A program made the position numbers and the translations under genes. Source: a virus. Taken from it: a DNA stretch of 50,067 nt. Below are positions 1-50,067 of the stretch, one piece after another (position 1 is the stretch's first letter; the number at the start of each line of letters is the position of its first letter). The notes beneath the pieces were generated by a model. The model saw nothing but the letters and a program-made list of their open reading frames with translations. It searched no databases and was not told the DNA's origin. The DNA lies in the IMG/VR virus record IMGVR_UViG_3300010354_015069, positions 1 through 50,067 of that record, one strand, 5' to 3'.

Positions 1-720
1 AGTGATGAAGTTCTTAAAATTGTTGATAGTATGAGTGAAAAGAAAATTCGTGATTTTGCTAAAACGAAACATAAGGGTCTACCAAAGCATAAAAAATCAG
101 TTAAAGAAGAAACTTCTTGCGAACCAGAAGAAGAACAAAGAGATACAAGAGGAGATTACGCAAAGGGAAATGTGCTAAAAAATATAATTAGATCAAAAAC
201 TGGAATTAAACAACCCCTAATTATGGTTGCTGGATATGAACCAGAAGGTGAAGTTATTGATGAAAAACTTCGTTCTAGAGAAGAAAGAATGGCAAGAACT
301 ATTACTCCAGCACAAAGAAAGAAGCAAGAAGAAGAGCGTAAAAGAAAAGAAGAACTTGCACACCAGGCATCATTAGCACTTGCTGGAATGACAAGAACTG
401 CAAAACCTGGAGCAGTTACTCAATCTACACCAAAATCAGAAACACCTAAAGCAAATCGTAGATTAAAAAGCGGCAGAAAGTTTGATACCCTTGCTGTGAG
501 GGCATCTAAAGTTATTTCTTCTTCATATGAACTAGAAGATGGTGAAGTAATTTTCGAAAGAGAAATGGATGAGCCTGGAGAAAGAGAAAACAGACCTGAT
601 GTAAAAAAACATAATAGTAATAGAGCAGTTAAGTATAAACCCAAACCAAGAAGACCAAACATAGAAAACGACCCAAGATTTGGAACTCCTAGAGATAGGA
701 GTGGTAATTGGCAATTTTAA
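1..720 (+). CDS. C-terminal part of a probable virion structural protein (5' partial)
   Basis: The reading frame is open from base 1, so the ATG at 31 is probably internal and the gene starts upstream of the window. The visible 239 residues are highly charged (Lys, Glu, Arg) and mostly disordered in appearance. A Lys/Glu-rich helical stretch lies around residues 95-125 and the end is basic, with GTPRDRSGNWQF as the last residues. There is no enzyme motif. The early FAKTKHKGLP motif resembles C-terminal segments I recall from cyanophage structural proteins, but that assignment is from memory. The next gene follows after 40 bases. Confidence 0.6.
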   Translation, partial: SDEVLKIVDSMSEKKIRDFAKTKHKGLPKHKKSVKEETSCEPEEEQRDTRGDYAKGNVLKNIIRSKTGIKQPLIMVAGYEPEGEVIDEKLRSREERMARTITPAQRKKQEEERKRKEELAHQASLALAGMTRTAKPGAVTQSTPKSETPKANRRLKSGRKFDTLAVRASKVISSSYELEDGEVIFEREMDEPGERENRPDVKKHNSNRAVKYKPKPRRPNIENDPRFGTPRDRSGNWQF

Positions 721-760
721 TTCCTAAATATTACAGGATACTCTTCACACGGAGGACATT

Positions 761-955
761 ATGACCTTAGCAGCATTTATGGCTTGGGTAGCAGCAAATG
801 AAGCAGCACTTGCTACTATTGCTCTAATTATTTCTGAACTTCTTGGTGCTATACCTAAATTTAAGTCAAATGGTATTCTTTCTTTTGCTCTACTTCAAGT
901 TAGAGAGCAACTAAAAAAGAAAGGGGCAAAAGATCCAACTCCCGAAACTAAGTAA
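761..955 (+). CDS. Small membrane protein (64 aa)
   Basis: A good ribosome site (GGAGG) sits about 8 bases before the ATG. The protein has one long hydrophobic segment (residues about 4-32, Ala/Leu/Ile rich) and a short lysine-rich tail, so it is probably a single-pass membrane protein with its C-terminus in the cytoplasm. Size and layout would suit a holin-like or membrane accessory protein, but no family motif proves this. A strong terminator follows directly, ending this transcription unit. Confidence 0.6.
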   Translation: MTLAAFMAWVAANEAALATIALIISELLGAIPKFKSNGILSFALLQVREQLKKKGAKDPTPETK

Positions 956-963
956 AACAAAAT

Positions 964-997
964 AAAAAGGAGACAAACTAACGTCTCCTTTTTTTAT
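964..997 (+). terminator. Rho-independent terminator
   Basis: Inverted repeat AAAGGAGAC / GTCTCCTTT with an 8-base loop, followed by a T run. It ends the transcript from the 64-residue membrane protein gene. The T run merges with the late promoter of the next gene. Confidence 0.85.
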
Positions 998-1002
998 AAA
1001 TA
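995..1002 (+). promoter_or_regulatory. T4-type late promoter box TATAAATA
   Basis: Exact match to the T4 late promoter consensus, 31 bases before the ATG of the Ig-like virion protein gene and just after a terminator. This fits late expression of a structural gene. Confidence 0.75.
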
Positions 1003-1032
1003 TCAATATAAAAGAATTATAGGTAAGGAAAC

Positions 1033-1926
1033 ATGTCTCTTTGGGGCAATAAAGATTTAGTCTATTCTGACGGAACCGTTCAGGTTAATTTAGGAACTTC
1101 CACAGCACAAGTAACTGGAAGTGTGGGAGTAGTTACTTTTTCTACAGCAGGAATTAAAACTGGAGATGTTATAACAGTTGGTGCTGGAGCAACTTATGGT
1201 TATGCTGTAATTACTGGATTTACTTCTACAACTCTTTCAATTGCTTCCACTGCTGGAATTGTAACTGGAATTACAACTGTTCCATCTACTACATATTTTA
1301 TTTCAGAAGAACCAATTTATACTTTATTTGATTCTGTCTATAGGGCACCAGAATCGAAAACAGTAGGATATTCAACAAGTCCAGTATTTACTGGTGTATT
1401 TGGTGTTGATCAATATGAAGTTGGTTCTGCTGCTGTGACATCAGTTGGTGGAAAAGCTGCTGCTTATGCTGTTGCTCATAGTGGATGGGTCGGCATTATG
1501 ACATATGTTGATACTCATGGAAATTTAAGAGTAAAAAGTGAGGTTTTAGTTGCTGGTGGAATTCTTACTACATCTTCTTATGATGCTTCTGATGATAGTG
1601 TATTCAAGGATTATACAATTACAATTGTTACCAATCCTTCAAATAGAACAGGTATTCTTGCGACAGAAAATACTACATTTAGTGTTGTTGCTTCAGTATC
1701 ACCAAATGCTCTTCTTTCATATCAATGGCAATCTTCTACAGATAATTCAACTTGGTCTAATCTTACTGCTAATGCCATTTACAGTGATGTCAATACACCA
1801 ACAGTTGGAATTGCTTCCACTACAGTTACAGGCGACAGGCCAAATGGAACATATTTCCGAGTTGGAGTATCTACAACTAACGCAACTACAGTATTCTCTA
1901 ATTCCGCAAGATTGACTTACGCTTGA
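1033..1926 (+). CDS. Virion structural protein with C-terminal Ig-like domain
   Basis: A 297-residue protein rich in Thr, Ser, Val and Gly with alternating beta-strand patterns throughout. It begins MSLWGNKD, an opening I associate with cyanophage virion proteins. The last ~95 residues (from about 200) form an Ig-like repeat: TNPSNRTG, a central SYQWQSSTDN strand and a final FRVGVST strand. Such domains are common on the surface of phage particles. A GGTAAGGA ribosome site precedes the ATG and a late promoter lies upstream. It is probably a head, neck or tail decoration; the exact position in the virion cannot be read from the sequence. Confidence 0.75.
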   Translation: MSLWGNKDLVYSDGTVQVNLGTSTAQVTGSVGVVTFSTAGIKTGDVITVGAGATYGYAVITGFTSTTLSIASTAGIVTGITTVPSTTYFISEEPIYTLFDSVYRAPESKTVGYSTSPVFTGVFGVDQYEVGSAAVTSVGGKAAAYAVAHSGWVGIMTYVDTHGNLRVKSEVLVAGGILTTSSYDASDDSVFKDYTITIVTNPSNRTGILATENTTFSVVASVSPNALLSYQWQSSTDNSTWSNLTANAIYSDVNTPTVGIASTTVTGDRPNGTYFRVGVSTTNATTVFSNSARLTYA

Positions 1927-1935
1927 TAACATGAT

Positions 1936-2307
1936 ATGAGATTTGATGAACTGAATGAAGATAATTATTTAATATTTGCTATAAAATTCTACAATAATCC
2001 TCAAGCATTGACTATGGAGGATTTTGAGTCAGATCTCAAAAGAATTAGATATATCAAAAGATTGTTAAAAAAATACAAAAATACTGGTGAATTAAAAATT
2101 CATTTGATATTAAATCATTTGATTATTCTTTTTAATGTTTTTGATGAGGCTGCAGTTCCTTTACTATTTTATAATTTAGAAAAGGAACTGTGGCCTTCTA
2201 TTAAAAGTTTTCTTGTATTTTTAAATCGCTTTCCGGAGTATCCAAGAACTCCAATTCATGATATTGAAATTGATGAATTTTGTTTATCAAAATTACAGGC
2301 AATCTAA
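1936..2307 (+). CDS. Conserved-looking phage protein (123 aa), function unknown
   Basis: A helix-rich protein with a basic patch (RIRYIKRLLKKYKN, residues about 34-47), followed by a hydrophobic helical core (HLILNHLIILFNVF) and FLNRFPEYP. There is no catalytic motif. The pattern agrees with a protein I recall as widespread beside structural genes in cyanomyoviruses, where it is unnamed. It starts 9 bases after the Ig-like protein gene and overlaps the next gene by one base (TAATG), so the two are translationally coupled. Confidence 0.65.
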   Translation: MRFDELNEDNYLIFAIKFYNNPQALTMEDFESDLKRIRYIKRLLKKYKNTGELKIHLILNHLIILFNVFDEAAVPLLFYNLEKELWPSIKSFLVFLNRFPEYPRTPIHDIEIDEFCLSKLQAI

Positions 2308-2534
2308 TGGATAAAATAGATAGAATAATTGAAATTATTCGCACCTTAAAAGAAGAGGGAATGGTAGTTGGTGCTGGTGGATATACTGGTGCCGCAGATC
2401 CAAAAGGTCCTGTTGCTGGGTATGATAAACTTATGCCAGGTATTCCTGACGGAAGATCCAGTCTTATGAGAAGACTTCCATTATTTTATAGAACAGACTT
2501 ATTAGGCAAAAAGAGAAAGAAGAAAAAGAAATAA
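2307..2534 (+). CDS. Small phage protein with basic tail (75 aa)
   Basis: The chosen start is the ATG that shares its A with the upstream stop codon (TAATG). An alternative TTG 27 bases earlier has no ribosome site. The protein has an acidic/amphipathic N-terminal helix, a Gly/Pro-rich middle (GAGGYTGAADPKGPVAGYD) and a lysine run at the end (KKRKKKKK). The tail may bind nucleic acid or DNA-filled structures. Function unknown. Confidence 0.65.
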   Translation: MDKIDRIIEIIRTLKEEGMVVGAGGYTGAADPKGPVAGYDKLMPGIPDGRSSLMRRLPLFYRTDLLGKKRKKKKK

Positions 2535-2581
2535 ATATAAGTATAACTTGTTGAAAAGATATTAGTTTCTCTGATAAAAGA

Positions 2582-3052
2582 ATGAGAGGTCCAAAAATCA
2601 GGCAACTAATACAAATGTTCAACCAAAATACAACTGCAGACACTAAAATTGCTGTACTTGAGGAGAGATTGTCTTCATATGAGATAATGATGAGAAAAAT
2701 TGATGAGGCAATTCAACTTGTTGGAAAAGCAAATCAAAATATTAGTAAAATGCTTGCCGTTCATGATGAAAAAATAGGTCAGTGTGGTAAAACTGACGAC
2801 TTAATTACACGTATGATTGATGAGTTAAAAGATGAAAATAGAGAACAACATGATCAAGTTTCAGAGAGAATTGACAAAATGGAAATAGAAGTAAAAGAGA
2901 TAGGAAAAATAAAGTGGATGACCGTTGGGTGTGGGGTTCTTTTGGCAATTTTAACAACAGCATTTTCTACGCTTGCTTCTGGGTGGTGGACACCATCAGA
3001 AATGCAAATGCAGCGTCAAGGACATCTTCACCAACAGAATGTCAATAATTGA
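2582..3052 (+). CDS. Coiled-coil protein with C-terminal membrane anchor
   Basis: A 156-residue protein with a long coiled coil (residues about 18-115, heptad pattern in AVLEERLSSYEIMMRKIDEA) and one hydrophobic segment near 117-138 (MTVGCGVLLAILTTAFSTLA), then a short Gln/His-rich tail. This is a tail-anchored membrane protein. A later ATG at 2615 is a possible alternative start. It may be a lysis accessory or membrane scaffold, but no family signature proves it. Its stop codon overlaps the -35 of the promoter for the primase operon. Confidence 0.6.
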   Translation: MRGPKIRQLIQMFNQNTTADTKIAVLEERLSSYEIMMRKIDEAIQLVGKANQNISKMLAVHDEKIGQCGKTDDLITRMIDELKDENREQHDQVSERIDKMEIEVKEIGKIKWMTVGCGVLLAILTTAFSTLASGWWTPSEMQMQRQGHLHQQNVNN

Positions 3053-3077
3053 CAAAAAGGTTAAGAACTGATAAACT
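3049..3077 (+). promoter_or_regulatory. Sigma70-like promoter for gp61-nrdA-nrdB
   Basis: Perfect -35 TTGACA (3049-3054), 17-base spacer, -10 TAAACT (3072-3077, 4 of 6 matches). It sits 23 bases before the primase ATG, consistent with early expression by host RNA polymerase. Confidence 0.5.
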
Positions 3078-3099
3078 ATAGACCTCTGATACTTTGTGA

Positions 3100-4077
3100 A
3101 TGGATTTAATTGATTCTAAGTATATTGGTTTAGTATCATCACGTCTACAAAAATTTAAAAGAGTAAAAGCAGATCTTTATAATTTCCGATGTCCTATTTG
3201 TGGTGATTCGCAAAAGAACAAAAATAAATCTAGAGGATATTTTTATTCAGTAAAAAATAATACAAATTTTAAGTGCCATAATTGTGGTTCCAGTTTATCC
3301 TTTAACAATTTTCTCAAAAAAATAGATATAGTTCTTCATCAACAGTATTGTCTTGAAAAATTTAAAGAAGGATTTACGGGCAAAAATTTTGTTGTTGAAG
3401 AACCCAAATTAAATTTTCAGAAACCTAATTTTTTTAAAAAGTTAGATATACCAAAAGCATCGTCAAATCCTGAAGCAAAAAAATATCTTTTAGATAGAAA
3501 ATTAAATCCAAATAATTTTTATTATGCTGAAAAGTTTAAAGAATGGGTAAACAGTCAAGTTTACACTTTTGACGAAAAAAGTTTAAAATACGAAGAGTCT
3601 AGAATTATAATTCCATTTTTGTCTGAGAATGGAGATATTTTTGGATTTCAAGGAAGATCACTTAACTCTTCGCCAAATAAATATATCACCGTCATGCTTG
3701 TTGATGATATACCAAAAATTTATGGACTTAATAAAATTAATAAAGATGAAACGGTTTATATTCTTGAAGGACCGTTTGACTCGGAATTCGTTGAAAACTC
3801 TGTTGCTATGTGCGGGTCCGACATTGATATTAGGTCGTTTAATTGGTGCGATTATATTTGGGTTTTTGATAATGAACCACGCAACAGAGAAATCGTCAAC
3901 AGAATCTCAAAAACCATCGATAGAGGTGATAAGGTAGTGATTTGGCCTTCTAACGTTATACAAAAAGATGTTAATGATTGCGTTCTCGCTGGACTTAATG
4001 TTATGGAGATGCTAAAATTAAATACTTATTCGGGTTTAGAAGCAAAGGTAAAGTTTAATCAATGGAAAAAAGTATGA
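3100..4077 (+). CDS. 61: DNA primase, T4 gp61-like
   Basis: Makes RNA primers for lagging-strand synthesis with the gp41 helicase. The N-terminus has a zinc-ribbon with four cysteines: CPIC at residues 31-34 and CHNC at 59-62. A TOPRIM-like region follows, with the acidic motif ILEGPFDSEF near residue 225 and VFDNEP near 255. Length (325) is close to T4 gp61. It is the first gene of the replication/nucleotide operon and its end overlaps nrdA by 16 bases. Confidence 0.85.
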   Translation: MDLIDSKYIGLVSSRLQKFKRVKADLYNFRCPICGDSQKNKNKSRGYFYSVKNNTNFKCHNCGSSLSFNNFLKKIDIVLHQQYCLEKFKEGFTGKNFVVEEPKLNFQKPNFFKKLDIPKASSNPEAKKYLLDRKLNPNNFYYAEKFKEWVNSQVYTFDEKSLKYEESRIIIPFLSENGDIFGFQGRSLNSSPNKYITVMLVDDIPKIYGLNKINKDETVYILEGPFDSEFVENSVAMCGSDIDIRSFNWCDYIWVFDNEPRNREIVNRISKTIDRGDKVVIWPSNVIQKDVNDCVLAGLNVMEMLKLNTYSGLEAKVKFNQWKKV

Positions 4078-6383
4078 GTAACGGAACACAAGTAGTAAAA
4101 AGAAATGGTTCAACTGAATCATTGGATTTGAATAAACTTCATTTAATGGTTGAAGAGGCATGTAAAGATCTGTCTGGTGTTTCTGCTTCTCAAGTTGAAA
4201 TGCAATCTGGAATTCAATTTTATGATGGAATTACAACTGCAGAAATACAAGAAATCCTAATCAGATCCGCATCTGATTTGATAGATTTGGAGCATCCTAA
4301 CTATCAATATGTTGCTGCAAGGTTACTTTTATTTTCCATTCGTAAGAAGTTATTTGGACTTATGCACGAATGTCCTACCGTATTTGAACATGTTCAAAAA
4401 TGTGTTCAATTAGGTGTTTATGATTCTGAAATTCTTGATTTATATACTGAAGAAGATTTTAGAAAATTTCAATCTTTTATTGACCACGATAGAGATTATA
4501 TTTTTACTTATGCTGGTCTTAGGCAAGTAGTTGATAAGTATCTTGTACAAGATAGAAGTACGGGGCAAGTTTATGAAACCCCACAGTTTATGTATCTTTT
4601 GATTGCTGCTACTATTTTTTCCAAGTATCCCAAAGAAACACGATTAGAATACGTTAAGAGGTACTATGACGCAATCTCAAAGCACAAAATCAACATTCCC
4701 ACACCTATCATGGCGGGAGTGCGAACTCCACTTAGACAGTTTGCTAGCTGTGTTCTTGTTGATGTTGATGACACCCTCCGTAGTATCGAGTCTAGTGATT
4801 CTGCAATTTTTAGGTATGTTTCTCAAAGGGCGGGCATCGGTATCAACGCAGGTAGAATCCGTGGCATCAACAGTAAAATCAGAAACGGAGAAGTTCAACA
4901 CACAGGTGTTATCCCTTTCCTCAAGAAGTTTGAAGCGACTGTCCGAAGTTGCACTCAAAATGGCATCCGAGGTGGATCAGCAACTGTCCACTTTCCAATC
5001 TGGCACCAAGAAATAGAAGATATTCTTGTACTGAAAAATAATAAGGGTACTGAAGATAATCGTGTTCGTAAACTAGATTATTCCATACAAATTAGCAAAC
5101 TTTTTTATGAACGCTTTATCAACAATCAAGAAATATCACTTTTCTCTCCACACTCAGTTCCTGGTCTTTATGATGCTTTTGGAACTGATAGATTTGATGA
5201 GTTATATGTTTCTTATGAACAAAATAACACTATTCCAAGAAAAACTATTAGTGCTCAAAAATTATTTTTAGATCTTCTTAAAGAGCGTGCTGAAACTGGT
5301 CGTATTTATATTATGAATATAGATCATTGTAACTCTCATAGTTCTTTTAAAGAACAAATTACAATGTCAAATTTGTGCCAGGAAATTACTCTTAAAACTA
5401 CTCCAATTCAACACATTGATGATGAAAATGGAGAAATTGCTACATGTATTCTTTCAGCAGTAAATATTGGAAAAATTAAATCAAATGAGGAGCTAGAAAG
5501 TCTTTGCGATCTTTCTGTCCGTTCTTTGGATGAACTTATTGATTATCAAACTTATCCAGTAAAAGCAGCAGAAAATTTCACAAAAAATCGTAGGGCACTT
5601 GGAATTGGATATATTGGATTGGCACACTATCTTGCAAAACACAATGTAAAATATGAAGAGCAAAAAGCATGGGAATTGGTTCATGATTTAAGTGAAGCAT
5701 TCCAATATTATCTTATTCAATCATCTATAAATCTTGCGAAAGAAAGAGGTGCTTGTAATTATTACGATCAAACAAAGTATTCTGATGGCATTTTGCCAGT
5801 TGATACATATAAAAAAGATGTCGATAAAATAGTTCCAAATAACTTAAAATATGATTGGGATCATCTTAGGGAATTACTCAAGCAATACGGTATTAGGAAC
5901 TCAACATTGTCGGCACAGATGCCATCGGAGAGCAGTTCCGTTGTGTCAAATGAGACGAACGGAATTGAACCACCTCGTGGATATTTGTCCGTTAAGAAGT
6001 CCAAAAAAGGTCCTCTTAAGCAAATTGTACCTCAGTATCAAACTCTTAAGAACAACTATACGTTGCTTTGGGATATGTCTGGGAATACTGGTTATATTAA
6101 TATTGTTGCAGTTATGCAAAAATTCTTCGATCAAGCGATTTCTGGAAACTGGTCCTATAATCCAGAGAATTACCCAGATAATGAAGTTCCTGTTTCTGTA
6201 ATGGCACACGATATGCTTTATTCTTACTCTATGGGTCATAAAACTGCATATTACCAAAACACATATGACATTAAATCTGATGAAGAAGTGGATGATATTT
6301 CAATTAAAAAACAAGAACTTGAAACTCTTATAAATGAAGTTATGAGTTCTGATGAAAGTTCCTGTGAAAGTTGTACAATTTAA
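4062..6383 (+). CDS. nrdA: Ribonucleotide reductase class Ia, alpha subunit
   Basis: Reduces ribonucleoside diphosphates to supply deoxynucleotides for phage DNA. Key residues are visible at E. coli-like positions: the Cys in FASCVLVDVDD (about 229), N/C/E in NLCQEI (about 436-440), the Cys in ATCILS (about 461), the Tyr pair in AYYQNT (about 728), and the C-terminal redox pair CESCTI. The N-terminus (VVKRNGSTESLDLNKL) is an ATP-cone type region. The first ATG overlaps gp61; a second ATG at 4074 (MSNGTQ) is also possible. nrdB follows after 12 bases. No intron or endonuclease insertion is present. Confidence 0.95.
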   Translation: MEKSMSNGTQVVKRNGSTESLDLNKLHLMVEEACKDLSGVSASQVEMQSGIQFYDGITTAEIQEILIRSASDLIDLEHPNYQYVAARLLLFSIRKKLFGLMHECPTVFEHVQKCVQLGVYDSEILDLYTEEDFRKFQSFIDHDRDYIFTYAGLRQVVDKYLVQDRSTGQVYETPQFMYLLIAATIFSKYPKETRLEYVKRYYDAISKHKINIPTPIMAGVRTPLRQFASCVLVDVDDTLRSIESSDSAIFRYVSQRAGIGINAGRIRGINSKIRNGEVQHTGVIPFLKKFEATVRSCTQNGIRGGSATVHFPIWHQEIEDILVLKNNKGTEDNRVRKLDYSIQISKLFYERFINNQEISLFSPHSVPGLYDAFGTDRFDELYVSYEQNNTIPRKTISAQKLFLDLLKERAETGRIYIMNIDHCNSHSSFKEQITMSNLCQEITLKTTPIQHIDDENGEIATCILSAVNIGKIKSNEELESLCDLSVRSLDELIDYQTYPVKAAENFTKNRRALGIGYIGLAHYLAKHNVKYEEQKAWELVHDLSEAFQYYLIQSSINLAKERGACNYYDQTKYSDGILPVDTYKKDVDKIVPNNLKYDWDHLRELLKQYGIRNSTLSAQMPSESSSVVSNETNGIEPPRGYLSVKKSKKGPLKQIVPQYQTLKNNYTLLWDMSGNTGYINIVAVMQKFFDQAISGNWSYNPENYPDNEVPVSVMAHDMLYSYSMGHKTAYYQNTYDIKSDEEVDDISIKKQELETLINEVMSSDESSCESCTI

Positions 6384-6395
6384 TTTAGGAGAAAT

Positions 6396-7574
6396 ATGGA
6401 GTTTATTACCTCAGTAAAATCGGAGAAACAAATGGTTGATTCTATTACAGTTTTTAATTCTGAAGACGTTGATAGAAAGAAACAACCTATGTTTCTAGGT
6501 CAACCTTTAGGATTGCAGAGATACGATTCTTATAAGTATCCAGTTTTTGATAAACTTACTCAACAACAGTTAAGTTATTTTTGGAGACCAGAAGAAATAT
6601 CTCTTCAAAAAGATAGAGGGGATTATCAAACTCTTCGTCCCGAACAAAAACATATTTTTACTTCTAATTTAAAGTATCAAATTATGCTTGACAGTGTTCA
6701 AGGTCGTGGTCCTGGTATGGCATTTGTTCCGTATTGTTCTCTACCAGAATTAGAAGCCTGTATGAAAGTATGGGAGTTTATGGAAATGATTCATTCTCGC
6801 TCCTATACTTATATCATCAAGAACGTTTATTCAGATCCTTCAGATGTTTTTGATACTATTTTAAATGATGAAAGAATTATGGAACGTGCCGTGAGTGTAA
6901 CTCAGGCATATAATGATTTCATCAATAATGCACATATGTATGATTCATCTGAAGTTTGGAAATATGCACAAGAACAAGTTCCGAACGCACAGGACACAAG
7001 ATATGAACTCAAAAGAAAACTTTTCAGAGCAGTTGCAAATGTTAATATTCTTGAAGGTATACGCTTTTACGTTAGTTTTGCTTGCAGTTTTGCATTTGGC
7101 GAACTCAAGCTTATGGAAGGAAGTGCAAAAATTATCTCATTGATTGCTCGTGACGAAAATCAACACCTTGTAATTACACAAAACATTCTCAATAAATGGA
7201 AGGAAGGTGATGACCCAGATATGAAAAAAATCTGGAATGAAGAGGAATTTTGGATTACAAGAACTTTTGAAAGTGCTGTAAATCAAGAAAAATTATGGGC
7301 GGAATATCTCTTCAAAAACGGTTCTATGATTGGATTGAATGATAAATTACTTCAACAGTATGTTGAGTGGATTGCCAACCGTAGAATGAAGGCAATTGGT
7401 CTTCGTCCACTTTATGATATTCCTGCTAAGAACAATCCTCTTCCATGGACCGATCATTGGTTGAATTCTAAATCCTTACAAAACGCACCTCAAGAAGTAG
7501 AAATTGAGCAATATTTGATTGGTGGCATCAAACAAGATATGAAAAACGATGCATTCGCAGGATTTAAACTCTGA
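6396..7574 (+). CDS. nrdB: Ribonucleotide reductase class Ia, beta subunit
   Basis: Carries the diiron site and tyrosyl radical used by NrdA. Iron and radical residues are visible in order: Asp in DRGDYQ, Glu/His/Tyr in MEMIHSRSY, Glu in EGIRFYVSFACSF, and Glu/His in RDENQHL. Length 392 is normal. A strong ribosome site (AGGAG) precedes the ATG. It is coupled with nrdA, and its last 26 bases overlap the small gene that follows. Confidence 0.95.
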   Translation: MEFITSVKSEKQMVDSITVFNSEDVDRKKQPMFLGQPLGLQRYDSYKYPVFDKLTQQQLSYFWRPEEISLQKDRGDYQTLRPEQKHIFTSNLKYQIMLDSVQGRGPGMAFVPYCSLPELEACMKVWEFMEMIHSRSYTYIIKNVYSDPSDVFDTILNDERIMERAVSVTQAYNDFINNAHMYDSSEVWKYAQEQVPNAQDTRYELKRKLFRAVANVNILEGIRFYVSFACSFAFGELKLMEGSAKIISLIARDENQHLVITQNILNKWKEGDDPDMKKIWNEEEFWITRTFESAVNQEKLWAEYLFKNGSMIGLNDKLLQQYVEWIANRRMKAIGLRPLYDIPAKNNPLPWTDHWLNSKSLQNAPQEVEIEQYLIGGIKQDMKNDAFAGFKL

Positions 7575-7698
7575 TGAATTAAGTATAGAAGAAATAATTC
7601 AATTATATAAAGACGCTGCAGATAATGATAAAACCATTTTTGGTGATTATGATTATGCGAAGCAGTGGTTGGATGATAGTATTCCAGACCTCTTTTAG
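7549..7698 (+). CDS. Small acidic phage protein (49 aa)
   Basis: Starts with an ATG inside the end of nrdB in another frame and ends in TAG inside the terminator stem. The composition is protein-like: acidic, with IEEIIQLYKDAADNDKT and DYDYAKQWLDD. I recall a similar small protein downstream of nrdB in cyanophages. Function unknown; the position suggests a link to nucleotide metabolism or the host switch. Confidence 0.6.
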   Translation: MHSQDLNSDELSIEEIIQLYKDAADNDKTIFGDYDYAKQWLDDSIPDLF

Positions 7699-7710
7699 AG
7701 GTCTTTTTTT
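7686..7710 (+). terminator. Rho-independent terminator after nrdB operon
   Basis: Stem AGACCTCT / AGAGGTCT with a short loop and a seven-base T run. It overlaps the stop codon of the 49-residue protein and abuts the next late promoter. Confidence 0.85.
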
Positions 7711-7717
7711 ATAAATA
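7710..7717 (+). promoter_or_regulatory. T4-type late promoter box TATAAATA
   Basis: Exact consensus, 28 bases before the ATG of the 385-residue modular protein and directly after a terminator. Confidence 0.75.
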
Positions 7718-7744
7718 AAAGTATAAAGAAAATATCAGAAAAAA

Positions 7745-8902
7745 ATGTATAGAATTACAAGTAATGAAGTTCAGGGATTGATGGAAGCATATAATGCTGT
7801 ATATACTCCTCAAGAACTCACTGAAGAACAAATCTGGGAAGAAGTTGAAACTTGGGTAAATTCACTTGTAGAAGAAGGTTATGACTTGAGTGATTATACT
7901 TGGGAAGAGATGTATGAGGCTTATTTGAATGAGATGGGGCAGACTAGAACCACTGGTCAAGCAACTGCACCAATTTCTAATGCACCATATCAATCAAGAT
8001 TTGCTCGCCCAATGAATGCTGGAACTCCCCGACAGACTGGAAGAGGAACTGCAGTATCTAGACCACAAATTGGAAGTCTTCCATCAAATTACAGAGGAGC
8101 AGAACTTCAGCAGACTGCAAGAGCAAGAGCATCACAAGTAGGTACAACACGCCAAGGAACTGCAGGTGGTCCTACAACTGGTGGAAATACTCCTATTGGA
8201 CCTTCACCTTCAAGAACCGCTGCTCCTACTACTCAACCTCCTCGTAATCGTCTACCTGCCACTAGACCTACTGCCCCTGTTGCTCCAGCAGTAAGTTCTC
8301 CTGATAAAACTAAGAATAAGCCAAAGCCTAATCCAACTGCTCCAACTGCTCCAACTGCTCGTAAATATGAAAAAGATGATTCAATTCAACAAATGATTAC
8401 AAGGTCTCAACAGAGACAAGCCGAAATGACACCAAAACCAGAGATATCAAAATCAAGTGCTCCAAGAGTTCCGATTTCACCGGGTGCTGCTAGTGATTCT
8501 GGTGTGAGATATGCAAGTAGAGATACAAATGCTGCGGTTGGATCTCCTTCTAGACCCACTTTCAAATCCGCAAGAGAAAGAGTATTGAATCAACATTTTG
8601 ATCTTTTTGATATAATTAAAGGGCATCTTCTTGATGAAGGTTATGCTGATACCGAGGAAGCAGCAGAAGCAATTATGGTAAGTATGAGTGAGGATTGGAA
8701 ACAGAGTATTTTAGAAGTAAGTGCTCCCCCACATCCAGTAGATCTTCCTCCTCCAGTAAGTTCTCCACCTCCAGTAAATTCTCTCCCTAAACTAACTACT
8801 CCACCTTCAGTACCTAAGGAAAAAGATAAAAGATTACCTAAATTAACTACTCCACCTCCAGTACCTCCAGCGAAAATACCACCTTTACCTCCAGTTAAAT
8901 AA
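7745..8902 (+). CDS. Modular low-complexity protein with capsid-targeting-like N-terminus
   Basis: A 385-residue protein with four parts. The N-terminus has VQGLMEAYNAVY, where LME-A fits the T4 gp21 prohead protease site (L/I-x-E, cut before A). A helical module follows (EEQIWEEVETWVNSL to MYEAYL, residues 26-60), nearly identical in DNA to the 9463 gene. A long Pro/Thr/Ala/Arg-rich disordered region comes next. A second helical module (FDLFDIIKGHLLDEGYAD to MSEDWKQSILE, about 286-326) is shared with four other genes here, and a proline-repeat tail ends the protein. Late promoter upstream. I infer a virion-packaged internal protein; no enzyme activity is visible. Confidence 0.65.
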   Translation: MYRITSNEVQGLMEAYNAVYTPQELTEEQIWEEVETWVNSLVEEGYDLSDYTWEEMYEAYLNEMGQTRTTGQATAPISNAPYQSRFARPMNAGTPRQTGRGTAVSRPQIGSLPSNYRGAELQQTARARASQVGTTRQGTAGGPTTGGNTPIGPSPSRTAAPTTQPPRNRLPATRPTAPVAPAVSSPDKTKNKPKPNPTAPTAPTARKYEKDDSIQQMITRSQQRQAEMTPKPEISKSSAPRVPISPGAASDSGVRYASRDTNAAVGSPSRPTFKSARERVLNQHFDLFDIIKGHLLDEGYADTEEAAEAIMVSMSEDWKQSILEVSAPPHPVDLPPPVSSPPPVNSLPKLTTPPSVPKEKDKRLPKLTTPPPVPPAKIPPLPPVK

Positions 8903-8908
8903 AAATAT

Positions 8909-8934
8909 AAAACCTCCCACGTGGGAGGTTTTTT
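8909..8934 (+). terminator. Rho-independent terminator
   Basis: Nearly loop-free palindrome AAAACCTCCCAC / GTGGGAGGTTTT followed by T residues, directly after the 385-residue gene. The T run leads into the next late promoter. Confidence 0.85.
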
Positions 8935-8941
8935 ATAAATA
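8934..8941 (+). promoter_or_regulatory. T4-type late promoter box TATAAATA
   Basis: Exact consensus 19 bases before the ATG at 8960, overlapping the end of the preceding terminator. Confidence 0.75.
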
Positions 8942-8959
8942 CCTAAAAAGTATTAAGTG

Positions 8960-9421
8960 ATGAAAACTTACGAAGAATTTATTAGAGAAGCTTATAAAAA
9001 ATCTTATGGTGAAATTGATGAAGGATTGGGAACTTTAGCTAGTAGAGTAGGAAGATTTATTCCTGGATTGCAGACAGCTGCTGGTTTGGGACTTGCCGGA
9101 TATAGATTATATAAAGGAGATAAAACTGGTGCTGCTCTCGCTGCAGGTTCTGCTATTCCTGGACCTATTGGATGGGGATTTGCGGGTGCAGATATTGCCA
9201 GAGAAGTTGGCAAATATCAACAATCTCAAAAATCAGCAAAACCAAAACCACCAACATCACCAAAATCAGTAACTCCAACCACACCAAAACCATCAGGAAA
9301 AGTTTTATCAAAACTTGGTGGAGTTGAAGGAACTGGAGTTGGAAAAGAATTTGTTCCTACTAAAGGTGGATGGAAAGTAGGAGAAAAAGAAAGATACGAG
9401 AAATATAAAACAAAAGTTTAA
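8960..9421 (+). CDS. Internal-protein-like product with T4-type capsid-targeting sequence and hydrophobic glycine-rich core
   Basis: The N-terminus MKTYEEFIREA differs in only two positions from the capsid-targeting sequence MKTYQEFIAEA that I know from T4 internal proteins. Cleavage would fall after IRE. Next is a Gly/Ala-rich amphipathic and hydrophobic region (about residues 15-70: AAGLGLAGYRLY, GAALAAGSAIPGPIGWGFAGA) like a membrane-inserting hairpin. A Pro/Lys linker follows, then a C-terminal LGG-x3-G segment also found in the 9463 protein. The ATG at 8960 is preferred to a GTG one codon earlier. Inferred role: packaged and possibly injected protein acting at a membrane. Confidence 0.6.
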   Translation: MKTYEEFIREAYKKSYGEIDEGLGTLASRVGRFIPGLQTAAGLGLAGYRLYKGDKTGAALAAGSAIPGPIGWGFAGADIAREVGKYQQSQKSAKPKPPTSPKSVTPTTPKPSGKVLSKLGGVEGTGVGKEFVPTKGGWKVGEKERYEKYKTKV

Positions 9422-9426
9422 TATAT

Positions 9427-9434
9427 CATAAATA
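9427..9434 (+). promoter_or_regulatory. Late promoter-like box CATAAATA
   Basis: Seven of eight bases match TATAAATA; it lies 28 bases before the ATG at 9463, the same spacing as other late promoters here. Confidence 0.5.
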
Positions 9435-9462
9435 AGGTTATAGAACAATTAAGAATTACAAG

Positions 9463-10722
9463 ATGTCAATACAACTTACTGAAGAACAAATCTGGGAAGA
9501 AGTTGAAACTTGGGTAAATTCACTTGTAGAAGAAGGTTATGACTTAAGTGATTATACTTGGGAAGAGATGTATGAGGCATATTTAACTGAACTAAAAGGT
9601 GTTCCAGTTAGTTTTTTTGGACGTGCTGGACATCATATTTGGCAAGGTGCAAAACCAGTTGCAAAAAAAGTTTTATCTCAACTAGGAAAATTTGGTGTAG
9701 CAGGTGCAGTAGGTTTAACTGCTGATGAACTTTTAACTCGTGGAGCTGGAAGAGAATTAGTTGGTAAAGCATTACAACAAACCAGAAAACTTGGACCAGC
9801 ACTTAGAGGAGAACCTACAGATAGCGTAGGCACTGCTAAACCCAAACCTTCAGGAGAAACAGGTCAAATAATATCTGCCGCTGGTGGAAAAGGTGGTAAA
9901 GTTACAGTAGGTAAAGAATATGCTGCAACTTTAGGTGGTAAAAAGGGAACGGTAAAATATGATCCTTCTGGTAAAAAATCATTCACCGCACAATTAAACG
10001 CTTCATACGAGTATGATGCTTTTGACCTTATTCTTGAGTATCTCGCCTCACAGGGGCACGTAGAGACCTTAGACGAGGCACTTTATGTGATGATGGAGAT
10101 GGATGGTGAGGTCATTCAAGATATTGTTAGTGAAGCATATAATAATATTATTGTCTCTCATCTTTTAGATGAAGGTTATGCTGAAACACCAGAAGCAGCA
10201 GAAGTCATTATGGTGAATATGAGTGAAGACTGGAGAGAAAGTATTGTTGAGGATGGAGTAACTAATGTTCTTAAAGGATTTGGATATCCGGGTGCTATCG
10301 CAGCTTATGGACTTAATAGATTAAGTGGTGGAAGAATAGCTAAACCAGATCTAGAAGCACCAGCACCAAAACCAAAACCAAAACCATCAACATCTTTCAA
10401 TAGAGGAGGTGCTGGAGGATTAGTTACAACAGATAAAGAATATCGATCAAGACTTGGTGGTGTTTCGGGAAATTCATATACTGATGATAGAAACAATACT
10501 TATTTTAAACCTGATATTACATCTCCAAGTTGGCGTAGATCTGGTATGACGCCCAATATTAAATACCGATCTACTGGATATAATAATTATAACAGACATT
10601 TAGATTTGCCCCTAGGTCAAACAAAACTTGAACCTGGACAGGAAAAAAAAGTTCAAAGAACTTTTGGTGACAAACCATTGGTAAGACCTAGCATTTATGA
10701 TGATAAGAGGGATTTAAAATAA
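9463..10722 (+). CDS. Modular low-complexity protein with two repeated helical modules
   Basis: A 419-residue protein. Residues 5-40 repeat the EEQIWEEVETW module of the 7745 gene. Then come a Lys/Gly/Pro region, LGG-type short motifs (GKEYAATLGG, DKEYRSRLGG), a helical segment (ASYEYDAFDLILEYLASQG, about 182-200) and the widespread LLDEGYAETPEAAE module (about 230-262) ending SIVED. There is no separate MKTYxEFI-type start, but MYEA at 37-40 could serve as a prohead protease site. Inferred to be a virion-associated internal or scaffold-like protein. It ends 76 bases before a terminator. Confidence 0.6.
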   Translation: MSIQLTEEQIWEEVETWVNSLVEEGYDLSDYTWEEMYEAYLTELKGVPVSFFGRAGHHIWQGAKPVAKKVLSQLGKFGVAGAVGLTADELLTRGAGRELVGKALQQTRKLGPALRGEPTDSVGTAKPKPSGETGQIISAAGGKGGKVTVGKEYAATLGGKKGTVKYDPSGKKSFTAQLNASYEYDAFDLILEYLASQGHVETLDEALYVMMEMDGEVIQDIVSEAYNNIIVSHLLDEGYAETPEAAEVIMVNMSEDWRESIVEDGVTNVLKGFGYPGAIAAYGLNRLSGGRIAKPDLEAPAPKPKPKPSTSFNRGGAGGLVTTDKEYRSRLGGVSGNSYTDDRNNTYFKPDITSPSWRRSGMTPNIKYRSTGYNNYNRHLDLPLGQTKLEPGQEKKVQRTFGDKPLVRPSIYDDKRDLK

Positions 10723-10798
10723 TAAACATTTAATAACTACTTCTTAAACTAACATATTACTTTTTCAATAAATTGTTATAATATCTTAACATAACTTT

Positions 10799-10826
10799 AA
10801 GAGGTTCTTGACAGAACCTCTTTTTT
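10799..10826 (+). terminator. Rho-independent terminator
   Basis: GAGGTTCT / AGAACCTC stem with a four-base loop and six T residues. It lies between the plus-strand modular gene and the minus-strand endonuclease gene. The 10723-10896 gap otherwise holds no gene I can support. Confidence 0.8.
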
Positions 10827-10896
10827 ATTACTATAATACCTTTGTTGGGTTTGGAGATAAGGATTAGCTAAGTTACTTTAAGTTACTTAAAGACAC

Positions 10897-11316
10897 CTAT
10901 TCAAAACCCTTAAGAACTGAATTGTAAATATTCTCTACTTCACTATCAAAGAATTTACCTTCAATATTTGTATTATAATAACATTCATTCATTAAAACAT
11001 TACGAGTGAACTGTTCATAGGTTTCATAATAAGACATTGATTTCTTATGAGGGCAAATATAAAGTATTTCTCTTAAGAACTTATCCTTTCCTAATGTCTT
11101 TACGTCTTCTTTTAATTCATCACAAGAACCAAAATAATCTTTCCAGTTACTTTCTTTAGTTTTTCTACGACCAGTTTTACGATCCTTTTGTCTAGTCCAG
11201 AAGTGCTTTTTACCAATATATTTTCTTTGATTTTCTAAATTGGTTATACAATAAACAAAACCTTCCATATTCTTTGGTATTTCGCCAAAAGGTTGATTAT
11301 TATAAAACCAAGTCAT
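10897..11316 (-). CDS. GIY-YIG-like endonuclease of T4-type phages
   Basis: A 139-residue protein whose N-terminal half carries GFVYCITNLENQRKYIGKKHF, the GIY and YIG strands spaced as expected (VYC...KYIGKK). It continues with SNWKDYFGS, REIL and a Tyr/Glu helix YYETYEQF as in GIY-YIG nucleases. The catalytic Arg/Glu cannot be assigned with certainty. It is alone on the minus strand between plus-strand units, typical of a free-standing homing endonuclease. Confidence 0.65.
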   Translation of the reverse strand: MTWFYNNQPFGEIPKNMEGFVYCITNLENQRKYIGKKHFWTRQKDRKTGRRKTKESNWKDYFGSCDELKEDVKTLGKDKFLREILYICPHKKSMSYYETYEQFTRNVLMNECYYNTNIEGKFFDSEVENIYNSVLKGFE

Positions 11317-11403
11317 AAAAATAAATATTATTACTAATATTTAGATACTTGTCATGGGGATTTAATTGTGATAAAGTGAGATCATCTATTTGTTTTGTAA
11401 ATA

Positions 11404-11580
11404 ATGAAGCTTCATAATTTGCTTAGAATTTCAAATGATTGGGCTGTTGATCGCATACATACACTATGTGATAATCATCATTATGAGAATGCGTATGCAA
11501 TACAAAATGAATTTAGAGAATGGTTAGATCCTGAGATTGAAGAACATGATATTTTCTCATTAGAGTATATCGGAGATTAA
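11404..11580 (+). CDS. Small hypothetical protein (58 aa)
   Basis: ATG to TAA, two bases before the L,D-transpeptidase start, so the pair is probably co-translated. Composition is protein-like (MKLHNLLRISNDWAVD, FREWLDPEIEEHD) with an acidic second half. No motif recognised. A helper or regulator for the next gene is possible but unproved. Confidence 0.5.
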   Translation: MKLHNLLRISNDWAVDRIHTLCDNHHYENAYAIQNEFREWLDPEIEEHDIFSLEYIGD

Positions 11581-11582
11581 AA

Positions 11583-12095
11583 ATGATTGGACCAAAGAAA
11601 ACGCCAAAGGACTTTGGATTTAAAAAAGGTGATAGTCATTTAGTGGTGAATGATATTACCGAAAAAGTAAAGGCATTTAGTTTTGAAGGAAAGTTACTTT
11701 GGGAACTTCCAGCACTTGCAAGAGGGCAGGGAAGTGATTATGAATTTAAATTTTCAAATACTGATACTCCTCCTGGTCTTTATAGAATTGAAACTATTCA
11801 TAAAGATTATGAAAGAGTTGGAAAGACACCATCATATTCTAGAGAATTGAGGTCTTTTGGTTGGTATAGTTTTGATTTAATTGACCTTGAAAATCAAGAA
11901 GGAAAATATGGTCGTGGTGGAATTATGATACATGGTGGTGGAAGTGCTTGTGGTTGGCCGAAATGTTGGGATCCATATCAACCACTTTATTCTACTCACG
12001 GATGTATTAGAATGCATAACAAGGATCTCAAAGATTATATACTTCCTCTAACCAAAACTGGAATTGTTTATGTTTCAGTATATCAAGAAGGATAA
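11583..12095 (+). CDS. L,D-transpeptidase (YkuD family)
   Basis: Forms or exchanges 3-3 cross-links or attached groups on peptidoglycan using a catalytic Cys. The signature is clear: IMIHGGG near residue 120, then STHGCIRMHN near 138-147, matching the YkuD pattern H-x(14-17)-[S/T]HGC with the Cys as nucleophile. Length 170 equals a bare catalytic domain. No signal peptide or membrane segment is visible, so it must act after lysis, on entry, or by another route. It is flanked by GIY-YIG genes (10897, 12099), so it may be mobile cargo. Confidence 0.8.
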   Translation: MIGPKKTPKDFGFKKGDSHLVVNDITEKVKAFSFEGKLLWELPALARGQGSDYEFKFSNTDTPPGLYRIETIHKDYERVGKTPSYSRELRSFGWYSFDLIDLENQEGKYGRGGIMIHGGGSACGWPKCWDPYQPLYSTHGCIRMHNKDLKDYILPLTKTGIVYVSVYQEG

Positions 12096-12098
12096 TAT

Positions 12099-12866
12099 AT
12101 GATTACTTATATTGCCCGTAATATATCAAATGGAAAATTTTATATTGGAAGTACCTTAGATTTTGAGAAAAGAAAAAGACAACATTTATTATCTAAAGAG
12201 AATTATCCATTTCAAAATGCTCTAAGACAAAATCCAGATATATTTGAGTGGGAAATAATAGAAGATGAATCTAGTGAAAGAATCTTAGAACAATCTTTAT
12301 TGGATATGTGGTTTGGTAAAGAAATTTGTTATAATTTGAATTCAAAAGCAAATAATCCACCTATAGTTGATAAAGAAATAAATTATTCCAACGGAAAAAA
12401 TGTTGAAAATATGAAACTTGGATTTCATAATCCTGAATATAGAAATTCTAAAAAATATAAAAAAATGCAAATGGATACTGGAAAAAAATGTGCTGAATTG
12501 AAAATTGGTATTCATAGTGAAGAATATAAAAAATCTAATAGATCTAAAGAAGTCAGTAGTAATAATGGTAAAATTACTGGTAAAAGAAATTTTTTGAATA
12601 AAAAAGGTATTTTTGATCCAAATTATAAAAATTCTCAAAAATTTATAGAAGATACTAAAAAAAGATTGGAAAGAACAAAAGAAGTTTGTAGTAAATCAAT
12701 AATTATTATTGAACCTAATGGAAAAGAATATACTTTTTATTCTATGAATGATGCAGAGAGAAAACTTGGTATAAAGAATCAAACAATTTCTAGAACTGCT
12801 AAAAGAGGAACTGCAATAACTAAAGGAAAATGGAAAGGTTGGAAAGTCATTTATCAAGAGAGTTAA
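12099..12866 (+). CDS. GIY-YIG homing endonuclease, free-standing
   Basis: A 255-residue protein. The N-terminal GIY-YIG domain (residues 1-95) has TYIARNISNGKFYIGST, Arg in FEKRKRQH, and a later Glu in ERILEQSLL. The middle has NUMOD3-like basic repeats (NPEYRNSKKYKK, SEEYKKSNRSKE). The C-terminus has a NUMOD1-like helix-turn-helix (YSMNDAERKLGIKNQTIS). This is the usual layout of phage homing endonucleases. Its first domain resembles the endonuclease inside psbA intron 1. It lies 3 bases after the L,D-transpeptidase gene. Confidence 0.85.
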   Translation: MITYIARNISNGKFYIGSTLDFEKRKRQHLLSKENYPFQNALRQNPDIFEWEIIEDESSERILEQSLLDMWFGKEICYNLNSKANNPPIVDKEINYSNGKNVENMKLGFHNPEYRNSKKYKKMQMDTGKKCAELKIGIHSEEYKKSNRSKEVSSNNGKITGKRNFLNKKGIFDPNYKNSQKFIEDTKKRLERTKEVCSKSIIIIEPNGKEYTFYSMNDAERKLGIKNQTISRTAKRGTAITKGKWKGWKVIYQES

Positions 12867-12869
12867 GAT

Positions 12870-12877
12870 TATAAATA
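12870..12877 (+). promoter_or_regulatory. T4-type late promoter box TATAAATA
   Basis: Exact consensus 20 bases before the ATG at 12897. Confidence 0.7.
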
Positions 12878-12896
12878 ATTAAAAACTATTTGTAAG

Positions 12897-13574
12897 ATGA
12901 ATCAACAAGAATTACAAGGTCTTCAAGAAGCATATTTCAGTGTTTATAATCAACCTGAAGTTCTTAACGAATTTAATGTTGTAGATGTAGTTAGAAAAGC
13001 AGATACAAATATTAATACTGGTATTAATGCTCTTCGTGGTAAACTCGGTTTACCTCCTAAAAAATTTAGTACAGATTCTGTAAGAACTGAATTGCGTTCT
13101 AGAGGACCGGTCCTAGGACCTCAAACTCCATCTAGACCACTTCCAGAAGAAGCAGACCTCTACGACATCATCCTCTCACATTTACTTGATGAAGGATATG
13201 CTGAAACACCAGAAGCAGCAGAAGTCATTATGGTGAATATGAGTGAGGATTGGAGAGAGAGTATTTGTGAAGAACTTACTGGTGAAAGAAGAAAGATAGC
13301 AATCAAAAAAGGATTTAAACATCTTGCTACTGCAAGAGAAGGGTCGGCTGTAACACAAAATGCTGATAAAAATATGCCCACAAGGAGAGGTGGTAGTTCT
13401 GGGTTGAAGAGAAATCCAAATCGTTGGGGGAAACCGGGACCCATTAAACCTGGGCCTGGTGTCCTTAATAGGGATGACAGAGGTTCAGCTAATAAAGCAA
13501 ATAGGAGATTAGGTAAAAAAGTTAAAGATAATGAAAATAGATACTACTGGAATGATAAAGATCCTGATTTTTGA
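12897..13574 (+). CDS. Modular protein with capsid-targeting-like N-terminus and LLDEGYAETPEAAE module
   Basis: A 225-residue protein. N-terminus MNQQELQGLQEAYFSVY: LQE-A fits a gp21-type cleavage site at residue 11. The helical module DLYDIILSHLLDEGYAETPE to MSEDWRESICEE spans about 87-124. The rest is basic and disordered, rich in Arg, Lys, Gly and Pro. It has the same layout as the 21791 gene and shares long DNA identity with it in the module. Late promoter upstream, terminator downstream. I infer a DNA-binding internal virion protein. Confidence 0.65.
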   Translation: MNQQELQGLQEAYFSVYNQPEVLNEFNVVDVVRKADTNINTGINALRGKLGLPPKKFSTDSVRTELRSRGPVLGPQTPSRPLPEEADLYDIILSHLLDEGYAETPEAAEVIMVNMSEDWRESICEELTGERRKIAIKKGFKHLATAREGSAVTQNADKNMPTRRGGSSGLKRNPNRWGKPGPIKPGPGVLNRDDRGSANKANRRLGKKVKDNENRYYWNDKDPDF

Positions 13575-13597
13575 TCCCACTTCCTGAACAGACACAT

Positions 13598-13622
13598 AAG
13601 AGGGTCTCACCACCCTCTTTTT
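13598..13622 (+). terminator. Rho-independent terminator
   Basis: AAGAGGGT / ACCCTCTT stem with a six-base loop and T run, just after the 12897 gene and before the endolysin's late promoter. Confidence 0.8.
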
Positions 13623-13624
13623 AT

Positions 13625-13632
13625 TATAAATA
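13625..13632 (+). promoter_or_regulatory. T4-type late promoter box TATAAATA
   Basis: Exact consensus 21 bases before the endolysin ATG, consistent with late lysis gene expression. Confidence 0.75.
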
Positions 13633-13653
13633 ACTAAAAATTCTTATATAAGA

Positions 13654-14322
13654 ATGACTATTAAATTTACTGATGCTGCAAAGTTTTATGAAGAAACTCC
13701 AGAACAAAAAGCAGCATGGGAGTGGCTTCAGGCAACAATTCCTGATAATCTTTTAGAAGAATTTGCCGAAAAATATCGCAAAAAACCAGAAGTAAAATCA
13801 TTAATTACTAAGAAACAACTTTCTTATATTTGGTCCAGAAAAGAAAGTGAAATTTCTGATGCTGTAATTAATGATTTAAATCGCTGTTTGAATACATTTA
13901 AAATTAATACTAAATCAAGAATGAGACATTTTATTTCTCAAATTTCTCATGAGAGTGGTGGAGGTAAATGGATGAAAGAAATTGCCTCTGGTGATGCTTA
14001 TGAAGGAAGAAGGGATTTGGGAAATACTCAACCAGGAGATGGTAGAAAGTTTAAGGGTGGTGGATTTATTCAATTAACTGGAAGAGCAAATTATTCTGCT
14101 TTTGCTAAGTATATGAATGATTCAAGAATTATGGAAGGAGTCGATTATGTTGCATCAAAATATCCGGCAACGAGTGCTGGTTTTTGGTGGCATAATAACA
14201 ATATGAATGCATTATGTGATAAAAATCCTACAGTAGAGGAAGTAACTAGAAGAGTGAATGGTGGTTATAATGGAATTCTCGACAGACATCAGTATTATAA
14301 TAAATGTTGTTTTGTAATTTAG
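13654..14322 (+). CDS. Endolysin, glycoside hydrolase family 19 (chitinase-like)
   Basis: Cleaves glycan strands of peptidoglycan at lysis. The GH19 domain covers about residues 65-215. The first catalytic Glu is in [10 protein letters not shown] (about 101), the second in WMKEIASG, followed by [15 protein letters not shown] and [10 protein letters not shown], the family's best-known motifs. The usual GRG before FIQLTG reads GGG here. The C-terminus is short, ending KCCFVI. The N-terminal ~60 residues are a helical extension. No signal peptide, so a holin or other route is needed. The 3' end overlaps a minus-strand gene by 77 bases. Confidence 0.88.
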
Positions 14323-14473
14323 TTTTCTTTTTACCTCTTTTAGAAGGTCTGCGAATAAATCTAAAAATTTCTGGTGGTTGAGTTTTTACTTTAGAGTTTC
14401 TGTTCTCACAAAACCAACCATCATTTGTGAATAGTCTAAAAAATAAAATTGCGATGAGAAATGCTTTTCTCAT
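14246..14473 (-). CDS. Small protein with N-terminal hydrophobic segment (75 aa)
   Basis: Last gene of the minus-strand operon, starting 18 bases after the stop of the 282-residue gene. The N-terminus [15 protein letters not shown] is signal- or anchor-like. The remainder is basic ([12 protein letters not shown]). Its end overlaps the endolysin gene tail-to-tail, which lowers confidence. Function unknown. Confidence 0.45.
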
Positions 14474-14491
14474 TTTTTTGTGTCTTAAATG

Positions 14492-15340
14492 TTAGTAATT
14501 TTTGATAATATTTTGTTTCCAATCTCTACTCATATTTTTCATAATATTCATTGCTGATTTTTTTGTATCAGCATAACCCTCATTAATTAAATGATTTAAA
14601 ATATAACTTTCAAATGTATAACCAGACCAATTATCACCTTTTTCTTTAGCATATTGTTGGAATAATTTTTTTTGTTCTGGTGTTAACTTGTTAATTTCTG
14701 ATTGAATTCTTCCTTTTGCGAAGGGATTATCTTTATTGGAATAACCTTGTTGGTAAAGTTTTTGTTGCTCTGGTGATAATGTTGGTGTTGTTGGTGGTTT
14801 TGGTGGGGTAGTAGTTGAAGTTGGTGGTTTAGACTGTCCTGCTGGAGGAGTTCCTACTTGTGGTTTAGGTTGTGTTGGAGCAGTTGTTCCTTTGACTGCA
14901 TTTGGGTTATTAACTAAACTTTGATTACCTTTTCCTAGTTTAGAAACATCTGTAGATTGAACCGAAGGTGTCATAGGCATTCTTGCTCTCATTTCTGGAG
15001 AAAGTAATGGATTATCTGATTGAGATGTTCCACGAATTCTTCTTTTTTCTGCTTCAGCGGCAGCAAGTTGTGGATTTGCTTTTGCCCATTGTGGATTGAT
15101 TGGACTTAATGGACGTGATTGACTTATTAGTGATGGCGATGATTTTGGTTCTTCTGGTGTTGGTTTAGGTGTTTGTATTGCTGGTGTTGGTTTAGGTCCA
15201 ATTCCAGGAACTGCTCCTTTAGCAGCAAGTTGAAAACCTAAAGTTGGGGAAGTCAGAGGTTTTGGTGGTGTAACTACTTCATTTAATTCATAAATGCTGT
15301 AATATGCTTCAAGTATAGTTTGATATTTTTTATCGTTCAT
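14492..15340 (-). CDS. Proline-rich modular protein with capsid-targeting-like N-terminus
   Basis: A 282-residue protein. N-terminus MNDKKYQTILEAYYSIY: ILE-A fits a gp21-type cleavage site and AYYSIY parallels AYFSVY and AYLSVY in the plus-strand relatives. A long Pro/Thr/Ser/Gln-rich disordered middle follows. The C-terminal helical module (SYILNHLINEGYADTKKS to MSRDWKQNII, about 240-280) is a diverged copy of the repeated module. Own late promoter at 15365-15358. Inferred internal virion protein. Confidence 0.65.
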   Translation of the reverse strand: MNDKKYQTILEAYYSIYELNEVVTPPKPLTSPTLGFQLAAKGAVPGIGPKPTPAIQTPKPTPEEPKSSPSLISQSRPLSPINPQWAKANPQLAAAEAEKRRIRGTSQSDNPLLSPEMRARMPMTPSVQSTDVSKLGKGNQSLVNNPNAVKGTTAPTQPKPQVGTPPAGQSKPPTSTTTPPKPPTTPTLSPEQQKLYQQGYSNKDNPFAKGRIQSEINKLTPEQKKLFQQYAKEKGDNWSGYTFESYILNHLINEGYADTKKSAMNIMKNMSRDWKQNIIKNY

Positions 15341-15356
15341 TTTTAAGGATTTTTAG

Positions 15357-15695
15357 TTATTTATAAATTTCTGCCATTTTTTCATCTAACATTTTTTGAT
15401 TAATTGAAACTGAATTTCCTTTTAGATATAAAGTTCCAAGCATTCTTCCATACTTATCTTCTTTTGTGGTTTCAATAATCCATTCACCATCAACTGATAA
15501 TTCTTTTTTTAACCATTCTTTTGCTGCCAATCCTCGTGTTTTCTCTTCTTCGTTGATTGTTTTTGTTTCAGCAGCATTAATTCCTTTCAGTCTAATTCTT
15601 TGAGTGATTGTAAGATTAAACCCTAAATCAATTTCAATATCTATTGTATCACCATCAACTATCTTTTTGATGGTTTTGATTTTGTATTGATACAT
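15357..15695 (-). CDS. Staphylococcal nuclease-like thermonuclease
   Basis: A 112-residue single-domain nuclease. It has VDGDTIDIEIDLGF (calcium-binding Asp residues), RIRLKGINAAE (catalytic Arg and Glu) and DKYGRMLGTLY (second catalytic Arg), in the order of the SNase family. It is predicted to cut DNA or RNA in a calcium-dependent way. No signal peptide, so probably cytoplasmic: host DNA breakdown or nucleotide salvage. It is in the middle of the minus-strand operon, overlapped at its start by a small membrane protein gene. Confidence 0.85.
   Translation of the reverse strand: MYQYKIKTIKKIVDGDTIDIEIDLGFNLTITQRIRLKGINAAETKTINEEEKTRGLAAKEWLKKELSVDGEWIIETTKEDKYGRMLGTLYLKGNSVSINQKMLDEKMAEIYK
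15358..15365 (-). promoter_or_regulatory. T4-type late promoter box on minus strand
   Basis: TATTTATA on the plus strand reads TATAAATA on the minus strand, 17 bases before the ATG of the 282-residue gene. It overlaps the last codons of the nuclease gene, so this gene can be driven apart from the rest of the operon. Confidence 0.65.
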
Positions 15696-15795
15696 TTTCT
15701 TGAAAATCTAAACGTAAAATTTTGTAAATCCAAATTGCAACGCCAATTAATCCAATACCTAATAAGATATTTACACTCCACACTGGATCAGTCAT
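15655..15795 (-). CDS. Small single-pass membrane protein (46 aa)
   Basis: Starts with an ATGA overlap to the upstream 64-residue gene and ends inside the start of the nuclease gene. The sequence has a clear membrane segment (VNILLGIGLIGVAIWIY, residues about 8-24) and a polar tail. The coupling on both sides supports translation. Function unknown. Confidence 0.5.
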   Translation of the reverse strand: MTDPVWSVNILLGIGLIGVAIWIYKILRLDFQENVSIQNQNHQKDS

Positions 15796-15986
15796 AGTTT
15801 TCCCTCTTGTTTATGTATCCACGTTTTCAACTCGTGCAAATATTGCCTAAGTTCATCTGCTTTTTGTAAGTGCCAAATATCACCACTCTTAAAGTATTCA
15901 TGAGTATGATTATCTATTGCTTTAAGAATGTTGTGTATGGGTGCATTCCAAGGTTCACGAGTTGGAGTGTTCCATTCCCTTGGCAT
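15792..15986 (-). CDS. Conserved-looking small phage protein (64 aa)
   Basis: Starts MPREWNTPTREPWNAP, rich in Trp and Pro, then a helical part (HLQKADELRQYLHELKTWIHKQE). I recall MPREWNTP-type proteins as common in cyanophages, without known function. Six bases separate its start from the stop of the lysine-rich gene upstream. Confidence 0.65.
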   Translation of the reverse strand: MPREWNTPTREPWNAPIHNILKAIDNHTHEYFKSGDIWHLQKADELRQYLHELKTWIHKQEGKL

Positions 15987-15992
15987 GATACG

Positions 15993-16109
15993 TCACCTTT
16001 TCTTACCACCATTTTTTGCTTTTTTCGCAGTAGCATTTCCTTGATTCTGTTTAGATTGCTGTTTTCCACCAGCAGAACCTTTTTTACCTTTGTTAGGTGA
16101 TTTTGCCAT
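15993..16109 (-). CDS. Lysine/glycine-rich microprotein (38 aa)
   Basis: First gene of the minus-strand operon. The sequence is almost only Lys, Gly, Asn, Gln, Ala and Ser (MAKSPNKGKKGSAGGKQQ, ending NGGKKR). Very basic and disordered, suited to nucleic-acid binding. I recall similar peptides in cyanophages. Reading continues into the MPREW gene with a 6-base gap. Confidence 0.6.
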   Translation of the reverse strand: MAKSPNKGKKGSAGGKQQSKQNQGNATAKKAKNGGKKR

Positions 16110-16154
16110 TAGAGGCACTTATAGGTGACATTATTATTTAGTTAAACCAATGGG

Positions 16155-16183
16155 TTGACATTAGAAATTGTATGTGGTAAAGT
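16155..16183 (+). promoter_or_regulatory. Sigma70-like promoter upstream of lysozyme-like gene
   Basis: TTGACA at 16155-16160, a 17-base spacer and TAAAGT (16178-16183) as a weak -10. It would drive the plus-strand genes from 16226 on. The 16110-16225 gap holds nothing else I can support. Confidence 0.4.
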
Positions 16184-16225
16184 CAAATATCCTCATAATT
16201 CCTAAATATTAGATTATTATGAATT

Positions 16226-16312
16226 ATGTGGACCGAGAGCTGGGGGTATCAGTCTTTAGATAGACAACGTGCGATGATATCAAAGCCCAGATGTAGAGTT
16301 CAATTTATTTAA
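16226..16312 (+). CDS. Possible 28-residue leader peptide
   Basis: ATG to TAA ending exactly at the base before the lysozyme-like gene's ATG. Protein MWTESWGYQSLDRQR... has two Trp and no low-complexity bias. It could be a translationally coupled leader peptide, or chance. Low confidence. Confidence 0.3.
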   Translation: MWTESWGYQSLDRQRAMISKPRCRVQFI

Positions 16313-17002
16313 ATGTTAAAAACCCTTTCAATTATAGCCGTTTCTGTTTTGGGAACTGCTACAGCATCAGCGGCAACAATGCCATCTATGAATATCCAAA
16401 CTTCACAAACTCCTCCGATTGAAATTGCAACTAATTCTAGTTCTCAACCCATTTCAGTGAACGAGGAGTTTTCCATTAAGGATAGTCAAGATACAACGCC
16501 TCAAGAGGTTGTACCAGAAAAGCCTATAGAGAAAAGGCTAGTTTGTAAAGGATGCAATGAAAATGAAAACATCACGCTTTCATTTCTACAGGATAATGGA
16601 GTTAAAGACAAAAATGCCCTAGCCACTATTATGGGTAATATTCGACAGGAATCTTCTTTCTTCCCCAATATTTGTGAGGGTGGAGCAAGAGTTTCCTATC
16701 GTGGATGTAGAAGAGGTGGTTACGGTGCGATTCAGTGGACGGATGCCAAGAGGTACTATGGTCTTGGAATGTTTGCTTCAAAGATGGGAGGCGATCCTTC
16801 CTCTCTTGGCACACAACTTGAATATCTTCTTTATGAAGATGATTGGAAAATGATTGAGCCTCATATGAAACGTCCTGGTGGTTCGATTCATGATTATATG
16901 AGACTTGCTCGTAAGTGGATTCGTTGGGGACATCACGGAGCAAGAACTCATTATGCTTATGATTATTCAAAAAGATTAATCTTCACTGAATCCGAAAGTT
17001 AA
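16313..17002 (+). CDS. Secreted phage lysozyme-like protein (tail lysozyme fold)
   Basis: A 229-residue protein with a Sec signal peptide (MLKTLSIIAVSVLGTATASA, cleavage probably after ASA), a Ser/Pro/Thr-rich linker and a CKGC motif near 75. The C-terminal domain (about 80-225) has IMGNIRQESSFFPN, GGYGAIQWTDAKR and a Tyr/Asp helix, the pattern of the phage tail lysozyme family; the Glu in RQESS is the likely catalytic acid. It is predicted to act in the periplasm on peptidoglycan. The NlpC/P60-like gene follows after 32 bases. Confidence 0.75.
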   Translation: MLKTLSIIAVSVLGTATASAATMPSMNIQTSQTPPIEIATNSSSQPISVNEEFSIKDSQDTTPQEVVPEKPIEKRLVCKGCNENENITLSFLQDNGVKDKNALATIMGNIRQESSFFPNICEGGARVSYRGCRRGGYGAIQWTDAKRYYGLGMFASKMGGDPSSLGTQLEYLLYEDDWKMIEPHMKRPGGSIHDYMRLARKWIRWGHHGARTHYAYDYSKRLIFTESES

Positions 17003-17034
17003 ATTAACTTCCATTAACCCACTCAAAATGAAAG

Positions 17035-17487
17035 ATGGTAGTTACAGTAGAAGAAGTAAAACTTCTGGAAACAGATTTTTACTCATCATACAACAGAATA
17101 AAATCACAATTTAATTATTATGATGGTTACAGAAACAATTGCTCCAATGTAGTTAGAAAATTCTTATCTGAAATTGGAGTAGATGTTTCAAAAGTAACAC
17201 CTTATGCTGATACTGTTCGTAATTTAGGATTAATACGATTTAATACTAAAGATCTTGAGATTGGGGATGTTGTTGCTATGGGAAGACCTGGCGACACTTG
17301 GCACGTTGGAGTTTATATGGGTTTGAATAAAGTCCTTCATCAATCAGCATCAAGAGGATACAAAATTGGAATTTATAACGATTTAACTGCTTTTATACAT
17401 CATCGTGCTGGATTCTATTTCGTAAGACCAACTTATCCAGTTCGTTATATACTGCGTGAACATTTTATTGCACCTGATATAGGATAA
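17035..17487 (+). CDS. NlpC/P60-like cysteine peptidase
   Basis: A 150-residue protein with the order Cys-His-polar expected of NlpC/P60 peptidoglycan amidases and endopeptidases: YRNNCSNVVRKFL (Cys at about 38), DLEIGDVVAMGRPGDTWHVGVYMG (His near 87) and a later His/Gln pair (VLHQSA). No signal peptide. It pairs with the secreted lysozyme-like protein upstream and ends in a strong terminator. Together they would cut glycan and peptide bonds. Confidence 0.7.
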   Translation: MVVTVEEVKLLETDFYSSYNRIKSQFNYYDGYRNNCSNVVRKFLSEIGVDVSKVTPYADTVRNLGLIRFNTKDLEIGDVVAMGRPGDTWHVGVYMGLNKVLHQSASRGYKIGIYNDLTAFIHHRAGFYFVRPTYPVRYILREHFIAPDIG

Positions 17488-17498
17488 TAAATAAAACT

Positions 17499-17523
17499 GG
17501 GAGAGTTCTTCTCTCCCTTTTTT
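17499..17523 (+). terminator. Rho-independent terminator
   Basis: GGGAGAG / CTCTCCC stem, five-base loop, T-rich tail, directly after the NlpC/P60-like gene. Confidence 0.85.
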
Positions 17524-17539
17524 CTTTTCTTTCTCATAA

Positions 17540-18016
17540 ATGAAAATATATCTTTTGGGAAGAAGAACTCTTGCAGCAGCAATTATTTCTGCTGTAATTA
17601 GTTTTTTAATTTTCTTTTTAAAATCAAATGATATTATTATTAGTGAGAAAACAATATGGAAAATTTATTATGAAGTTCAAAAATTATTCAAACAATATTT
17701 TCCTGATGATAATGAATTACAAAGAGAAATTCAGGATCAATTAAATCGCAAAATAATTGAAGATGAGGAGCTTCGTGAATATAAGGTTCGTAGAGATGTA
17801 GATTATGCTCTTTTGGATTATGAAAGATTGGAAAGAGAAAATTATATTCCAAATATGAAAAATCAAAATATTTTAGAAGAAATCAATAAACCAAAATACA
17901 ATGAATTGCAACGAAAAATTATAAAAGATGCAGTTTATTATGAGTTTGCTGATGGCACTATGGGTATTCGTGGTGCTTGGGTTCCACCAGATCCCAGAGA
18001 AATACCATTGGAATAA
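17540..18016 (+). CDS. Membrane-anchored helical protein (158 aa)
   Basis: A single N-terminal membrane segment (residues about 9-27, TLAAAIISAVISFLIFFL) after a basic start, then a long charged helical region with coiled-coil tendency (ELQREIQDQLNRKIIEDEEL) and a C-terminal FADGTMGIRGAWVPPDPRE segment. The topology resembles an inner-membrane spanin, and it follows two cell-wall enzyme genes, but no outer-membrane partner is visible. Function unproved. Confidence 0.6.
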   Translation: MKIYLLGRRTLAAAIISAVISFLIFFLKSNDIIISEKTIWKIYYEVQKLFKQYFPDDNELQREIQDQLNRKIIEDEELREYKVRRDVDYALLDYERLERENYIPNMKNQNILEEINKPKYNELQRKIIKDAVYYEFADGTMGIRGAWVPPDPREIPLE

Positions 18017-18060
18017 ATGGTATATATAATTAAATCCTTATTACTTAATTGGAAATTATT

Positions 18061-18270
18061 ATGGACGAAACAACACAACAAAGTCACCTTAAAGAACTTA
18101 TTCAACAAAAAGAAGCATTACAAACTGAGATTAATAACCTTCAAAATGTGATGTCATCTAAAAGAGATTTATTCTTAAAAGTTCAAGGTGCAATTGAATA
18201 TCTTACACAAATTGGTGTGACACTTCCTGAAGTGGAAGAAACACCATCAGAAGAACCAGAAGAGGATTGA
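18061..18270 (+). CDS. Small coiled-coil protein (69 aa)
   Basis: Start chosen at ATG 18061; a TTG 12 bases earlier is less likely. The protein forms a heptad coiled coil (LKELIQQKEALQTEINNLQ), then LFLKVQGAIEYLTQIG and an acidic Pro/Glu tail. This pattern is common in phages as a conserved unnamed protein. It directly precedes the tRNA cluster. Confidence 0.65.
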   Translation: MDETTQQSHLKELIQQKEALQTEINNLQNVMSSKRDLFLKVQGAIEYLTQIGVTLPEVEETPSEEPEED

Positions 18271-18342
18271 CATTTTAAAACTTCACTGGTATTATAAGAA
18301 GGTAGTTGAGGGATAAAAATCTTGATACTACTTTTTTCTTAT

Positions 18343-18415
18343 GGGCACGTAGCATAATGGATAATGCAGCATCCTTCTAAGATGTCGATTGGGAGTTCGA
18401 CCCTCTCCGTGCCTG
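18343..18415 (+). tRNA. tRNA-Arg (anticodon TCT)
   Basis: Cloverleaf folds by eye: acceptor GGGCACG with CGTGCCT (one G-T end pair), D-stem GCAT/ATGC, anticodon loop CTTCTAA and T-arm GGGAG-TTCGACC-CTCTC. CCA is not encoded. It reads AGA codons, which are frequent in this AT-rich phage. Confidence 0.9.
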
Positions 18416-18592
18416 CTTGGAGATTTATTTTCCATATATAAAACCGATAGAGGGTAAGTCTCTGTTATATCCTTATGAGGTATATCACACTTACTCCATC
18501 AAAATGTAGGAAGTGCAATCCCTCTCGCTGGTTACGGCTGGATGATGGAAAAGGTGATTCTGTCCGCACATAGAGATCCCTCCTACCACCAT

Positions 18593-18664
18593 TCCCCTGT
18601 AGCTCAGCGGTAGAGATATCGACTGTTAATCGATTGGTCACAAGTTCGAATCTTGTCGGGGGAG
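18593..18664 (+). tRNA. tRNA-Asn (anticodon GTT)
   Basis: Acceptor TCCCCTG with CGGGGGA, anticodon loop CTGTTAA, T-loop TTCGAAT. CCA not encoded. Second of four clustered tRNA genes. Confidence 0.92.
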
Positions 18665-18770
18665 TTGGAAGGTCTGGAAATGTCTGGGTCTTCTAAATTT
18701 AATAAGGTATGGAAAGTAAAAGGAGCATGGGAACCGAAAGGAGATACCGCACCTGCCTTATTATCTTATT

Positions 18771-18836
18771 CACTGCTTTCTAATGCAGTGAAAATTGCAG
18801 AAAGTGTCTTCTGCGGGTGGTGGGCACTCACTACCC
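18771..18836 (+). repeat. Three consecutive hairpins before tRNA-Thr
   Basis: Perfect inverted repeats in tandem: CACTGC/GCAGTG (18771-18790), GCAGAA/TTCTGC (18797-18814) and GGGTGGTG/CACTACCC with one G-T pair (18815-18836). They end four bases before tRNA-Thr. They lack T runs, so they are unlikely terminators and may be RNA-processing signals. The rest of the 18665-18770 spacer holds no gene I can support. Confidence 0.6.
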
Positions 18837-18840
18837 ATTT

Positions 18841-18912
18841 GCCGAAGTAGCTCAGTGATAGAGCAGGAATTTTGTAAATTTCAGGTCGCAGGTTTGATCC
18901 CTGTCTTCGGCT
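18841..18912 (+). tRNA. tRNA-Thr (anticodon TGT)
   Basis: Acceptor GCCGAAG with CTTCGGC, D-arm AGCTCAGTGATAGAGC, anticodon loop TTTGTAA, T-loop TTTGATC. CCA not encoded. Confidence 0.9.
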
Positions 18913-18914
18913 CT

Positions 18915-18936
18915 TGACATAATACTCATTATGTCA
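18915..18936 (+). repeat. Perfect hairpin between tRNA-Thr and tRNA-Gly
   Basis: TGACATAAT / ATTATGTCA, a 9-base perfect inverted repeat with a four-base loop, three bases after tRNA-Thr. A second one, GGGAG/CTCCC, lies at 18972-18987 before tRNA-Gly. No T run follows either. Confidence 0.6.
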
Positions 18937-18993
18937 TATACTTCAAATGTCCGTGTGAAGTGAAGTGCGTAGGGAGAGAAATCTCCCATATTT

Positions 18994-19065
18994 GCGGGTG
19001 TAGTTCAGTGGTAGAACGCTATCCTTCCAAGTTAGATGTCGCCCGTTCAAATCGGGTCATCCGCT
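18994..19065 (+). tRNA. tRNA-Gly (anticodon TCC)
   Basis: Acceptor GCGGGTG with CATCCGC, D-arm AGTTCAGTGGTAGAAC, anticodon loop CTTCCAA, T-loop TTCAAAT. CCA not encoded. Last of the four-tRNA cluster. Confidence 0.92.
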
Positions 19066-19123
19066 TTCCTCAAGAAATTGAGGATACTAAATAAACTTCG
19101 TAGTTACAATTCTTAATAACTAT

Positions 19124-20596
19124 ATGAAACTTCTACAAAAACTAATGCTACTTCCTGTTGCTTTAGGACTTGTTGCTCCTGCTGCGAATGCGGCAAATCT
19201 GAATATGGATGGGGTAAATAAGTATTCTTCTGAAGAGCAGGTTACTAGCATCAATCAATTTTCTGACGTAAAATCCACCGATTGGGCATATCAGGCACTC
19301 AGCAATCTTGTTGAGCGTTATGGATGTGTAGCAGGGTATCCAAATGGTACTTATGCTGGTGGTAAGTCAATGACTCGTTTTGAGGCAGCAGCACTTTTGA
19401 ATGCTTGTCTTGATCGTGTAACAGAAACTACAGATGAACTACAACGTCTGCTGAAAGAATTTTCTGCAGAACTTGCTGTACTTCGTGGACGTGTAGATGG
19501 TCTGGAGAAGAAAGTAGGAAATCTTGAGGCAACTCAATTTTCTACTACTACCAAACTCAGAGGTGAAGCAACCTTTGTTCTGGGTGGAGTTCCAAATCTT
19601 AGGACAAATGCTGGTGGAAACGTAGGCAACACCGCATTTAACTATGATGTTCGCCTGAACTTTGATACTTCATTTACTGGTAAGGACCTTCTTCGCACTC
19701 GTCTGCGTTCTGGTAATTTCAGCACTGATCCTTTTGGATCAAGCTCATCTCTGTTTAAACTTGACAAGGCAGAAAGTTTTGCTGATCAGGTAGTACTTGA
19801 TCGTCTTTACTATCAATTCCCAGTTGGAAATAGTGTAACTATTACTGCTGGTCCAATGGTTCGTAACACTGAAATGACTTGGATTCCTTCGGCATATAAG
19901 TCGGACATCCTTGACTTCTTCCAACTTGCTGGTGCTTCTGGTGTCTATAACAAGGCAACAGGTGCTGGTTTTGGTGTTCAGTGGAAACAACCTGGAAAAT
20001 CTGGTGTTATTGCTAACCTGAACTATGTTGCTCAGTCTGGTAACAGTTCAACTACTGGTGTCTTTGATGCTGCTGGTGGTCTTAACCTTCTGGCACAACT
20101 TGGATACCGTGCTCCTCAATGGGGTATGGCAGTTGCTTATCGTTATGGTACTGAAGGAACTCGTGTTCGTAACTTCAATGCTCTGAGAGGTGGTTCTGCT
20201 GCTCTAGTAGCAGGTCAATCTACCAATTCTCTTGCTGTGAATGCTTATTGGCAACCACAACAATCTGGTGCTGTTCCATCAATTTCTGCTGGTTACGGAT
20301 ATAATGGCGTGACTGGTAATGGTCCTGTTACTGGTGCCACTACTTCAAATTCTTGGTATGTTGGTCTTCAGTGGGCTGATGTATTTGCTAAGGGCAATGC
20401 TGCTGGTATTGCCGTTGGACAACCAGGAAATTCTGAAAATATTAGTGCTGATGCAACTATGCTTGAACTCTTTTACAAGTATAGGGTATCTGATAATATT
20501 GCCATTACTCCTTCTATCTTCTACGTCTCCAATAACCAAAGGTTCCAAAATAGTTCTTCTTGGGGTGGCGTGATTCAGACCACATTTAGGTTCTGA
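19124..20596 (+). CDS. Cyanobacterial-type outer-membrane porin (SLH + OprB-like barrel)
   Basis: A 490-residue protein with a signal peptide (MKLLQKLMLLPVALGLVAP to ANA). An S-layer-homology domain (about 44-105: FSDVKSTDWAYQALSNLVER, MTRFEAAALLNACLDRV) would bind the cell wall. A short coiled coil (AVLRGRVDGLEKKVGNLEA) follows, then a long beta-barrel ending in Phe (TTFRF), the outer-membrane insertion signal. This is the layout of cyanobacterial SomA/OprB-type porins. The region looks less AT-rich and more host-like than its neighbours, so it was probably taken from a host. It would change uptake of small solutes through the infected cell's outer membrane. PstS follows. Confidence 0.88.
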   Translation: MKLLQKLMLLPVALGLVAPAANAANLNMDGVNKYSSEEQVTSINQFSDVKSTDWAYQALSNLVERYGCVAGYPNGTYAGGKSMTRFEAAALLNACLDRVTETTDELQRLLKEFSAELAVLRGRVDGLEKKVGNLEATQFSTTTKLRGEATFVLGGVPNLRTNAGGNVGNTAFNYDVRLNFDTSFTGKDLLRTRLRSGNFSTDPFGSSSSLFKLDKAESFADQVVLDRLYYQFPVGNSVTITAGPMVRNTEMTWIPSAYKSDILDFFQLAGASGVYNKATGAGFGVQWKQPGKSGVIANLNYVAQSGNSSTTGVFDAAGGLNLLAQLGYRAPQWGMAVAYRYGTEGTRVRNFNALRGGSAALVAGQSTNSLAVNAYWQPQQSGAVPSISAGYGYNGVTGNGPVTGATTSNSWYVGLQWADVFAKGNAAGIAVGQPGNSENISADATMLELFYKYRVSDNIAITPSIFYVSNNQRFQNSSSWGGVIQTTFRF

Positions 20597-20618
20597 TAAA
20601 CTACTCATAATTTGAGTG

Positions 20619-20650
20619 ATACTACCCCCAAAAGGGGTAGTATTTTTTTA
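20619..20650 (+). terminator. Rho-independent terminator after porin gene
   Basis: ATACTACCCC / GGGGTAGTAT perfect stem with a short loop and T run. It separates the porin transcript from pstS. Confidence 0.88.
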
Positions 20651-20664
20651 TAGGTAAAAATTCT

Positions 20665-20683
20665 CTTAACCTTCTCTTAGTTG
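20665..20683 (+). promoter_or_regulatory. Pho box (PhoB/SphR binding site) upstream of pstS
   Basis: Two 8-base direct repeats, CTTAACCT and CTTAGTTG, separated by three bases, match the cyanobacterial Pho box pattern. They lie 64 bases before the preferred pstS start. Host phosphate-starvation control of cyanophage pstS is known, so host-regulated expression is likely. Confidence 0.6.
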
Positions 20684-20747
20684 TAATACGATTACTTCTA
20701 TGATAGACTTGAAGCGTAGTTTTTATTACACATACAAAAATTTTTTT

Positions 20748-21713
20748 ATGAAACTTAAACATTTCGTTTCTATTACTTGTCTTGCTCTTATTCCTGGTGC
20801 ATCTCTTGCTGGATCAACGATAAATGGTGCTGGAGCAACTTTCCCTGCACCTCTATACCAAAGATGGTTTCAAGATTATTCTTCATCAGGTAATCGTGTG
20901 AATTATCAAAGTGTGGGATCCGGAGCAGGAGTAAGGCAATTTATCGCTGGCACTGTTGATTTTGGTGCTTCTGACGAACCAATTTCAGCAAAAGATGTTG
21001 CTAAAGTGAAGCGTGGTGTTGTTCAAATTCCTATGATTGGAGGAACAATTGCTATTGCTTATAACAAACCAGGATGTTCTCTCAAACTTACTCAAAAACA
21101 AACTGTAGATATTTTTTCAGGACGTATTAATGACTGGAAACAAGTAGGATGTTCTGCTGGTCCAATGAGAGTTGTTTATCGTTCTGATGGTTCTGGAACT
21201 ACCTTTGCCTTTACTAATTCTCTGGATGCTTTTGGTGGATGGTCTCCTGGTGTTGGTAAGTCTGTAAAATGGCCTACTGGTGTTGGTGCTAAAGGTAATG
21301 AAGGTGTTTCTGGAACAATTAAAACAACTCCTGGTGCTATTGGTTATGTGAATACTGGATTTGTAAAATCAAATAAACTTCAAGTTGCATCACTTCAAAA
21401 TAAAGCAGGACAGTTTGTTCTTCCTAATGCTAAATCAGGTGCTGCTGCTTTGAATAGTATTAAATTGGATCCTATTACTCTTGCTGGAGAAAATCCAAAT
21501 CCTTCTGCTTCGGGTGCTTATCCAATTTCAACTTTGACTTGGATTCTTGCATATAAAACTGGTAATGGTTCAAAGGCAGATGATATTCGTGCTGCCTTGA
21601 ATTATGCTTTGAGTTCTAAGTCACAAATGATTGCTGATGATCTTGGATATGTTCCTCTTGCTGGTAGTATTTTAAATAAATCCAGAATTGCTGTTAAACG
21701 AATTGGTAGTTGA
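20748..21713 (+). CDS. pstS: Phosphate ABC transporter substrate-binding protein
   Basis: Binds phosphate in the periplasm and hands it to the host PstCAB transporter. Start set at ATG 20748, which opens a clear signal peptide (MKLKHFVSITCLALIPGASLAG); an in-frame ATG at 20700 would add 16 unlikely residues. Binding-site motifs: GAGATFPAPLY, SVGSGAGVRQF, FGASDEPIS, and RSDGSGTTFAF. Length 321 is typical of phage PstS. It sits after a Pho box and next to a porin gene, suggesting joint boosting of phosphate uptake. Confidence 0.93.
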   Translation: MKLKHFVSITCLALIPGASLAGSTINGAGATFPAPLYQRWFQDYSSSGNRVNYQSVGSGAGVRQFIAGTVDFGASDEPISAKDVAKVKRGVVQIPMIGGTIAIAYNKPGCSLKLTQKQTVDIFSGRINDWKQVGCSAGPMRVVYRSDGSGTTFAFTNSLDAFGGWSPGVGKSVKWPTGVGAKGNEGVSGTIKTTPGAIGYVNTGFVKSNKLQVASLQNKAGQFVLPNAKSGAAALNSIKLDPITLAGENPNPSASGAYPISTLTWILAYKTGNGSKADDIRAALNYALSSKSQMIADDLGYVPLAGSILNKSRIAVKRIGS

Positions 21714-21733
21714 TAATATATAATCTATAATTT

Positions 21734-21764
21734 AAACCACTCAAATTATTTGGGTGGTTTTTTT
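21734..21764 (+). terminator. Rho-independent terminator after pstS
   Basis: AAACCACTCAAA / TTTGGGTGGTTT stem (one G-T pair), three-base loop and T run, just before the next late promoter. Confidence 0.85.
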
Positions 21765-21771
21765 ATAAATA
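21764..21771 (+). promoter_or_regulatory. T4-type late promoter box TATAAATA
   Basis: Exact consensus 19 bases before the ATG at 21791. Confidence 0.75.
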
Positions 21772-21790
21772 ACTAAAAAGTATTTGTAAG

Positions 21791-22510
21791 ATGGACGCAC
21801 AAGAACTTAGCAATCTTCAAGAAGCATATTTGAGTGTTTATGATAATATAATGGAAAAGGAAGATAGTCCTTATGAAAAAGCATCTGATGCGGCATTAGA
21901 TGCAAGATATGGATATGGTAGAGCAACTGGTGATAAGCGTTCTTTTGGTAGAGCAGCAAATCGTTCTTCTGCTGCCGCTGCTCTTCGTGCTATTAGAAGA
22001 GGTAAAAGAAGTGGTAGTGGAACTTCAAGAGAAGCAGGTGCTGATGCAGTTCACCAAGGTTGGGCAAGAACAGCAAAAACAAGTGCCGACCAAACTCCAG
22101 AGAAAAAGAAAAGAAGAGCAAAACTTGCAAATACATCATACTCAAATCTTCCTGATGATGAAAAGGAAAAAGATAGAGTATCTTTTGATGCTGTGAGAGC
22201 AGTTTATAATAGAAGAAATCAAAGAGAAGAAACAGACCTCTACGACATCATCCTCTCACATCTTCTTGATGAAGGATATGCTGAAACACTAGAACAAGCA
22301 GAAGTCATTATGGTGAATATGAGTGAAGAGTGGAGAGAAAGTATTGTTGAAGCAAAAGTGGATGAAAGAATTCCAGAACACAAAAGATCTGCTGCCAGAC
22401 TGGCAAGATATGATAATCCAAGCGGTGCTTTAATGTTGGGTGGTGGGCAACAAAGAGCACGTAGAGAAGAACATAAACAAAGAAGAGGAGTTAGAACAAG
22501 AGGTAGATAA
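21791..22510 (+). CDS. Basic modular protein with capsid-targeting-like N-terminus
   Basis: A 239-residue protein. N-terminus MDAQELSNLQEAYLSVY, with LQE-A as a gp21-type site, matches the 12897 protein closely. A long Arg/Ala/Ser/Gly-rich basic region (residues 40-145) follows, then the helical module DLYDIILSHLLDEGYAET to MSEEWRESIVEA (about 148-187) and a basic tail. The module ends SIVE-A, itself a possible second cleavage site. The high Arg content suits contact with packaged DNA. Inferred internal virion protein. Confidence 0.65.
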   Translation: MDAQELSNLQEAYLSVYDNIMEKEDSPYEKASDAALDARYGYGRATGDKRSFGRAANRSSAAAALRAIRRGKRSGSGTSREAGADAVHQGWARTAKTSADQTPEKKKRRAKLANTSYSNLPDDEKEKDRVSFDAVRAVYNRRNQREETDLYDIILSHLLDEGYAETLEQAEVIMVNMSEEWRESIVEAKVDERIPEHKRSAARLARYDNPSGALMLGGGQQRARREEHKQRRGVRTRGR

Positions 22511-22532
22511 TAATATCAATATCAATTTTTTT

Positions 22533-22540
22533 TATAAATA
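22533..22540 (+). promoter_or_regulatory. T4-type late promoter box TATAAATA
   Basis: Exact consensus 20 bases before the Dps-like gene. Confidence 0.7.
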
Positions 22541-22560
22541 CTTGTAAAAAGTATGCTATA

Positions 22561-23007
22561 ATGGAAAAATTATACAAACTCATAAGTGATGCTCAGGCAT
22601 CACTTTTTGTTCTATTTCATAAAACTTGGGTATATCATTGGCACGTTGTTGGTCCAGATTTTCATCAACTTCATACTGTTTTTGGAGAGCAGTATGAAAC
22701 TATGATTGAAGAAGTTGATCGTATCAGCGAGCATATGAGATACTTGAATATTAAACCAATTAGCACTCTTACAAGAACTACAGAGGTTTCCAGAGTAGAA
22801 CAAGCATCAAATAGTGCTCAAGACATTGATGCGATGGGTATGGTAAAACAACTTCAAGATGATAATAAGTCCTTTATAGATATTTTAACAGAGGTTTCTC
22901 AAGAAGCAGAAAAGCAAAATCAATACGCAACCGCAAATTTAGTTCAAGATTTAATGGAGTCTCACGGCAAATTTGTTTGGTTTCTTCGTTCTTTTACTGA
23001 AAAATAA
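22561..23007 (+). CDS. Dps/ferritin-like protein
   Basis: A 148-residue four-helix protein. The Dps signature is clear: YHWHVVGPDFHQLHTVFGEQYE followed by EEVDRISEHMRYL, which carries the His, Asp and Glu ligands of the inter-subunit ferroxidase site. Dps proteins form 12-mers that oxidise and store iron and protect DNA. There is no lysine-rich DNA-binding tail. Late promoter upstream, which suggests a role late in infection or in the particle. A zinc-ribbon gene follows after 9 bases. Confidence 0.82.
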   Translation: MEKLYKLISDAQASLFVLFHKTWVYHWHVVGPDFHQLHTVFGEQYETMIEEVDRISEHMRYLNIKPISTLTRTTEVSRVEQASNSAQDIDAMGMVKQLQDDNKSFIDILTEVSQEAEKQNQYATANLVQDLMESHGKFVWFLRSFTEK

Positions 23008-23016
23008 ATTAAAATT

Positions 23017-23274
23017 ATGGAAAATTTAAAAGTCAGATGCCGCTCCTGTGGTAAGGAGTTAGAGGGGCATCCTACTAAAACAGTGTCTTGTGGTTGCCCT
23101 AATATGACAACCATTCGTGGTAACAAAATTTCAGCGGTAGATCTGTCAAAAGTTTTAATGTTAAATTCTGTTGCATCTAAATCTACAAATACTTATCTCA
23201 GTTCTCAAGATCTTCAATTTCAAGAAGAAAGAAGAAAAAGAAAAGTAAGAAAATTGGATTTTGAAATTCGTTAA
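23017..23274 (+). CDS. Zinc-ribbon-like small phage protein (85 aa)
   Basis: N-terminal cysteines CRSC (8-11) and CGC (about 25-27) form a probable zinc ribbon. It is followed by KISAVDLSKVLML and a basic tail (EERRKRKVRKLDFEIR). This looks like a conserved cyanophage protein. It may bind nucleic acid or act as a regulator; unproved. Cotranscribed with dps. Confidence 0.65.
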   Translation: MENLKVRCRSCGKELEGHPTKTVSCGCPNMTTIRGNKISAVDLSKVLMLNSVASKSTNTYLSSQDLQFQEERRKRKVRKLDFEIR

Positions 23275-23328
23275 TGTTCGGTTTTCAACACAAAAATAAA
23301 TAGATTATTACTTTAAAAAATCTATTAC

Positions 23329-23478
23329 ATGGATTCTAATACTAGATCTAATTGGATTAAAATCAAAGAAACTTTTGAAAAATCTGGTAATACCGATAAT
23401 ATGTTTTATAAAAGGGCATGTGAAGTTGTAAAAACAGGTAAAGATCCAATGGAAAAATTTTGGAATGATAAAAAATGA
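23329..23478 (+). CDS. Small hypothetical protein (49 aa)
   Basis: ATG to TGA with a basic, helical sequence (SNWIKIKETFEKSGN, VVKTGKDPMEKFWNDKK). Its end overlaps the next gene (ATGA), which supports translation. No family recognised. Confidence 0.5.
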   Translation: MDSNTRSNWIKIKETFEKSGNTDNMFYKRACEVVKTGKDPMEKFWNDKK

Positions 23479-23621
23479 AACCAGAGGAAATTGAAAAATT
23501 GATAGATAGTAAAATAAAAGAACATGAGATTAGAGTAGGATGGATCAGTGGAATAATTGGATTATTTTTTGTATTTGGTATTATGCACTCAATTTGGTTA
23601 ATTAAGAATTTAATGCTTTAA
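23475..23621 (+). CDS. Small single-pass membrane protein (48 aa)
   Basis: Starts in an ATGA overlap with the previous gene and ends directly at the next ATG. It has a charged N-terminal helix (EEIEKLIDSKIKEHEI) and a membrane segment (WISGIIGLFFVFGIMHSIWLI). Function unknown; the tight packing argues for a real gene. Confidence 0.55.
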   Translation: MKPEEIEKLIDSKIKEHEIRVGWISGIIGLFFVFGIMHSIWLIKNLML

Positions 23622-23879
23622 ATGGAAATACTTTTTTTACTTCCATTCTTTATAATGTCTGGAGTTGCTTCTTTTATGATTATTCGTCTTTGGAATTCAA
23701 TGACAAGACCAAGAATACATCCAGAATTAATAGATGTTAAAACAGGAGACCCATTGCTTGTGTTTAGATTTACAGACGAAGATTTGGAACAACTACAACA
23801 AAGAGTTTTCCAACAAAAAATGAATGAACTTTTTGAAGAACCATCTACTTATGAAGATGAAAACGATGATGAGGACTGA
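23622..23879 (+). CDS. Membrane-anchored acidic phage protein (85 aa)
   Basis: N-terminal membrane segment (EILFLLPFFIMSGVASFMII, residues 2-21), then RPRIHPELIDVKTGDPLLVF, a short Gln/Glu helix and a very acidic end (EDENDDED). I recall MTRPRIHPE-type proteins in cyanophages, function unknown. The stop is followed after 20 bases by a strong promoter. Confidence 0.6.
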   Translation: MEILFLLPFFIMSGVASFMIIRLWNSMTRPRIHPELIDVKTGDPLLVFRFTDEDLEQLQQRVFQQKMNELFEEPSTYEDENDDED

Positions 23880-23899
23880 CAGTTTTTGAACTGGCACCC

Positions 23900-23928
23900 T
23901 TGACACACCTCACTTTATGCCTTATAAT
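23900..23928 (+). promoter_or_regulatory. Strong sigma70-type promoter with overlapping inverted repeat
   Basis: Perfect TTGACA (23900-23905), 17-base spacer, perfect TATAAT (23923-23928). CCTCAC at 23908-23913 and GTGAGG at 23930-23935 form an inverted repeat around the -10, a possible operator. It drives the two small genes before tRNA-Lys. Confidence 0.8.
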
Positions 23929-23951
23929 TGTGAGGTAAATTAATCAAGGCA

Positions 23952-24173
23952 ATGTCTGTTACTTCTAAGTTCAAAAAAGACGTTCAAACACTTATCTCCG
24001 CAGTAAATGGAGAATTCTATCTTGACGTAAAAAATCCAAAACTCTATAAGAAACTGTATCGTTATTATGAAAACAATGGAGTAGTTTTTTCTAGGGAACC
24101 TCTTGATGATTATGAAATTCTAATTGATTGTTTGTCTGAAGATCTTGAAGTTGCTGGCGTTCTTGTAAAATGA
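23952..24173 (+). CDS. Small conserved-looking phage protein (73 aa)
   Basis: First gene behind the perfect sigma70 promoter, so probably early. Mixed alpha/beta sequence (FKKDVQTLISAVNGEFYLDV, DDYEILIDCLSEDLEVAG) with no known motif. Overlaps the next gene by four bases (ATGA). Confidence 0.6.
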   Translation: MSVTSKFKKDVQTLISAVNGEFYLDVKNPKLYKKLYRYYENNGVVFSREPLDDYEILIDCLSEDLEVAGVLVK

Positions 24174-24424
24174 CAAAAATTCTTTTGGAGAGAGAAGGTT
24201 ATCGTTTTGTTGAGAAAGGTATTCTGGAAATCAATGGAAAACCAGATTATCGTATGCAAAAACAAAATGAATATACCAAACGCTGGTATGATGTTTATCT
24301 TTTTGATAATGGAATGCAGTGTTCTCTTGCTATTGAAGATATTGAGTATGCTAAATGGATTGATCCTGATGGAGTTCCTGCCTACGCAAAACATTATGAT
24401 GATGAAGATGTAGAGGGTTTATGA
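24170..24424 (+). CDS. Small acidic phage protein (84 aa)
   Basis: Coupled to the preceding gene by ATGA. The sequence suggests a small beta-rich fold (YRFVEKGILEINGKPDYRM, RWYDVYLFDNGMQCSLAIED) with an acidic C-terminus. No family recognised. Probably early, and it ends 20 bases before tRNA-Lys. Confidence 0.6.
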   Translation: MTKILLEREGYRFVEKGILEINGKPDYRMQKQNEYTKRWYDVYLFDNGMQCSLAIEDIEYAKWIDPDGVPAYAKHYDDEDVEGL

Positions 24425-24444
24425 GAGTTATGACCCTCTAAAGA

Positions 24445-24516
24445 GGGTCGCTAGCTCAGCGGTAGAGCACTCGGCTTTTAACCGATTGGTCCTGAGTTCG
24501 AATCTCAGGCGACCCA
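24445..24516 (+). tRNA. tRNA-Lys (anticodon TTT)
   Basis: Acceptor GGGTCGC with GCGACCC, D-arm AGCTCAGCGGTAGAGC, anticodon loop CTTTTAA, T-arm CTGAG-TTCGAAT-CTCAG. CCA not encoded. It stands apart from the 18-19 kb cluster. Confidence 0.93.
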
Positions 24517-24577
24517 TTATTAGACCTGAAATGTCTTAAAACTTACTCTGGTGGAGTCAATATGACCCTGTTAAGAG

Positions 24578-24668
24578 TTTCCAATCTCTCCTAAAGGATT
24601 GGTGGTGCGGATGATGGAGTAATACTCCCGCCTGGTTTCCAATTTCCAGTTAAAGAATTGGTGGCGAG
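24578..24668 (+). repeat. Two related hairpin repeats after tRNA-Lys
   Basis: Two diverged direct repeats of about 32 bases (24578-24610 and 24636-24668). Each is GTTTCCAAT-x-AATTGG/GATTGG-TGG and folds into a hairpin (CCAATC/GATTGG and CCAATT/AATTGG). The 24517-24680 stretch holds no ORF I can support and may be a structured RNA downstream of the tRNA. Confidence 0.5.
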
Positions 24669-24680
24669 CCTGGGTGATTA

Positions 24681-24709
24681 ACAAGGGGTTGTCAAACCCC
24701 TTGTTTTTT
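24681..24709 (+). terminator. Rho-independent terminator before the glycan operon
   Basis: ACAAGGGGTT / AACCCCTTGT with a short loop and a six-base T run. It closes the tRNA-Lys transcript. Confidence 0.88.
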
Positions 24710-24741
24710 GTTATATTATTAAAATAAAAAATAAAATTTAT

Positions 24742-25533
24742 ATGATAGGATTTAACGCACTTGGACAATTCGGTAGACTTGGAAATCAAATGTTTCAATT
24801 TGCTGCTTTAAAGGGAATTGCTAGAAACCGTGGATTTGAATATTGTATTCCACCATCAAAAAACAAAAATGAATGGACTGATCATCAATTGTTTAATCCA
24901 TTTAAACTCTCGAATACAAGTCAATTAAATTTTCAATTTATTGATAGTGATAGACCTATTTTGGTGGAAAATAAATTTTCTTTTGACGAAAAACTTTTTA
25001 ATGAGTGTTTAGATTGGGTTTCTTTGCAAGGATATTTTCAAACTGAAAAATATTTCAAACATATCTCTGACGAAATTAAAGGTGATTTTCAATTTCGAAA
25101 TGAAATTTTAGATCCCTGTAAAAAAATGATTTTCAATGTAAAAAATCCAGTTTCTTTACATGTTCGTAGAACGGATTATATTACAAACTTAAATCATACA
25201 TTTATTGGATTGGAATATTATGAAGAGGCATTGAATAAAATAAATAAAGATTATACTGTTTTAATCTTTTCCGATGACCCTAAATGGTGTAAAAATCAAA
25301 ATATTTTTTCTGACGATAGATTTTTAATTGCTGAAGGAAATAGTAATTATGTTGATTTGTGTTTAATGACACTATGTGATAGACATATTATTGCTAATTC
25401 ATCATTTTCTTGGTGGGGAGCATGGCTATCAAACAGTAAACAAGTAATTGCTCCTTCTGGGTGGTTTACTGGATCTAAAAACGAACATTTAGATATTAAA
25501 GATTTAATTCCTGAAAGTTGGATTGTAATTTAA
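24742..25533 (+). CDS. Glycosyltransferase family 11 (alpha-1,2-fucosyltransferase type)
   Basis: A 263-residue GT11 enzyme. Family motifs in order: GRLGNQMFQFAAL near residue 10 (nucleotide sugar site), SLHVRRTDYI near 135 (the hallmark HxRRxD), and IIANSSFSWWGAWL near 218. These enzymes move fucose, or a related deoxyhexose, from a GDP-sugar to a galactose-type acceptor. First gene of the glycan operon. It overlaps the GT6 gene by one base. Confidence 0.9.
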   Translation: MIGFNALGQFGRLGNQMFQFAALKGIARNRGFEYCIPPSKNKNEWTDHQLFNPFKLSNTSQLNFQFIDSDRPILVENKFSFDEKLFNECLDWVSLQGYFQTEKYFKHISDEIKGDFQFRNEILDPCKKMIFNVKNPVSLHVRRTDYITNLNHTFIGLEYYEEALNKINKDYTVLIFSDDPKWCKNQNIFSDDRFLIAEGNSNYVDLCLMTLCDRHIIANSSFSWWGAWLSNSKQVIAPSGWFTGSKNEHLDIKDLIPESWIVI

Positions 25534-26252
25534 TGAAAGTTGCTATTTGTTTTATTGGAACGGGTAAATATTTAAATTTTCTTCCAAAATATTATGAAAA
25601 TATTGAAAAATATTTTTTATTAAATTCAAAAAAAACTTTTCTTGTTTTTACTGACGGTGAAATGAATGATGTTCCCGATAATGTTATTCATTATTATCAA
25701 GAACATTTGGAATGGCCTTATATTACTTTAAAAAGATTTGAATTCATTTTAAGAGCAAAAGATGAAATTAAAAAAAATGATTGGTTTGTATTTATTGATG
25801 CAGATGCTTTAGTTGTAAGTACAATATCTGAAGATCAATTTTTTGATAAACAGAAATTATATTTTGGAGTTCATCATCCTTGTCATTTTTTAAAAATGCC
25901 TCCGCATGAAAAATTTCCTGGAGCATTAGAAACAAATCCAAAATCAAAAGCTTTTGTTGAAAATAATAATGATTTTTCTGTATATTTTCAAGGATGTTTA
26001 TGGGGTGGAAAAGTTCCTAAAGTGCTTGAAATGCTTGAAGAACTTAATGAAATGGTGACTATTGATATTAATAATAATATAATAGCAGTATGGCATGATG
26101 AAAGTCATTTGAATAAATTTTTTATAGATAATAAAAAAAATGTAAATATTCTTGGTTCTGAATATGCTTATCCGGAAGTTTTTTCTAGTTACTGTGATTT
26201 TGAACCAAAAATAGTCCATCTTGCAAAAGATAATTCAAAATATCAAATATAA
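25533..26252 (+). CDS. Glycosyltransferase family 6 (ABO blood-group-like)
   Basis: A 239-residue protein. Start is the ATG overlapping the upstream stop (TAATG); an in-frame ATG 15 bases earlier is less likely. GT6 hallmarks: ICFIGTGKYLNF, LEWPYITLKRF, the metal-binding FIDADALVV (DxD type), GCLWGG, and AVWHDESHLNKF followed by EYAYPE. GT6 enzymes add Gal or GalNAc in alpha-1,3 linkage, often to a fucosylated galactose, which would make it act after GT11. As far as I recall, cyanophage P-SSM2 also carries a GT6. Confidence 0.88.
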   Translation: MKVAICFIGTGKYLNFLPKYYENIEKYFLLNSKKTFLVFTDGEMNDVPDNVIHYYQEHLEWPYITLKRFEFILRAKDEIKKNDWFVFIDADALVVSTISEDQFFDKQKLYFGVHHPCHFLKMPPHEKFPGALETNPKSKAFVENNNDFSVYFQGCLWGGKVPKVLEMLEELNEMVTIDINNNIIAVWHDESHLNKFFIDNKKNVNILGSEYAYPEVFSSYCDFEPKIVHLAKDNSKYQI

Positions 26253-26265
26253 TTGAGGTAAGTTA

Positions 26266-26850
26266 ATGACTAAAATTTTTAATCGAGATTTAAATGAACC
26301 AATGAATGAAGTTCAGCAAAATATAAAAAATAAGTTTATTGAAATGACAAAACTTAATCTTACAGATAAAGCTGCTGAGCATTCTTATGAAGAAGTTTAT
26401 CCTTTTTTATTAGAAGATTTTGTTGGTAAAGATGGTTTAAATATGTTAGAAGTTGGAATATGTTGTGGAGGAACTCTTAGAGCTTTATCTGAACTTTTTC
26501 CTAATTCCAATATATATGGAGTTGATTGGGATTTATCAAGATTGCAAATTGATCTAGAACAACTTTCCAATATTAAGGTTTTTAAATCTCATCAATGTGA
26601 TTCAAATTTTTTAAATAATCTTCCTATGTTGGATTTTGTAACTGAAGATGCTTCTCATGTTATGTCTGAATCTATAGCAACATTTGAATTGTTGGAACCA
26701 AAATTGAATTCAGGAGCAATGTATGTAATTGAAGATATTTACCCAGAATATTATAATGCTTATTATAGAGATGGGAGATTTGATATTTACGATGTCACTG
26801 ACATTAAAGGTAGAGGTGATGATGTTTTAGCTGTTTACATTAAAAAATAA
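26266..26850 (+). CDS. SAM-dependent methyltransferase-like protein
   Basis: A 194-residue class I methyltransferase fold: glycine-rich SAM loop MLEVGICCGGTLRAL (residues about 62-76), acidic end of strand 2 in IYGVDWD, and DFVTEDASHV. It is similar to Methyltransf_24 or cephalosporin-hydroxylase-like proteins of glycan clusters. A ribosome site (GAGGTAAG) precedes the ATG. Probably methylates a sugar; the target is unknown. Confidence 0.75.
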   Translation: MTKIFNRDLNEPMNEVQQNIKNKFIEMTKLNLTDKAAEHSYEEVYPFLLEDFVGKDGLNMLEVGICCGGTLRALSELFPNSNIYGVDWDLSRLQIDLEQLSNIKVFKSHQCDSNFLNNLPMLDFVTEDASHVMSESIATFELLEPKLNSGAMYVIEDIYPEYYNAYYRDGRFDIYDVTDIKGRGDDVLAVYIKK

Positions 26851-26861
26851 AAAAATTAATT

Positions 26862-27878
26862 ATGTATAAAGAAATTTTACATATTTCTCATCATATTGGA
26901 TGTTTTAGAGATCAACATTATGTTTTAAAAGAACTTGGTTTTGAAGTAACTAATCATAAATTTTATGACGGCACTTTTACTATTACTGAAGATATTGCTA
27001 ATCAATTTTGGAAAGATCATAAAGATCAATTGAATGATTTTGATTATATTTTAACATCAGATACTGCCCCCTTATCAAGAATTTTTCTTGAAAATCAAGA
27101 TGAATTTACATCCAAACTTGTAATTTGGATTTGTAATAGGTTTGATTATAGAATGGAATCTGAAAAAAGATTTTATGAATTGTTTAGTAAAGCAGAAGAA
27201 AATCCAAATATTAAAATAGTTCCTTATAGTTATTTTGAAAAAGTTTGGTGCAATAATCGAGGAACTAGTATCATGGATCATGATCACATTTCTCCTTGTG
27301 GAATTAATTTACTTGAATACGAAAAAGATATTCCAGAGACTCCTTATTTTGAAGAAATGTATGGAGAAAAAAATCAACTTCCGGATGCAGATGTAATAGT
27401 TCCCATTTATCATAATGATAATAATTTTTTTAAGATGAGTGATTTTTTGAGACAAATGGGAGTCAGTGTTTATAATGGTGGATTTAGATCGGTAAATCAA
27501 CTTAAAAAGTATAAGGCATTTGTACACATGCCAGACGCTTTTTCTAAGTTTTTATGTTTTGAACTTATTCATTCAAATATACCTGTAATATTGCCATCTA
27601 AAAATTTTTTATATAAGTTATCTAAACAACCAAATTATTTTTTCAATATTTGGGGATCTGGTGGAGCGGATCTTCTTCAAGAAGATTGGATTGATTGGTG
27701 TGAATGGTATGATCCAAATTTGGTCGATTGTAGATTTTATTATAATCATTTTGAAGAAATTCCAGAGATTATAAATTCAATAGATCAACAATACATGAAG
27801 TCTAGTTTTGACAATGGATCTAATTATTTGTATAATAAAGTAATATCTAAGTGGAAGAATTTTTATTCTAGTTTCTAA
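26862..27878 (+). CDS. Probable glycosyltransferase (GT-B-like), unassigned family
   Basis: A 338-residue protein, N-terminal half of alternating strands and helices (EILHISHHIGCFRDQHYVL, DYILTSDTAP), C-terminal half with ADVIVPIYHNDN, AFVHMPDAFSKFLCFELIHSNIPVILPS. This resembles the donor-binding half of GT-B enzymes, where a Glu after a short loop holds the nucleotide. No exact family recognised. Placed inside a run of glycosyltransferase genes, 11 bases after the methyltransferase. Confidence 0.6.
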   Translation: MYKEILHISHHIGCFRDQHYVLKELGFEVTNHKFYDGTFTITEDIANQFWKDHKDQLNDFDYILTSDTAPLSRIFLENQDEFTSKLVIWICNRFDYRMESEKRFYELFSKAEENPNIKIVPYSYFEKVWCNNRGTSIMDHDHISPCGINLLEYEKDIPETPYFEEMYGEKNQLPDADVIVPIYHNDNNFFKMSDFLRQMGVSVYNGGFRSVNQLKKYKAFVHMPDAFSKFLCFELIHSNIPVILPSKNFLYKLSKQPNYFFNIWGSGGADLLQEDWIDWCEWYDPNLVDCRFYYNHFEEIPEIINSIDQQYMKSSFDNGSNYLYNKVISKWKNFYSSF

Positions 27879-27881
27879 TTT

Positions 27882-28844
27882 ATGAAAATAATTATTTGGG
27901 GATATCCTCTTCATTCACACACTCACTCATACATTCATGCAGCCTTTTATAAAGCATTTAAACACCTAGATTATGAAACCTATTGGTTTCATGATGATAA
28001 TTATCCAGAAAATTTTGATTGGAAAGATTGTTTATTTTGGACTGAGGGATTTGCTGATAAAAATATTCCATTAGATAAAAGTAGCGTATACTTTGTTTTT
28101 TGTACACCAGATCCTGCAAAATATATCAATGCTGGCGTAAAAAAATTTGTTGACTGTCGTTATAATCATGTTTGGCATAAGGATCATGTAAATAGTTGGA
28201 AGTTGGATAAATCTAAACTTAATAAAATTGGTCCTTGTTGCTATTTGCAACAAGGACAAAACAAACGAGTTCAGGTGTTGAATGATTATCATCAATATTG
28301 GATTGAAGATTATGATAAATTTTACATAACTTGGGCGGCAAATTATCTTCCAGAAGAGTTTAATTTAAATGACATTCACTATCCCAGAGAAAATAAAATT
28401 TATTTTAGTGGAAATATTTCTGCTGTAGGTAGATGTGAGAATTATAGTAATTTTAAACCATTTGTCGAAGAGTGTATTAAAAATAATATTGAATTTGTAC
28501 ACAATGATCCATTTACCAATCCCTTAAGTGAAGAAGAAGTTATATTAAGAAGTAAAAAATCAATTTTAGGTGTTGATATTCGTGGTCCAGAACATCTTCG
28601 TAATGGATATGTGCCATGTAGAGTTTTTAAGTCAATTAGTTGGGGACACTTGGCAACCACTAATTCGCAAGAAGTTTATAATGAATTGGAAGGAAATTGC
28701 CTTTATCAACCAGATACTGCCCAACTTTTTTATGACTCAATGGACAGACGATTGGATTTTAACTTTATTAAGAGTAGCATGATATATGTTAAAGAAAATC
28801 ATACATATTTGAATAGAATTAAATCAATTATGAGTATTTTATGA
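27882..28844 (+). CDS. Probable glycosyltransferase (GT-B-like)
   Basis: A 320-residue protein starting MKIIIWGYPLHSHTHSYIH, with IYFSGNISAVGR near residue 168 and SILGVDIRGPEHLRNGYVPCRVFKSISWGHLATTNS near 229, the region where GT-B enzymes hold the donor. Seen in exostosin-like or GT1_2-type proteins. Exact activity unknown. Overlaps the next gene by four bases (ATGA). Confidence 0.6.
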   Translation: MKIIIWGYPLHSHTHSYIHAAFYKAFKHLDYETYWFHDDNYPENFDWKDCLFWTEGFADKNIPLDKSSVYFVFCTPDPAKYINAGVKKFVDCRYNHVWHKDHVNSWKLDKSKLNKIGPCCYLQQGQNKRVQVLNDYHQYWIEDYDKFYITWAANYLPEEFNLNDIHYPRENKIYFSGNISAVGRCENYSNFKPFVEECIKNNIEFVHNDPFTNPLSEEEVILRSKKSILGVDIRGPEHLRNGYVPCRVFKSISWGHLATTNSQEVYNELEGNCLYQPDTAQLFYDSMDRRLDFNFIKSSMIYVKENHTYLNRIKSIMSIL

Positions 28845-29644
28845 AAAATATTACAGTTGTAACAGCTCTTTTTAATATTGAAAGAGAAGATATTGATGGT
28901 AGAAAATGGGATGATTATTTAAAATGGTTTGATGTAACTTTAAAATTAAAGTGTCCAATGGTAATTTTTGTTACTGAGGATGTTAGGGAATTTGTGGAAC
29001 AGAGACGATTAACAGTACCAACTAGCATTAATGTTCAAACTATCAAAGAAATTCCTTATTGTCATTTGAATGATAAAATTCAAAATATTTTATCATCCGA
29101 AGATTATCAACAGAAAGTTTTGGATCTTGATAGAATTGAATGTAAGTATTCGATGCACCCTATCGTGAATTTTTCAAAATTCAAATGGATCGATCAAGTG
29201 TGTGAACAAAACCCCTATAATTCTGATTTTATTTTTTGGTTAGACGCTGGGGCTTCAAGGTTTTTTGAAAATTTTGATTTAAATGAAGAATTTCCGAGCA
29301 AATCTGCCATGGAAGCTTTAGAAGAAATGGGAGAAAGTTTTTTAATTCAAATGAACTGTGATTATTATCCAGATTTGTTTGACGCAGATGAACTTCCTTT
29401 AAGTTATCTTTATGATAATAGGTCTTATATCTTAGGATCTTTATTTGGCGGGCATAAAAATATAGTTCCAAAAATATCTCAAATCGTTGATGATATTTTT
29501 ATCAATGAAATGTTAGAAAAAAATATAGTAAATAATGAACAAATCGCATTAGGGTATATTATTAAAAAATATCCAGATTATTTTACTTTGTATCATAGAA
29601 CCAATGGGAAACATATGGATATATTTTCGGAGTTGACTAAGTAG
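28841..29644 (+). CDS. HtrL/YibB-family glycosyltransferase-like protein
   Basis: A 267-residue protein. ITVVTALFNIERED at the start, MVIFVTEDV, and DFIFWLDAGASRFF near residue 130 (a D-x-G metal-site-like motif) match the HtrL_YibB family, which are GT-A-like proteins of LPS clusters. The C-terminus has NNEQIALGYIIKKYPDYF. Starts in an ATGA overlap and overlaps the next GTG start. Confidence 0.75.
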   Translation: MKNITVVTALFNIEREDIDGRKWDDYLKWFDVTLKLKCPMVIFVTEDVREFVEQRRLTVPTSINVQTIKEIPYCHLNDKIQNILSSEDYQQKVLDLDRIECKYSMHPIVNFSKFKWIDQVCEQNPYNSDFIFWLDAGASRFFENFDLNEEFPSKSAMEALEEMGESFLIQMNCDYYPDLFDADELPLSYLYDNRSYILGSLFGGHKNIVPKISQIVDDIFINEMLEKNIVNNEQIALGYIIKKYPDYFTLYHRTNGKHMDIFSELTK

Positions 29645-30582
29645 TGAAAATTGGATTGATTGCTGGTGGACATTTAGAAATACCACCAAAGGGGTGGGGT
29701 GGGGTTGAGCATTTGATTTGGAATTTTTCTCAACAATTAACACGGTTGGGTCATGAAGTAACTATTATTAATACTCAAAATTTAAGTGAGATAATTCAAA
29801 AAGTCAATTCAATTTGTTTTGATGTTATTCATATTCATTACGATCAATACGCAAATATTTTTCAATATTTAAATTGTAATAAAAAAATAATAACTAGTCA
29901 TTATCCTTATTTGGAAAATCCAGAACCACAATATCTTTTTTTGTATGATCTTTTAAAGGAATGTGGCGCACATAATATTGTTTTATCCGATAGAATTAAA
30001 AAAGAATTTTTGCTAAAAGGATTTACCGATAAAGAAACATCAGTTCTTCCTTGTGGTATTAATGTTAGTTCGTATGTGATTGATAAAGAAAATGTTCTTT
30101 TCCCAGATAAATCTATTATTGTGGGTAAAATAGAACCAAGAAAAAGACAGGCATTCCTGCAGGATAAAAATTTAAACATTGATTTTGTTGGAAATTGTGT
30201 AGATCCATCTTTCAATCTTCAGGATACTCATTATTTGGGTGAGCAAAGTAAAGAAGATATTATGGAAAATTTAACTGCCTATGCTAATATGGTTCTATTA
30301 AGTAGTGGAGAGGCTCATCCTTTCGTATGCCTAGAAGCTCTTTCTGCAGGTCTTGGATTAGTTTTATCCGAACAAAGTACAGCAAATCTTGATCTATCTC
30401 AACCTTTTATCACTGTTATTCCGGACAATAAAGTTAATGATGTTCAATATTTGAAAGAAAAAATTGAGGAGAATAGAAAAATTTCTTTATGTGTGAGGGA
30501 AAAAATTAGAAAATATTGTTATGATAATTTTGATTGGTCTGTCATCATTAAAAAATATTTAAACATCATTAATTCTATATGA
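29644..30582 (+). CDS. Glycosyltransferase family 4 (paralogue 1)
   Basis: A 312-residue GT-B enzyme with a GTG start overlapping the previous stop (TAGTG). Motifs: LIAGGHLEIPPKGWGGVEHL (acceptor domain loop), IVGKIEPRKRQAFL, HPFVCLEALSAGLGLVLSE (the EX7E-type donor motif), STANLDL. The 36855 gene is a clear paralogue. Likely substrate is a nucleotide sugar such as the heptose made by the next three genes, but this is inference. Confidence 0.82.
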   Translation: MKIGLIAGGHLEIPPKGWGGVEHLIWNFSQQLTRLGHEVTIINTQNLSEIIQKVNSICFDVIHIHYDQYANIFQYLNCNKKIITSHYPYLENPEPQYLFLYDLLKECGAHNIVLSDRIKKEFLLKGFTDKETSVLPCGINVSSYVIDKENVLFPDKSIIVGKIEPRKRQAFLQDKNLNIDFVGNCVDPSFNLQDTHYLGEQSKEDIMENLTAYANMVLLSSGEAHPFVCLEALSAGLGLVLSEQSTANLDLSQPFITVIPDNKVNDVQYLKEKIEENRKISLCVREKIRKYCYDNFDWSVIIKKYLNIINSI

Positions 30583-31526
30583 TTATATCTTCTTGCCCAT
30601 TAAGAATATCTTTATTTGGAGGGTCCACTGATAATCCATATTTTGTTGAAAAATTTGGTTATGGATCTGTAATTAGTTTCACTTGTGATTTAAAAACTTA
30701 TGTCACAATTAGTCAAGATAAGTTTGGATTTAATAAAGATCAACACAAATACATTGTTAATTATTCTCGTAGAGAAGAAGTTTCCACAATTCAAGAAATA
30801 CAAAATGATGTTATAAGAGTTGTGTTGGAGTATTTTAATATGCCACCGGTACAAGTGACTCTTACTAGTGATGCATATTCTCAAGGAAGTGGACTTGCAT
30901 CATCTTCTTCTTATATAATCAGTTTGATTAAATCTTGCACATTATTTCTTAATAATGAAATGACCGATGTTGAGATTTGCAAATTGGCTTATGAACTTGA
31001 ATTGAAATTTAATCCATACTGTGGATACCAAGATCCTTATGGATGTGGTATTGGAGGTTTTAAGAGAATTGAGTTTATTAAAGGTGGAATTGTAAAATAT
31101 GATTTTTTACCTACAAAGTTGTTTGATTTCTATGATTCTTATCTTGTTTTTACCGGAGTTACAAGAAATTCTAAGAACGTTTTAAAGGATGTCACTGATA
31201 ATATTGATAAAGCAAAACCTCTTTTAGGAACACTTGATAAGTCTTATTCTGCAATGTTGGAAAGTGATTATGGTAAGTTTTTAAATTATTTGAATAAAAG
31301 TTGGATTCAAAAAAAGAAAACAAGTTCTATTATAACTGAAAATTCTTTCATTAAAGAAATGGATGATCACTTAAATGAGAATGATAGTGTTATTGCACAT
31401 AAATTATGCGGTGCAGGTAACGGTGGATTTTTCTTAGTTTTTGCCGAAAAAGAAAACTTGAATATTCCCTATCAATCTGTTAGAATTAATGTTACATCAA
31501 ATGGAGTTTCTGGAACTAAAATATGA
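30579..31526 (+). CDS. hddA: GHMP kinase, heptose-7-phosphate kinase-like
   Basis: A 315-residue GHMP kinase: PLRISLFGGSTDNP at the start (typical of HddA), QGSGLASSSSY near residue 103 (ATP loop), GYQDPYGCGIGGF near 150, and AHKLCGAGNGGFFL near 268. HddA phosphorylates D-glycero-D-manno-heptose 7-phosphate at position 1. A SIS isomerase and a phosphatase-nucleotidyltransferase gene follow, each with an ATGA overlap, which supports this reading. Another sugar kinase role is possible. Confidence 0.82.
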   Translation: MIISSCPLRISLFGGSTDNPYFVEKFGYGSVISFTCDLKTYVTISQDKFGFNKDQHKYIVNYSRREEVSTIQEIQNDVIRVVLEYFNMPPVQVTLTSDAYSQGSGLASSSSYIISLIKSCTLFLNNEMTDVEICKLAYELELKFNPYCGYQDPYGCGIGGFKRIEFIKGGIVKYDFLPTKLFDFYDSYLVFTGVTRNSKNVLKDVTDNIDKAKPLLGTLDKSYSAMLESDYGKFLNYLNKSWIQKKKTSSIITENSFIKEMDDHLNENDSVIAHKLCGAGNGGFFLVFAEKENLNIPYQSVRINVTSNGVSGTKI

Positions 31527-32026
31527 ATCCGTTTTTAGAATATATTAAGGTGCTTCAAGGTGCCCATATTGAAGAAGAGTTCAAAAAGTTTTGTGGAGCA
31601 TTTAATCTTCATAGTAGAATCATTATTCTTGGTAATGGTGGAAGTAACTCTGTGGCATCTCATATCTCTCAAGACTATATGAAGTTTCACCGAAAGAAGG
31701 TTTCTATTCTTTCAGATCCTTCAATGATCACAATGCTTACCAATGATTTTGGATATGAGAATGCCTATCAAAAGTTTTTGGAATATTATGTTGAGAAAGA
31801 TACTCTTGTGATTATTATGAGTTCTGGTGGTGAGTCTAAAAATATGTTAAATGCCCAACAATGGTGTGAGCAGAACAATGTTTCATACGGAGTCTTGAGT
31901 GGATTCAATCCCGATAACAGTCTAAGAACTGACGCAACTAATGCTATTTGGAATTATTATATCAATAGCACTGATTATGGTGTTGTTGAGTGTGTTCACC
32001 AAATTTTTCTTCATGGGGTTGTATGA
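31523..32026 (+). CDS. gmhA: Phosphoheptose isomerase-like SIS protein
   Basis: A 167-residue SIS-domain protein: IILGNGGSNSVASHISQDY (sugar-phosphate loop; His kept, the Glu four positions later is Asp here), LVIIMSSGGESKNML and VECVHQIFLHG at the C-terminus. GmhA turns sedoheptulose 7-phosphate into D-glycero-D-manno-heptose 7-phosphate, the first step of heptose synthesis. Slightly shorter than E. coli GmhA. Tightly coupled with the kinase gene upstream. Confidence 0.8.
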   Translation: MNPFLEYIKVLQGAHIEEEFKKFCGAFNLHSRIIILGNGGSNSVASHISQDYMKFHRKKVSILSDPSMITMLTNDFGYENAYQKFLEYYVEKDTLVIIMSSGGESKNMLNAQQWCEQNNVSYGVLSGFNPDNSLRTDATNAIWNYYINSTDYGVVECVHQIFLHGVV

Positions 32027-32751
32027 GATATTGTTTTGATATTGATGGAACGCTTTGTGATACTCCTAACAATGAGAAAGGAAAACCAGATTATCTAAAT
32101 GCTAAACCATTTCCTTTTATGGTGCAGCAAGTGAATCGATTGTATGATGAAGGGCACTACATTATTATGCAGACTGCCAGAGGCAAAGGTTCTGGTATTG
32201 ATCATACTGAATTAACTAAAGCACAACTTGATAATTGGGGATATAAGTATCACGAATTATTCCCAATGTTTTGTAAACCAACTGCAGATGTGTTCATTGA
32301 TGATAAAGGTATCAATGTTGAAGATTGGAAGCAAAACCAATCATTAGTTAAAGGTATTGTTGCTGGTGCATTTGACCTAATTCACCCCGGATACATTCGA
32401 ATGTTTGCAGATTGTAAGAAGCATTGTAATCATCTTACAGTTGCACTGCATGAAGATCCTTCTTTTGCTAGACCACATAAACTACCACCAGTTCAAAGTC
32501 TAGAAGATCGAAAGGAAATATTGAGAGCAATCAAGTACATTGACAATATTGTAGTTTATCAAGCAGAAGATACTTTTCTTTCATATCTTGATGATTATGA
32601 TGTTAGATTTTTGGGTGATGATTACCGTGATGGTTCTTATACTGGGAAAGATAATAAAATTAAAATTGTTTTTATAAATAGAGATCATGATTATTCAACT
32701 ACAAAGTTAAAAACAAAAATATACAATTCATTTGTTGGAGAAAAAGTGTGA
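32023..32751 (+). CDS. HAD phosphatase fused to a cytidylyltransferase-type nucleotidyltransferase
   Basis: A 242-residue two-domain protein; start set at ATG 32023 in an ATGA overlap. The HAD domain (residues 1-105) has CFDIDGTLCDT, with both catalytic Asp, MQTARG and VFIDDKG. The nucleotidyltransferase domain (about 110-235) has VAGAFDLIHPGYIRMFADCKK, SLEDRKEILRAIKYID and RFLGDDYRDGS, similar to RfaE/HldE-C and glycerol-3-phosphate cytidylyltransferase. It reads HPGY where the usual motif is HxGH. It would do the dephosphorylation and activation steps of NDP-heptose synthesis. Confidence 0.78.
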   Translation: MRYCFDIDGTLCDTPNNEKGKPDYLNAKPFPFMVQQVNRLYDEGHYIIMQTARGKGSGIDHTELTKAQLDNWGYKYHELFPMFCKPTADVFIDDKGINVEDWKQNQSLVKGIVAGAFDLIHPGYIRMFADCKKHCNHLTVALHEDPSFARPHKLPPVQSLEDRKEILRAIKYIDNIVVYQAEDTFLSYLDDYDVRFLGDDYRDGSYTGKDNKIKIVFINRDHDYSTTKLKTKIYNSFVGEKV

Positions 32752-33527
32752 TTGATGCAATCGATTTGGGAAAAGTTAGAAAAGAAAATATTATAATTCC
32801 ATATTCAATCTCTATTTTATCTAAAAATTATTGTGAACTTCAAAAAATTTTAAAGTCTGATTGTTTTCTTGAAATTGGTGCATTTGAGGCAGATTTTTCA
32901 AGAAATATGAAAAATATTTTTCCGACTTCAAAAGTATATGCTTTTGAAGCGAGTCCTTATTGTTATGAAAATTATAAAAATTTGAATTCTTCTATTGAAT
33001 ATTTAAATTTAGCAATTTCTGATAAAGATGGAGAAATTTATTTTTCATTGCAAGATAAAAATTTATCTGATCAAACTGAGATTGAAAAAGTTCGTGGTAA
33101 CAATAGTATTCTAGATAGAAACGATGATACAATTTCTTATAAAAAAATTAAGGTAAAAACCACTACACTTGATTCATTTATAGAAAAAAAATCTTTAACT
33201 GATTTATCTTTTTCTTTATGGATTGATGTTGAGGGTGCAAATAAAAATGTTTTGCAAGGGGCACAAAAGTATTTAAAAAACACTCAATCATTATTAATTG
33301 AGGTCGAAGATTTTGAATATTGGAAAAAACAATGGATATCTAAAGACGTTGACAAATTCTTGCAAGACTATGGTTTTATACCAATTTCAAGAGATTTTGA
33401 AGATAACAACCAATATAATGTAGTGTATATTAATCAACGTTTAGTTGAAGATATAAATATTGAAAACCAAATAAAAAATTGGATTAATAATTATTTTTTT
33501 CAAATCGGATTAGAGATAGTTTCATAA
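32748..33527 (+). CDS. FkbM-family methyltransferase 1
   Basis: A 259-residue protein with GTG start overlapping the upstream stop (GTGA). The SAM fold shows CFLEIGAFEADFS, VYAFEASP, LNLAISDKDGEIYF and TLDSFIEKK, then SLWIDVEGANKNVLQGA, the FkbM hallmark. Probably O-methylates a sugar in the glycan. A second FkbM gene is at 35356. Confidence 0.8.
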   Translation: MIDAIDLGKVRKENIIIPYSISILSKNYCELQKILKSDCFLEIGAFEADFSRNMKNIFPTSKVYAFEASPYCYENYKNLNSSIEYLNLAISDKDGEIYFSLQDKNLSDQTEIEKVRGNNSILDRNDDTISYKKIKVKTTTLDSFIEKKSLTDLSFSLWIDVEGANKNVLQGAQKYLKNTQSLLIEVEDFEYWKKQWISKDVDKFLQDYGFIPISRDFEDNNQYNVVYINQRLVEDINIENQIKNWINNYFFQIGLEIVS

Positions 33528-33551
33528 TTAAGAGATGAGGATAATTTTTGT

Positions 33552-34646
33552 ATGTATGATTATTTGATAGTTGGTTCGGGATTATTTGGATCAGTATTTG
33601 CAAGACTTGCAACTGATGTTGGTAAAAAATGTTTAGTAATAGAAAAAAGAGATTATATTGCAGGTAATTGTGCTACCGAAAATATAGAAGGTATTAATGT
33701 ACATAAATTTGGTGGACATATTTTTCATACCGATAATAAGTATGTTTGGGATTTTGCCCAAAGATTCACTGAATTTAATAATTATGTAAATTCTCCAAAA
33801 GCATTATCCGGCGGAAAATTGTATTCTCTCCCTTTTAATATGAATACTTTTTATGAGTTGTGGGGAAGTATAACTCCAGACGAAGCAAAAAAAGTCATTG
33901 AAGAGCAAAAATTTAAAGGTACTCCAACGAATCTTGAAGAACAAGCATTATCTTTGGTTGGTAGGGATATCTATGAAATTTTAATTAAATATTATACCAA
34001 AAAACAATGGGGAAGACCTGCAGTTGAATTGCCTACCTTTATTATAAAAAGATTACCGTTGAGATTTATTTACGATAATAATTACTATAAAGAAAGGTAT
34101 CAGGGTTGGCCGATTGGTGGGTATACCAAGATGTTTGAAAAAATTCTTGATGGAATTGAAGTACGATTAAATACTGATTATTTTTCTGATAGAGAATATT
34201 TTAATTCTCTTGCAAATAAGGTTGTTTACACTGGATGTATAGATGAATTTTTTGATTATGAATTTGGAGAGTTAGAATATAGATCTTTAGAATATGACCA
34301 TAAAATTTTAAATACCTCAAACTTTCAGGGAAATGCTACAATAAATTATTGCGATGATAGTGTTGCCCATACACGGTGTTTAGAGCATAAACATTTTGAA
34401 AAAATTAGTTCAGAAAAAACTGTCATTTCTTATGAATATCCGATGGAATATGTAAAAGGTATGATACCTTTCTATCCAATCAATGACGAAAAAAACCAAA
34501 AAATTTATAAAAAGTATCAAAGAAAAACAAAAGATTTGACTAATTTTGTTTTTGGTGGTAGATTATCAGAGTATAAGTATATGGATATGCATGTTGTAAT
34601 TGAATCTGCTATGAATAAATTTAAACAAGAAGTGCAATCAAAATGA
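33552..34646 (+). CDS. glf: UDP-galactopyranose mutase
   Basis: Turns UDP-galactopyranose into UDP-galactofuranose with a reduced FAD. 364 residues, full length. Visible: FAD-binding LIVGSGLFGSVFARLA at the start, VIEKRDYIAGN, HKFGGHIFHT, YTKKQWG, the substrate-region RYQGWPIGGYTKMFE, and EYPMEY. The next gene encodes a GT-A enzyme that could use the Galf donor. Galf is rare in cyanophage genomes as far as I know. Confidence 0.93.
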   Translation: MYDYLIVGSGLFGSVFARLATDVGKKCLVIEKRDYIAGNCATENIEGINVHKFGGHIFHTDNKYVWDFAQRFTEFNNYVNSPKALSGGKLYSLPFNMNTFYELWGSITPDEAKKVIEEQKFKGTPTNLEEQALSLVGRDIYEILIKYYTKKQWGRPAVELPTFIIKRLPLRFIYDNNYYKERYQGWPIGGYTKMFEKILDGIEVRLNTDYFSDREYFNSLANKVVYTGCIDEFFDYEFGELEYRSLEYDHKILNTSNFQGNATINYCDDSVAHTRCLEHKHFEKISSEKTVISYEYPMEYVKGMIPFYPINDEKNQKIYKKYQRKTKDLTNFVFGGRLSEYKYMDMHVVIESAMNKFKQEVQSK

Positions 34647-35347
34647 ATTTTGTAGTTCATCATCAATGTTATAAAAATAAAAAAGCAACCGAATTTGCGA
34701 TAAAATCTTTCCGTCAGTTTAACCCATTAGATCCATATGTGTTATGGTCTGATAATGGATATGACTACTCCGATTTTGCTAAAGAGTATGATGTTGATTT
34801 TATTCTTTCTGATTTCAATATTGGTGCCCATGTTTATAGGGGCAAACAGCAAGTATTTGAGTTTTTTAATAGAGTTAGAAAAACATGTGAAATGTATCCA
34901 GATAAACCTTATGTTATGTGGATGGAAGATGATGTTTTGATTAAAGGAAAAATTAATATCCCAGAGGGTGTGGACTTTTGTGGTTGGCCTGATGTTGGAA
35001 ATAGTTTAACTAATCCTCACATTCATATTGATAAATTTAAAAGTCTTTGTGAAAAATATTCAGTAAATCCAAATTTTGATTATTGGACTGCAGCTGGAGG
35101 AATTATGATGTCATCTGATGTCTTTACTTCTAAGTTTCATATTTTAGAGCAATATATTGAAGAAGATTATGAAAACCTTGCAAGAATTTTTACCGAAAAA
35201 CTAGATTATGATATTCAATTCATGATGGCACATTTAGTATGCGACAAAAAGTATTCAATTTGGTCACAAATTACTGAAATGCATAGAAATTCAAATTGGG
35301 CAAATGAACAATATGCAGTTGTCCATGGATATAAAGAACATTACTAG
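34643..35347 (+). CDS. GT-A-type glycosyltransferase, possible galactofuranosyltransferase
   Basis: A 234-residue protein. FVVHHQCYKNKKATEFAIKSF at the start, VMWMEDDVLI near residue 91 (DDV as metal site), FDYWTAAGGIMMSSDVF near 145, and QFMMAHLV. This fits a small GT-A enzyme. It overlaps glf by four bases, suggesting it uses UDP-Galf; this is context-based inference. Confidence 0.65.
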   Translation: MNFVVHHQCYKNKKATEFAIKSFRQFNPLDPYVLWSDNGYDYSDFAKEYDVDFILSDFNIGAHVYRGKQQVFEFFNRVRKTCEMYPDKPYVMWMEDDVLIKGKINIPEGVDFCGWPDVGNSLTNPHIHIDKFKSLCEKYSVNPNFDYWTAAGGIMMSSDVFTSKFHILEQYIEEDYENLARIFTEKLDYDIQFMMAHLVCDKKYSIWSQITEMHRNSNWANEQYAVVHGYKEHY

Positions 35348-35355
35348 GAGTTAAA

Positions 35356-35943
35356 ATGAAAAAAGTTTTTTTGGATTTTGGTGGAAATCGTGGGCAAGGT
35401 CTACGTCAATTTGTAGAGATGTTTAATATTGATTCATCTTGGGAGGTTAAGACTTTTGAACCCAATGATTTTTGCAATCTTAAAGAAGAACTTTTTGATT
35501 TTCCTTTTGTAGAAGTGTATAATCAAGCAGTGTGGATTTATGATGGTACAGTTCAATTTAATAGAACAACTGCTCATCGTGATGGACGATCTTTTAATGA
35601 TAAGAACGGAAATTCTTATATTGATGAAGGATCTTCTGTTATGGGATTGAATGCTGGTGATGTTGTAGCGTGTGTTCAAGATGTAATTGATGTTGAATGT
35701 GTAAATATTTCTCACCTCATTAATCAGTATAATGAAGATGACTACATCATTGTTAAAATGGATGTAGAGGGTGCAGAGTTTGAACTTGTAAGAAAATTGT
35801 TGAAAGATAATGTAGTTCAAAAAATTAATGAACTTTATATTGAATGGCATACTCAACATGTCCCGGGTGAAACTTATGATACTGAAAGAGATCTAAAAGA
35901 AAAATTATCAAAAACCAAAGCGAACGTTCATGATTGGCATTAA
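35356..35943 (+). CDS. FkbM-family methyltransferase 2
   Basis: A 195-residue methyltransferase: VFLDFGGNRGQGL, VKTFEPNDF, and YIIVKMDVEGAEFELVRKLL (FkbM hallmark MDVEGAE). Ribosome site GGAG before ATG. Shorter than the 32748 FkbM and not an obvious recent copy. Confidence 0.8.
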   Translation: MKKVFLDFGGNRGQGLRQFVEMFNIDSSWEVKTFEPNDFCNLKEELFDFPFVEVYNQAVWIYDGTVQFNRTTAHRDGRSFNDKNGNSYIDEGSSVMGLNAGDVVACVQDVIDVECVNISHLINQYNEDDYIIVKMDVEGAEFELVRKLLKDNVVQKINELYIEWHTQHVPGETYDTERDLKEKLSKTKANVHDWH

Positions 35944-35958
35944 TCTATAGGAGGAAAA

Positions 35959-36858
35959 ATGAAGTCTTTAGTTACTGGTGGGGCTGGATTTATTGGATCA
36001 AATCTTGTTGATTTTCTTTTAGAAAAGGGACATGAAGTTGTTGCGATTGACAATGAAAGTGCAAACAATGATTCTTTTTATTGGAATAGCAATGCAATTA
36101 ATGTTAAAGCAGATATTACTGATTATGAATCTATAAAAGATTATTTTAAAAATGTTGATTATGTCTTTCATTTAGCTGCAGAATCTAGACTTCAACCTGC
36201 GATTGAAAATCCAATAGATGCTGTATATAAAAATTGTGTCGGTACGACAGTGGTTTTACAATGTGCTAGAGAATTTGCCGTAAAACGTTTTGTCTATTCT
36301 TCTACATCTTCTGGATATGGAAACAATTCTTGGCCAAATGTTGAAACTCAACCCGATGATTGTTTAAATCCTTATTCTGCGTCAAAAGTTGCTGCTGAAA
36401 AATTTTGTAAAATGTACTATAATTTGTATGGATTAGAAACAGTATCCTTACGTTATTTTAATGTATTTGGGGAAAGATCTCCAAGTAGGGGTCAGTATGC
36501 TCCTGTCGTAAGTATTTTTCAAAGGCAAAAAGATAATGATGAATCATTAACAATTGTTGGCAATGGATCTCAAAAAAGAGATTTTGTTTATGTAAAAGAT
36601 GTTGCAAAAGCAAATTATCTTGCGGCAACAACAAATCTTGATATAAATGGTAAAAATTATTTGGGAGATGTGTTTAATGTAGGTAGTGGAAAAAATTATT
36701 TCATTAAAGAGATTGCTGATTTGATTTCTATAAATCAAGTTAACCTTCCAAAAAGATCTGGTGAAATGGAAACTACTTTGGCTGATATTCAGAAAATAAG
36801 TGAAGTTATTGGTTGGAAGCCTGAGACTGATGTGTTGGAGTGGATTAAAAGTCTATGA
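35959..36858 (+). CDS. NAD-dependent sugar epimerase/dehydratase (extended SDR)
   Basis: A 299-residue extended SDR: TGGAGFIGSNLVDFL (NAD loop), DYVFHLAAESRL, YSSTSSGYG, and the catalytic NPYSASKVAAEKF (YxxxK). SLRYFNVFGERSP and KRDFVYVKDVA follow as in UDP-glucose 4-epimerase-type enzymes. It probably provides UDP-galactose or a related sugar, which Glf could then use. Strong ribosome site AGGAGG. Confidence 0.85.
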   Translation: MKSLVTGGAGFIGSNLVDFLLEKGHEVVAIDNESANNDSFYWNSNAINVKADITDYESIKDYFKNVDYVFHLAAESRLQPAIENPIDAVYKNCVGTTVVLQCAREFAVKRFVYSSTSSGYGNNSWPNVETQPDDCLNPYSASKVAAEKFCKMYYNLYGLETVSLRYFNVFGERSPSRGQYAPVVSIFQRQKDNDESLTIVGNGSQKRDFVYVKDVAKANYLAATTNLDINGKNYLGDVFNVGSGKNYFIKEIADLISINQVNLPKRSGEMETTLADIQKISEVIGWKPETDVLEWIKSL

Positions 36859-37814
36859 AAATTTCTTTTATTGGACCTGGTTTACTGCCAATTCCACCTA
36901 ACGGTTGGGGAGGTATTGAACATTTAATTTGGGATATGAAATTGTCTCTTACAAAACTTGGGCATGAAATACAAATTATTAATGTTTTAGATCCAAGAGA
37001 AATTATCTCTCAAGTAAATCAGTTTCGCCCAGATTTTGTTCACATACAATATGACGATTGGGTTATTATATATCCTTATATACAATATCCATGTGCAATA
37101 TCAACTCATTTTGCTTATATTGAAAATCCTGATATGATGGGTCCATATAGACAAAGAGTTTTTGAACAATTTAGACGAATTAAACCTAATGTATTTGGTT
37201 TGTCTCAAGGAATCAATAATGTTTATTATGAAGAATTAAAAATACCTAAAGATAAATTATTTTTAATTCCAAATGGAATTGATGTTGACCTTTATAGGTT
37301 TTCTAAAAGCCCAAAATATCCAAATAAAACTATTTGTTTGGGTAAAATTGAACCTCGTAAAAAGCAACACTTTTTACAATCTATTGATTCAATTTGGTTT
37401 GCTGGAAATTTATCTGATCCCAGATTTGATTCATCAAAAAATTATCTAGGAGAATTTCCAAAAAGTAAAATTTTTAAAGAATTGACTGAGTATGGAAATT
37501 TAGTTTTAATATCTGATGGAGAAGTTCACCCAAGAGTTTGTACTGAAGCTTTATCTGCAGGTCTTGGTTTAGTTGTTTCGGAATGTGCAACTGCAAATTT
37601 AGATTTGAATAAAAAATTTATAACAGTTATTTCAGAAAATAAAATATCTGATATTGATTATATCAAAACTAAAATAATTGAAAATAGAGAATATTCAGTA
37701 AATAATCGAGATCAAATTTTACAATACTCAAAAAAATTTGATTGGGAAAATATATATGAAAATTTTTATTTTCCTAGTATAATTAAAGTTATAAACAATG
37801 CTCATAATGGATAA
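36855..37814 (+). CDS. Glycosyltransferase family 4 (paralogue 2)
   Basis: A 319-residue GT-B enzyme sharing with the 29644 protein the loops IPPNGWGGIEHLIWD, CLGKIEPRKKQHFLQ, HPRVCTEALSAGLGLVVSE and ATANLDL. This shows duplication and divergence within the operon. Overlaps the epimerase gene by four bases and the GT25 gene by 17. Confidence 0.82.
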   Translation: MKISFIGPGLLPIPPNGWGGIEHLIWDMKLSLTKLGHEIQIINVLDPREIISQVNQFRPDFVHIQYDDWVIIYPYIQYPCAISTHFAYIENPDMMGPYRQRVFEQFRRIKPNVFGLSQGINNVYYEELKIPKDKLFLIPNGIDVDLYRFSKSPKYPNKTICLGKIEPRKKQHFLQSIDSIWFAGNLSDPRFDSSKNYLGEFPKSKIFKELTEYGNLVLISDGEVHPRVCTEALSAGLGLVVSECATANLDLNKKFITVISENKISDIDYIKTKIIENREYSVNNRDQILQYSKKFDWENIYENFYFPSIIKVINNAHNG

Positions 37815-38607
37815 AAATAAATCAGCATATAAACTTAAAAATCTTCCTCCAGTTTATTATTTAAATCTTGATGGGCAACCAGAAAGAGCACAATATATGG
37901 AAGAACAATTTAAATATTGGGAAATAGAAAATTATACCCGTATTTCTGCTTACGATGGTAGAGAAGATGACTTGAGTGATATTATTAAGGGTAAGTATCC
38001 TGAAGATATGACATCAGGTGAAATTGGTTGCACTACTTCTCATCTTAAAGCAATTAAACATTGGTATGAAACAACTGACACTTCTTGCGCCATTTTTATG
38101 GAAGATGATGTTGATTTGCAAACTGTAAAATTTTGGAATTTTTCGTGGAAGGATTTTTATTCTAAAGTTCCTTATGACTATGATGTAATTCAACTTGCCA
38201 TTATTTGTACTGGTAATTTACATGTAAGACTTCATAAGAGATTTATTAATGATTTTTCCACCGCTGCATATATGATTAGTAGACATCATGCAGAAAAACT
38301 TTTAAAGTTTCATGTTCGTGATGATAAGTATAAACTAGACCAAGGTGTAAGACCAAGAGCAGTTGCTGATGATTTAATTTATAATTCAGGAAATACTTAT
38401 GCAATTCCTTTGTTTTTATATCGGATTGAATTAGGTTCTTCTATTCATCCAGAACATATTGATGTATTTCATCGTGCTAGTCATGACGGGTTACTAAATT
38501 ATTGGGAACATCAAGGATATGAAATGAATATTGATGAATTGATGAATTATGACCCATATCTTGGAAGAATTACTGAACCAACAAGACCAGAACCAGAAAA
38601 TCAGTAA
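37798..38607 (+). CDS. Glycosyltransferase family 25 (LPS type)
   Basis: A 269-residue GT25 protein: YYLNLDGQPERAQYM near the start, YTRISAYDG, SGEIGCTTSHLKAIKHW, and AIFMEDDVDL (metal-binding DDVD), typical of LPS glycosyltransferases. The start could also be ATG 37807. Last gene of the glycan operon; a sigma70 promoter follows. Confidence 0.85.
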   Translation: MLIMDKNKSAYKLKNLPPVYYLNLDGQPERAQYMEEQFKYWEIENYTRISAYDGREDDLSDIIKGKYPEDMTSGEIGCTTSHLKAIKHWYETTDTSCAIFMEDDVDLQTVKFWNFSWKDFYSKVPYDYDVIQLAIICTGNLHVRLHKRFINDFSTAAYMISRHHAEKLLKFHVRDDKYKLDQGVRPRAVADDLIYNSGNTYAIPLFLYRIELGSSIHPEHIDVFHRASHDGLLNYWEHQGYEMNIDELMNYDPYLGRITEPTRPEPENQ

Positions 38608-38623
38608 ATCCTGACAGAAGAGC

Positions 38624-38652
38624 TTGACAACACTCTTGCCTTCCTATATACT
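38624..38652 (+). promoter_or_regulatory. Sigma70-type promoter for hli cluster
   Basis: Perfect TTGACA (38624-38629), 17-base spacer, TATACT (38647-38652, 5 of 6). Lies 25 bases before the first hli ATG. Confidence 0.75.
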
Positions 38653-38676
38653 GTTACAGTTCTTCATAAAACTTCA

Positions 38677-38871
38677 ATGACCGTAACGACTGATGAACGT
38701 GGACAAATGAATATGTTCGCAAAAGAACCCACTATGTATTATGAAAAATATGGTATGCTCTCACCTAATGAAGTAAAAGAATTGACTAATGGTAGGTGGG
38801 CAATGATGGGTATTATTTCTGGATTTATTTCTTATGCTATCACTGGTAAATTCTTCTTTGGTATTTTCTGA
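38677..38871 (+). CDS. hli: High-light-inducible protein (chlorophyll-binding)
   Basis: A 64-residue single-helix protein of the LHC superfamily: ELTNGRWAMMGIISGFI carries the Glu/Asn-Arg chlorophyll-binding motif, followed by the membrane helix. Hlips protect photosystems from excess light and are typical of cyanophages. Overlaps the next gene by one base (TGATG). Confidence 0.9.
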   Translation: MTVTTDERGQMNMFAKEPTMYYEKYGMLSPNEVKELTNGRWAMMGIISGFISYAITGKFFFGIF

Positions 38872-38957
38872 TGGCTGAAGTAATTTTTACACTGACTGGA
38901 GTTGCTTTTCTAGTTCTTTTGAGTTTTTCTGTAGAAAAAGTTTGTGAGACTTATTAA
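38871..38957 (+). CDS. Tiny membrane protein (28 aa)
   Basis: MAEVIFTLTGVAFLVLLSF and a short charged end form one membrane helix. Start and stop overlap the flanking genes by one base each (TGATG, TAATG), strong evidence for translation. Size is like a small photosystem or cytochrome subunit (Psb/Pet type), but no motif identifies it. Confidence 0.5.
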   Translation: MAEVIFTLTGVAFLVLLSFSVEKVCETY

Positions 38958-39112
38958 TGTCTGCTACAATGTTAGGGCATCTTTCAAAAGCCCTTCAAGA
39001 ATTAGTTGATAGTGGTGCTTGGGATGTAAATGACGAATTAGAAGTCAAAGTCGCAGGCATTTTACCCAAAGATAAGTTTATTGTCATTCAAAACAAAACA
39101 AAAAGGAGTTAA
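38957..39112 (+). CDS. Small soluble protein in hli cluster (51 aa)
   Basis: MSATMLGHLSKALQELVDSGAWDVNDELEVKVAGI, then a basic C-terminus. Coupled by TAATG to the 28-residue gene. The ribosome site of the second hli (AAGGAG) is inside its last codons. Function unknown. Confidence 0.55.
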   Translation: MSATMLGHLSKALQELVDSGAWDVNDELEVKVAGILPKDKFIVIQNKTKRS

Positions 39113-39117
39113 TTAAA

Positions 39118-39237
39118 ATGAACAAAATTTTCACTGAGCGTGCTGAAACTCTAAACGGACGCCTTGCAATGATTGGATTTGTTGCTGCTGTAGGTGCTTA
39201 TCTTATGACGGGTCAAGTTATTCCTGGTGTTTGGTAG
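39118..39237 (+). CDS. hli: Short high-light-inducible protein
   Basis: A 39-residue Hlip: FTERAETLNGRLAMIGFVAA gives the ExxNGRxAM chlorophyll-binding motif and helix; it ends GQVIPGVW as do many cyanophage Hlips. Good ribosome site AAGGAG. The second hli of the cluster. Confidence 0.92.
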   Translation: MNKIFTERAETLNGRLAMIGFVAAVGAYLMTGQVIPGVW

Positions 39238-39280
39238 AAATTTTATATTAAAAAACTAAAAACTTACTAAAGTTCAAAAA

Positions 39281-39355
39281 ATGCACTTTCCCCATTTTAT
39301 GGGAATACTCATTTCCATAATGATTATTTCAATCATTATTAAAACTTCACGATAA
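39281..39355 (+). CDS. Possible 24-residue membrane peptide
   Basis: ATG to TAA encoding MHFPHFMGILISIMIISIII and a basic end, a single hydrophobic helix. No clear ribosome site. It sits before a terminator in the hli unit. May be a real micropeptide or chance. Confidence 0.35.
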   Translation: MHFPHFMGILISIMIISIIIKTSR

Positions 39356-39360
39356 AAATA

Positions 39361-39400
39361 AAACTCTCTTCATGCTATATACTTGAAGAGAGTTTTTTTA
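39361..39400 (+). terminator. Rho-independent terminator after hli cluster
   Basis: AACTCTCTTCA and TTGAAGAGAGTT pair across a ten-base loop and are followed by seven T residues. Confidence 0.85.
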
Positions 39401-39404
39401 TTTC

Positions 39405-39566
39405 ATGGCTAGAGGTATTTTGACAAAAGATGAAATCAAACATTGGGTTCTTAGATATAAAAAAGAACTTGCAGATGATGAAATGTATTATTCATCAGAC
39501 CCAAAGAGGATAGCAAACAAATATTTGGATAAAGTTCTGGATAAAATTGCTGAATATTCCAGTTGA
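39405..39566 (+). CDS. Small helical protein upstream of psbA (53 aa)
   Basis: MARGILTKDEIKHWVLRY and a charged helical rest (DPKRIANKYLDKVLDKIAEY). Begins 5 bases after the hli terminator's T run, so its expression probably depends on readthrough or another promoter. I recall similar proteins near cyanophage photosynthesis genes. Function unknown. Confidence 0.55.
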   Translation: MARGILTKDEIKHWVLRYKKELADDEMYYSSDPKRIANKYLDKVLDKIAEYSS

Positions 39567-39590
39567 ATTTGAAATGAGTGCTTTTACTCA

Positions 39591-39619
39591 TTGACAGCAT
39601 TTCCTGACAATGGTATGAT
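39591..39619 (+). promoter_or_regulatory. psbA promoter (sigma70-type)
   Basis: Perfect TTGACA (39591-39596), 17-base spacer and TATGAT (39614-39619, 5 of 6). Transcripts would start about 39626, giving a leader of around 155 bases before psbA. Confidence 0.75.
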
Positions 39620-39633
39620 ATATACATACACGG

Positions 39634-39730
39634 GTCAGGAAACCCTGACTTTTGTACCTCCTTCAACCGAGACCTATGGGGAGGTTAAAAAGAAGTCTCT
39701 CATCTTGCCTTCACTTGAGGGTAGTGAAGG
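39634..39730 (+). promoter_or_regulatory. Structured 5' leader of psbA with three hairpins
   Basis: Three inverted repeats: GTCAGG/CCTGAC (39634-39649), ACCTCC/GGAGGT (39656-39685) and CCTTCACT/AGTGAAGG (39708-39730). The second hides a GGAGG, so the fold could control translation or stability. No known riboswitch recognised. Confidence 0.5.
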
Positions 39731-39781
39731 AAAATAACGTTTAGAATCTTCCCTGGATTCACTTATTTTCTTTTAATTCTT

Positions 39782-42737
<2,956 letters not shown>

Positions 42738-42762
42738 GTTTCTTAAAAACTGAATAATAATC

Positions 42763-42790
42763 AAAGAGACCTTTACGGGTCTCTTTTTTT
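42763..42790 (+). terminator. Rho-independent terminator after psbA
   Basis: AAAGAGACC / GGTCTCTTT stem with a short loop and T run, 26 bases after the psbA stop codon. Confidence 0.85.
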
Positions 42791-42884
42791 ATGGTATAAT
42801 AGGTGGTTCAGAGCATTTTGTAAAAGAACTACCGATACAAGAAGTTATAGATTACGCAAATCGGAAATTAAAAACTAATTGATT

Positions 42885-43397
42885 ATGAAAGAAGAATGGA
42901 AAAACATTGTAGTTGATGGAAAAGTTTATGAAGGATATTCTGTATCAAATTATGGGAATATAGTTACTCATAAAAAACAATGTGGAGGAAATATTGGTTG
43001 GATTTTTGACCCCAATTTTAGAAAGATTAAAAAAGCAAGAAAACAAAATAGGGGAATGAGTATATCTTTGACTTTTCCGAAAGGTTTTTTTGATTGGGAA
43101 TATAGATTAACTACATCCAGTAAAAATAGCATTACAAGAGATAGAAGAGTTCATCAATTGGTAATGGAAACTTTTTGTCCCATTGATGAAAATCCGCCAG
43201 TTCCAATTGAAGAATGGGAAAGAACTCCCGAAAGTGTAAAACAAATAGTAAGAGAGTGTATCTTTATAAATCATAAAGACCACGACTTTACGAATAATAG
43301 ATTGGATAATCTGGAATATGTTACTCCAAGACAAAATACTAGGAAAGCAGTAGAGCATTATGGAAAACACAATTGGTGTTACGGTAAAAATGATTAA
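42885..43397 (+). CDS. Free-standing HNH homing endonuclease with NUMOD4-like domain
   Basis: A 170-residue protein; start set at ATG 42885. NUMOD4-like start (EEWKNIVVDGKVYEGYSVSNYGNIV), then an HNH region: VHQLVMETFCP, FINHKDHDFTNNRLDNLEYVT (the H-N-H core) and NTRKAVEHYG. Lies 148 bases after psbA. Cyanophage S-PM2 has a free-standing endonuclease (F-CphI) near its intron-bearing psbA, so a role in spreading psbA introns is likely by analogy. Confidence 0.85.
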   Translation: MKEEWKNIVVDGKVYEGYSVSNYGNIVTHKKQCGGNIGWIFDPNFRKIKKARKQNRGMSISLTFPKGFFDWEYRLTTSSKNSITRDRRVHQLVMETFCPIDENPPVPIEEWERTPESVKQIVRECIFINHKDHDFTNNRLDNLEYVTPRQNTRKAVEHYGKHNWCYGKND

Positions 43398-43422
43398 ATA
43401 CCTACAAAAGCACCAATAAGAT

Positions 43423-44181
43423 ATGAAAAAATATTATTACATTTATTATAGTTACGAAGAATGGGGAAGAGGTTATATTGGAAAACGCTCTTGTAAATGT
43501 AAACCCGAAGAAGATGTAAGGTATTTTGGTTCTTATAAGGATAAGACCTTTAAACCAACTAAAAAGATTATTCTGGAAACTTATGATACTGCAGAAGAAT
43601 TGGCAAAGGCAGAGGAGATTCTTCATGAGTTTTATGATGTAAGAAAAAATTCACATTTTGCGAATCAACATAATGCAAATGGAAATTTTTATCTCTCACA
43701 TGATAGTGCGGTTAGAAATGGAAAGATGCAGGGCGAAAGGACAAAAAAACTGGGTATTGGTATTCATAGATTTACACAAAAAGAAAGAATAGAAGTTGCT
43801 AGAAAAGGTGGTCAAGTAACTGGACAAAAATTCAAAGAACTTGGACTGGGAATTTTTTCATTAACAGAACAACAAAAAATTGATGTTTGTAAAATGGGAG
43901 GCAAAAAATGTAAAGACTTGGGAATAGGTATTTTTAATAGAAGCAAAGAAGAGCATAGTAAATCATCTATAAAGGGAGGAAGCAAGGGTGGCAAAAAATG
44001 TAAAAAATTGGGAATAGGTATTTTTAAATTAACAAAAGAACAAAGAAGTGAAAATTCTAAACGACTAGGTTCTCAAAGATGGCAATGCACTGAAACTGGA
44101 TTTATTTCCAGTCCAGGTGGTCTTTCCAATTATCAAAAAGCAAGAGGTATTGATACTTCTAAAAGAATCCGATTAGAATAA
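43423..44181 (+). CDS. GIY-YIG endonuclease with NUMOD3 repeats
   Basis: A 252-residue Seg-like protein. N-terminus YYYIYYSYEEWGRGYIGKRSC carries the GIY-YIG strands; DVRYFGSYKDKTF and ETYDTAEELAKAEEILHEF (catalytic Glu region) follow. The C-terminal half has four NUMOD3-like repeats (LGIGIF-x2-LTxEQ, GGKKCK) that bind DNA. Free-standing, 25 bases after the HNH gene. Together they form an endonuclease pair downstream of psbA. Confidence 0.85.
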   Translation: MKKYYYIYYSYEEWGRGYIGKRSCKCKPEEDVRYFGSYKDKTFKPTKKIILETYDTAEELAKAEEILHEFYDVRKNSHFANQHNANGNFYLSHDSAVRNGKMQGERTKKLGIGIHRFTQKERIEVARKGGQVTGQKFKELGLGIFSLTEQQKIDVCKMGGKKCKDLGIGIFNRSKEEHSKSSIKGGSKGGKKCKKLGIGIFKLTKEQRSENSKRLGSQRWQCTETGFISSPGGLSNYQKARGIDTSKRIRLE

Positions 44182-44358
44182 TTTATTGAGGAATAGTAGA
44201 ATTTTCTAAAAATAAAAAGTTTGAGTGGGAAGATGAAGAACCCATCGTATTAAATTGACTAACAGATACTCCTATTCTTCCAACTCTTTGGACTCTTTCT
44301 CTTCATATATCCAATAATATAAAAATCGTGTTATAATAATCAAAGGTGATTAAAAAAA

Positions 44359-44526
44359 ATGACACTCAATAAAGAAGAATTTCGAGATGAAATTAAAAAG
44401 TTTATTAACCTCTTAAAAGAACAAAAAAGCGAATATGAAAATCAAAATAATATAAATTATTCTTATCCTTGTGAGGAAATAATTTACAGATTATCTACTT
44501 TTTGGGTTCTTCTAGGCAAAAAATAA
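44359..44526 (+). CDS. Small helical hypothetical protein (55 aa)
   Basis: Ribosome site AAGGTGAT before ATG. Sequence MTLNKEEFRDEIKKFINLL and YPCEEIIYRLSTFWVLLGKK: charged and helical. Overlaps a tiny hydrophobic ORF by one base (TAATG). The upstream 44182-44358 gap holds only a degenerate copy of that hydrophobic ORF. Function unknown. Confidence 0.5.
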   Translation: MTLNKEEFRDEIKKFINLLKEQKSEYENQNNINYSYPCEEIIYRLSTFWVLLGKK

Positions 44527-44594
44527 TGCTTACCATACTTCTATTCTTCCAACTTTTTGGCATCTTTCTTTTTATAATGTCTTTATTTCAATAA
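44526..44594 (+). CDS. Possible 22-residue membrane peptide
   Basis: MLTILLFFQLFGIFLFIMSL, all hydrophobic, started by a TAATG overlap. A degenerate copy without a start codon appears at about 44269-44316 (LLFFQLFGLFLF). Duplication hints at a real element; function unknown. Confidence 0.35.
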   Translation: MLTILLFFQLFGIFLFIMSLFQ

Positions 44595-44620
44595 ATAACT
44601 TAAAGTTCGGAAAACCGAAT

Positions 44621-44866
44621 ATGACACTACAAGACGGGTGTTATTCTCTTAAGTTGGAATGTGCTTTGAGAGATTTGGGTTTTGTTGATATTGGATGGAA
44701 ATGTGTTGCTCATGCTGGAATATTTTTTATACAACCAGTAGGAATACCAGATGACCCAGAAGGAGACCTATTAGGATTTTCTCTTTCAATACCAAATCTT
44801 CAAGATAGAACTTATAATAAACTTATGATAACAGCAAAAAAAGCATTGGATTTTGCATTAGGATAA
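44621..44866 (+). CDS. Small hypothetical protein (81 aa)
   Basis: Soluble alpha/beta-like sequence (YSLKLECALRDLGFVDIGWKC, GIFFIQPVGIPDDPEGD, YNKLMITAKKALDFALG). No recognised family. It has an AATAAATA late-like box about 25 bases upstream. Followed by the ART-like gene with its own late-like box. Confidence 0.5.
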   Translation: MTLQDGCYSLKLECALRDLGFVDIGWKCVAHAGIFFIQPVGIPDDPEGDLLGFSLSIPNLQDRTYNKLMITAKKALDFALG

Positions 44867-44880
44867 AGTAATATGGATTA

Positions 44881-44888
44881 TCTAAATA
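44881..44888 (+). promoter_or_regulatory. Late promoter-like box TCTAAATA
   Basis: Seven of eight bases match TATAAATA; 14 bases before the ATG of the ART-like gene. Confidence 0.45.
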
Positions 44889-44902
44889 ATTAAAAAAGAA
44901 AG

Positions 44903-45328
44903 ATGAAGACTTATAAAGATTTTATTACTGAAGCATTTAAAAGAACTGGTGAAAAAATAGAATTTATAAGACTTCATCATGGGACTTCACCAGAATCTGC
45001 TGAAAAAATCAAGAAGAGTGATTTTACTGGTGGTAGAGAAGGTGAAGTTCATACTTCAACAAATCCAAAAACTGCAAGAGGATTTGGTGCAAGATATTCT
45101 GATAAACCAAAAAATATAACCATGCTGGTTCCCAAAAAATCAATAAAAAATGAACCAGAAAAAGGTGCAAAGGCAGTTAAAACGAGAGGTCAAAGACATA
45201 CCGACCAATTTGGCAGAAGACACTACTCTGTTGCCATGAATCCAGAATACGCTTCACGTAAAATTATAAAAACTGATGGTAGAATACAGAAACCTCAAAT
45301 TGCTAAAAGATATAGATCTATTGGATAA
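44903..45328 (+). CDS. Putative ADP-ribosyltransferase with T4-type capsid-targeting N-terminus
   Basis: A 141-residue protein. N-terminus MKTYKDFITEA is close to the T4 internal-protein capsid-targeting sequence MKTYQEFIAEA, with a prohead protease site at ITE-A. The rest looks like a small ART fold: FIRLHHGTSPESAEKI (first strand, HGT), EVHTSTNPKTARGFG (the STS/Tyr-strand region, near residue 50-64) and SVAMNPEYASRKII (late strand with a candidate catalytic Glu). T4 Alt is a packaged and injected ART, so this may be a short, unrelated-sequence analogue. The ART call rests on motifs only. Confidence 0.55.
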   Translation: MKTYKDFITEAFKRTGEKIEFIRLHHGTSPESAEKIKKSDFTGGREGEVHTSTNPKTARGFGARYSDKPKNITMLVPKKSIKNEPEKGAKAVKTRGQRHTDQFGRRHYSVAMNPEYASRKIIKTDGRIQKPQIAKRYRSIG

Positions 45329-45353
45329 TATAAATTAGAGAAACCAACTAAAT

Positions 45354-45503
45354 ATGAACTTAGAAGAAAAATTAAAAGTAATTAAACCATTATTAGAAGA
45401 ACTTACTAAAGAACTTGGTGGAGAAATACATTATTATTGGTCTTCAGATAAGTATACAACAAGTAAAAAAATAGAGATTATTTATGATAGGCAAAAACGA
45501 TAA
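45354..45503 (+). CDS. Small hypothetical protein (49 aa)
   Basis: MNLEEKLKVIKPLLEELTKELGG, then a beta-like YYWSSDKYTTSKKIEIIYD. Its end overlaps the next gene by 20 bases. Function unknown. Confidence 0.45.
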   Translation: MNLEEKLKVIKPLLEELTKELGGEIHYYWSSDKYTTSKKIEIIYDRQKR

Positions 45504-45639
45504 ACTCATTCAAGTAAAGTTATACACATCACATGATACGGATTATATTTGTGAGAGACCAGATGGAACTCGCTATGTGTATCAAAAAAGAAAAAATTCA
45601 AATGAAATATATGAATTAAATGAAGAACAAACTCAGTGA
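45484..45639 (+). CDS. Small hypothetical protein (51 aa)
   Basis: Starts inside the previous gene. IQVKLYTSHDTDYICERPDG and a polar, charged C-terminus suggest a small beta-rich protein. The coding pattern is plausible but no family is recognised. The 45640-45712 gap holds nothing I can support. Confidence 0.4.
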   Translation: MIGKNDKLIQVKLYTSHDTDYICERPDGTRYVYQKRKNSNEIYELNEEQTQ

Positions 45640-45712
45640 AGATTTACATTATATCTTTATAACATTTATGGAAATAATTAAGATAATCGTAAAACGATCT
45701 AAGTAAGCACTA

Positions 45713-45720
45713 TCTAAATA
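45713..45720 (+). promoter_or_regulatory. Late promoter-like box TCTAAATA
   Basis: Seven of eight bases match TATAAATA, 22 bases before the halogenase ATG. Confidence 0.45.
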
Positions 45721-45742
45721 ATACAAATAATGAAAAAATAGA

Positions 45743-46864
45743 ATGAGAAAAAAGAAAATTGCTATTATTGGTGCTGGAAATGCTGCTTGTTCTACAGCAC
45801 TTTATTATTATCGCGCTAAAGATTTTTTCGAACCAATATCCATTTATTACGATTCTTTGATTCCAATTGAAAAAGTTGGTCAAGGATCAACAATACCATA
45901 TGCATCACTTCTTTATGAAGTTTTTGGATTTGATTTTTACGATAACAATCCAATTAAAGCTACTCGTAAAGATGGTATTCTTTATGAAAATTGGGGAAAT
46001 AAAAAAGATAAAATATTTCATCCATTTCCAATATCCCATCAAGCACTACATTGCACCCCAAACTTGCTCTCTAAATTTTTATTAGAATCTGGATTATTTA
46101 AAATTGTTGATAAAAATATTATAAATCCCGAAGAAGAAATTGATGCCGATTATATTTTCGATTGCCGTGGAAAAAATAATAGAGATCCCGAATTATATGA
46201 TAAATTGATTAATCCATTAAATCATGTTATTCTTGCACGCAAGAATGGATTTGATATTGGATTGACCTATACAAGATGTGTCGCTACTCCTCATGGATGG
46301 ACTTTTGCAATTCCTAATCATGATAGCGTTTCTTACGGATATTTATTTAATGATACAATTACTACTATTGAAGAGGCAAAACAAAATTTTATAGAGTTGT
46401 TCGATGTTGTTCCTAATGATGATTTTGGATTTAAAAATTATATCGCAAAAAATTGTTTTTCTGGAGAAAGAACAATTTTAAATGGCAACAAACTTGCTTT
46501 TTTGGAACCATTAGAAGCAACCTCAATTGGGTTTTATCTTATGGTTGCCGATAATTCTTGGTCTTATATTATGAACGTGATTGACAGAGAAACATGTAAT
46601 AAAAATATAAGAAATCATATGAAAGAAATAGAAACTTTTATTTTATGGCATTATCAAAAAGGATCAAAATATAAAACACCATTTTGGGAATATGCAAAAT
46701 CTCTTTTATTCGATCCAGATGAAAAATTTAAAAATACTATAGATTATGTTGCATCTAAAAATTATTTTGAATGTAGAAATTATCCTATAGATACAATTTT
46801 GGGGAGTGGTGAATATGGTCAATGGGATTATCCTAGTTTCAAAATTTGGTATGAAAATACATAA
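45743..46864 (+). CDS. Flavin-dependent halogenase (tryptophan halogenase family)
   Basis: A 373-residue FAD enzyme: IAIIGAGNAACSTAL (FAD loop), VGQGSTIPYASL, DYIFDCRG, then TPHGWTFAIPNHDSVSYGYLFN, where the family's WxWxIP motif reads WTFAIP, and FLEPLEATSIGFYL (chloride/flavin region). It is shorter than bacterial tryptophan halogenases (about 500) and close in size to viral ones. A cyanophage enzyme (VirX1) was shown to iodinate diverse substrates, so this is likely a homologue. The true substrate is unknown. Confidence 0.85.
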   Translation: MRKKKIAIIGAGNAACSTALYYYRAKDFFEPISIYYDSLIPIEKVGQGSTIPYASLLYEVFGFDFYDNNPIKATRKDGILYENWGNKKDKIFHPFPISHQALHCTPNLLSKFLLESGLFKIVDKNIINPEEEIDADYIFDCRGKNNRDPELYDKLINPLNHVILARKNGFDIGLTYTRCVATPHGWTFAIPNHDSVSYGYLFNDTITTIEEAKQNFIELFDVVPNDDFGFKNYIAKNCFSGERTILNGNKLAFLEPLEATSIGFYLMVADNSWSYIMNVIDRETCNKNIRNHMKEIETFILWHYQKGSKYKTPFWEYAKSLLFDPDEKFKNTIDYVASKNYFECRNYPIDTILGSGEYGQWDYPSFKIWYENT

Positions 46865-46953
46865 ATCAATATTTAACTTTAAAAAATGAAAAATATAAAA
46901 AGTGTTTGATACTTTACATATAAAAGATAAATAACTATAAGTTGCAGTTACTT

Positions 46954-47328
46954 ATGGTTCCTCTCCATAATTCCGATGAGTATTTGTTTAATCTTTATAC
47001 AACTTCTAGTTCAGAGGCAAAACGATTATGGAGAAAACATATAAAAGAGAGTTGGGAACATAAATGTGCTTACTGTAATTCAGAAGATAATTTAACTTTA
47101 GACCACGTTGTTCCACAATCAAAAGGTGGAACTGACTTCACAAAAAATTTAGTTTGTTGTTGTCATTCTTGTAATCAATCTAAAGGGCATAATTTCTGGG
47201 AAGATTGGTATTTTTCTCAGGAATTTTTTTCTTATGAAAACTATGAAAAAATACAAAACTGGATGAAACCTAATCCTCCAGTCAATTTATTTTGTTATGG
47301 TAAAAAGAGAAATAATTTTGTCGCATAA
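46954..47328 (+). CDS. HNH endonuclease (zinc-binding type)
   Basis: A 124-residue protein; ATG 46954 preferred to a TTG four codons earlier. The HNH core is CAYCNSEDNLTLDHVVPQSKG, then FTKNLVCCCHSCNQSKG: two CxxC zinc pairs, catalytic His in DHVVP, and the Asn. It lies between the halogenase and tail-fibre genes, a site typical for a mobile endonuclease. A GATAAATA box lies at 46926. Confidence 0.88.
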   Translation: MVPLHNSDEYLFNLYTTSSSEAKRLWRKHIKESWEHKCAYCNSEDNLTLDHVVPQSKGGTDFTKNLVCCCHSCNQSKGHNFWEDWYFSQEFFSYENYEKIQNWMKPNPPVNLFCYGKKRNNFVA

Positions 47329-47331
47329 ATA
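47324..47331 (+). promoter_or_regulatory. Late promoter-like box CATAAATA
   Basis: Seven of eight bases match TATAAATA, overlapping the HNH stop codon and 48 bases before the tail-fibre ATG. Confidence 0.5.
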
Positions 47332-47379
47332 AAACAAGACAGTAAATACTGTTTTATTTGGTAAATACCGAATGCAATA

Positions 47380-50067
47380 ATGGCAACTCCAATTCGTATA
47401 AAAAGGTCTGCTGTTCCTGGCAAAAGACCTACACCACAACAGCTTTTAAGTGCAGAATTAGCTTACAACACCTATGATGGTGAGCTAACTGCAAAAAGGG
47501 AAAGACCTGGAATTGGAACGGATATTATTCGCATCGGTGCAGGAGCAACAGTTACTAATGTTTTATATGTCACAAGAGACGGAAACGACTCCAATACAGG
47601 AAGAAAACTTGGAGATGCAAAAGCAACAATTAAAGGAGCAATCGCAGAATCAACCACAGGAACAGTTATTAGAGTTAGTGCTGGATCTTATCTAGAAGAT
47701 AATCCTATAGTTGTACCAGAACAAGTATCAATAGTTGGTGATAGTTTAAGAGAAGTATCTGTAATTCCTCTAAATCCTGATCAAGATTTATTTCATGTTT
47801 CTAATGGCAATTATGTTGCCGAAATGTCTTATACTGGAACTTTAAATTCGGGAAAGGCTATTTTTGCTTTTAATCCAGAAGAAGTTGGATATTTTGATCA
47901 ATCACCTTATGTTCAAAACTGTACTAATTTCATTCCAAATAGTATTGGAATGAAAATTGATGGATCTAAAGCAATAGGTCCAACAAAATCAATGGTGGTT
48001 GATTCATATACCCAATACAATCAAGGTGGAATTGGAGTTTCAATTACCAACGAAGGATATGCACAGTTAGTTTCTATTTTTACTATCTGTGATGATATTG
48101 CGATTTTTTGTGGGTCTGGTGCTGCTTGCGACCTTACAAACTCCAACTCATCATTTGGTAATTATGCATTAGTTGCTGACGGAATTGGACCTCTCAAATA
48201 TACTGGAATCTTAACAGAAAGTGTAGCTGCAAATGCTGATACTTTTGTTTTGGATTTAAATGTTCCAATTTTAGATGTTGTAAATGCAAAATATGACAAT
48301 GTAAGTGGAGTTGTGACTATTACTACACAAACTCCTCATGAGTTTTCTGTAGGAATGGGTATTAGTATTGCTGGACTTGAATTTACTTGTCCTTCTGGTC
48401 CTGGAATTGTAACCTATCCAAGTGGCAAAAAAGGATATGTTTTTGAAGCATTTGCTGTTGCCCCAGGAAGATATTTAGATGCATATAATTCAATTCAAGC
48501 AAATAAAAGAGAAATTCAAGATAAATCTTTAGCAGCAATTGCAGTTGAGTATAATACTTATACAGATACAAATTTTTATTTTCCTGGAGAAACTGAAACT
48601 AATTCAAGATCCAGATATTATGATGCAACAAGATTAATACAAAAAAATAAGCAAGAAATTGTAGACAAAGCACTTGCTTCCATTGCTGTAGGATTTTCAA
48701 CAGGATTTAAGTTCCCTGATGATCCAGATCCTTATAAGCAAAATAGATACTATGATGCCTCAAGATTAATTACATTAAATAAGCAAGAAATTGTAGACAA
48801 AGCACTTGCTTCAGTTGCAATAGCACATTCTGATTTTTATTTTCCTGGTGATGATACTGTAGGTGTTGGGTCAACTACTCCAAGATCTAGATATTATGAT
48901 GCTTATAGATTGATACAAAAAAATAAAGACGTAATTGTTGGTTTCGCTTGGACTGCAACTTCTAATACTTATCCCGAATTTAATTATACTGAAACTAAGT
49001 GTAAAAGAGATATTGGTTTCTTTATAGATGCTATTTCCACAGATGTTTTTACGGGTGGAAATAGTTATTCAAGGGATTTTGTTCTTCAATATTTTAATGG
49101 AACAACTCCTATTGGTATAGCAACAACAGAAAGAGCACCTTCTGTATTTGCGTTTGATCAATCAAGAAATTTGATGAAGCAGGCAATTACCAACACATTA
49201 GTTGGTGCTGCTTATAGTGATCTGACACTTACTCCAGATTCACTTACTGGAAGTAACACAAATCCAACTTCTTGTGCGAATGTTCAGTCAAATATTGATA
49301 ATTTGGTTGGTATTGTAACAGTCTCAATTGGTGCTGGAAATACTAATGCTCCATTCCCAGCAACAGCAAATCGTGGATACTTTGATTTATCTGTTGGAAT
49401 TGGAACAACTGTATCTCCTGGTGGTGTTAAATGTGCAAGAGATTTGTCATTCCTTGTTGAAGCAGTAGCAACTGATGTATTTACTGGTGGTAACAAATAT
49501 TCCAGAGACTTTACAAAACAATATTTTGATAATAATGGCAATCCAATTTCAAATGGTTTAGTTGGAGAAACTCAAGAATCAATTACTGCTTTTAATGCTT
49601 TAAGAGATTATTCTAAAAAAGCAATTACAAATCAATTAAATTACAAAGAAATTGGAATTAGTTCTGGATTTTCTACATATCCTAATATTGGTACTTTTGA
49701 ACCAAATCTTCCTTCCGGAAATCCAAATGCTTGTGCGGATGTTCAATCGAATATTGATAACTTAGTTGGAATTGTAGTATCTGTAATTGGTGCTGGAAGT
49801 TTATCTGTTCTTTCTATTTTTAACGAAGACTTAGGAATTTCTACAATTAATAAGTGTGCAAGAGATCTTGGATACCTAGTAGATGCAGTTTCGACTGATG
49901 TATTTACCGGTGGTAATAAGTACTCTAGAGATTTTACAAAACAATATTTTAATAATTCTGGTGTTCCAATTTCTAATGGATTACTTGGAGAAACAGCAGA
50001 ATCAGTTTATGCATTTAAGTCTTTAGGGGAATATGCAAAGAAAGCAATTACAAACCAATTAAATTAT
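47380..50067 (+). CDS. Tail fibre / virion surface protein (3' partial)
   Basis: The frame is open for 896 codons to the window edge. N-terminus MATPIRIKRSAVPGKRPT, then ELAYNTYDGELTAKRERPGIGTD and a beta-helix-like part (LYVTRDGNDSNTGRKLGDA, VIRVSAGSYLEDNPIVVP) as in cyanophage fibre proteins. From about residue 400 come repeats: RYYDA-x-RLI-x2-NKQEIVDKALAS (three to four copies), then CARDLGFLVDAV-STDVFTGGN-KYSRDFTKQYF with CADVQSNIDNLVGIV (at least three). Probably contacts the host surface. Late promoter-like box upstream. Confidence 0.85.
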   Translation, partial: MATPIRIKRSAVPGKRPTPQQLLSAELAYNTYDGELTAKRERPGIGTDIIRIGAGATVTNVLYVTRDGNDSNTGRKLGDAKATIKGAIAESTTGTVIRVSAGSYLEDNPIVVPEQVSIVGDSLREVSVIPLNPDQDLFHVSNGNYVAEMSYTGTLNSGKAIFAFNPEEVGYFDQSPYVQNCTNFIPNSIGMKIDGSKAIGPTKSMVVDSYTQYNQGGIGVSITNEGYAQLVSIFTICDDIAIFCGSGAACDLTNSNSSFGNYALVADGIGPLKYTGILTESVAANADTFVLDLNVPILDVVNAKYDNVSGVVTITTQTPHEFSVGMGISIAGLEFTCPSGPGIVTYPSGKKGYVFEAFAVAPGRYLDAYNSIQANKREIQDKSLAAIAVEYNTYTDTNFYFPGETETNSRSRYYDATRLIQKNKQEIVDKALASIAVGFSTGFKFPDDPDPYKQNRYYDASRLITLNKQEIVDKALASVAIAHSDFYFPGDDTVGVGSTTPRSRYYDAYRLIQKNKDVIVGFAWTATSNTYPEFNYTETKCKRDIGFFIDAISTDVFTGGNSYSRDFVLQYFNGTTPIGIATTERAPSVFAFDQSRNLMKQAITNTLVGAAYSDLTLTPDSLTGSNTNPTSCANVQSNIDNLVGIVTVSIGAGNTNAPFPATANRGYFDLSVGIGTTVSPGGVKCARDLSFLVEAVATDVFTGGNKYSRDFTKQYFDNNGNPISNGLVGETQESITAFNALRDYSKKAITNQLNYKEIGISSGFSTYPNIGTFEPNLPSGNPNACADVQSNIDNLVGIVVSVIGAGSLSVLSIFNEDLGISTINKCARDLGYLVDAVSTDVFTGGNKYSRDFTKQYFNNSGVPISNGLLGETAESVYAFKSLGEYAKKAITNQLNY

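Follow-up and report, generated by a model that had tools for sequence, protein, structure and literature searches.

The closest described counterparts of the proteins analysed here are the internal proteins IPI, IPII and IPIII of bacteriophage T4. The T4 prohead protease gp21 cleaves after L/I-x-E, and in IPIII residues 4 and 7 have been assigned to capsid targeting, 8 and 10 to processing (PMC9026906). T4 also packages Alt, an ADP-ribosyltransferase that is processed by gp21. In cyanomyoviruses, a cytidylyltransferase (T4-GC190, phrog_395) with a similar leader is a proven virion protein of S-SM1, S-CREM2 and, with a variant leader, S-SZBM1. In giant phages such as SPN3US, a large set of ejection (E) proteins is packed in the head and several are cut by the prohead protease, according to two reports (PMC7411985, PMC5694885).

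The DNA analysed, referred to as the window, comprises 50,067 nucleotides of IMG/VR record IMGVR_UViG_3300010354_015069 and is a fragment of a T4-like cyanophage of the Kyanoviridae whose closest isolate is S-SRM01. Six of its genes encode proteins with predicted leaders of 10–14 residues. The two of class 1 (8960 and 44903) share with the T4 internal proteins the MKTYxxFIxE leader, the four mapped positions, the L/I-x-E cut site and a basic, variable body. The fragment differs from the T4 system in being part of a cyanophage genome and in possessing an extra type of leader, LQEAYxxVY, accompanied by a conserved promoter/5′UTR and C-terminal module of its own; this defines class 2 (7745, 12897, 15340 and 21791). 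Class-2 proteins fall in phrog_3708, phrog_22522 and phrog_27516, to which PHROGs assigns neither a leader nor a role in the head. The cytidylyltransferase is distinguished from the window proteins by its enzyme body, and the E proteins of SPN3US belong to another phage lineage and are likened to the window set from the literature cited above.

In oceans and lakes, few viruses outnumber the T4-like cyanophages. To our knowledge, it has so far been impossible to predict which of their many proteins of unknown function accompany the DNA into the cell. We consider it likely that the six proteins are late, T4-type head cargo, the leader being removed by a gp21 homologue and the body probably being injected.

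Six leader genes

The preliminary description had pointed to six L/I-x-E-A sites close to N-termini, and all six exist, at residues 12–15 of 7745 (LMEA), 8–11 of 8960 (IREA) and 44903 (ITEA), and 9–12 of 12897 (LQEA), 15340 (ILEA, minus strand) and 21791 (LQEA). L/I-x-E thus stands at the predicted cut site in six of six cases. When the 56 hand-curated genes of the window were scanned for [LI]xEA with its first residue at positions 6–14, only these six matched. The motif occurs in 5 of 1,262 internal stretches of equal size, giving 0.22 expected by chance; the associated P = 1e-7 is somewhat optimistic, because the motif was put forward after the sequence had been read. The mature proteins would have pI values of 9.1–10.5. 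For 8960, the ORF tool proposes an upstream GTG at 8957, and the ATG at 8960 is the likelier start.

Each gene had also been credited with its own late promoter or late-like box. Exact TATAAATA lies 25–35 bases upstream of five genes, and 44903 has the variant TCTAAATA at 22 bases upstream instead. The exact box precedes five of the six leader genes versus 4 of the 50 other genes of the window (Fisher p = 1.8e-4), and the consensus matches suggest that the leader genes may be expressed late. Counts of TATAAATA by themselves have little value as proof; the box is only weakly over-represented across the window (12 observed, 7.2 expected). A 27-base UTR is common to the class-2 genes and the class-1 gene 8960.

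Table 1. Coordinates of the leader genes, the leaderless relative 9463 and their elements in the window (boxes, leaders and mature forms are predictions)
Feature	Position	Strand	Remarks
Late promoter box TATAAATA of 7745	7710..7717	+	
Class-2 leader MYRITSNEVQGLME	7745..7786	+	predicted cut after E14
Class-2 protein 7745	7745..8902	+	385 aa; proline-rich middle; mature pI 9.1; phrog_3708
Block LTEEQIWEEVETWVNSLVEEGYDLSDYTWEEMYEAYL in 7745	7817..7930	+	second copy at 9475-9588
C-terminal EGYA module of 7745	8597..8713	+	
Late promoter box TATAAATA of 8960	8934..8941	+	
Class-1 leader MKTYEEFIRE	8960..8989	+	T4 IP capsid-targeting type
Class-1 protein 8960	8960..9421	+	153 aa; mature pI 9.9
Late-like box CATAAATA of 9463	9427..9434	+	
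Leaderless relative 9463	9463..10722	+	two EGYA modules; acidic (pI 5.5)
Late promoter box TATAAATA of 12897	12870..12877	+	
Class-2 leader MNQQELQGLQE	12897..12929	+	
Class-2 protein 12897	12897..13574	+	225 aa; mature pI 9.4
EGYA module of 12897	13152..13268	+	
Class-2 protein 15340	14492..15340	-	282 aa; mature pI 9.8
C-terminal EGYA module of 15340	14504..14620	-	
Class-2 leader MNDKKYQTILE	15308..15340	-	
Late promoter box TATAAATA of 15340	15358..15365	-	
Late promoter box TATAAATA of 21791	21764..21771	+	
Class-2 leader MDAQELSNLQE	21791..21823	+	
Class-2 protein 21791	21791..22510	+	239 aa; mature pI 9.6
EGYA module of 21791	22232..22348	+	
Late-like box TCTAAATA of 44903	44881..44888	+	
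Class-1 leader MKTYKDFITE	44903..44932	+	
Class-1 protein 44903	44903..45328	+	141 aa; probable ADP-ribosyltransferase fold; mature pI 10.5

T4-type leaders and virion proteomes

Both class-1 leaders, of the form MKTYxxFIxEA, agree with T4 IPIII at all four mutagenised positions (PMC9026906), with an aromatic residue at 4, Phe at 7, a hydrophobic residue at 8 and Glu at 10, in keeping with the match to T4 internal proteins noted in the preliminary description. The bodies of both proteins are basic after removal of the leader (Table 1). In relatives, gp258 of S-SRM01 starts with MKNFHQFITE, and the starts MKDFDSFLEE, MKNFSSFLTE and MKKFSAFLNE occur in S-CREM2 or S-SM1. Matches of the class-1 proteins to internal head proteins (E 0.06–0.07) were given no weight on their own.

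A rule built on the positions mutagenised in T4, M[KNQR].[FYL]..[FY][ILMFV].E, was applied to every start with 60 or more codons in S-CREM2. It selects exactly five reading frames, specifying a SAM hydrolase, a kinase, a cytidylyltransferase and two unknowns, and all five products are found in the published virion proteome (PMC10665884). A looser rule run on the annotated genes gave six matches, five of which are in the virion (Fisher p = 0.003). The single match in the ~144 kb of S-SM1 that were scanned, SSM1_190, is T4-GC190 and was detected in the virion, as was S-SZBM1_140 (MRFRQFIIEA) in that of S-SZBM1; two further T4-type leader genes of the latter phage, 191 and 192, were undetected there and were scored as misses. 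A leader of the type MK[KNRS][FY]xxF[ILV]xEA is carried by the cytidylyltransferase in nine of the phages examined, and the S-PM2 and Syn1 copies examined have no leader. The leaderless S-PM2 enzyme was undetected in the S-PM2 virion, which agrees with the leader rule and is weak evidence, because seven genuine structural proteins were also undetected in that study. In a cyanophage whose proteome has been published, the rule singles out non-structural proteins that are virion-borne, and it marks a SAM hydrolase, a kinase, a cytidylyltransferase and an ADP-ribosyltransferase as candidates for delivery.

A gp21 homologue was found in S-SRM01, where it is gp216, and in S-CREM2, S-SM1 and a related 247-kb contig, G001; the gp21 gene of the window phage itself lies beyond the 50-kb fragment. 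The MCPs of relatives contain FLSEA, ILTEA or LLTEA near residue 50, and this resembles the site in T4 gp23.

The second leader family and the proposed packaging of its members

The four remaining proteins have in common the start x-x-EAYxSVY, as had been recognised earlier. They belong to a family of 76 non-redundant members, in which a conserved late promoter/5′UTR and the leader MDAQELRNLQEAYxxVY are followed by a hypervariable, basic (lysine/arginine-rich) middle and, close to the C-terminus, by a conserved module of 40 residues. Protein 21791 has a relative at 219527 on G001. At the predicted cut site, L/I is retained in 75/76 members, E in 73/76 and A/S in 74/76, the Glu being missing from L062, S-SRM01 gp231 and DSL-LC02. 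In S-SRM01 gp269 the leader Glu is followed by AYNAVY; the leader proteins of this phage also include gp208 and gp270, and S-CRM01 too encodes class-2 proteins. Plain membership of the T4 capsid-targeting sequences (CTS) is ruled out by sequence, since these leaders lack M-K-x-[FY]-x-x-F-[IL]; they may be a second leader type that works like the CTS. Pfam and PHROGs searches of the class-2 proteins returned no function, and a RyR match (E 0.018) carries no weight on its own.

The 40-residue (EGYA) module, which the preliminary description had missed, is common to the four class-2 genes and the leaderless 9463, whose product is probably not processed cargo. The two copies of LTEEQIWEEVETWVNSLVEEGYDLSDYTWEEMYEAYL are identical at 37/38 amino acids, with 33/37 of those codons identical. 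Codon identity at identical residues of the EGYA module is 31/34 for 12897/21791 and lower in most other pairs, which suggests recent exchange for that pair only and led us to reject recent gene conversion as a general source of the module.

One body was found behind a class-1 or a class-2 leader (81% identity over 97 residues), and the two leader classes therefore look interchangeable. We put forward tentatively, at somewhat less than even confidence, that LQE|AYxxVY is a second cyanophage head-loading signal and part of an exchange cassette, in which a near-fixed late promoter, 27-base 5′UTR and leader at one end and the conserved module at the other flank hypervariable effector bodies recombined in between, so that each phage would inject several anti-host proteins in a combination of its own. 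If true, this second leader type would add hundreds more proteins to the list and supply proteins to consider for a part in counter-defence or in taking over the host as soon as infection begins.

We envisage that the leader would carry each protein into the prohead core, where the gp21-type protease would cleave L/I-x-E behind its Glu. The released peptide would exit, and the basic mature body would remain with the DNA and probably be injected along with it. Class 1 would rely on the T4 IP-type capsid-targeting sequence, and class 2 on the leader ending LQE|AYxxVY for the same job. The bodies so delivered would differ, 44903 being a probable analogue of T4 Alt and those of class 2 hypervariable. 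Head packing, as claimed at the outset, is well supported for class 1, by the four T4 positions and by the five of five S-CREM2 proteins in the virion. The evidence for class 2 is indirect, comprising the conserved L-x-E-A, the shared promoter/5′UTR, the basic body and the exchange of leaders. We infer that class-2 members are present in virions, and leaders of both classes would be cleaved.

It is also conceivable, if improbable, that class 1 alone is true T4-type cargo and that class 2 consists of prohead core or scaffold components, like T4 gp67, gp68 or IPIII, which are destroyed by gp21 or mainly shape the head and whose bodies are not delivered. A second LxE[AGS] follows within 21 residues in 30/76 class-2 members versus 14/325 control windows, most members have the conserved module, suggesting one common structural partner, there are several class-2 copies per genome, and T4 IPIII itself influences head assembly (PMC9026906). 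Nevertheless, class-2 bodies are hypervariable, unlike conserved core proteins, they are basic rather than acidic, and the same body also occurs behind a class-1 leader. We think it very unlikely that the class-2 N-terminus is an uncleaved docking helix for assembly of the tail, baseplate or shell, with L-x-E-A arising from helix composition. Conservation of the Y and V that follow the site equals that of the site itself, and the three members without Glu retain Y..[VM]; however, retention of L/I, E and A/S in 73–75 of 76 members each fits a protease substrate, and the MCP of relatives has the same L-x-E-A. That the proteins are late-made cytoplasmic products, such as host-control factors, detected in the virions of relatives as contaminants, is scarcely credible: the S-CREM2 study itself notes that abundant cell proteins can accompany CsCl-purified virions (PMC10665884), but most non-structural proteins of S-CREM2 other than the five rule matches were not detected, and T4-GC190-type enzymes recur across independent virion proteomes. 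Loading of both classes as head cargo is the reading that we retain.

Probable fold of the 44903 product

With its head leader and probable ADP-ribosyltransferase (ART) fold, 44903 resembles T4 Alt. It is much smaller (141 aa) and has a T4 IP-type leader; Alt is several times longer. Searches with 44903 revealed no sequence relation to Alt, and none of the isolated phages searched holds a relative of 44903. The AlphaFold model had a pLDDT of 67.6 with 16 relatives and 34 with four near-identical relatives. The first 28 Foldseek matches to the model are all ART-fold (best E 0.01, a modest value), and the VIA matches listed are ART-fold proteins, with Z up to 7.9, also modest, over residues 19–122. 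Tpt1, toxin catalytic domains and PARPs are among the proteins matched. Each value is modest singly; as a set, the matches indicate that 44903 probably has an ART fold, and it may catalyse ADP-ribosylation. The Pfam profile search gave no ART match with the window protein alone; among its relatives it returned ART families, namely ART-PolyVal in 7/16, DUF3990 at 5.6e-4, PARP and Tpt1.

Leader sites and late boxes in the window

The window is a fragment of a T4-like cyanophage. In a blastn search with its first 25 kb, the nearest isolate was Synechococcus phage S-SRM01 (Kyanoviridae; 78% identity, 26% coverage), with which it is collinear from nrdA/nrdB to endolysin, porin and Dps; the gp21–gp23 genes of the phage lie outside the 50,067 bases. 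The preliminary description listed six N-terminal L/I-x-E-A sites, all of which are present, and a scan of 56 hand-curated genes located [LI]xEA starting at residues 6–14 in exactly those six. The motif occurs in 5 of 1,262 internal windows of equal size, so that 0.22 sites would be expected, giving P of about 1e-7 for a pattern picked after the fact. The late or late-like box claimed for each gene was also found: TATAAATA lies 25–35 bases upstream of the start in five, and TCTAAATA at 44903. Late boxes are associated with the leader (5/6 leader genes versus 4/50 others, p = 1.8e-4). The mature bodies are all basic (pI 9.1–10.5), as are the T4 internal proteins (PMC9026906).

The class 1 leader and cyanophage virion proteins

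In T4 IPIII, ten residues suffice for packaging, targeting depends on residues 4 and 7 and processing on residues 8 and 10, and gp21, the prohead protease, cleaves after L/I-x-E (PMC9026906). The proposed likeness of the class 1 leaders to T4 internal proteins is borne out, MKTYEEFIREA (gene 8960) and MKTYKDFITEA (44903) fitting all four positions. These positions were made into a rule and tested on published cyanophage virion proteomes. Scanning S-CREM2 (OR473000) from every ATG, GTG or TTG start with at least 60 codons on both strands yielded five matches, gp6 (SAM hydrolase), gp13, gp14 (kinase), gp136 and gp154 (cytidylyltransferase), all belonging to the published virion proteome (PMC10665884). 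With a looser rule on annotated genes, five of six matches are virion proteins (Fisher p = 0.003; background, 3 of 2,790 internal windows). The test is strong but not blind, because N-termini of the virion set had been viewed before the regular expression was fixed. A stretch similar to the leader is also present in the virion-borne Cas9 of S-CREM2 (see the table); a delivered Cas9, if true, would be unusual.

The one match in about 144 kb of S-SM1 is SSM1_190 (T4-GC190), reported from the virion (PMC3037559). The S-SZBM1 cytidylyltransferase, with leader MRFRQFIIEA, was virion-detected (PMC9146016); two small leader genes in the 50 kb scanned are absent from the detections. This enzyme carries the class 1 leader in S-RIM8, S-SSM5, Syn10, S-SM1, S-SRM01, B23, S-CREM1, S-CREM2 and a 247-kb relative contig (G001), and lacks it in S-PM2 and Syn1.

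One strict leader spelling retrieved at least 76 non-redundant proteins from IMG/VR. Among the matches listed, the bodies are otherwise mostly unrelated and include cytidylyltransferases, several ADP-ribosyltransferase-like proteins, a double-psi-barrel lytic enzyme, DUF5661, DUF6321 and the phage internal-head/virion families phrog_2667, 8765 and 5341. A review suggests that T4 relatives use the known T4 capsid-targeting sequence for varied proteins (PMC9026906). Our literature search found no paper connecting such cargo with cyanophages; nothing is said of an N-terminal signal in the S-CREM2 paper (PMC10665884).

The class 2 family and its links to class 1

The C-terminal module of class 2 (consensus DIYDIILSHLLDEGYAETPEAAEAIMVNMSEEWRESI) matched more than 550 IMG/VR stretches, of which 80 loci were kept for analysis. 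A late box precedes 92 of 106 reading frames bearing the module, and ten records hold 2–5 copies per genome. Alignment of 76 non-redundant leaders on the tyrosine, which is residue 13 in 69, gives M-[DN]-[AS]-Q-[DE]-[LF]-R-N-L-Q-E-A-Y-x-x-V-[YV], with L/I at P3 in 75, E at P1 in 73 and A/S at P1' in 74. In 30/76 leaders another LxE[AGS] lies no more than 21 residues further on; among control windows the figure is 14/325. The middle region is basic and hypervariable. Gene 9463 was excluded from the cargo count since it lacks a leader and is acidic, despite its common modules and late-like box; its 37-residue N-terminal block is nearly identical to that of 7745, codons included.

One 97-residue body (81% identity, E 1.6e-55) stands behind MKTFQEFITEA at one retrieved locus (L171) and behind a class 2 leader at another (L071), and there are five further, weaker cases. 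The 27-base stretch TATAAATAnCTAAAAAGTATTTGTAAA upstream of the start is nearly fixed in class 2 genes, and that of class 1 gene 8960 is almost identical. In loci leader-gene-enriched by construction, either leader occurs in 49/64 genes with this type of untranslated region versus 84/382 with other late boxes. As far as our literature search reached, no paper describes the second leader, the cassette it belongs to or the swapping of leaders.

Relatives encode a gp21 homologue, and their major capsid proteins carry FLSEA, ILTEA or LLTEA near residue 50, a site resembling that of T4 gp23; the G001 capsid protein has FLYETG at that position. The leader would attach to the prohead core and the gp21 homologue would cleave behind its Glu, the mature body remaining with the DNA and being injected. 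Class 1 proteins are very probably packaged, and there is a good probability that their leader is cleaved. Packaging and processing of class 2 proteins are likely, if with rather less assurance, and injection is somewhat favoured.

Gene 44903 and other features

Relatives of 44903 are encoded at at least 24 IMG/VR loci; none was found among isolated phages. In 16 aligned relatives, as low as 38% identical to it, M1, K2, F7, E10 and H26-G27 are invariant. Pfam assigns ART-PolyVal to 7/16 of the family and DUF3990, Tpt1 or PARP to other members; none of these families matched the window protein alone. Proteins of ADP-ribosyltransferase fold rank highest for its AlphaFold model (pLDDT 67.6) both in Foldseek (best E 0.01) and in VIA-align (Z up to 7.9 over 82 residues, rmsd 3.0). 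Each value is moderate singly; together they make this fold likely for the modelled protein, a putative enzyme whose functional parallel would be T4 Alt, a packaged ADP-ribosyltransferase (PMC9026906).

Features of the window and of S-CREM2
Feature	Coordinates	Strand	Remarks
DUF3008-like start (RDFAKTKHKGLP)	31-720		window edge
9463, leaderless, two EGYA modules, acidic	9463-10722		late-like box
Three homing-endonuclease-like ORFs	12099-12866, 40225-40944, 43423-44181		
Porin-like, PstS-like, Dps-like cluster	19124-23007		surrounds class 2 gene 21791
Long glycosyltransferase/epimerase/sugar gene run	24742-38607		probably modification of surface polysaccharide
psbA, apparently intron-split	40911-42430		endonuclease-like ORF inside at 41494-41895
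Cas9-like protein, virion-detected	L020:7704-10313 (S-CREM2 OR473000)	minus	LRFASFMAEAA after ~15 extra residues

The endonuclease-like ORF within psbA has its own TATAAATA box, and psbA is split in a similar manner in S-SRM01. The protein at the window edge weakly matches phrog_10538, which is also found in two class 1 cargo proteins.

What the first reader, a model, noticed from the sequence alone, without database searches (positions are those of the whole stretch)
44903..45328. Capsid-targeting peptide joined to a probable ADP-ribosyltransferase
MKTYKDFITEA is nearly the T4 internal-protein targeting sequence and contains a prohead-protease-type site (ITE-A). The following ~125 residues show an HGT strand, an STS-type strand and a late Glu as in small ART folds. 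T4 packages its Alt ART and injects it to modify host RNA polymerase. This could be a compact injected effector of a cyanophage, not related to Alt in sequence.
Basis: partly seen in the sequence, partly recalled or inferred. Interest (0 to 1): 0.85.

Follow-up and report, generated by a model that had tools for sequence, protein, structure and literature searches.

The report
Head-targeted ADP-ribosyltransferase-fold effector of cyanophages
A virus of photosynthetic bacteria carries a small gene whose protein has a tag for packing into the virus head, followed by an NAD-using enzyme fold most like the RNA-end enzyme Tpt1, so it is probably injected into the host with the viral DNA, a role filled in phage T4 by the unrelated protein Alt.

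Summary
ORF 44903-45328 is a real gene (dN/dS about 0.1-0.16 against three orthologues). It starts with a T4-type capsid-targeting sequence: MKTYKDFITE|A, against MKTYQEFIAE|A in T4 IPII and IPIII. The tag is kept in a family of at least 30 distinct proteins from uncultured T4-like cyanophages, including members found with ART-domain patterns alone. With a 30-sequence alignment AlphaFold2 gives pLDDT 81.7. The fold is an ADP-ribosyltransferase (ART): the best match is the NAD lobe of Tpt1/KptA (Z 10.3, 2.4 Å over 82 residues), and every listed row is an ART. The "late Glu" is not conserved or in the catalytic strand. [quoted passage not shown] New points: a late-promoter-like site 22 bp upstream; operons of several CTS-tagged enzymes (ART, GNAT) in relatives; repeated insertion next to homing endonucleases, even inside split-intein gp41 and nrdA genes. 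Cyanomyoviruses are reported to lack Alt/ModA/ModB, so this is a candidate functional counterpart from another ART lineage. Virion packaging, NAD use and target remain untested.

The parts
44903..45328 (+). Gene for the CTS-ART protein, 141 aa
   Evidence: ORF; 30-member family 28-84% identical; dN/dS about 0.1-0.16
44903..44935 (+). Capsid-targeting sequence MKTYKDFITEA; predicted prohead-protease cut between E10 and A11 (44932/44933)
   Evidence: 8/11 identical to T4 IPII/IPIII; F7 and E10 30/30, A11 29/30 in the family; PHROG internal head protein hit in 20/24 members, best 2e-4, window 0.059
44957..45271 (+). ART-fold domain, residues 19-123 (Tpt1 NAD-lobe-like): H26-G27-T28 in strand 1, H50-T51-S52 in strand 2, R64, H107-Y108-S109 in strand 5
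   Evidence: AlphaFold2 pLDDT 81.7, pTM 0.69; VIA-align Z 10.3 to Tpt1 8tfz; HHalign to Tpt1 NAD lobes 95.4%, P 1.7e-8 over residues 24-68
45272..45325 (+). Conserved basic C-terminal tail (DGRIQKPQIAKRYRSIG region), low predicted confidence
   Evidence: alignment; pLDDT 53-65
44881..44888 (+). Late-promoter-like TCTAAATA, 22 bp before the ATG
   Evidence: NATAAATA/NCTAAATA 16-32 bp before the ATG in 15 of 28 family loci, about 0.3 expected from site density further upstream; NATAAATA is the S-PM2 late promoter (PMC2984593)
42879..43397 (+). Free-standing HNH homing endonuclease (NUMOD4 + HNH_3), downstream of psbA
   Evidence: Pfam HNH_3 2.6e-7, NUMOD4 7.5e-6
43423..44181 (+). Probable GIY-YIG/SegE-like endonuclease upstream of the CTS-ART gene
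   Evidence: read by eye from the sequence (YIYYS..GRGYIGKRSC); no Pfam support
8960..9421 (+). Second CTS-tagged protein of the same phage (MKTYEEFIREA), different body
   Evidence: motif scan; TATAAATA late promoter at 8934-8941, 26 bp upstream

Best explanation
The gene encodes a small, basic, head-packaged effector of a T4-like cyanophage. It is transcribed late. Its N-terminal CTS takes it into the prohead core, and the phage prohead protease cuts after E10, leaving a mature protein starting AFKRTG. The protein enters the host with the DNA. Its body is a stand-alone ART domain of the Tpt1 NAD-lobe type that binds NAD+ through H26-G27-T28 and R64 and most likely transfers ADP-ribose to a non-protein acceptor (a nucleic-acid end or phosphate, or a small molecule), helping the phage take over or disarm the cell early. 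Shown here: gene, tag, family-wide conservation, predicted fold, promoter-like site, gene context. Inferred: packaging, cleavage, injection, NAD chemistry, acceptor class.
For: Tag: same kind as T4 IPII/IPIII. F7 and E10 are in 30/30 and A11 in 29/30, including members found by ART-domain patterns only. The cut site matches the capsid protein's FLSE|A in S-SRM01, which has a gp21 protease. A ~10-aa CTS encapsidates virtually any protein and is removed by the head protease (PMC7697877). Fold: pLDDT 81.7; Foldseek ranks 1-19 and VIA-align ranks 1-14 are all Tpt1/KptA, Z 9.2-10.3. NCBIfam RNA 2'-phosphotransferase models hit 18-21 of 24 members, best 2.8e-6; HHalign 95%. CthTpt1 H101 and T103 bind the adenosine ribose, and R121, R139 and R140 hold the phosphates (PMC6333775); H26, T28 and R64 map onto H101, T103 and R139 without gaps. 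Late-promoter-like site. In relatives the gene sits in overlapping operons with other CTS-tagged enzymes, among them GNAT acetyltransferases. Net charge of the mature protein +15 to +27 for single-domain members.
Against: No mass spectrometry or assay exists. A catalytic Glu is absent, so activity could be lost or unusual. Position 50 is H in 12 and Y in 18 of 30, and strand 5 carries His where the H-H-h class has a hydrophobic residue. Sequence hits are far below curated cut-offs (about 18 bits against 233-239). No Pfam hit for the window protein alone. The AF2 model rests on 30 sequences; an earlier 4-sequence run failed (pLDDT 35).
Confidence: 0.58

Rival explanations
1. Alt-like protein modifier: packaged and injected, it mono-ADP-ribosylates host RNA polymerase or another host protein.
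For: T4 Alt works this way; cyanomyoviruses lack alt, modA and modB (PMC2984593); polyvalent-protein ARTs are thought to modify proteins (PMC5512222); six family members touch Pfam ART-PolyVal weakly, best 0.0091.
Against: No conserved Glu/Asp in strand 5 and no R-S-E residues; nearest fold and profiles are Tpt1/KptA, not Alt/VIP2 or PARP.
Confidence: 0.13
2. Pseudo-enzyme or inhibitor: the ART scaffold binds NAD, ADP-ribose or a host defence protein without transfer, like IPI*, which inhibits a restriction enzyme.
For: T-even internal proteins are diverse defence proteins sharing only the CTS (PMC3012670); catalytic Glu missing; position 50 switches between H and Y.
Against: H26-G27 invariant in 30/30 and R64 in 26/30, i.e. 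ligand-binding residues are kept under strong purifying selection.
Confidence: 0.17
3. Packaged Tpt1-type RNA repair enzyme that removes 2'-phosphates left by host RNases.
For: Closest fold and profile are Tpt1/KptA; KptA occurs in large phages (PMC9503650).
Against: The RNA lobe and three of the four essential tetrad residues (R18, H19, R68 of CthTpt1) are absent and the R121 loop is missing or E (PMC6333775).
Confidence: 0.05
4. The tag is not a working CTS; the protein is an intracellular late protein.
For: No virion data; some members lie outside head gene clusters, next to homing endonucleases.
Against: Tag and cut site are kept through a family whose members are down to 28% identical, and the same tag heads unrelated neighbouring proteins.
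Confidence: 0.07

Closest known systems
T4 internal proteins IPI, IPII, IPIII (CTS-tagged)
   Same: Same N-terminal ~10-residue tag and protease site, small basic body
   Different: Body is an ART-fold domain; T4 IP bodies are unrelated
T4 Alt (R-S-E ADP-ribosyltransferase, head-packaged, injected)
   Same: ART superfamily protein proposed to be packaged and injected
   Different: H-[HY]-H-type residues instead of R-S-E, about 130 aa mature, no sequence similarity, tag of the IP type
Tpt1/KptA RNA 2'-phosphotransferase
   Same: NAD-lobe fold, HGT motif, V-H-x-S strand, R64 = CthTpt1 R139
   Different: No RNA lobe, no Arg-His-Arg-Arg tetrad, different strand 5, CTS added
ART-PolyVal / Tox-ART-HYD2 domains of polyvalent injected proteins
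   Same: ART domain linked to injection; the GNAT partner resembles GNATs of DarB-like polyvalent proteins
   Different: Separate small CTS proteins instead of one giant polypeptide; no strand-5 Asp

Membership tests
T4-type CTS-bearing internal head proteins | N-terminal ~10-aa CTS of MKTYxEFIxEA type | tested here: met
   PHROG_2667 in 20/24 members
T4-type CTS-bearing internal head proteins | Prohead-protease site (hydrophobic-x-E before A/G/S) at the tag's end | tested here: met
   ITE-A; capsid protein FLSE-A in S-SRM01 and FLTE-A in T4
T4-type CTS-bearing internal head proteins | Present, processed, in virions and injected | not testable with these tools
   needs virion mass spectrometry
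ART superfamily | ART fold | tested here: met
   AF2 pLDDT 81.7; VIA-align Z 10.3; the 50 listed rows are all ARTs
ART superfamily | NAD+-dependent transferase activity | not testable with these tools
   needs enzyme assay
Tpt1/KptA | NAD lobe with HGT motif | tested here: met
Tpt1/KptA | N-terminal winged-helix RNA lobe | tested here: not met
   only about 20 residues precede the ART domain, half of them CTS
Tpt1/KptA | Arg-His-Arg-Arg tetrad | tested here: not met
   three lie in the missing lobe; the R121 position is E46 in the window and a gap in 22/30
Tpt1/KptA | Score above curated model cut-offs | tested here: not met
   18.2 bits against 233; PF01885 finds nothing in the window
T4 Alt/Mod (R-S-E clade) | Arg in strand 1 and Glu in strand 5 | tested here: not met
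   H26 in 30/30; no conserved acidic residue in strand 5
ART-PolyVal (H-Y-D) | His, Tyr, Asp in strands 1, 2, 5 | tested here: not met
   His met; Tyr in 18/30 (His in the window); no Asp in strand 5
H-H-h clade of ARTs | His in strand 1, His in strand 2, hydrophobic residue in strand 5 | tested here: inconclusive
   H26 met; H50 in the window but Tyr in 18/30; strand 5 has H107; no residue-level superposition was available

The most novel reading that the evidence does not exclude
T4-like cyanophages, which lack Alt, ModA and ModB, carry a modular injected arsenal: interchangeable CTS tags on small enzymes (Tpt1-like ARTs of two clades, GNAT acetyltransferases and unknown domains), arranged in overlapping operons. 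The genes spread between phages by riding on homing endonucleases, including inside split-intein gp41 and nrdA genes. The ART uses a Glu-free H-[HY]-H site to ADP-ribosylate nucleic-acid ends or phosphates in the newly infected cell, a chemistry that I know of for no virion-delivered enzyme.
Probability: 0.3. Interest if true: 0.85.

Novelty: new variant of a known kind. Interest (0 to 1): 0.66.

Why it matters
Cyanomyoviruses are reported to have no homologue of alt, modA or modB (PMC2984593), and which proteins they inject is largely unknown. A readable tag shared by unrelated small enzymes turns 'which proteins does a cyanophage inject' into a question that can be asked directly from sequence and checked by virion mass spectrometry. 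The ART would be an injected member of the Glu-free, Tpt1-like side of the superfamily, giving a testable prediction that its acceptor is not a protein. The association with homing endonucleases suggests a route by which effector genes move between phages.

Tried and rejected
AF2 with only 4 close sequences gave pLDDT 35 and was discarded. The window protein alone has no Pfam hit at E<=10 and no tblastn hit in 50,697 phage records. Two scans of bacterial and archaeal genomes found no relative; records close to the window's genome may be left out by these tools. PDB sequence hit ExoS at E 0.24 was not used: it was no longer listed with the wider alignment, where Tpt1 led. Alt-type and PARP-type catalysis set aside for lack of a strand-5 Glu. 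The idea that the gene sits inside a psbA intron was rejected: the last psbA exon (HNFPLDLA) is at 42666, upstream. CTAAATA as a motif is not enriched in the window overall (9 against 16 expected); only its fixed distance to the start codon across loci is informative. A second CTS protein with an ART-like look (L026 5441-5995) has no library support. PADLOC: no hit for the window protein; four members hit candidate family PDC-M13B, best 1.5e-5, not interpreted.

Full report
WHAT IS THERE. It is a real gene: three orthologues at 82-84% identity give dN about 0.10 against dS 0.65-1.0. The window is a 50-kb virus record. It is from a T4-like cyanophage: its nrdA-nrdB stretch is 78% identical to Synechococcus phage S-SRM01, Kyanoviridae, and it carries psbA with three group I introns.

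THE TAG. T4 IPII and IPIII, read from the T4 record, start MKTYQEFIAEA; this protein starts MKTYKDFITEA, 8 of 11 identical. By composition a tag match is expected 0.001 times per window over all 551 candidate starts; two were found, here and at 8960-9421. Searches with ART-domain patterns only (KTxGQ.., DKIKKSGF) brought in relatives that again start with the tag. Over 30 distinct members F7 and E10 are invariant and A11 is in 29. The exception in layout is one lineage (L023, L024, L025, L065) in which the ART lies behind another protein and the tag, GKTFSEFLEEA, is internal. The predicted cut, ITE|A, has the form of FLTE|A in T4 gp23 and FLSE|A in the S-SRM01 capsid protein; that phage also encodes a head maturation protease. 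In T4 the CTS encapsidates virtually any protein attached to it and is then removed (PMC7697877). PHROG 'internal head protein' matches 20 of 24 members over the tag (window alone 0.059). Packaging itself is inferred.

THE FOLD. AF2 with 4 sequences failed. With 30 sequences it gave pLDDT 81.7 and pTM 0.69. Foldseek ranks 1-19 in the PDB are Tpt1/KptA (E 4e-3 to 8e-2). VIA-align gives Z 10.3, 2.4 Å over 82 residues for Tpt1 of P. horikoshii; ranks 1-14 are Tpt1, then diphtheria toxin at Z 7.9 and PARPs at about 6.5; the 50 listed rows are all ART-superfamily chains. Sequence profiles agree. NCBIfam RNA 2'-phosphotransferase models match 18-21 of 24 members, best 2.8e-6 (window 0.0017), far under their cut-offs. 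PHROG RNA 2'-phosphotransferase matches 18 of 24, best 2.4e-5. Profile-profile comparison with four Tpt1 NAD lobes gives 95.4%, P 1.7e-8, over residues 24-68.

THE ACTIVE SITE. Residues 26-64 align without gaps to CthTpt1 101-139. CthTpt1 H101 and T103 hold the adenosine ribose of NAD, and R121, R139 and R140 the phosphates (PMC6333775). H26, T28 and R64 correspond to H101, T103 and R139 and are kept in 30, 26 and 26 of 30. Position 50 is H (12) or Y (18). In strand 5 (106-112) no acidic residue is conserved; H107-[YHF]108-S109 is present in 26 of 30. ARTs fall into H-H-h, H-Y-[EDQ] and R-S-E clades; the first acts mainly in RNA repair and on small molecules (PMC9503650). This family looks like a variant of the Glu-free side and is not Alt (R-S-E) nor ART-PolyVal (H-Y-D; PMC5512222). 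It is not a Tpt1 either: the RNA lobe is missing, three of the four tetrad residues lie in that lobe, and the fourth position is E46 or a gap. Hence the choice of a non-protein acceptor as most likely, which is inference.

EXPRESSION. TCTAAATA lies 22 bp before the ATG. NATAAATA is the late promoter of S-PM2 (PMC2984593). Across 28 loci a NATAAATA or NCTAAATA site lies 16-32 bp before the CTS-ART start in 15; from the density further upstream about 0.3 would be expected. Many of the other loci overlap an upstream gene by ATGA. Late expression is what a prohead-core protein needs.

COMPANY. In relatives the gene stands in a row of CTS-tagged genes with overlapping ends. L054 has a weak GNAT-like gene, the ART and two unknowns. 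L007, L022, L026 and L037 have ART then GNAT, and L038 has an unknown, a GNAT, a fourth ORF with tag-like MQPNKTFEEFLSEA, and the ART. L049 has ART and GNAT in one chain with SVSEA between them. GNAT assignment is by Pfam above cut-off for L022, L038 and L049, and the GNAT resembles that of DarB-like polyvalent proteins. Tags on unrelated proteins of one genome are nearly identical (MKTYKQFILEA, MKTYKQFMLEA, MKTYKQFIIES, MKTYKQFIIEA in L054).

MOBILITY. Many copies lie next to homing endonucleases. L001: SegE GIY-YIG, 2.8e-28. L002: a GIY-YIG-like/NUMOD3 gene directly upstream, both genes between the halves of a split intein in the gp41 helicase gene. L020: a NUMOD1 gene and two CTS-type genes inside nrdA, with an intein C-part further on. 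L018 and L057: HNH-like genes 13-15 bp upstream. In the window an HNH gene (2.6e-7) and a GIY-YIG-like gene (by eye) lie between psbA and the ART. A second ART clade (L071) lies downstream of psbA, as here. Split helicase genes with an endonuclease in the gap are a known arrangement (own knowledge: 'fractured genes', gp41 split inteins); an effector as passenger was not found described in the papers searched.

KNOWN AND NEW. Packaging of ARTs in myovirus heads is proposed as widespread from MuF and portal fusions and gene context (PMC9503650); a targeting tag was not found used as an argument there. Cyanomyoviruses are stated to lack alt, modA and modB (PMC2984593). New here: the CTS + Tpt1-like ART family, its CTS operons and its homing-endonuclease association. 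No match to it was found in 50,697 phage records.

Noticed in passing
window 39646-42738: psbA interrupted by three group I introns (40000-40237, 41190-41458, 42397-42628) with intron ORFs, and a PhotoRC-II RNA at 39646-39743; last exon at about 42666.
   Followed up: partly
L002 2920-5876: gp41 helicase gene split inside an intein; the gap holds a GIY-YIG-like gene and the CTS-ART gene, with TATAAATA at about 4290 before them.
   Followed up: partly
L020 2953-8286: nrdA split with an intein C-part; the gap holds a NUMOD1 gene, a CTS-like gene and the CTS-ART gene.
   Followed up: partly
L054 5591-7645; L038 4631-6387; L026 5441-6821: Operons of overlapping CTS-tagged genes: ART, GNAT acetyltransferases, and families without any library match.
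   Followed up: partly
L044 5387-5944; L026 5441-5995: A second CTS protein that looks ART-like by eye (HYT..., VYTTPSS...), no library support.
   Followed up: partly
L028 6001-6435, L071-L073: Distant clade of CTS-ART (GHYVTPDKKKA); a few family members hit phrog_4700 and PADLOC candidate PDC-M13 weakly.
   Followed up: no
window 7745-8902, 9463-10722, 12897-13574, 14492-15340, 21791-22510: Recurrent modules in otherwise different proteins: an N-terminal LxEAYxxVY stretch and a 'LLDEGYAETxEAAEVIMVNMSEDWRESI' block, possibly another recurrent tag.
   Followed up: no
L067 1501-1821 (Caulobacter phage Cr30): AGS80945 begins MKTFKQFFNES followed by YHGTS..., a possible CTS-ART outside cyanophages.
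   Followed up: partly
window 24742-38607: Long run of sugar-nucleotide, glycosyltransferase and methyltransferase genes, then psbA.
   Followed up: no
S-SRM01 165428-166750 (L079 15428-16750): A CTS-like start (MKNFHQFITEA) on a 'cytidyltransferase' protein; 534 phage records, mostly cyanophage, hold a similar protein.
   Followed up: partly
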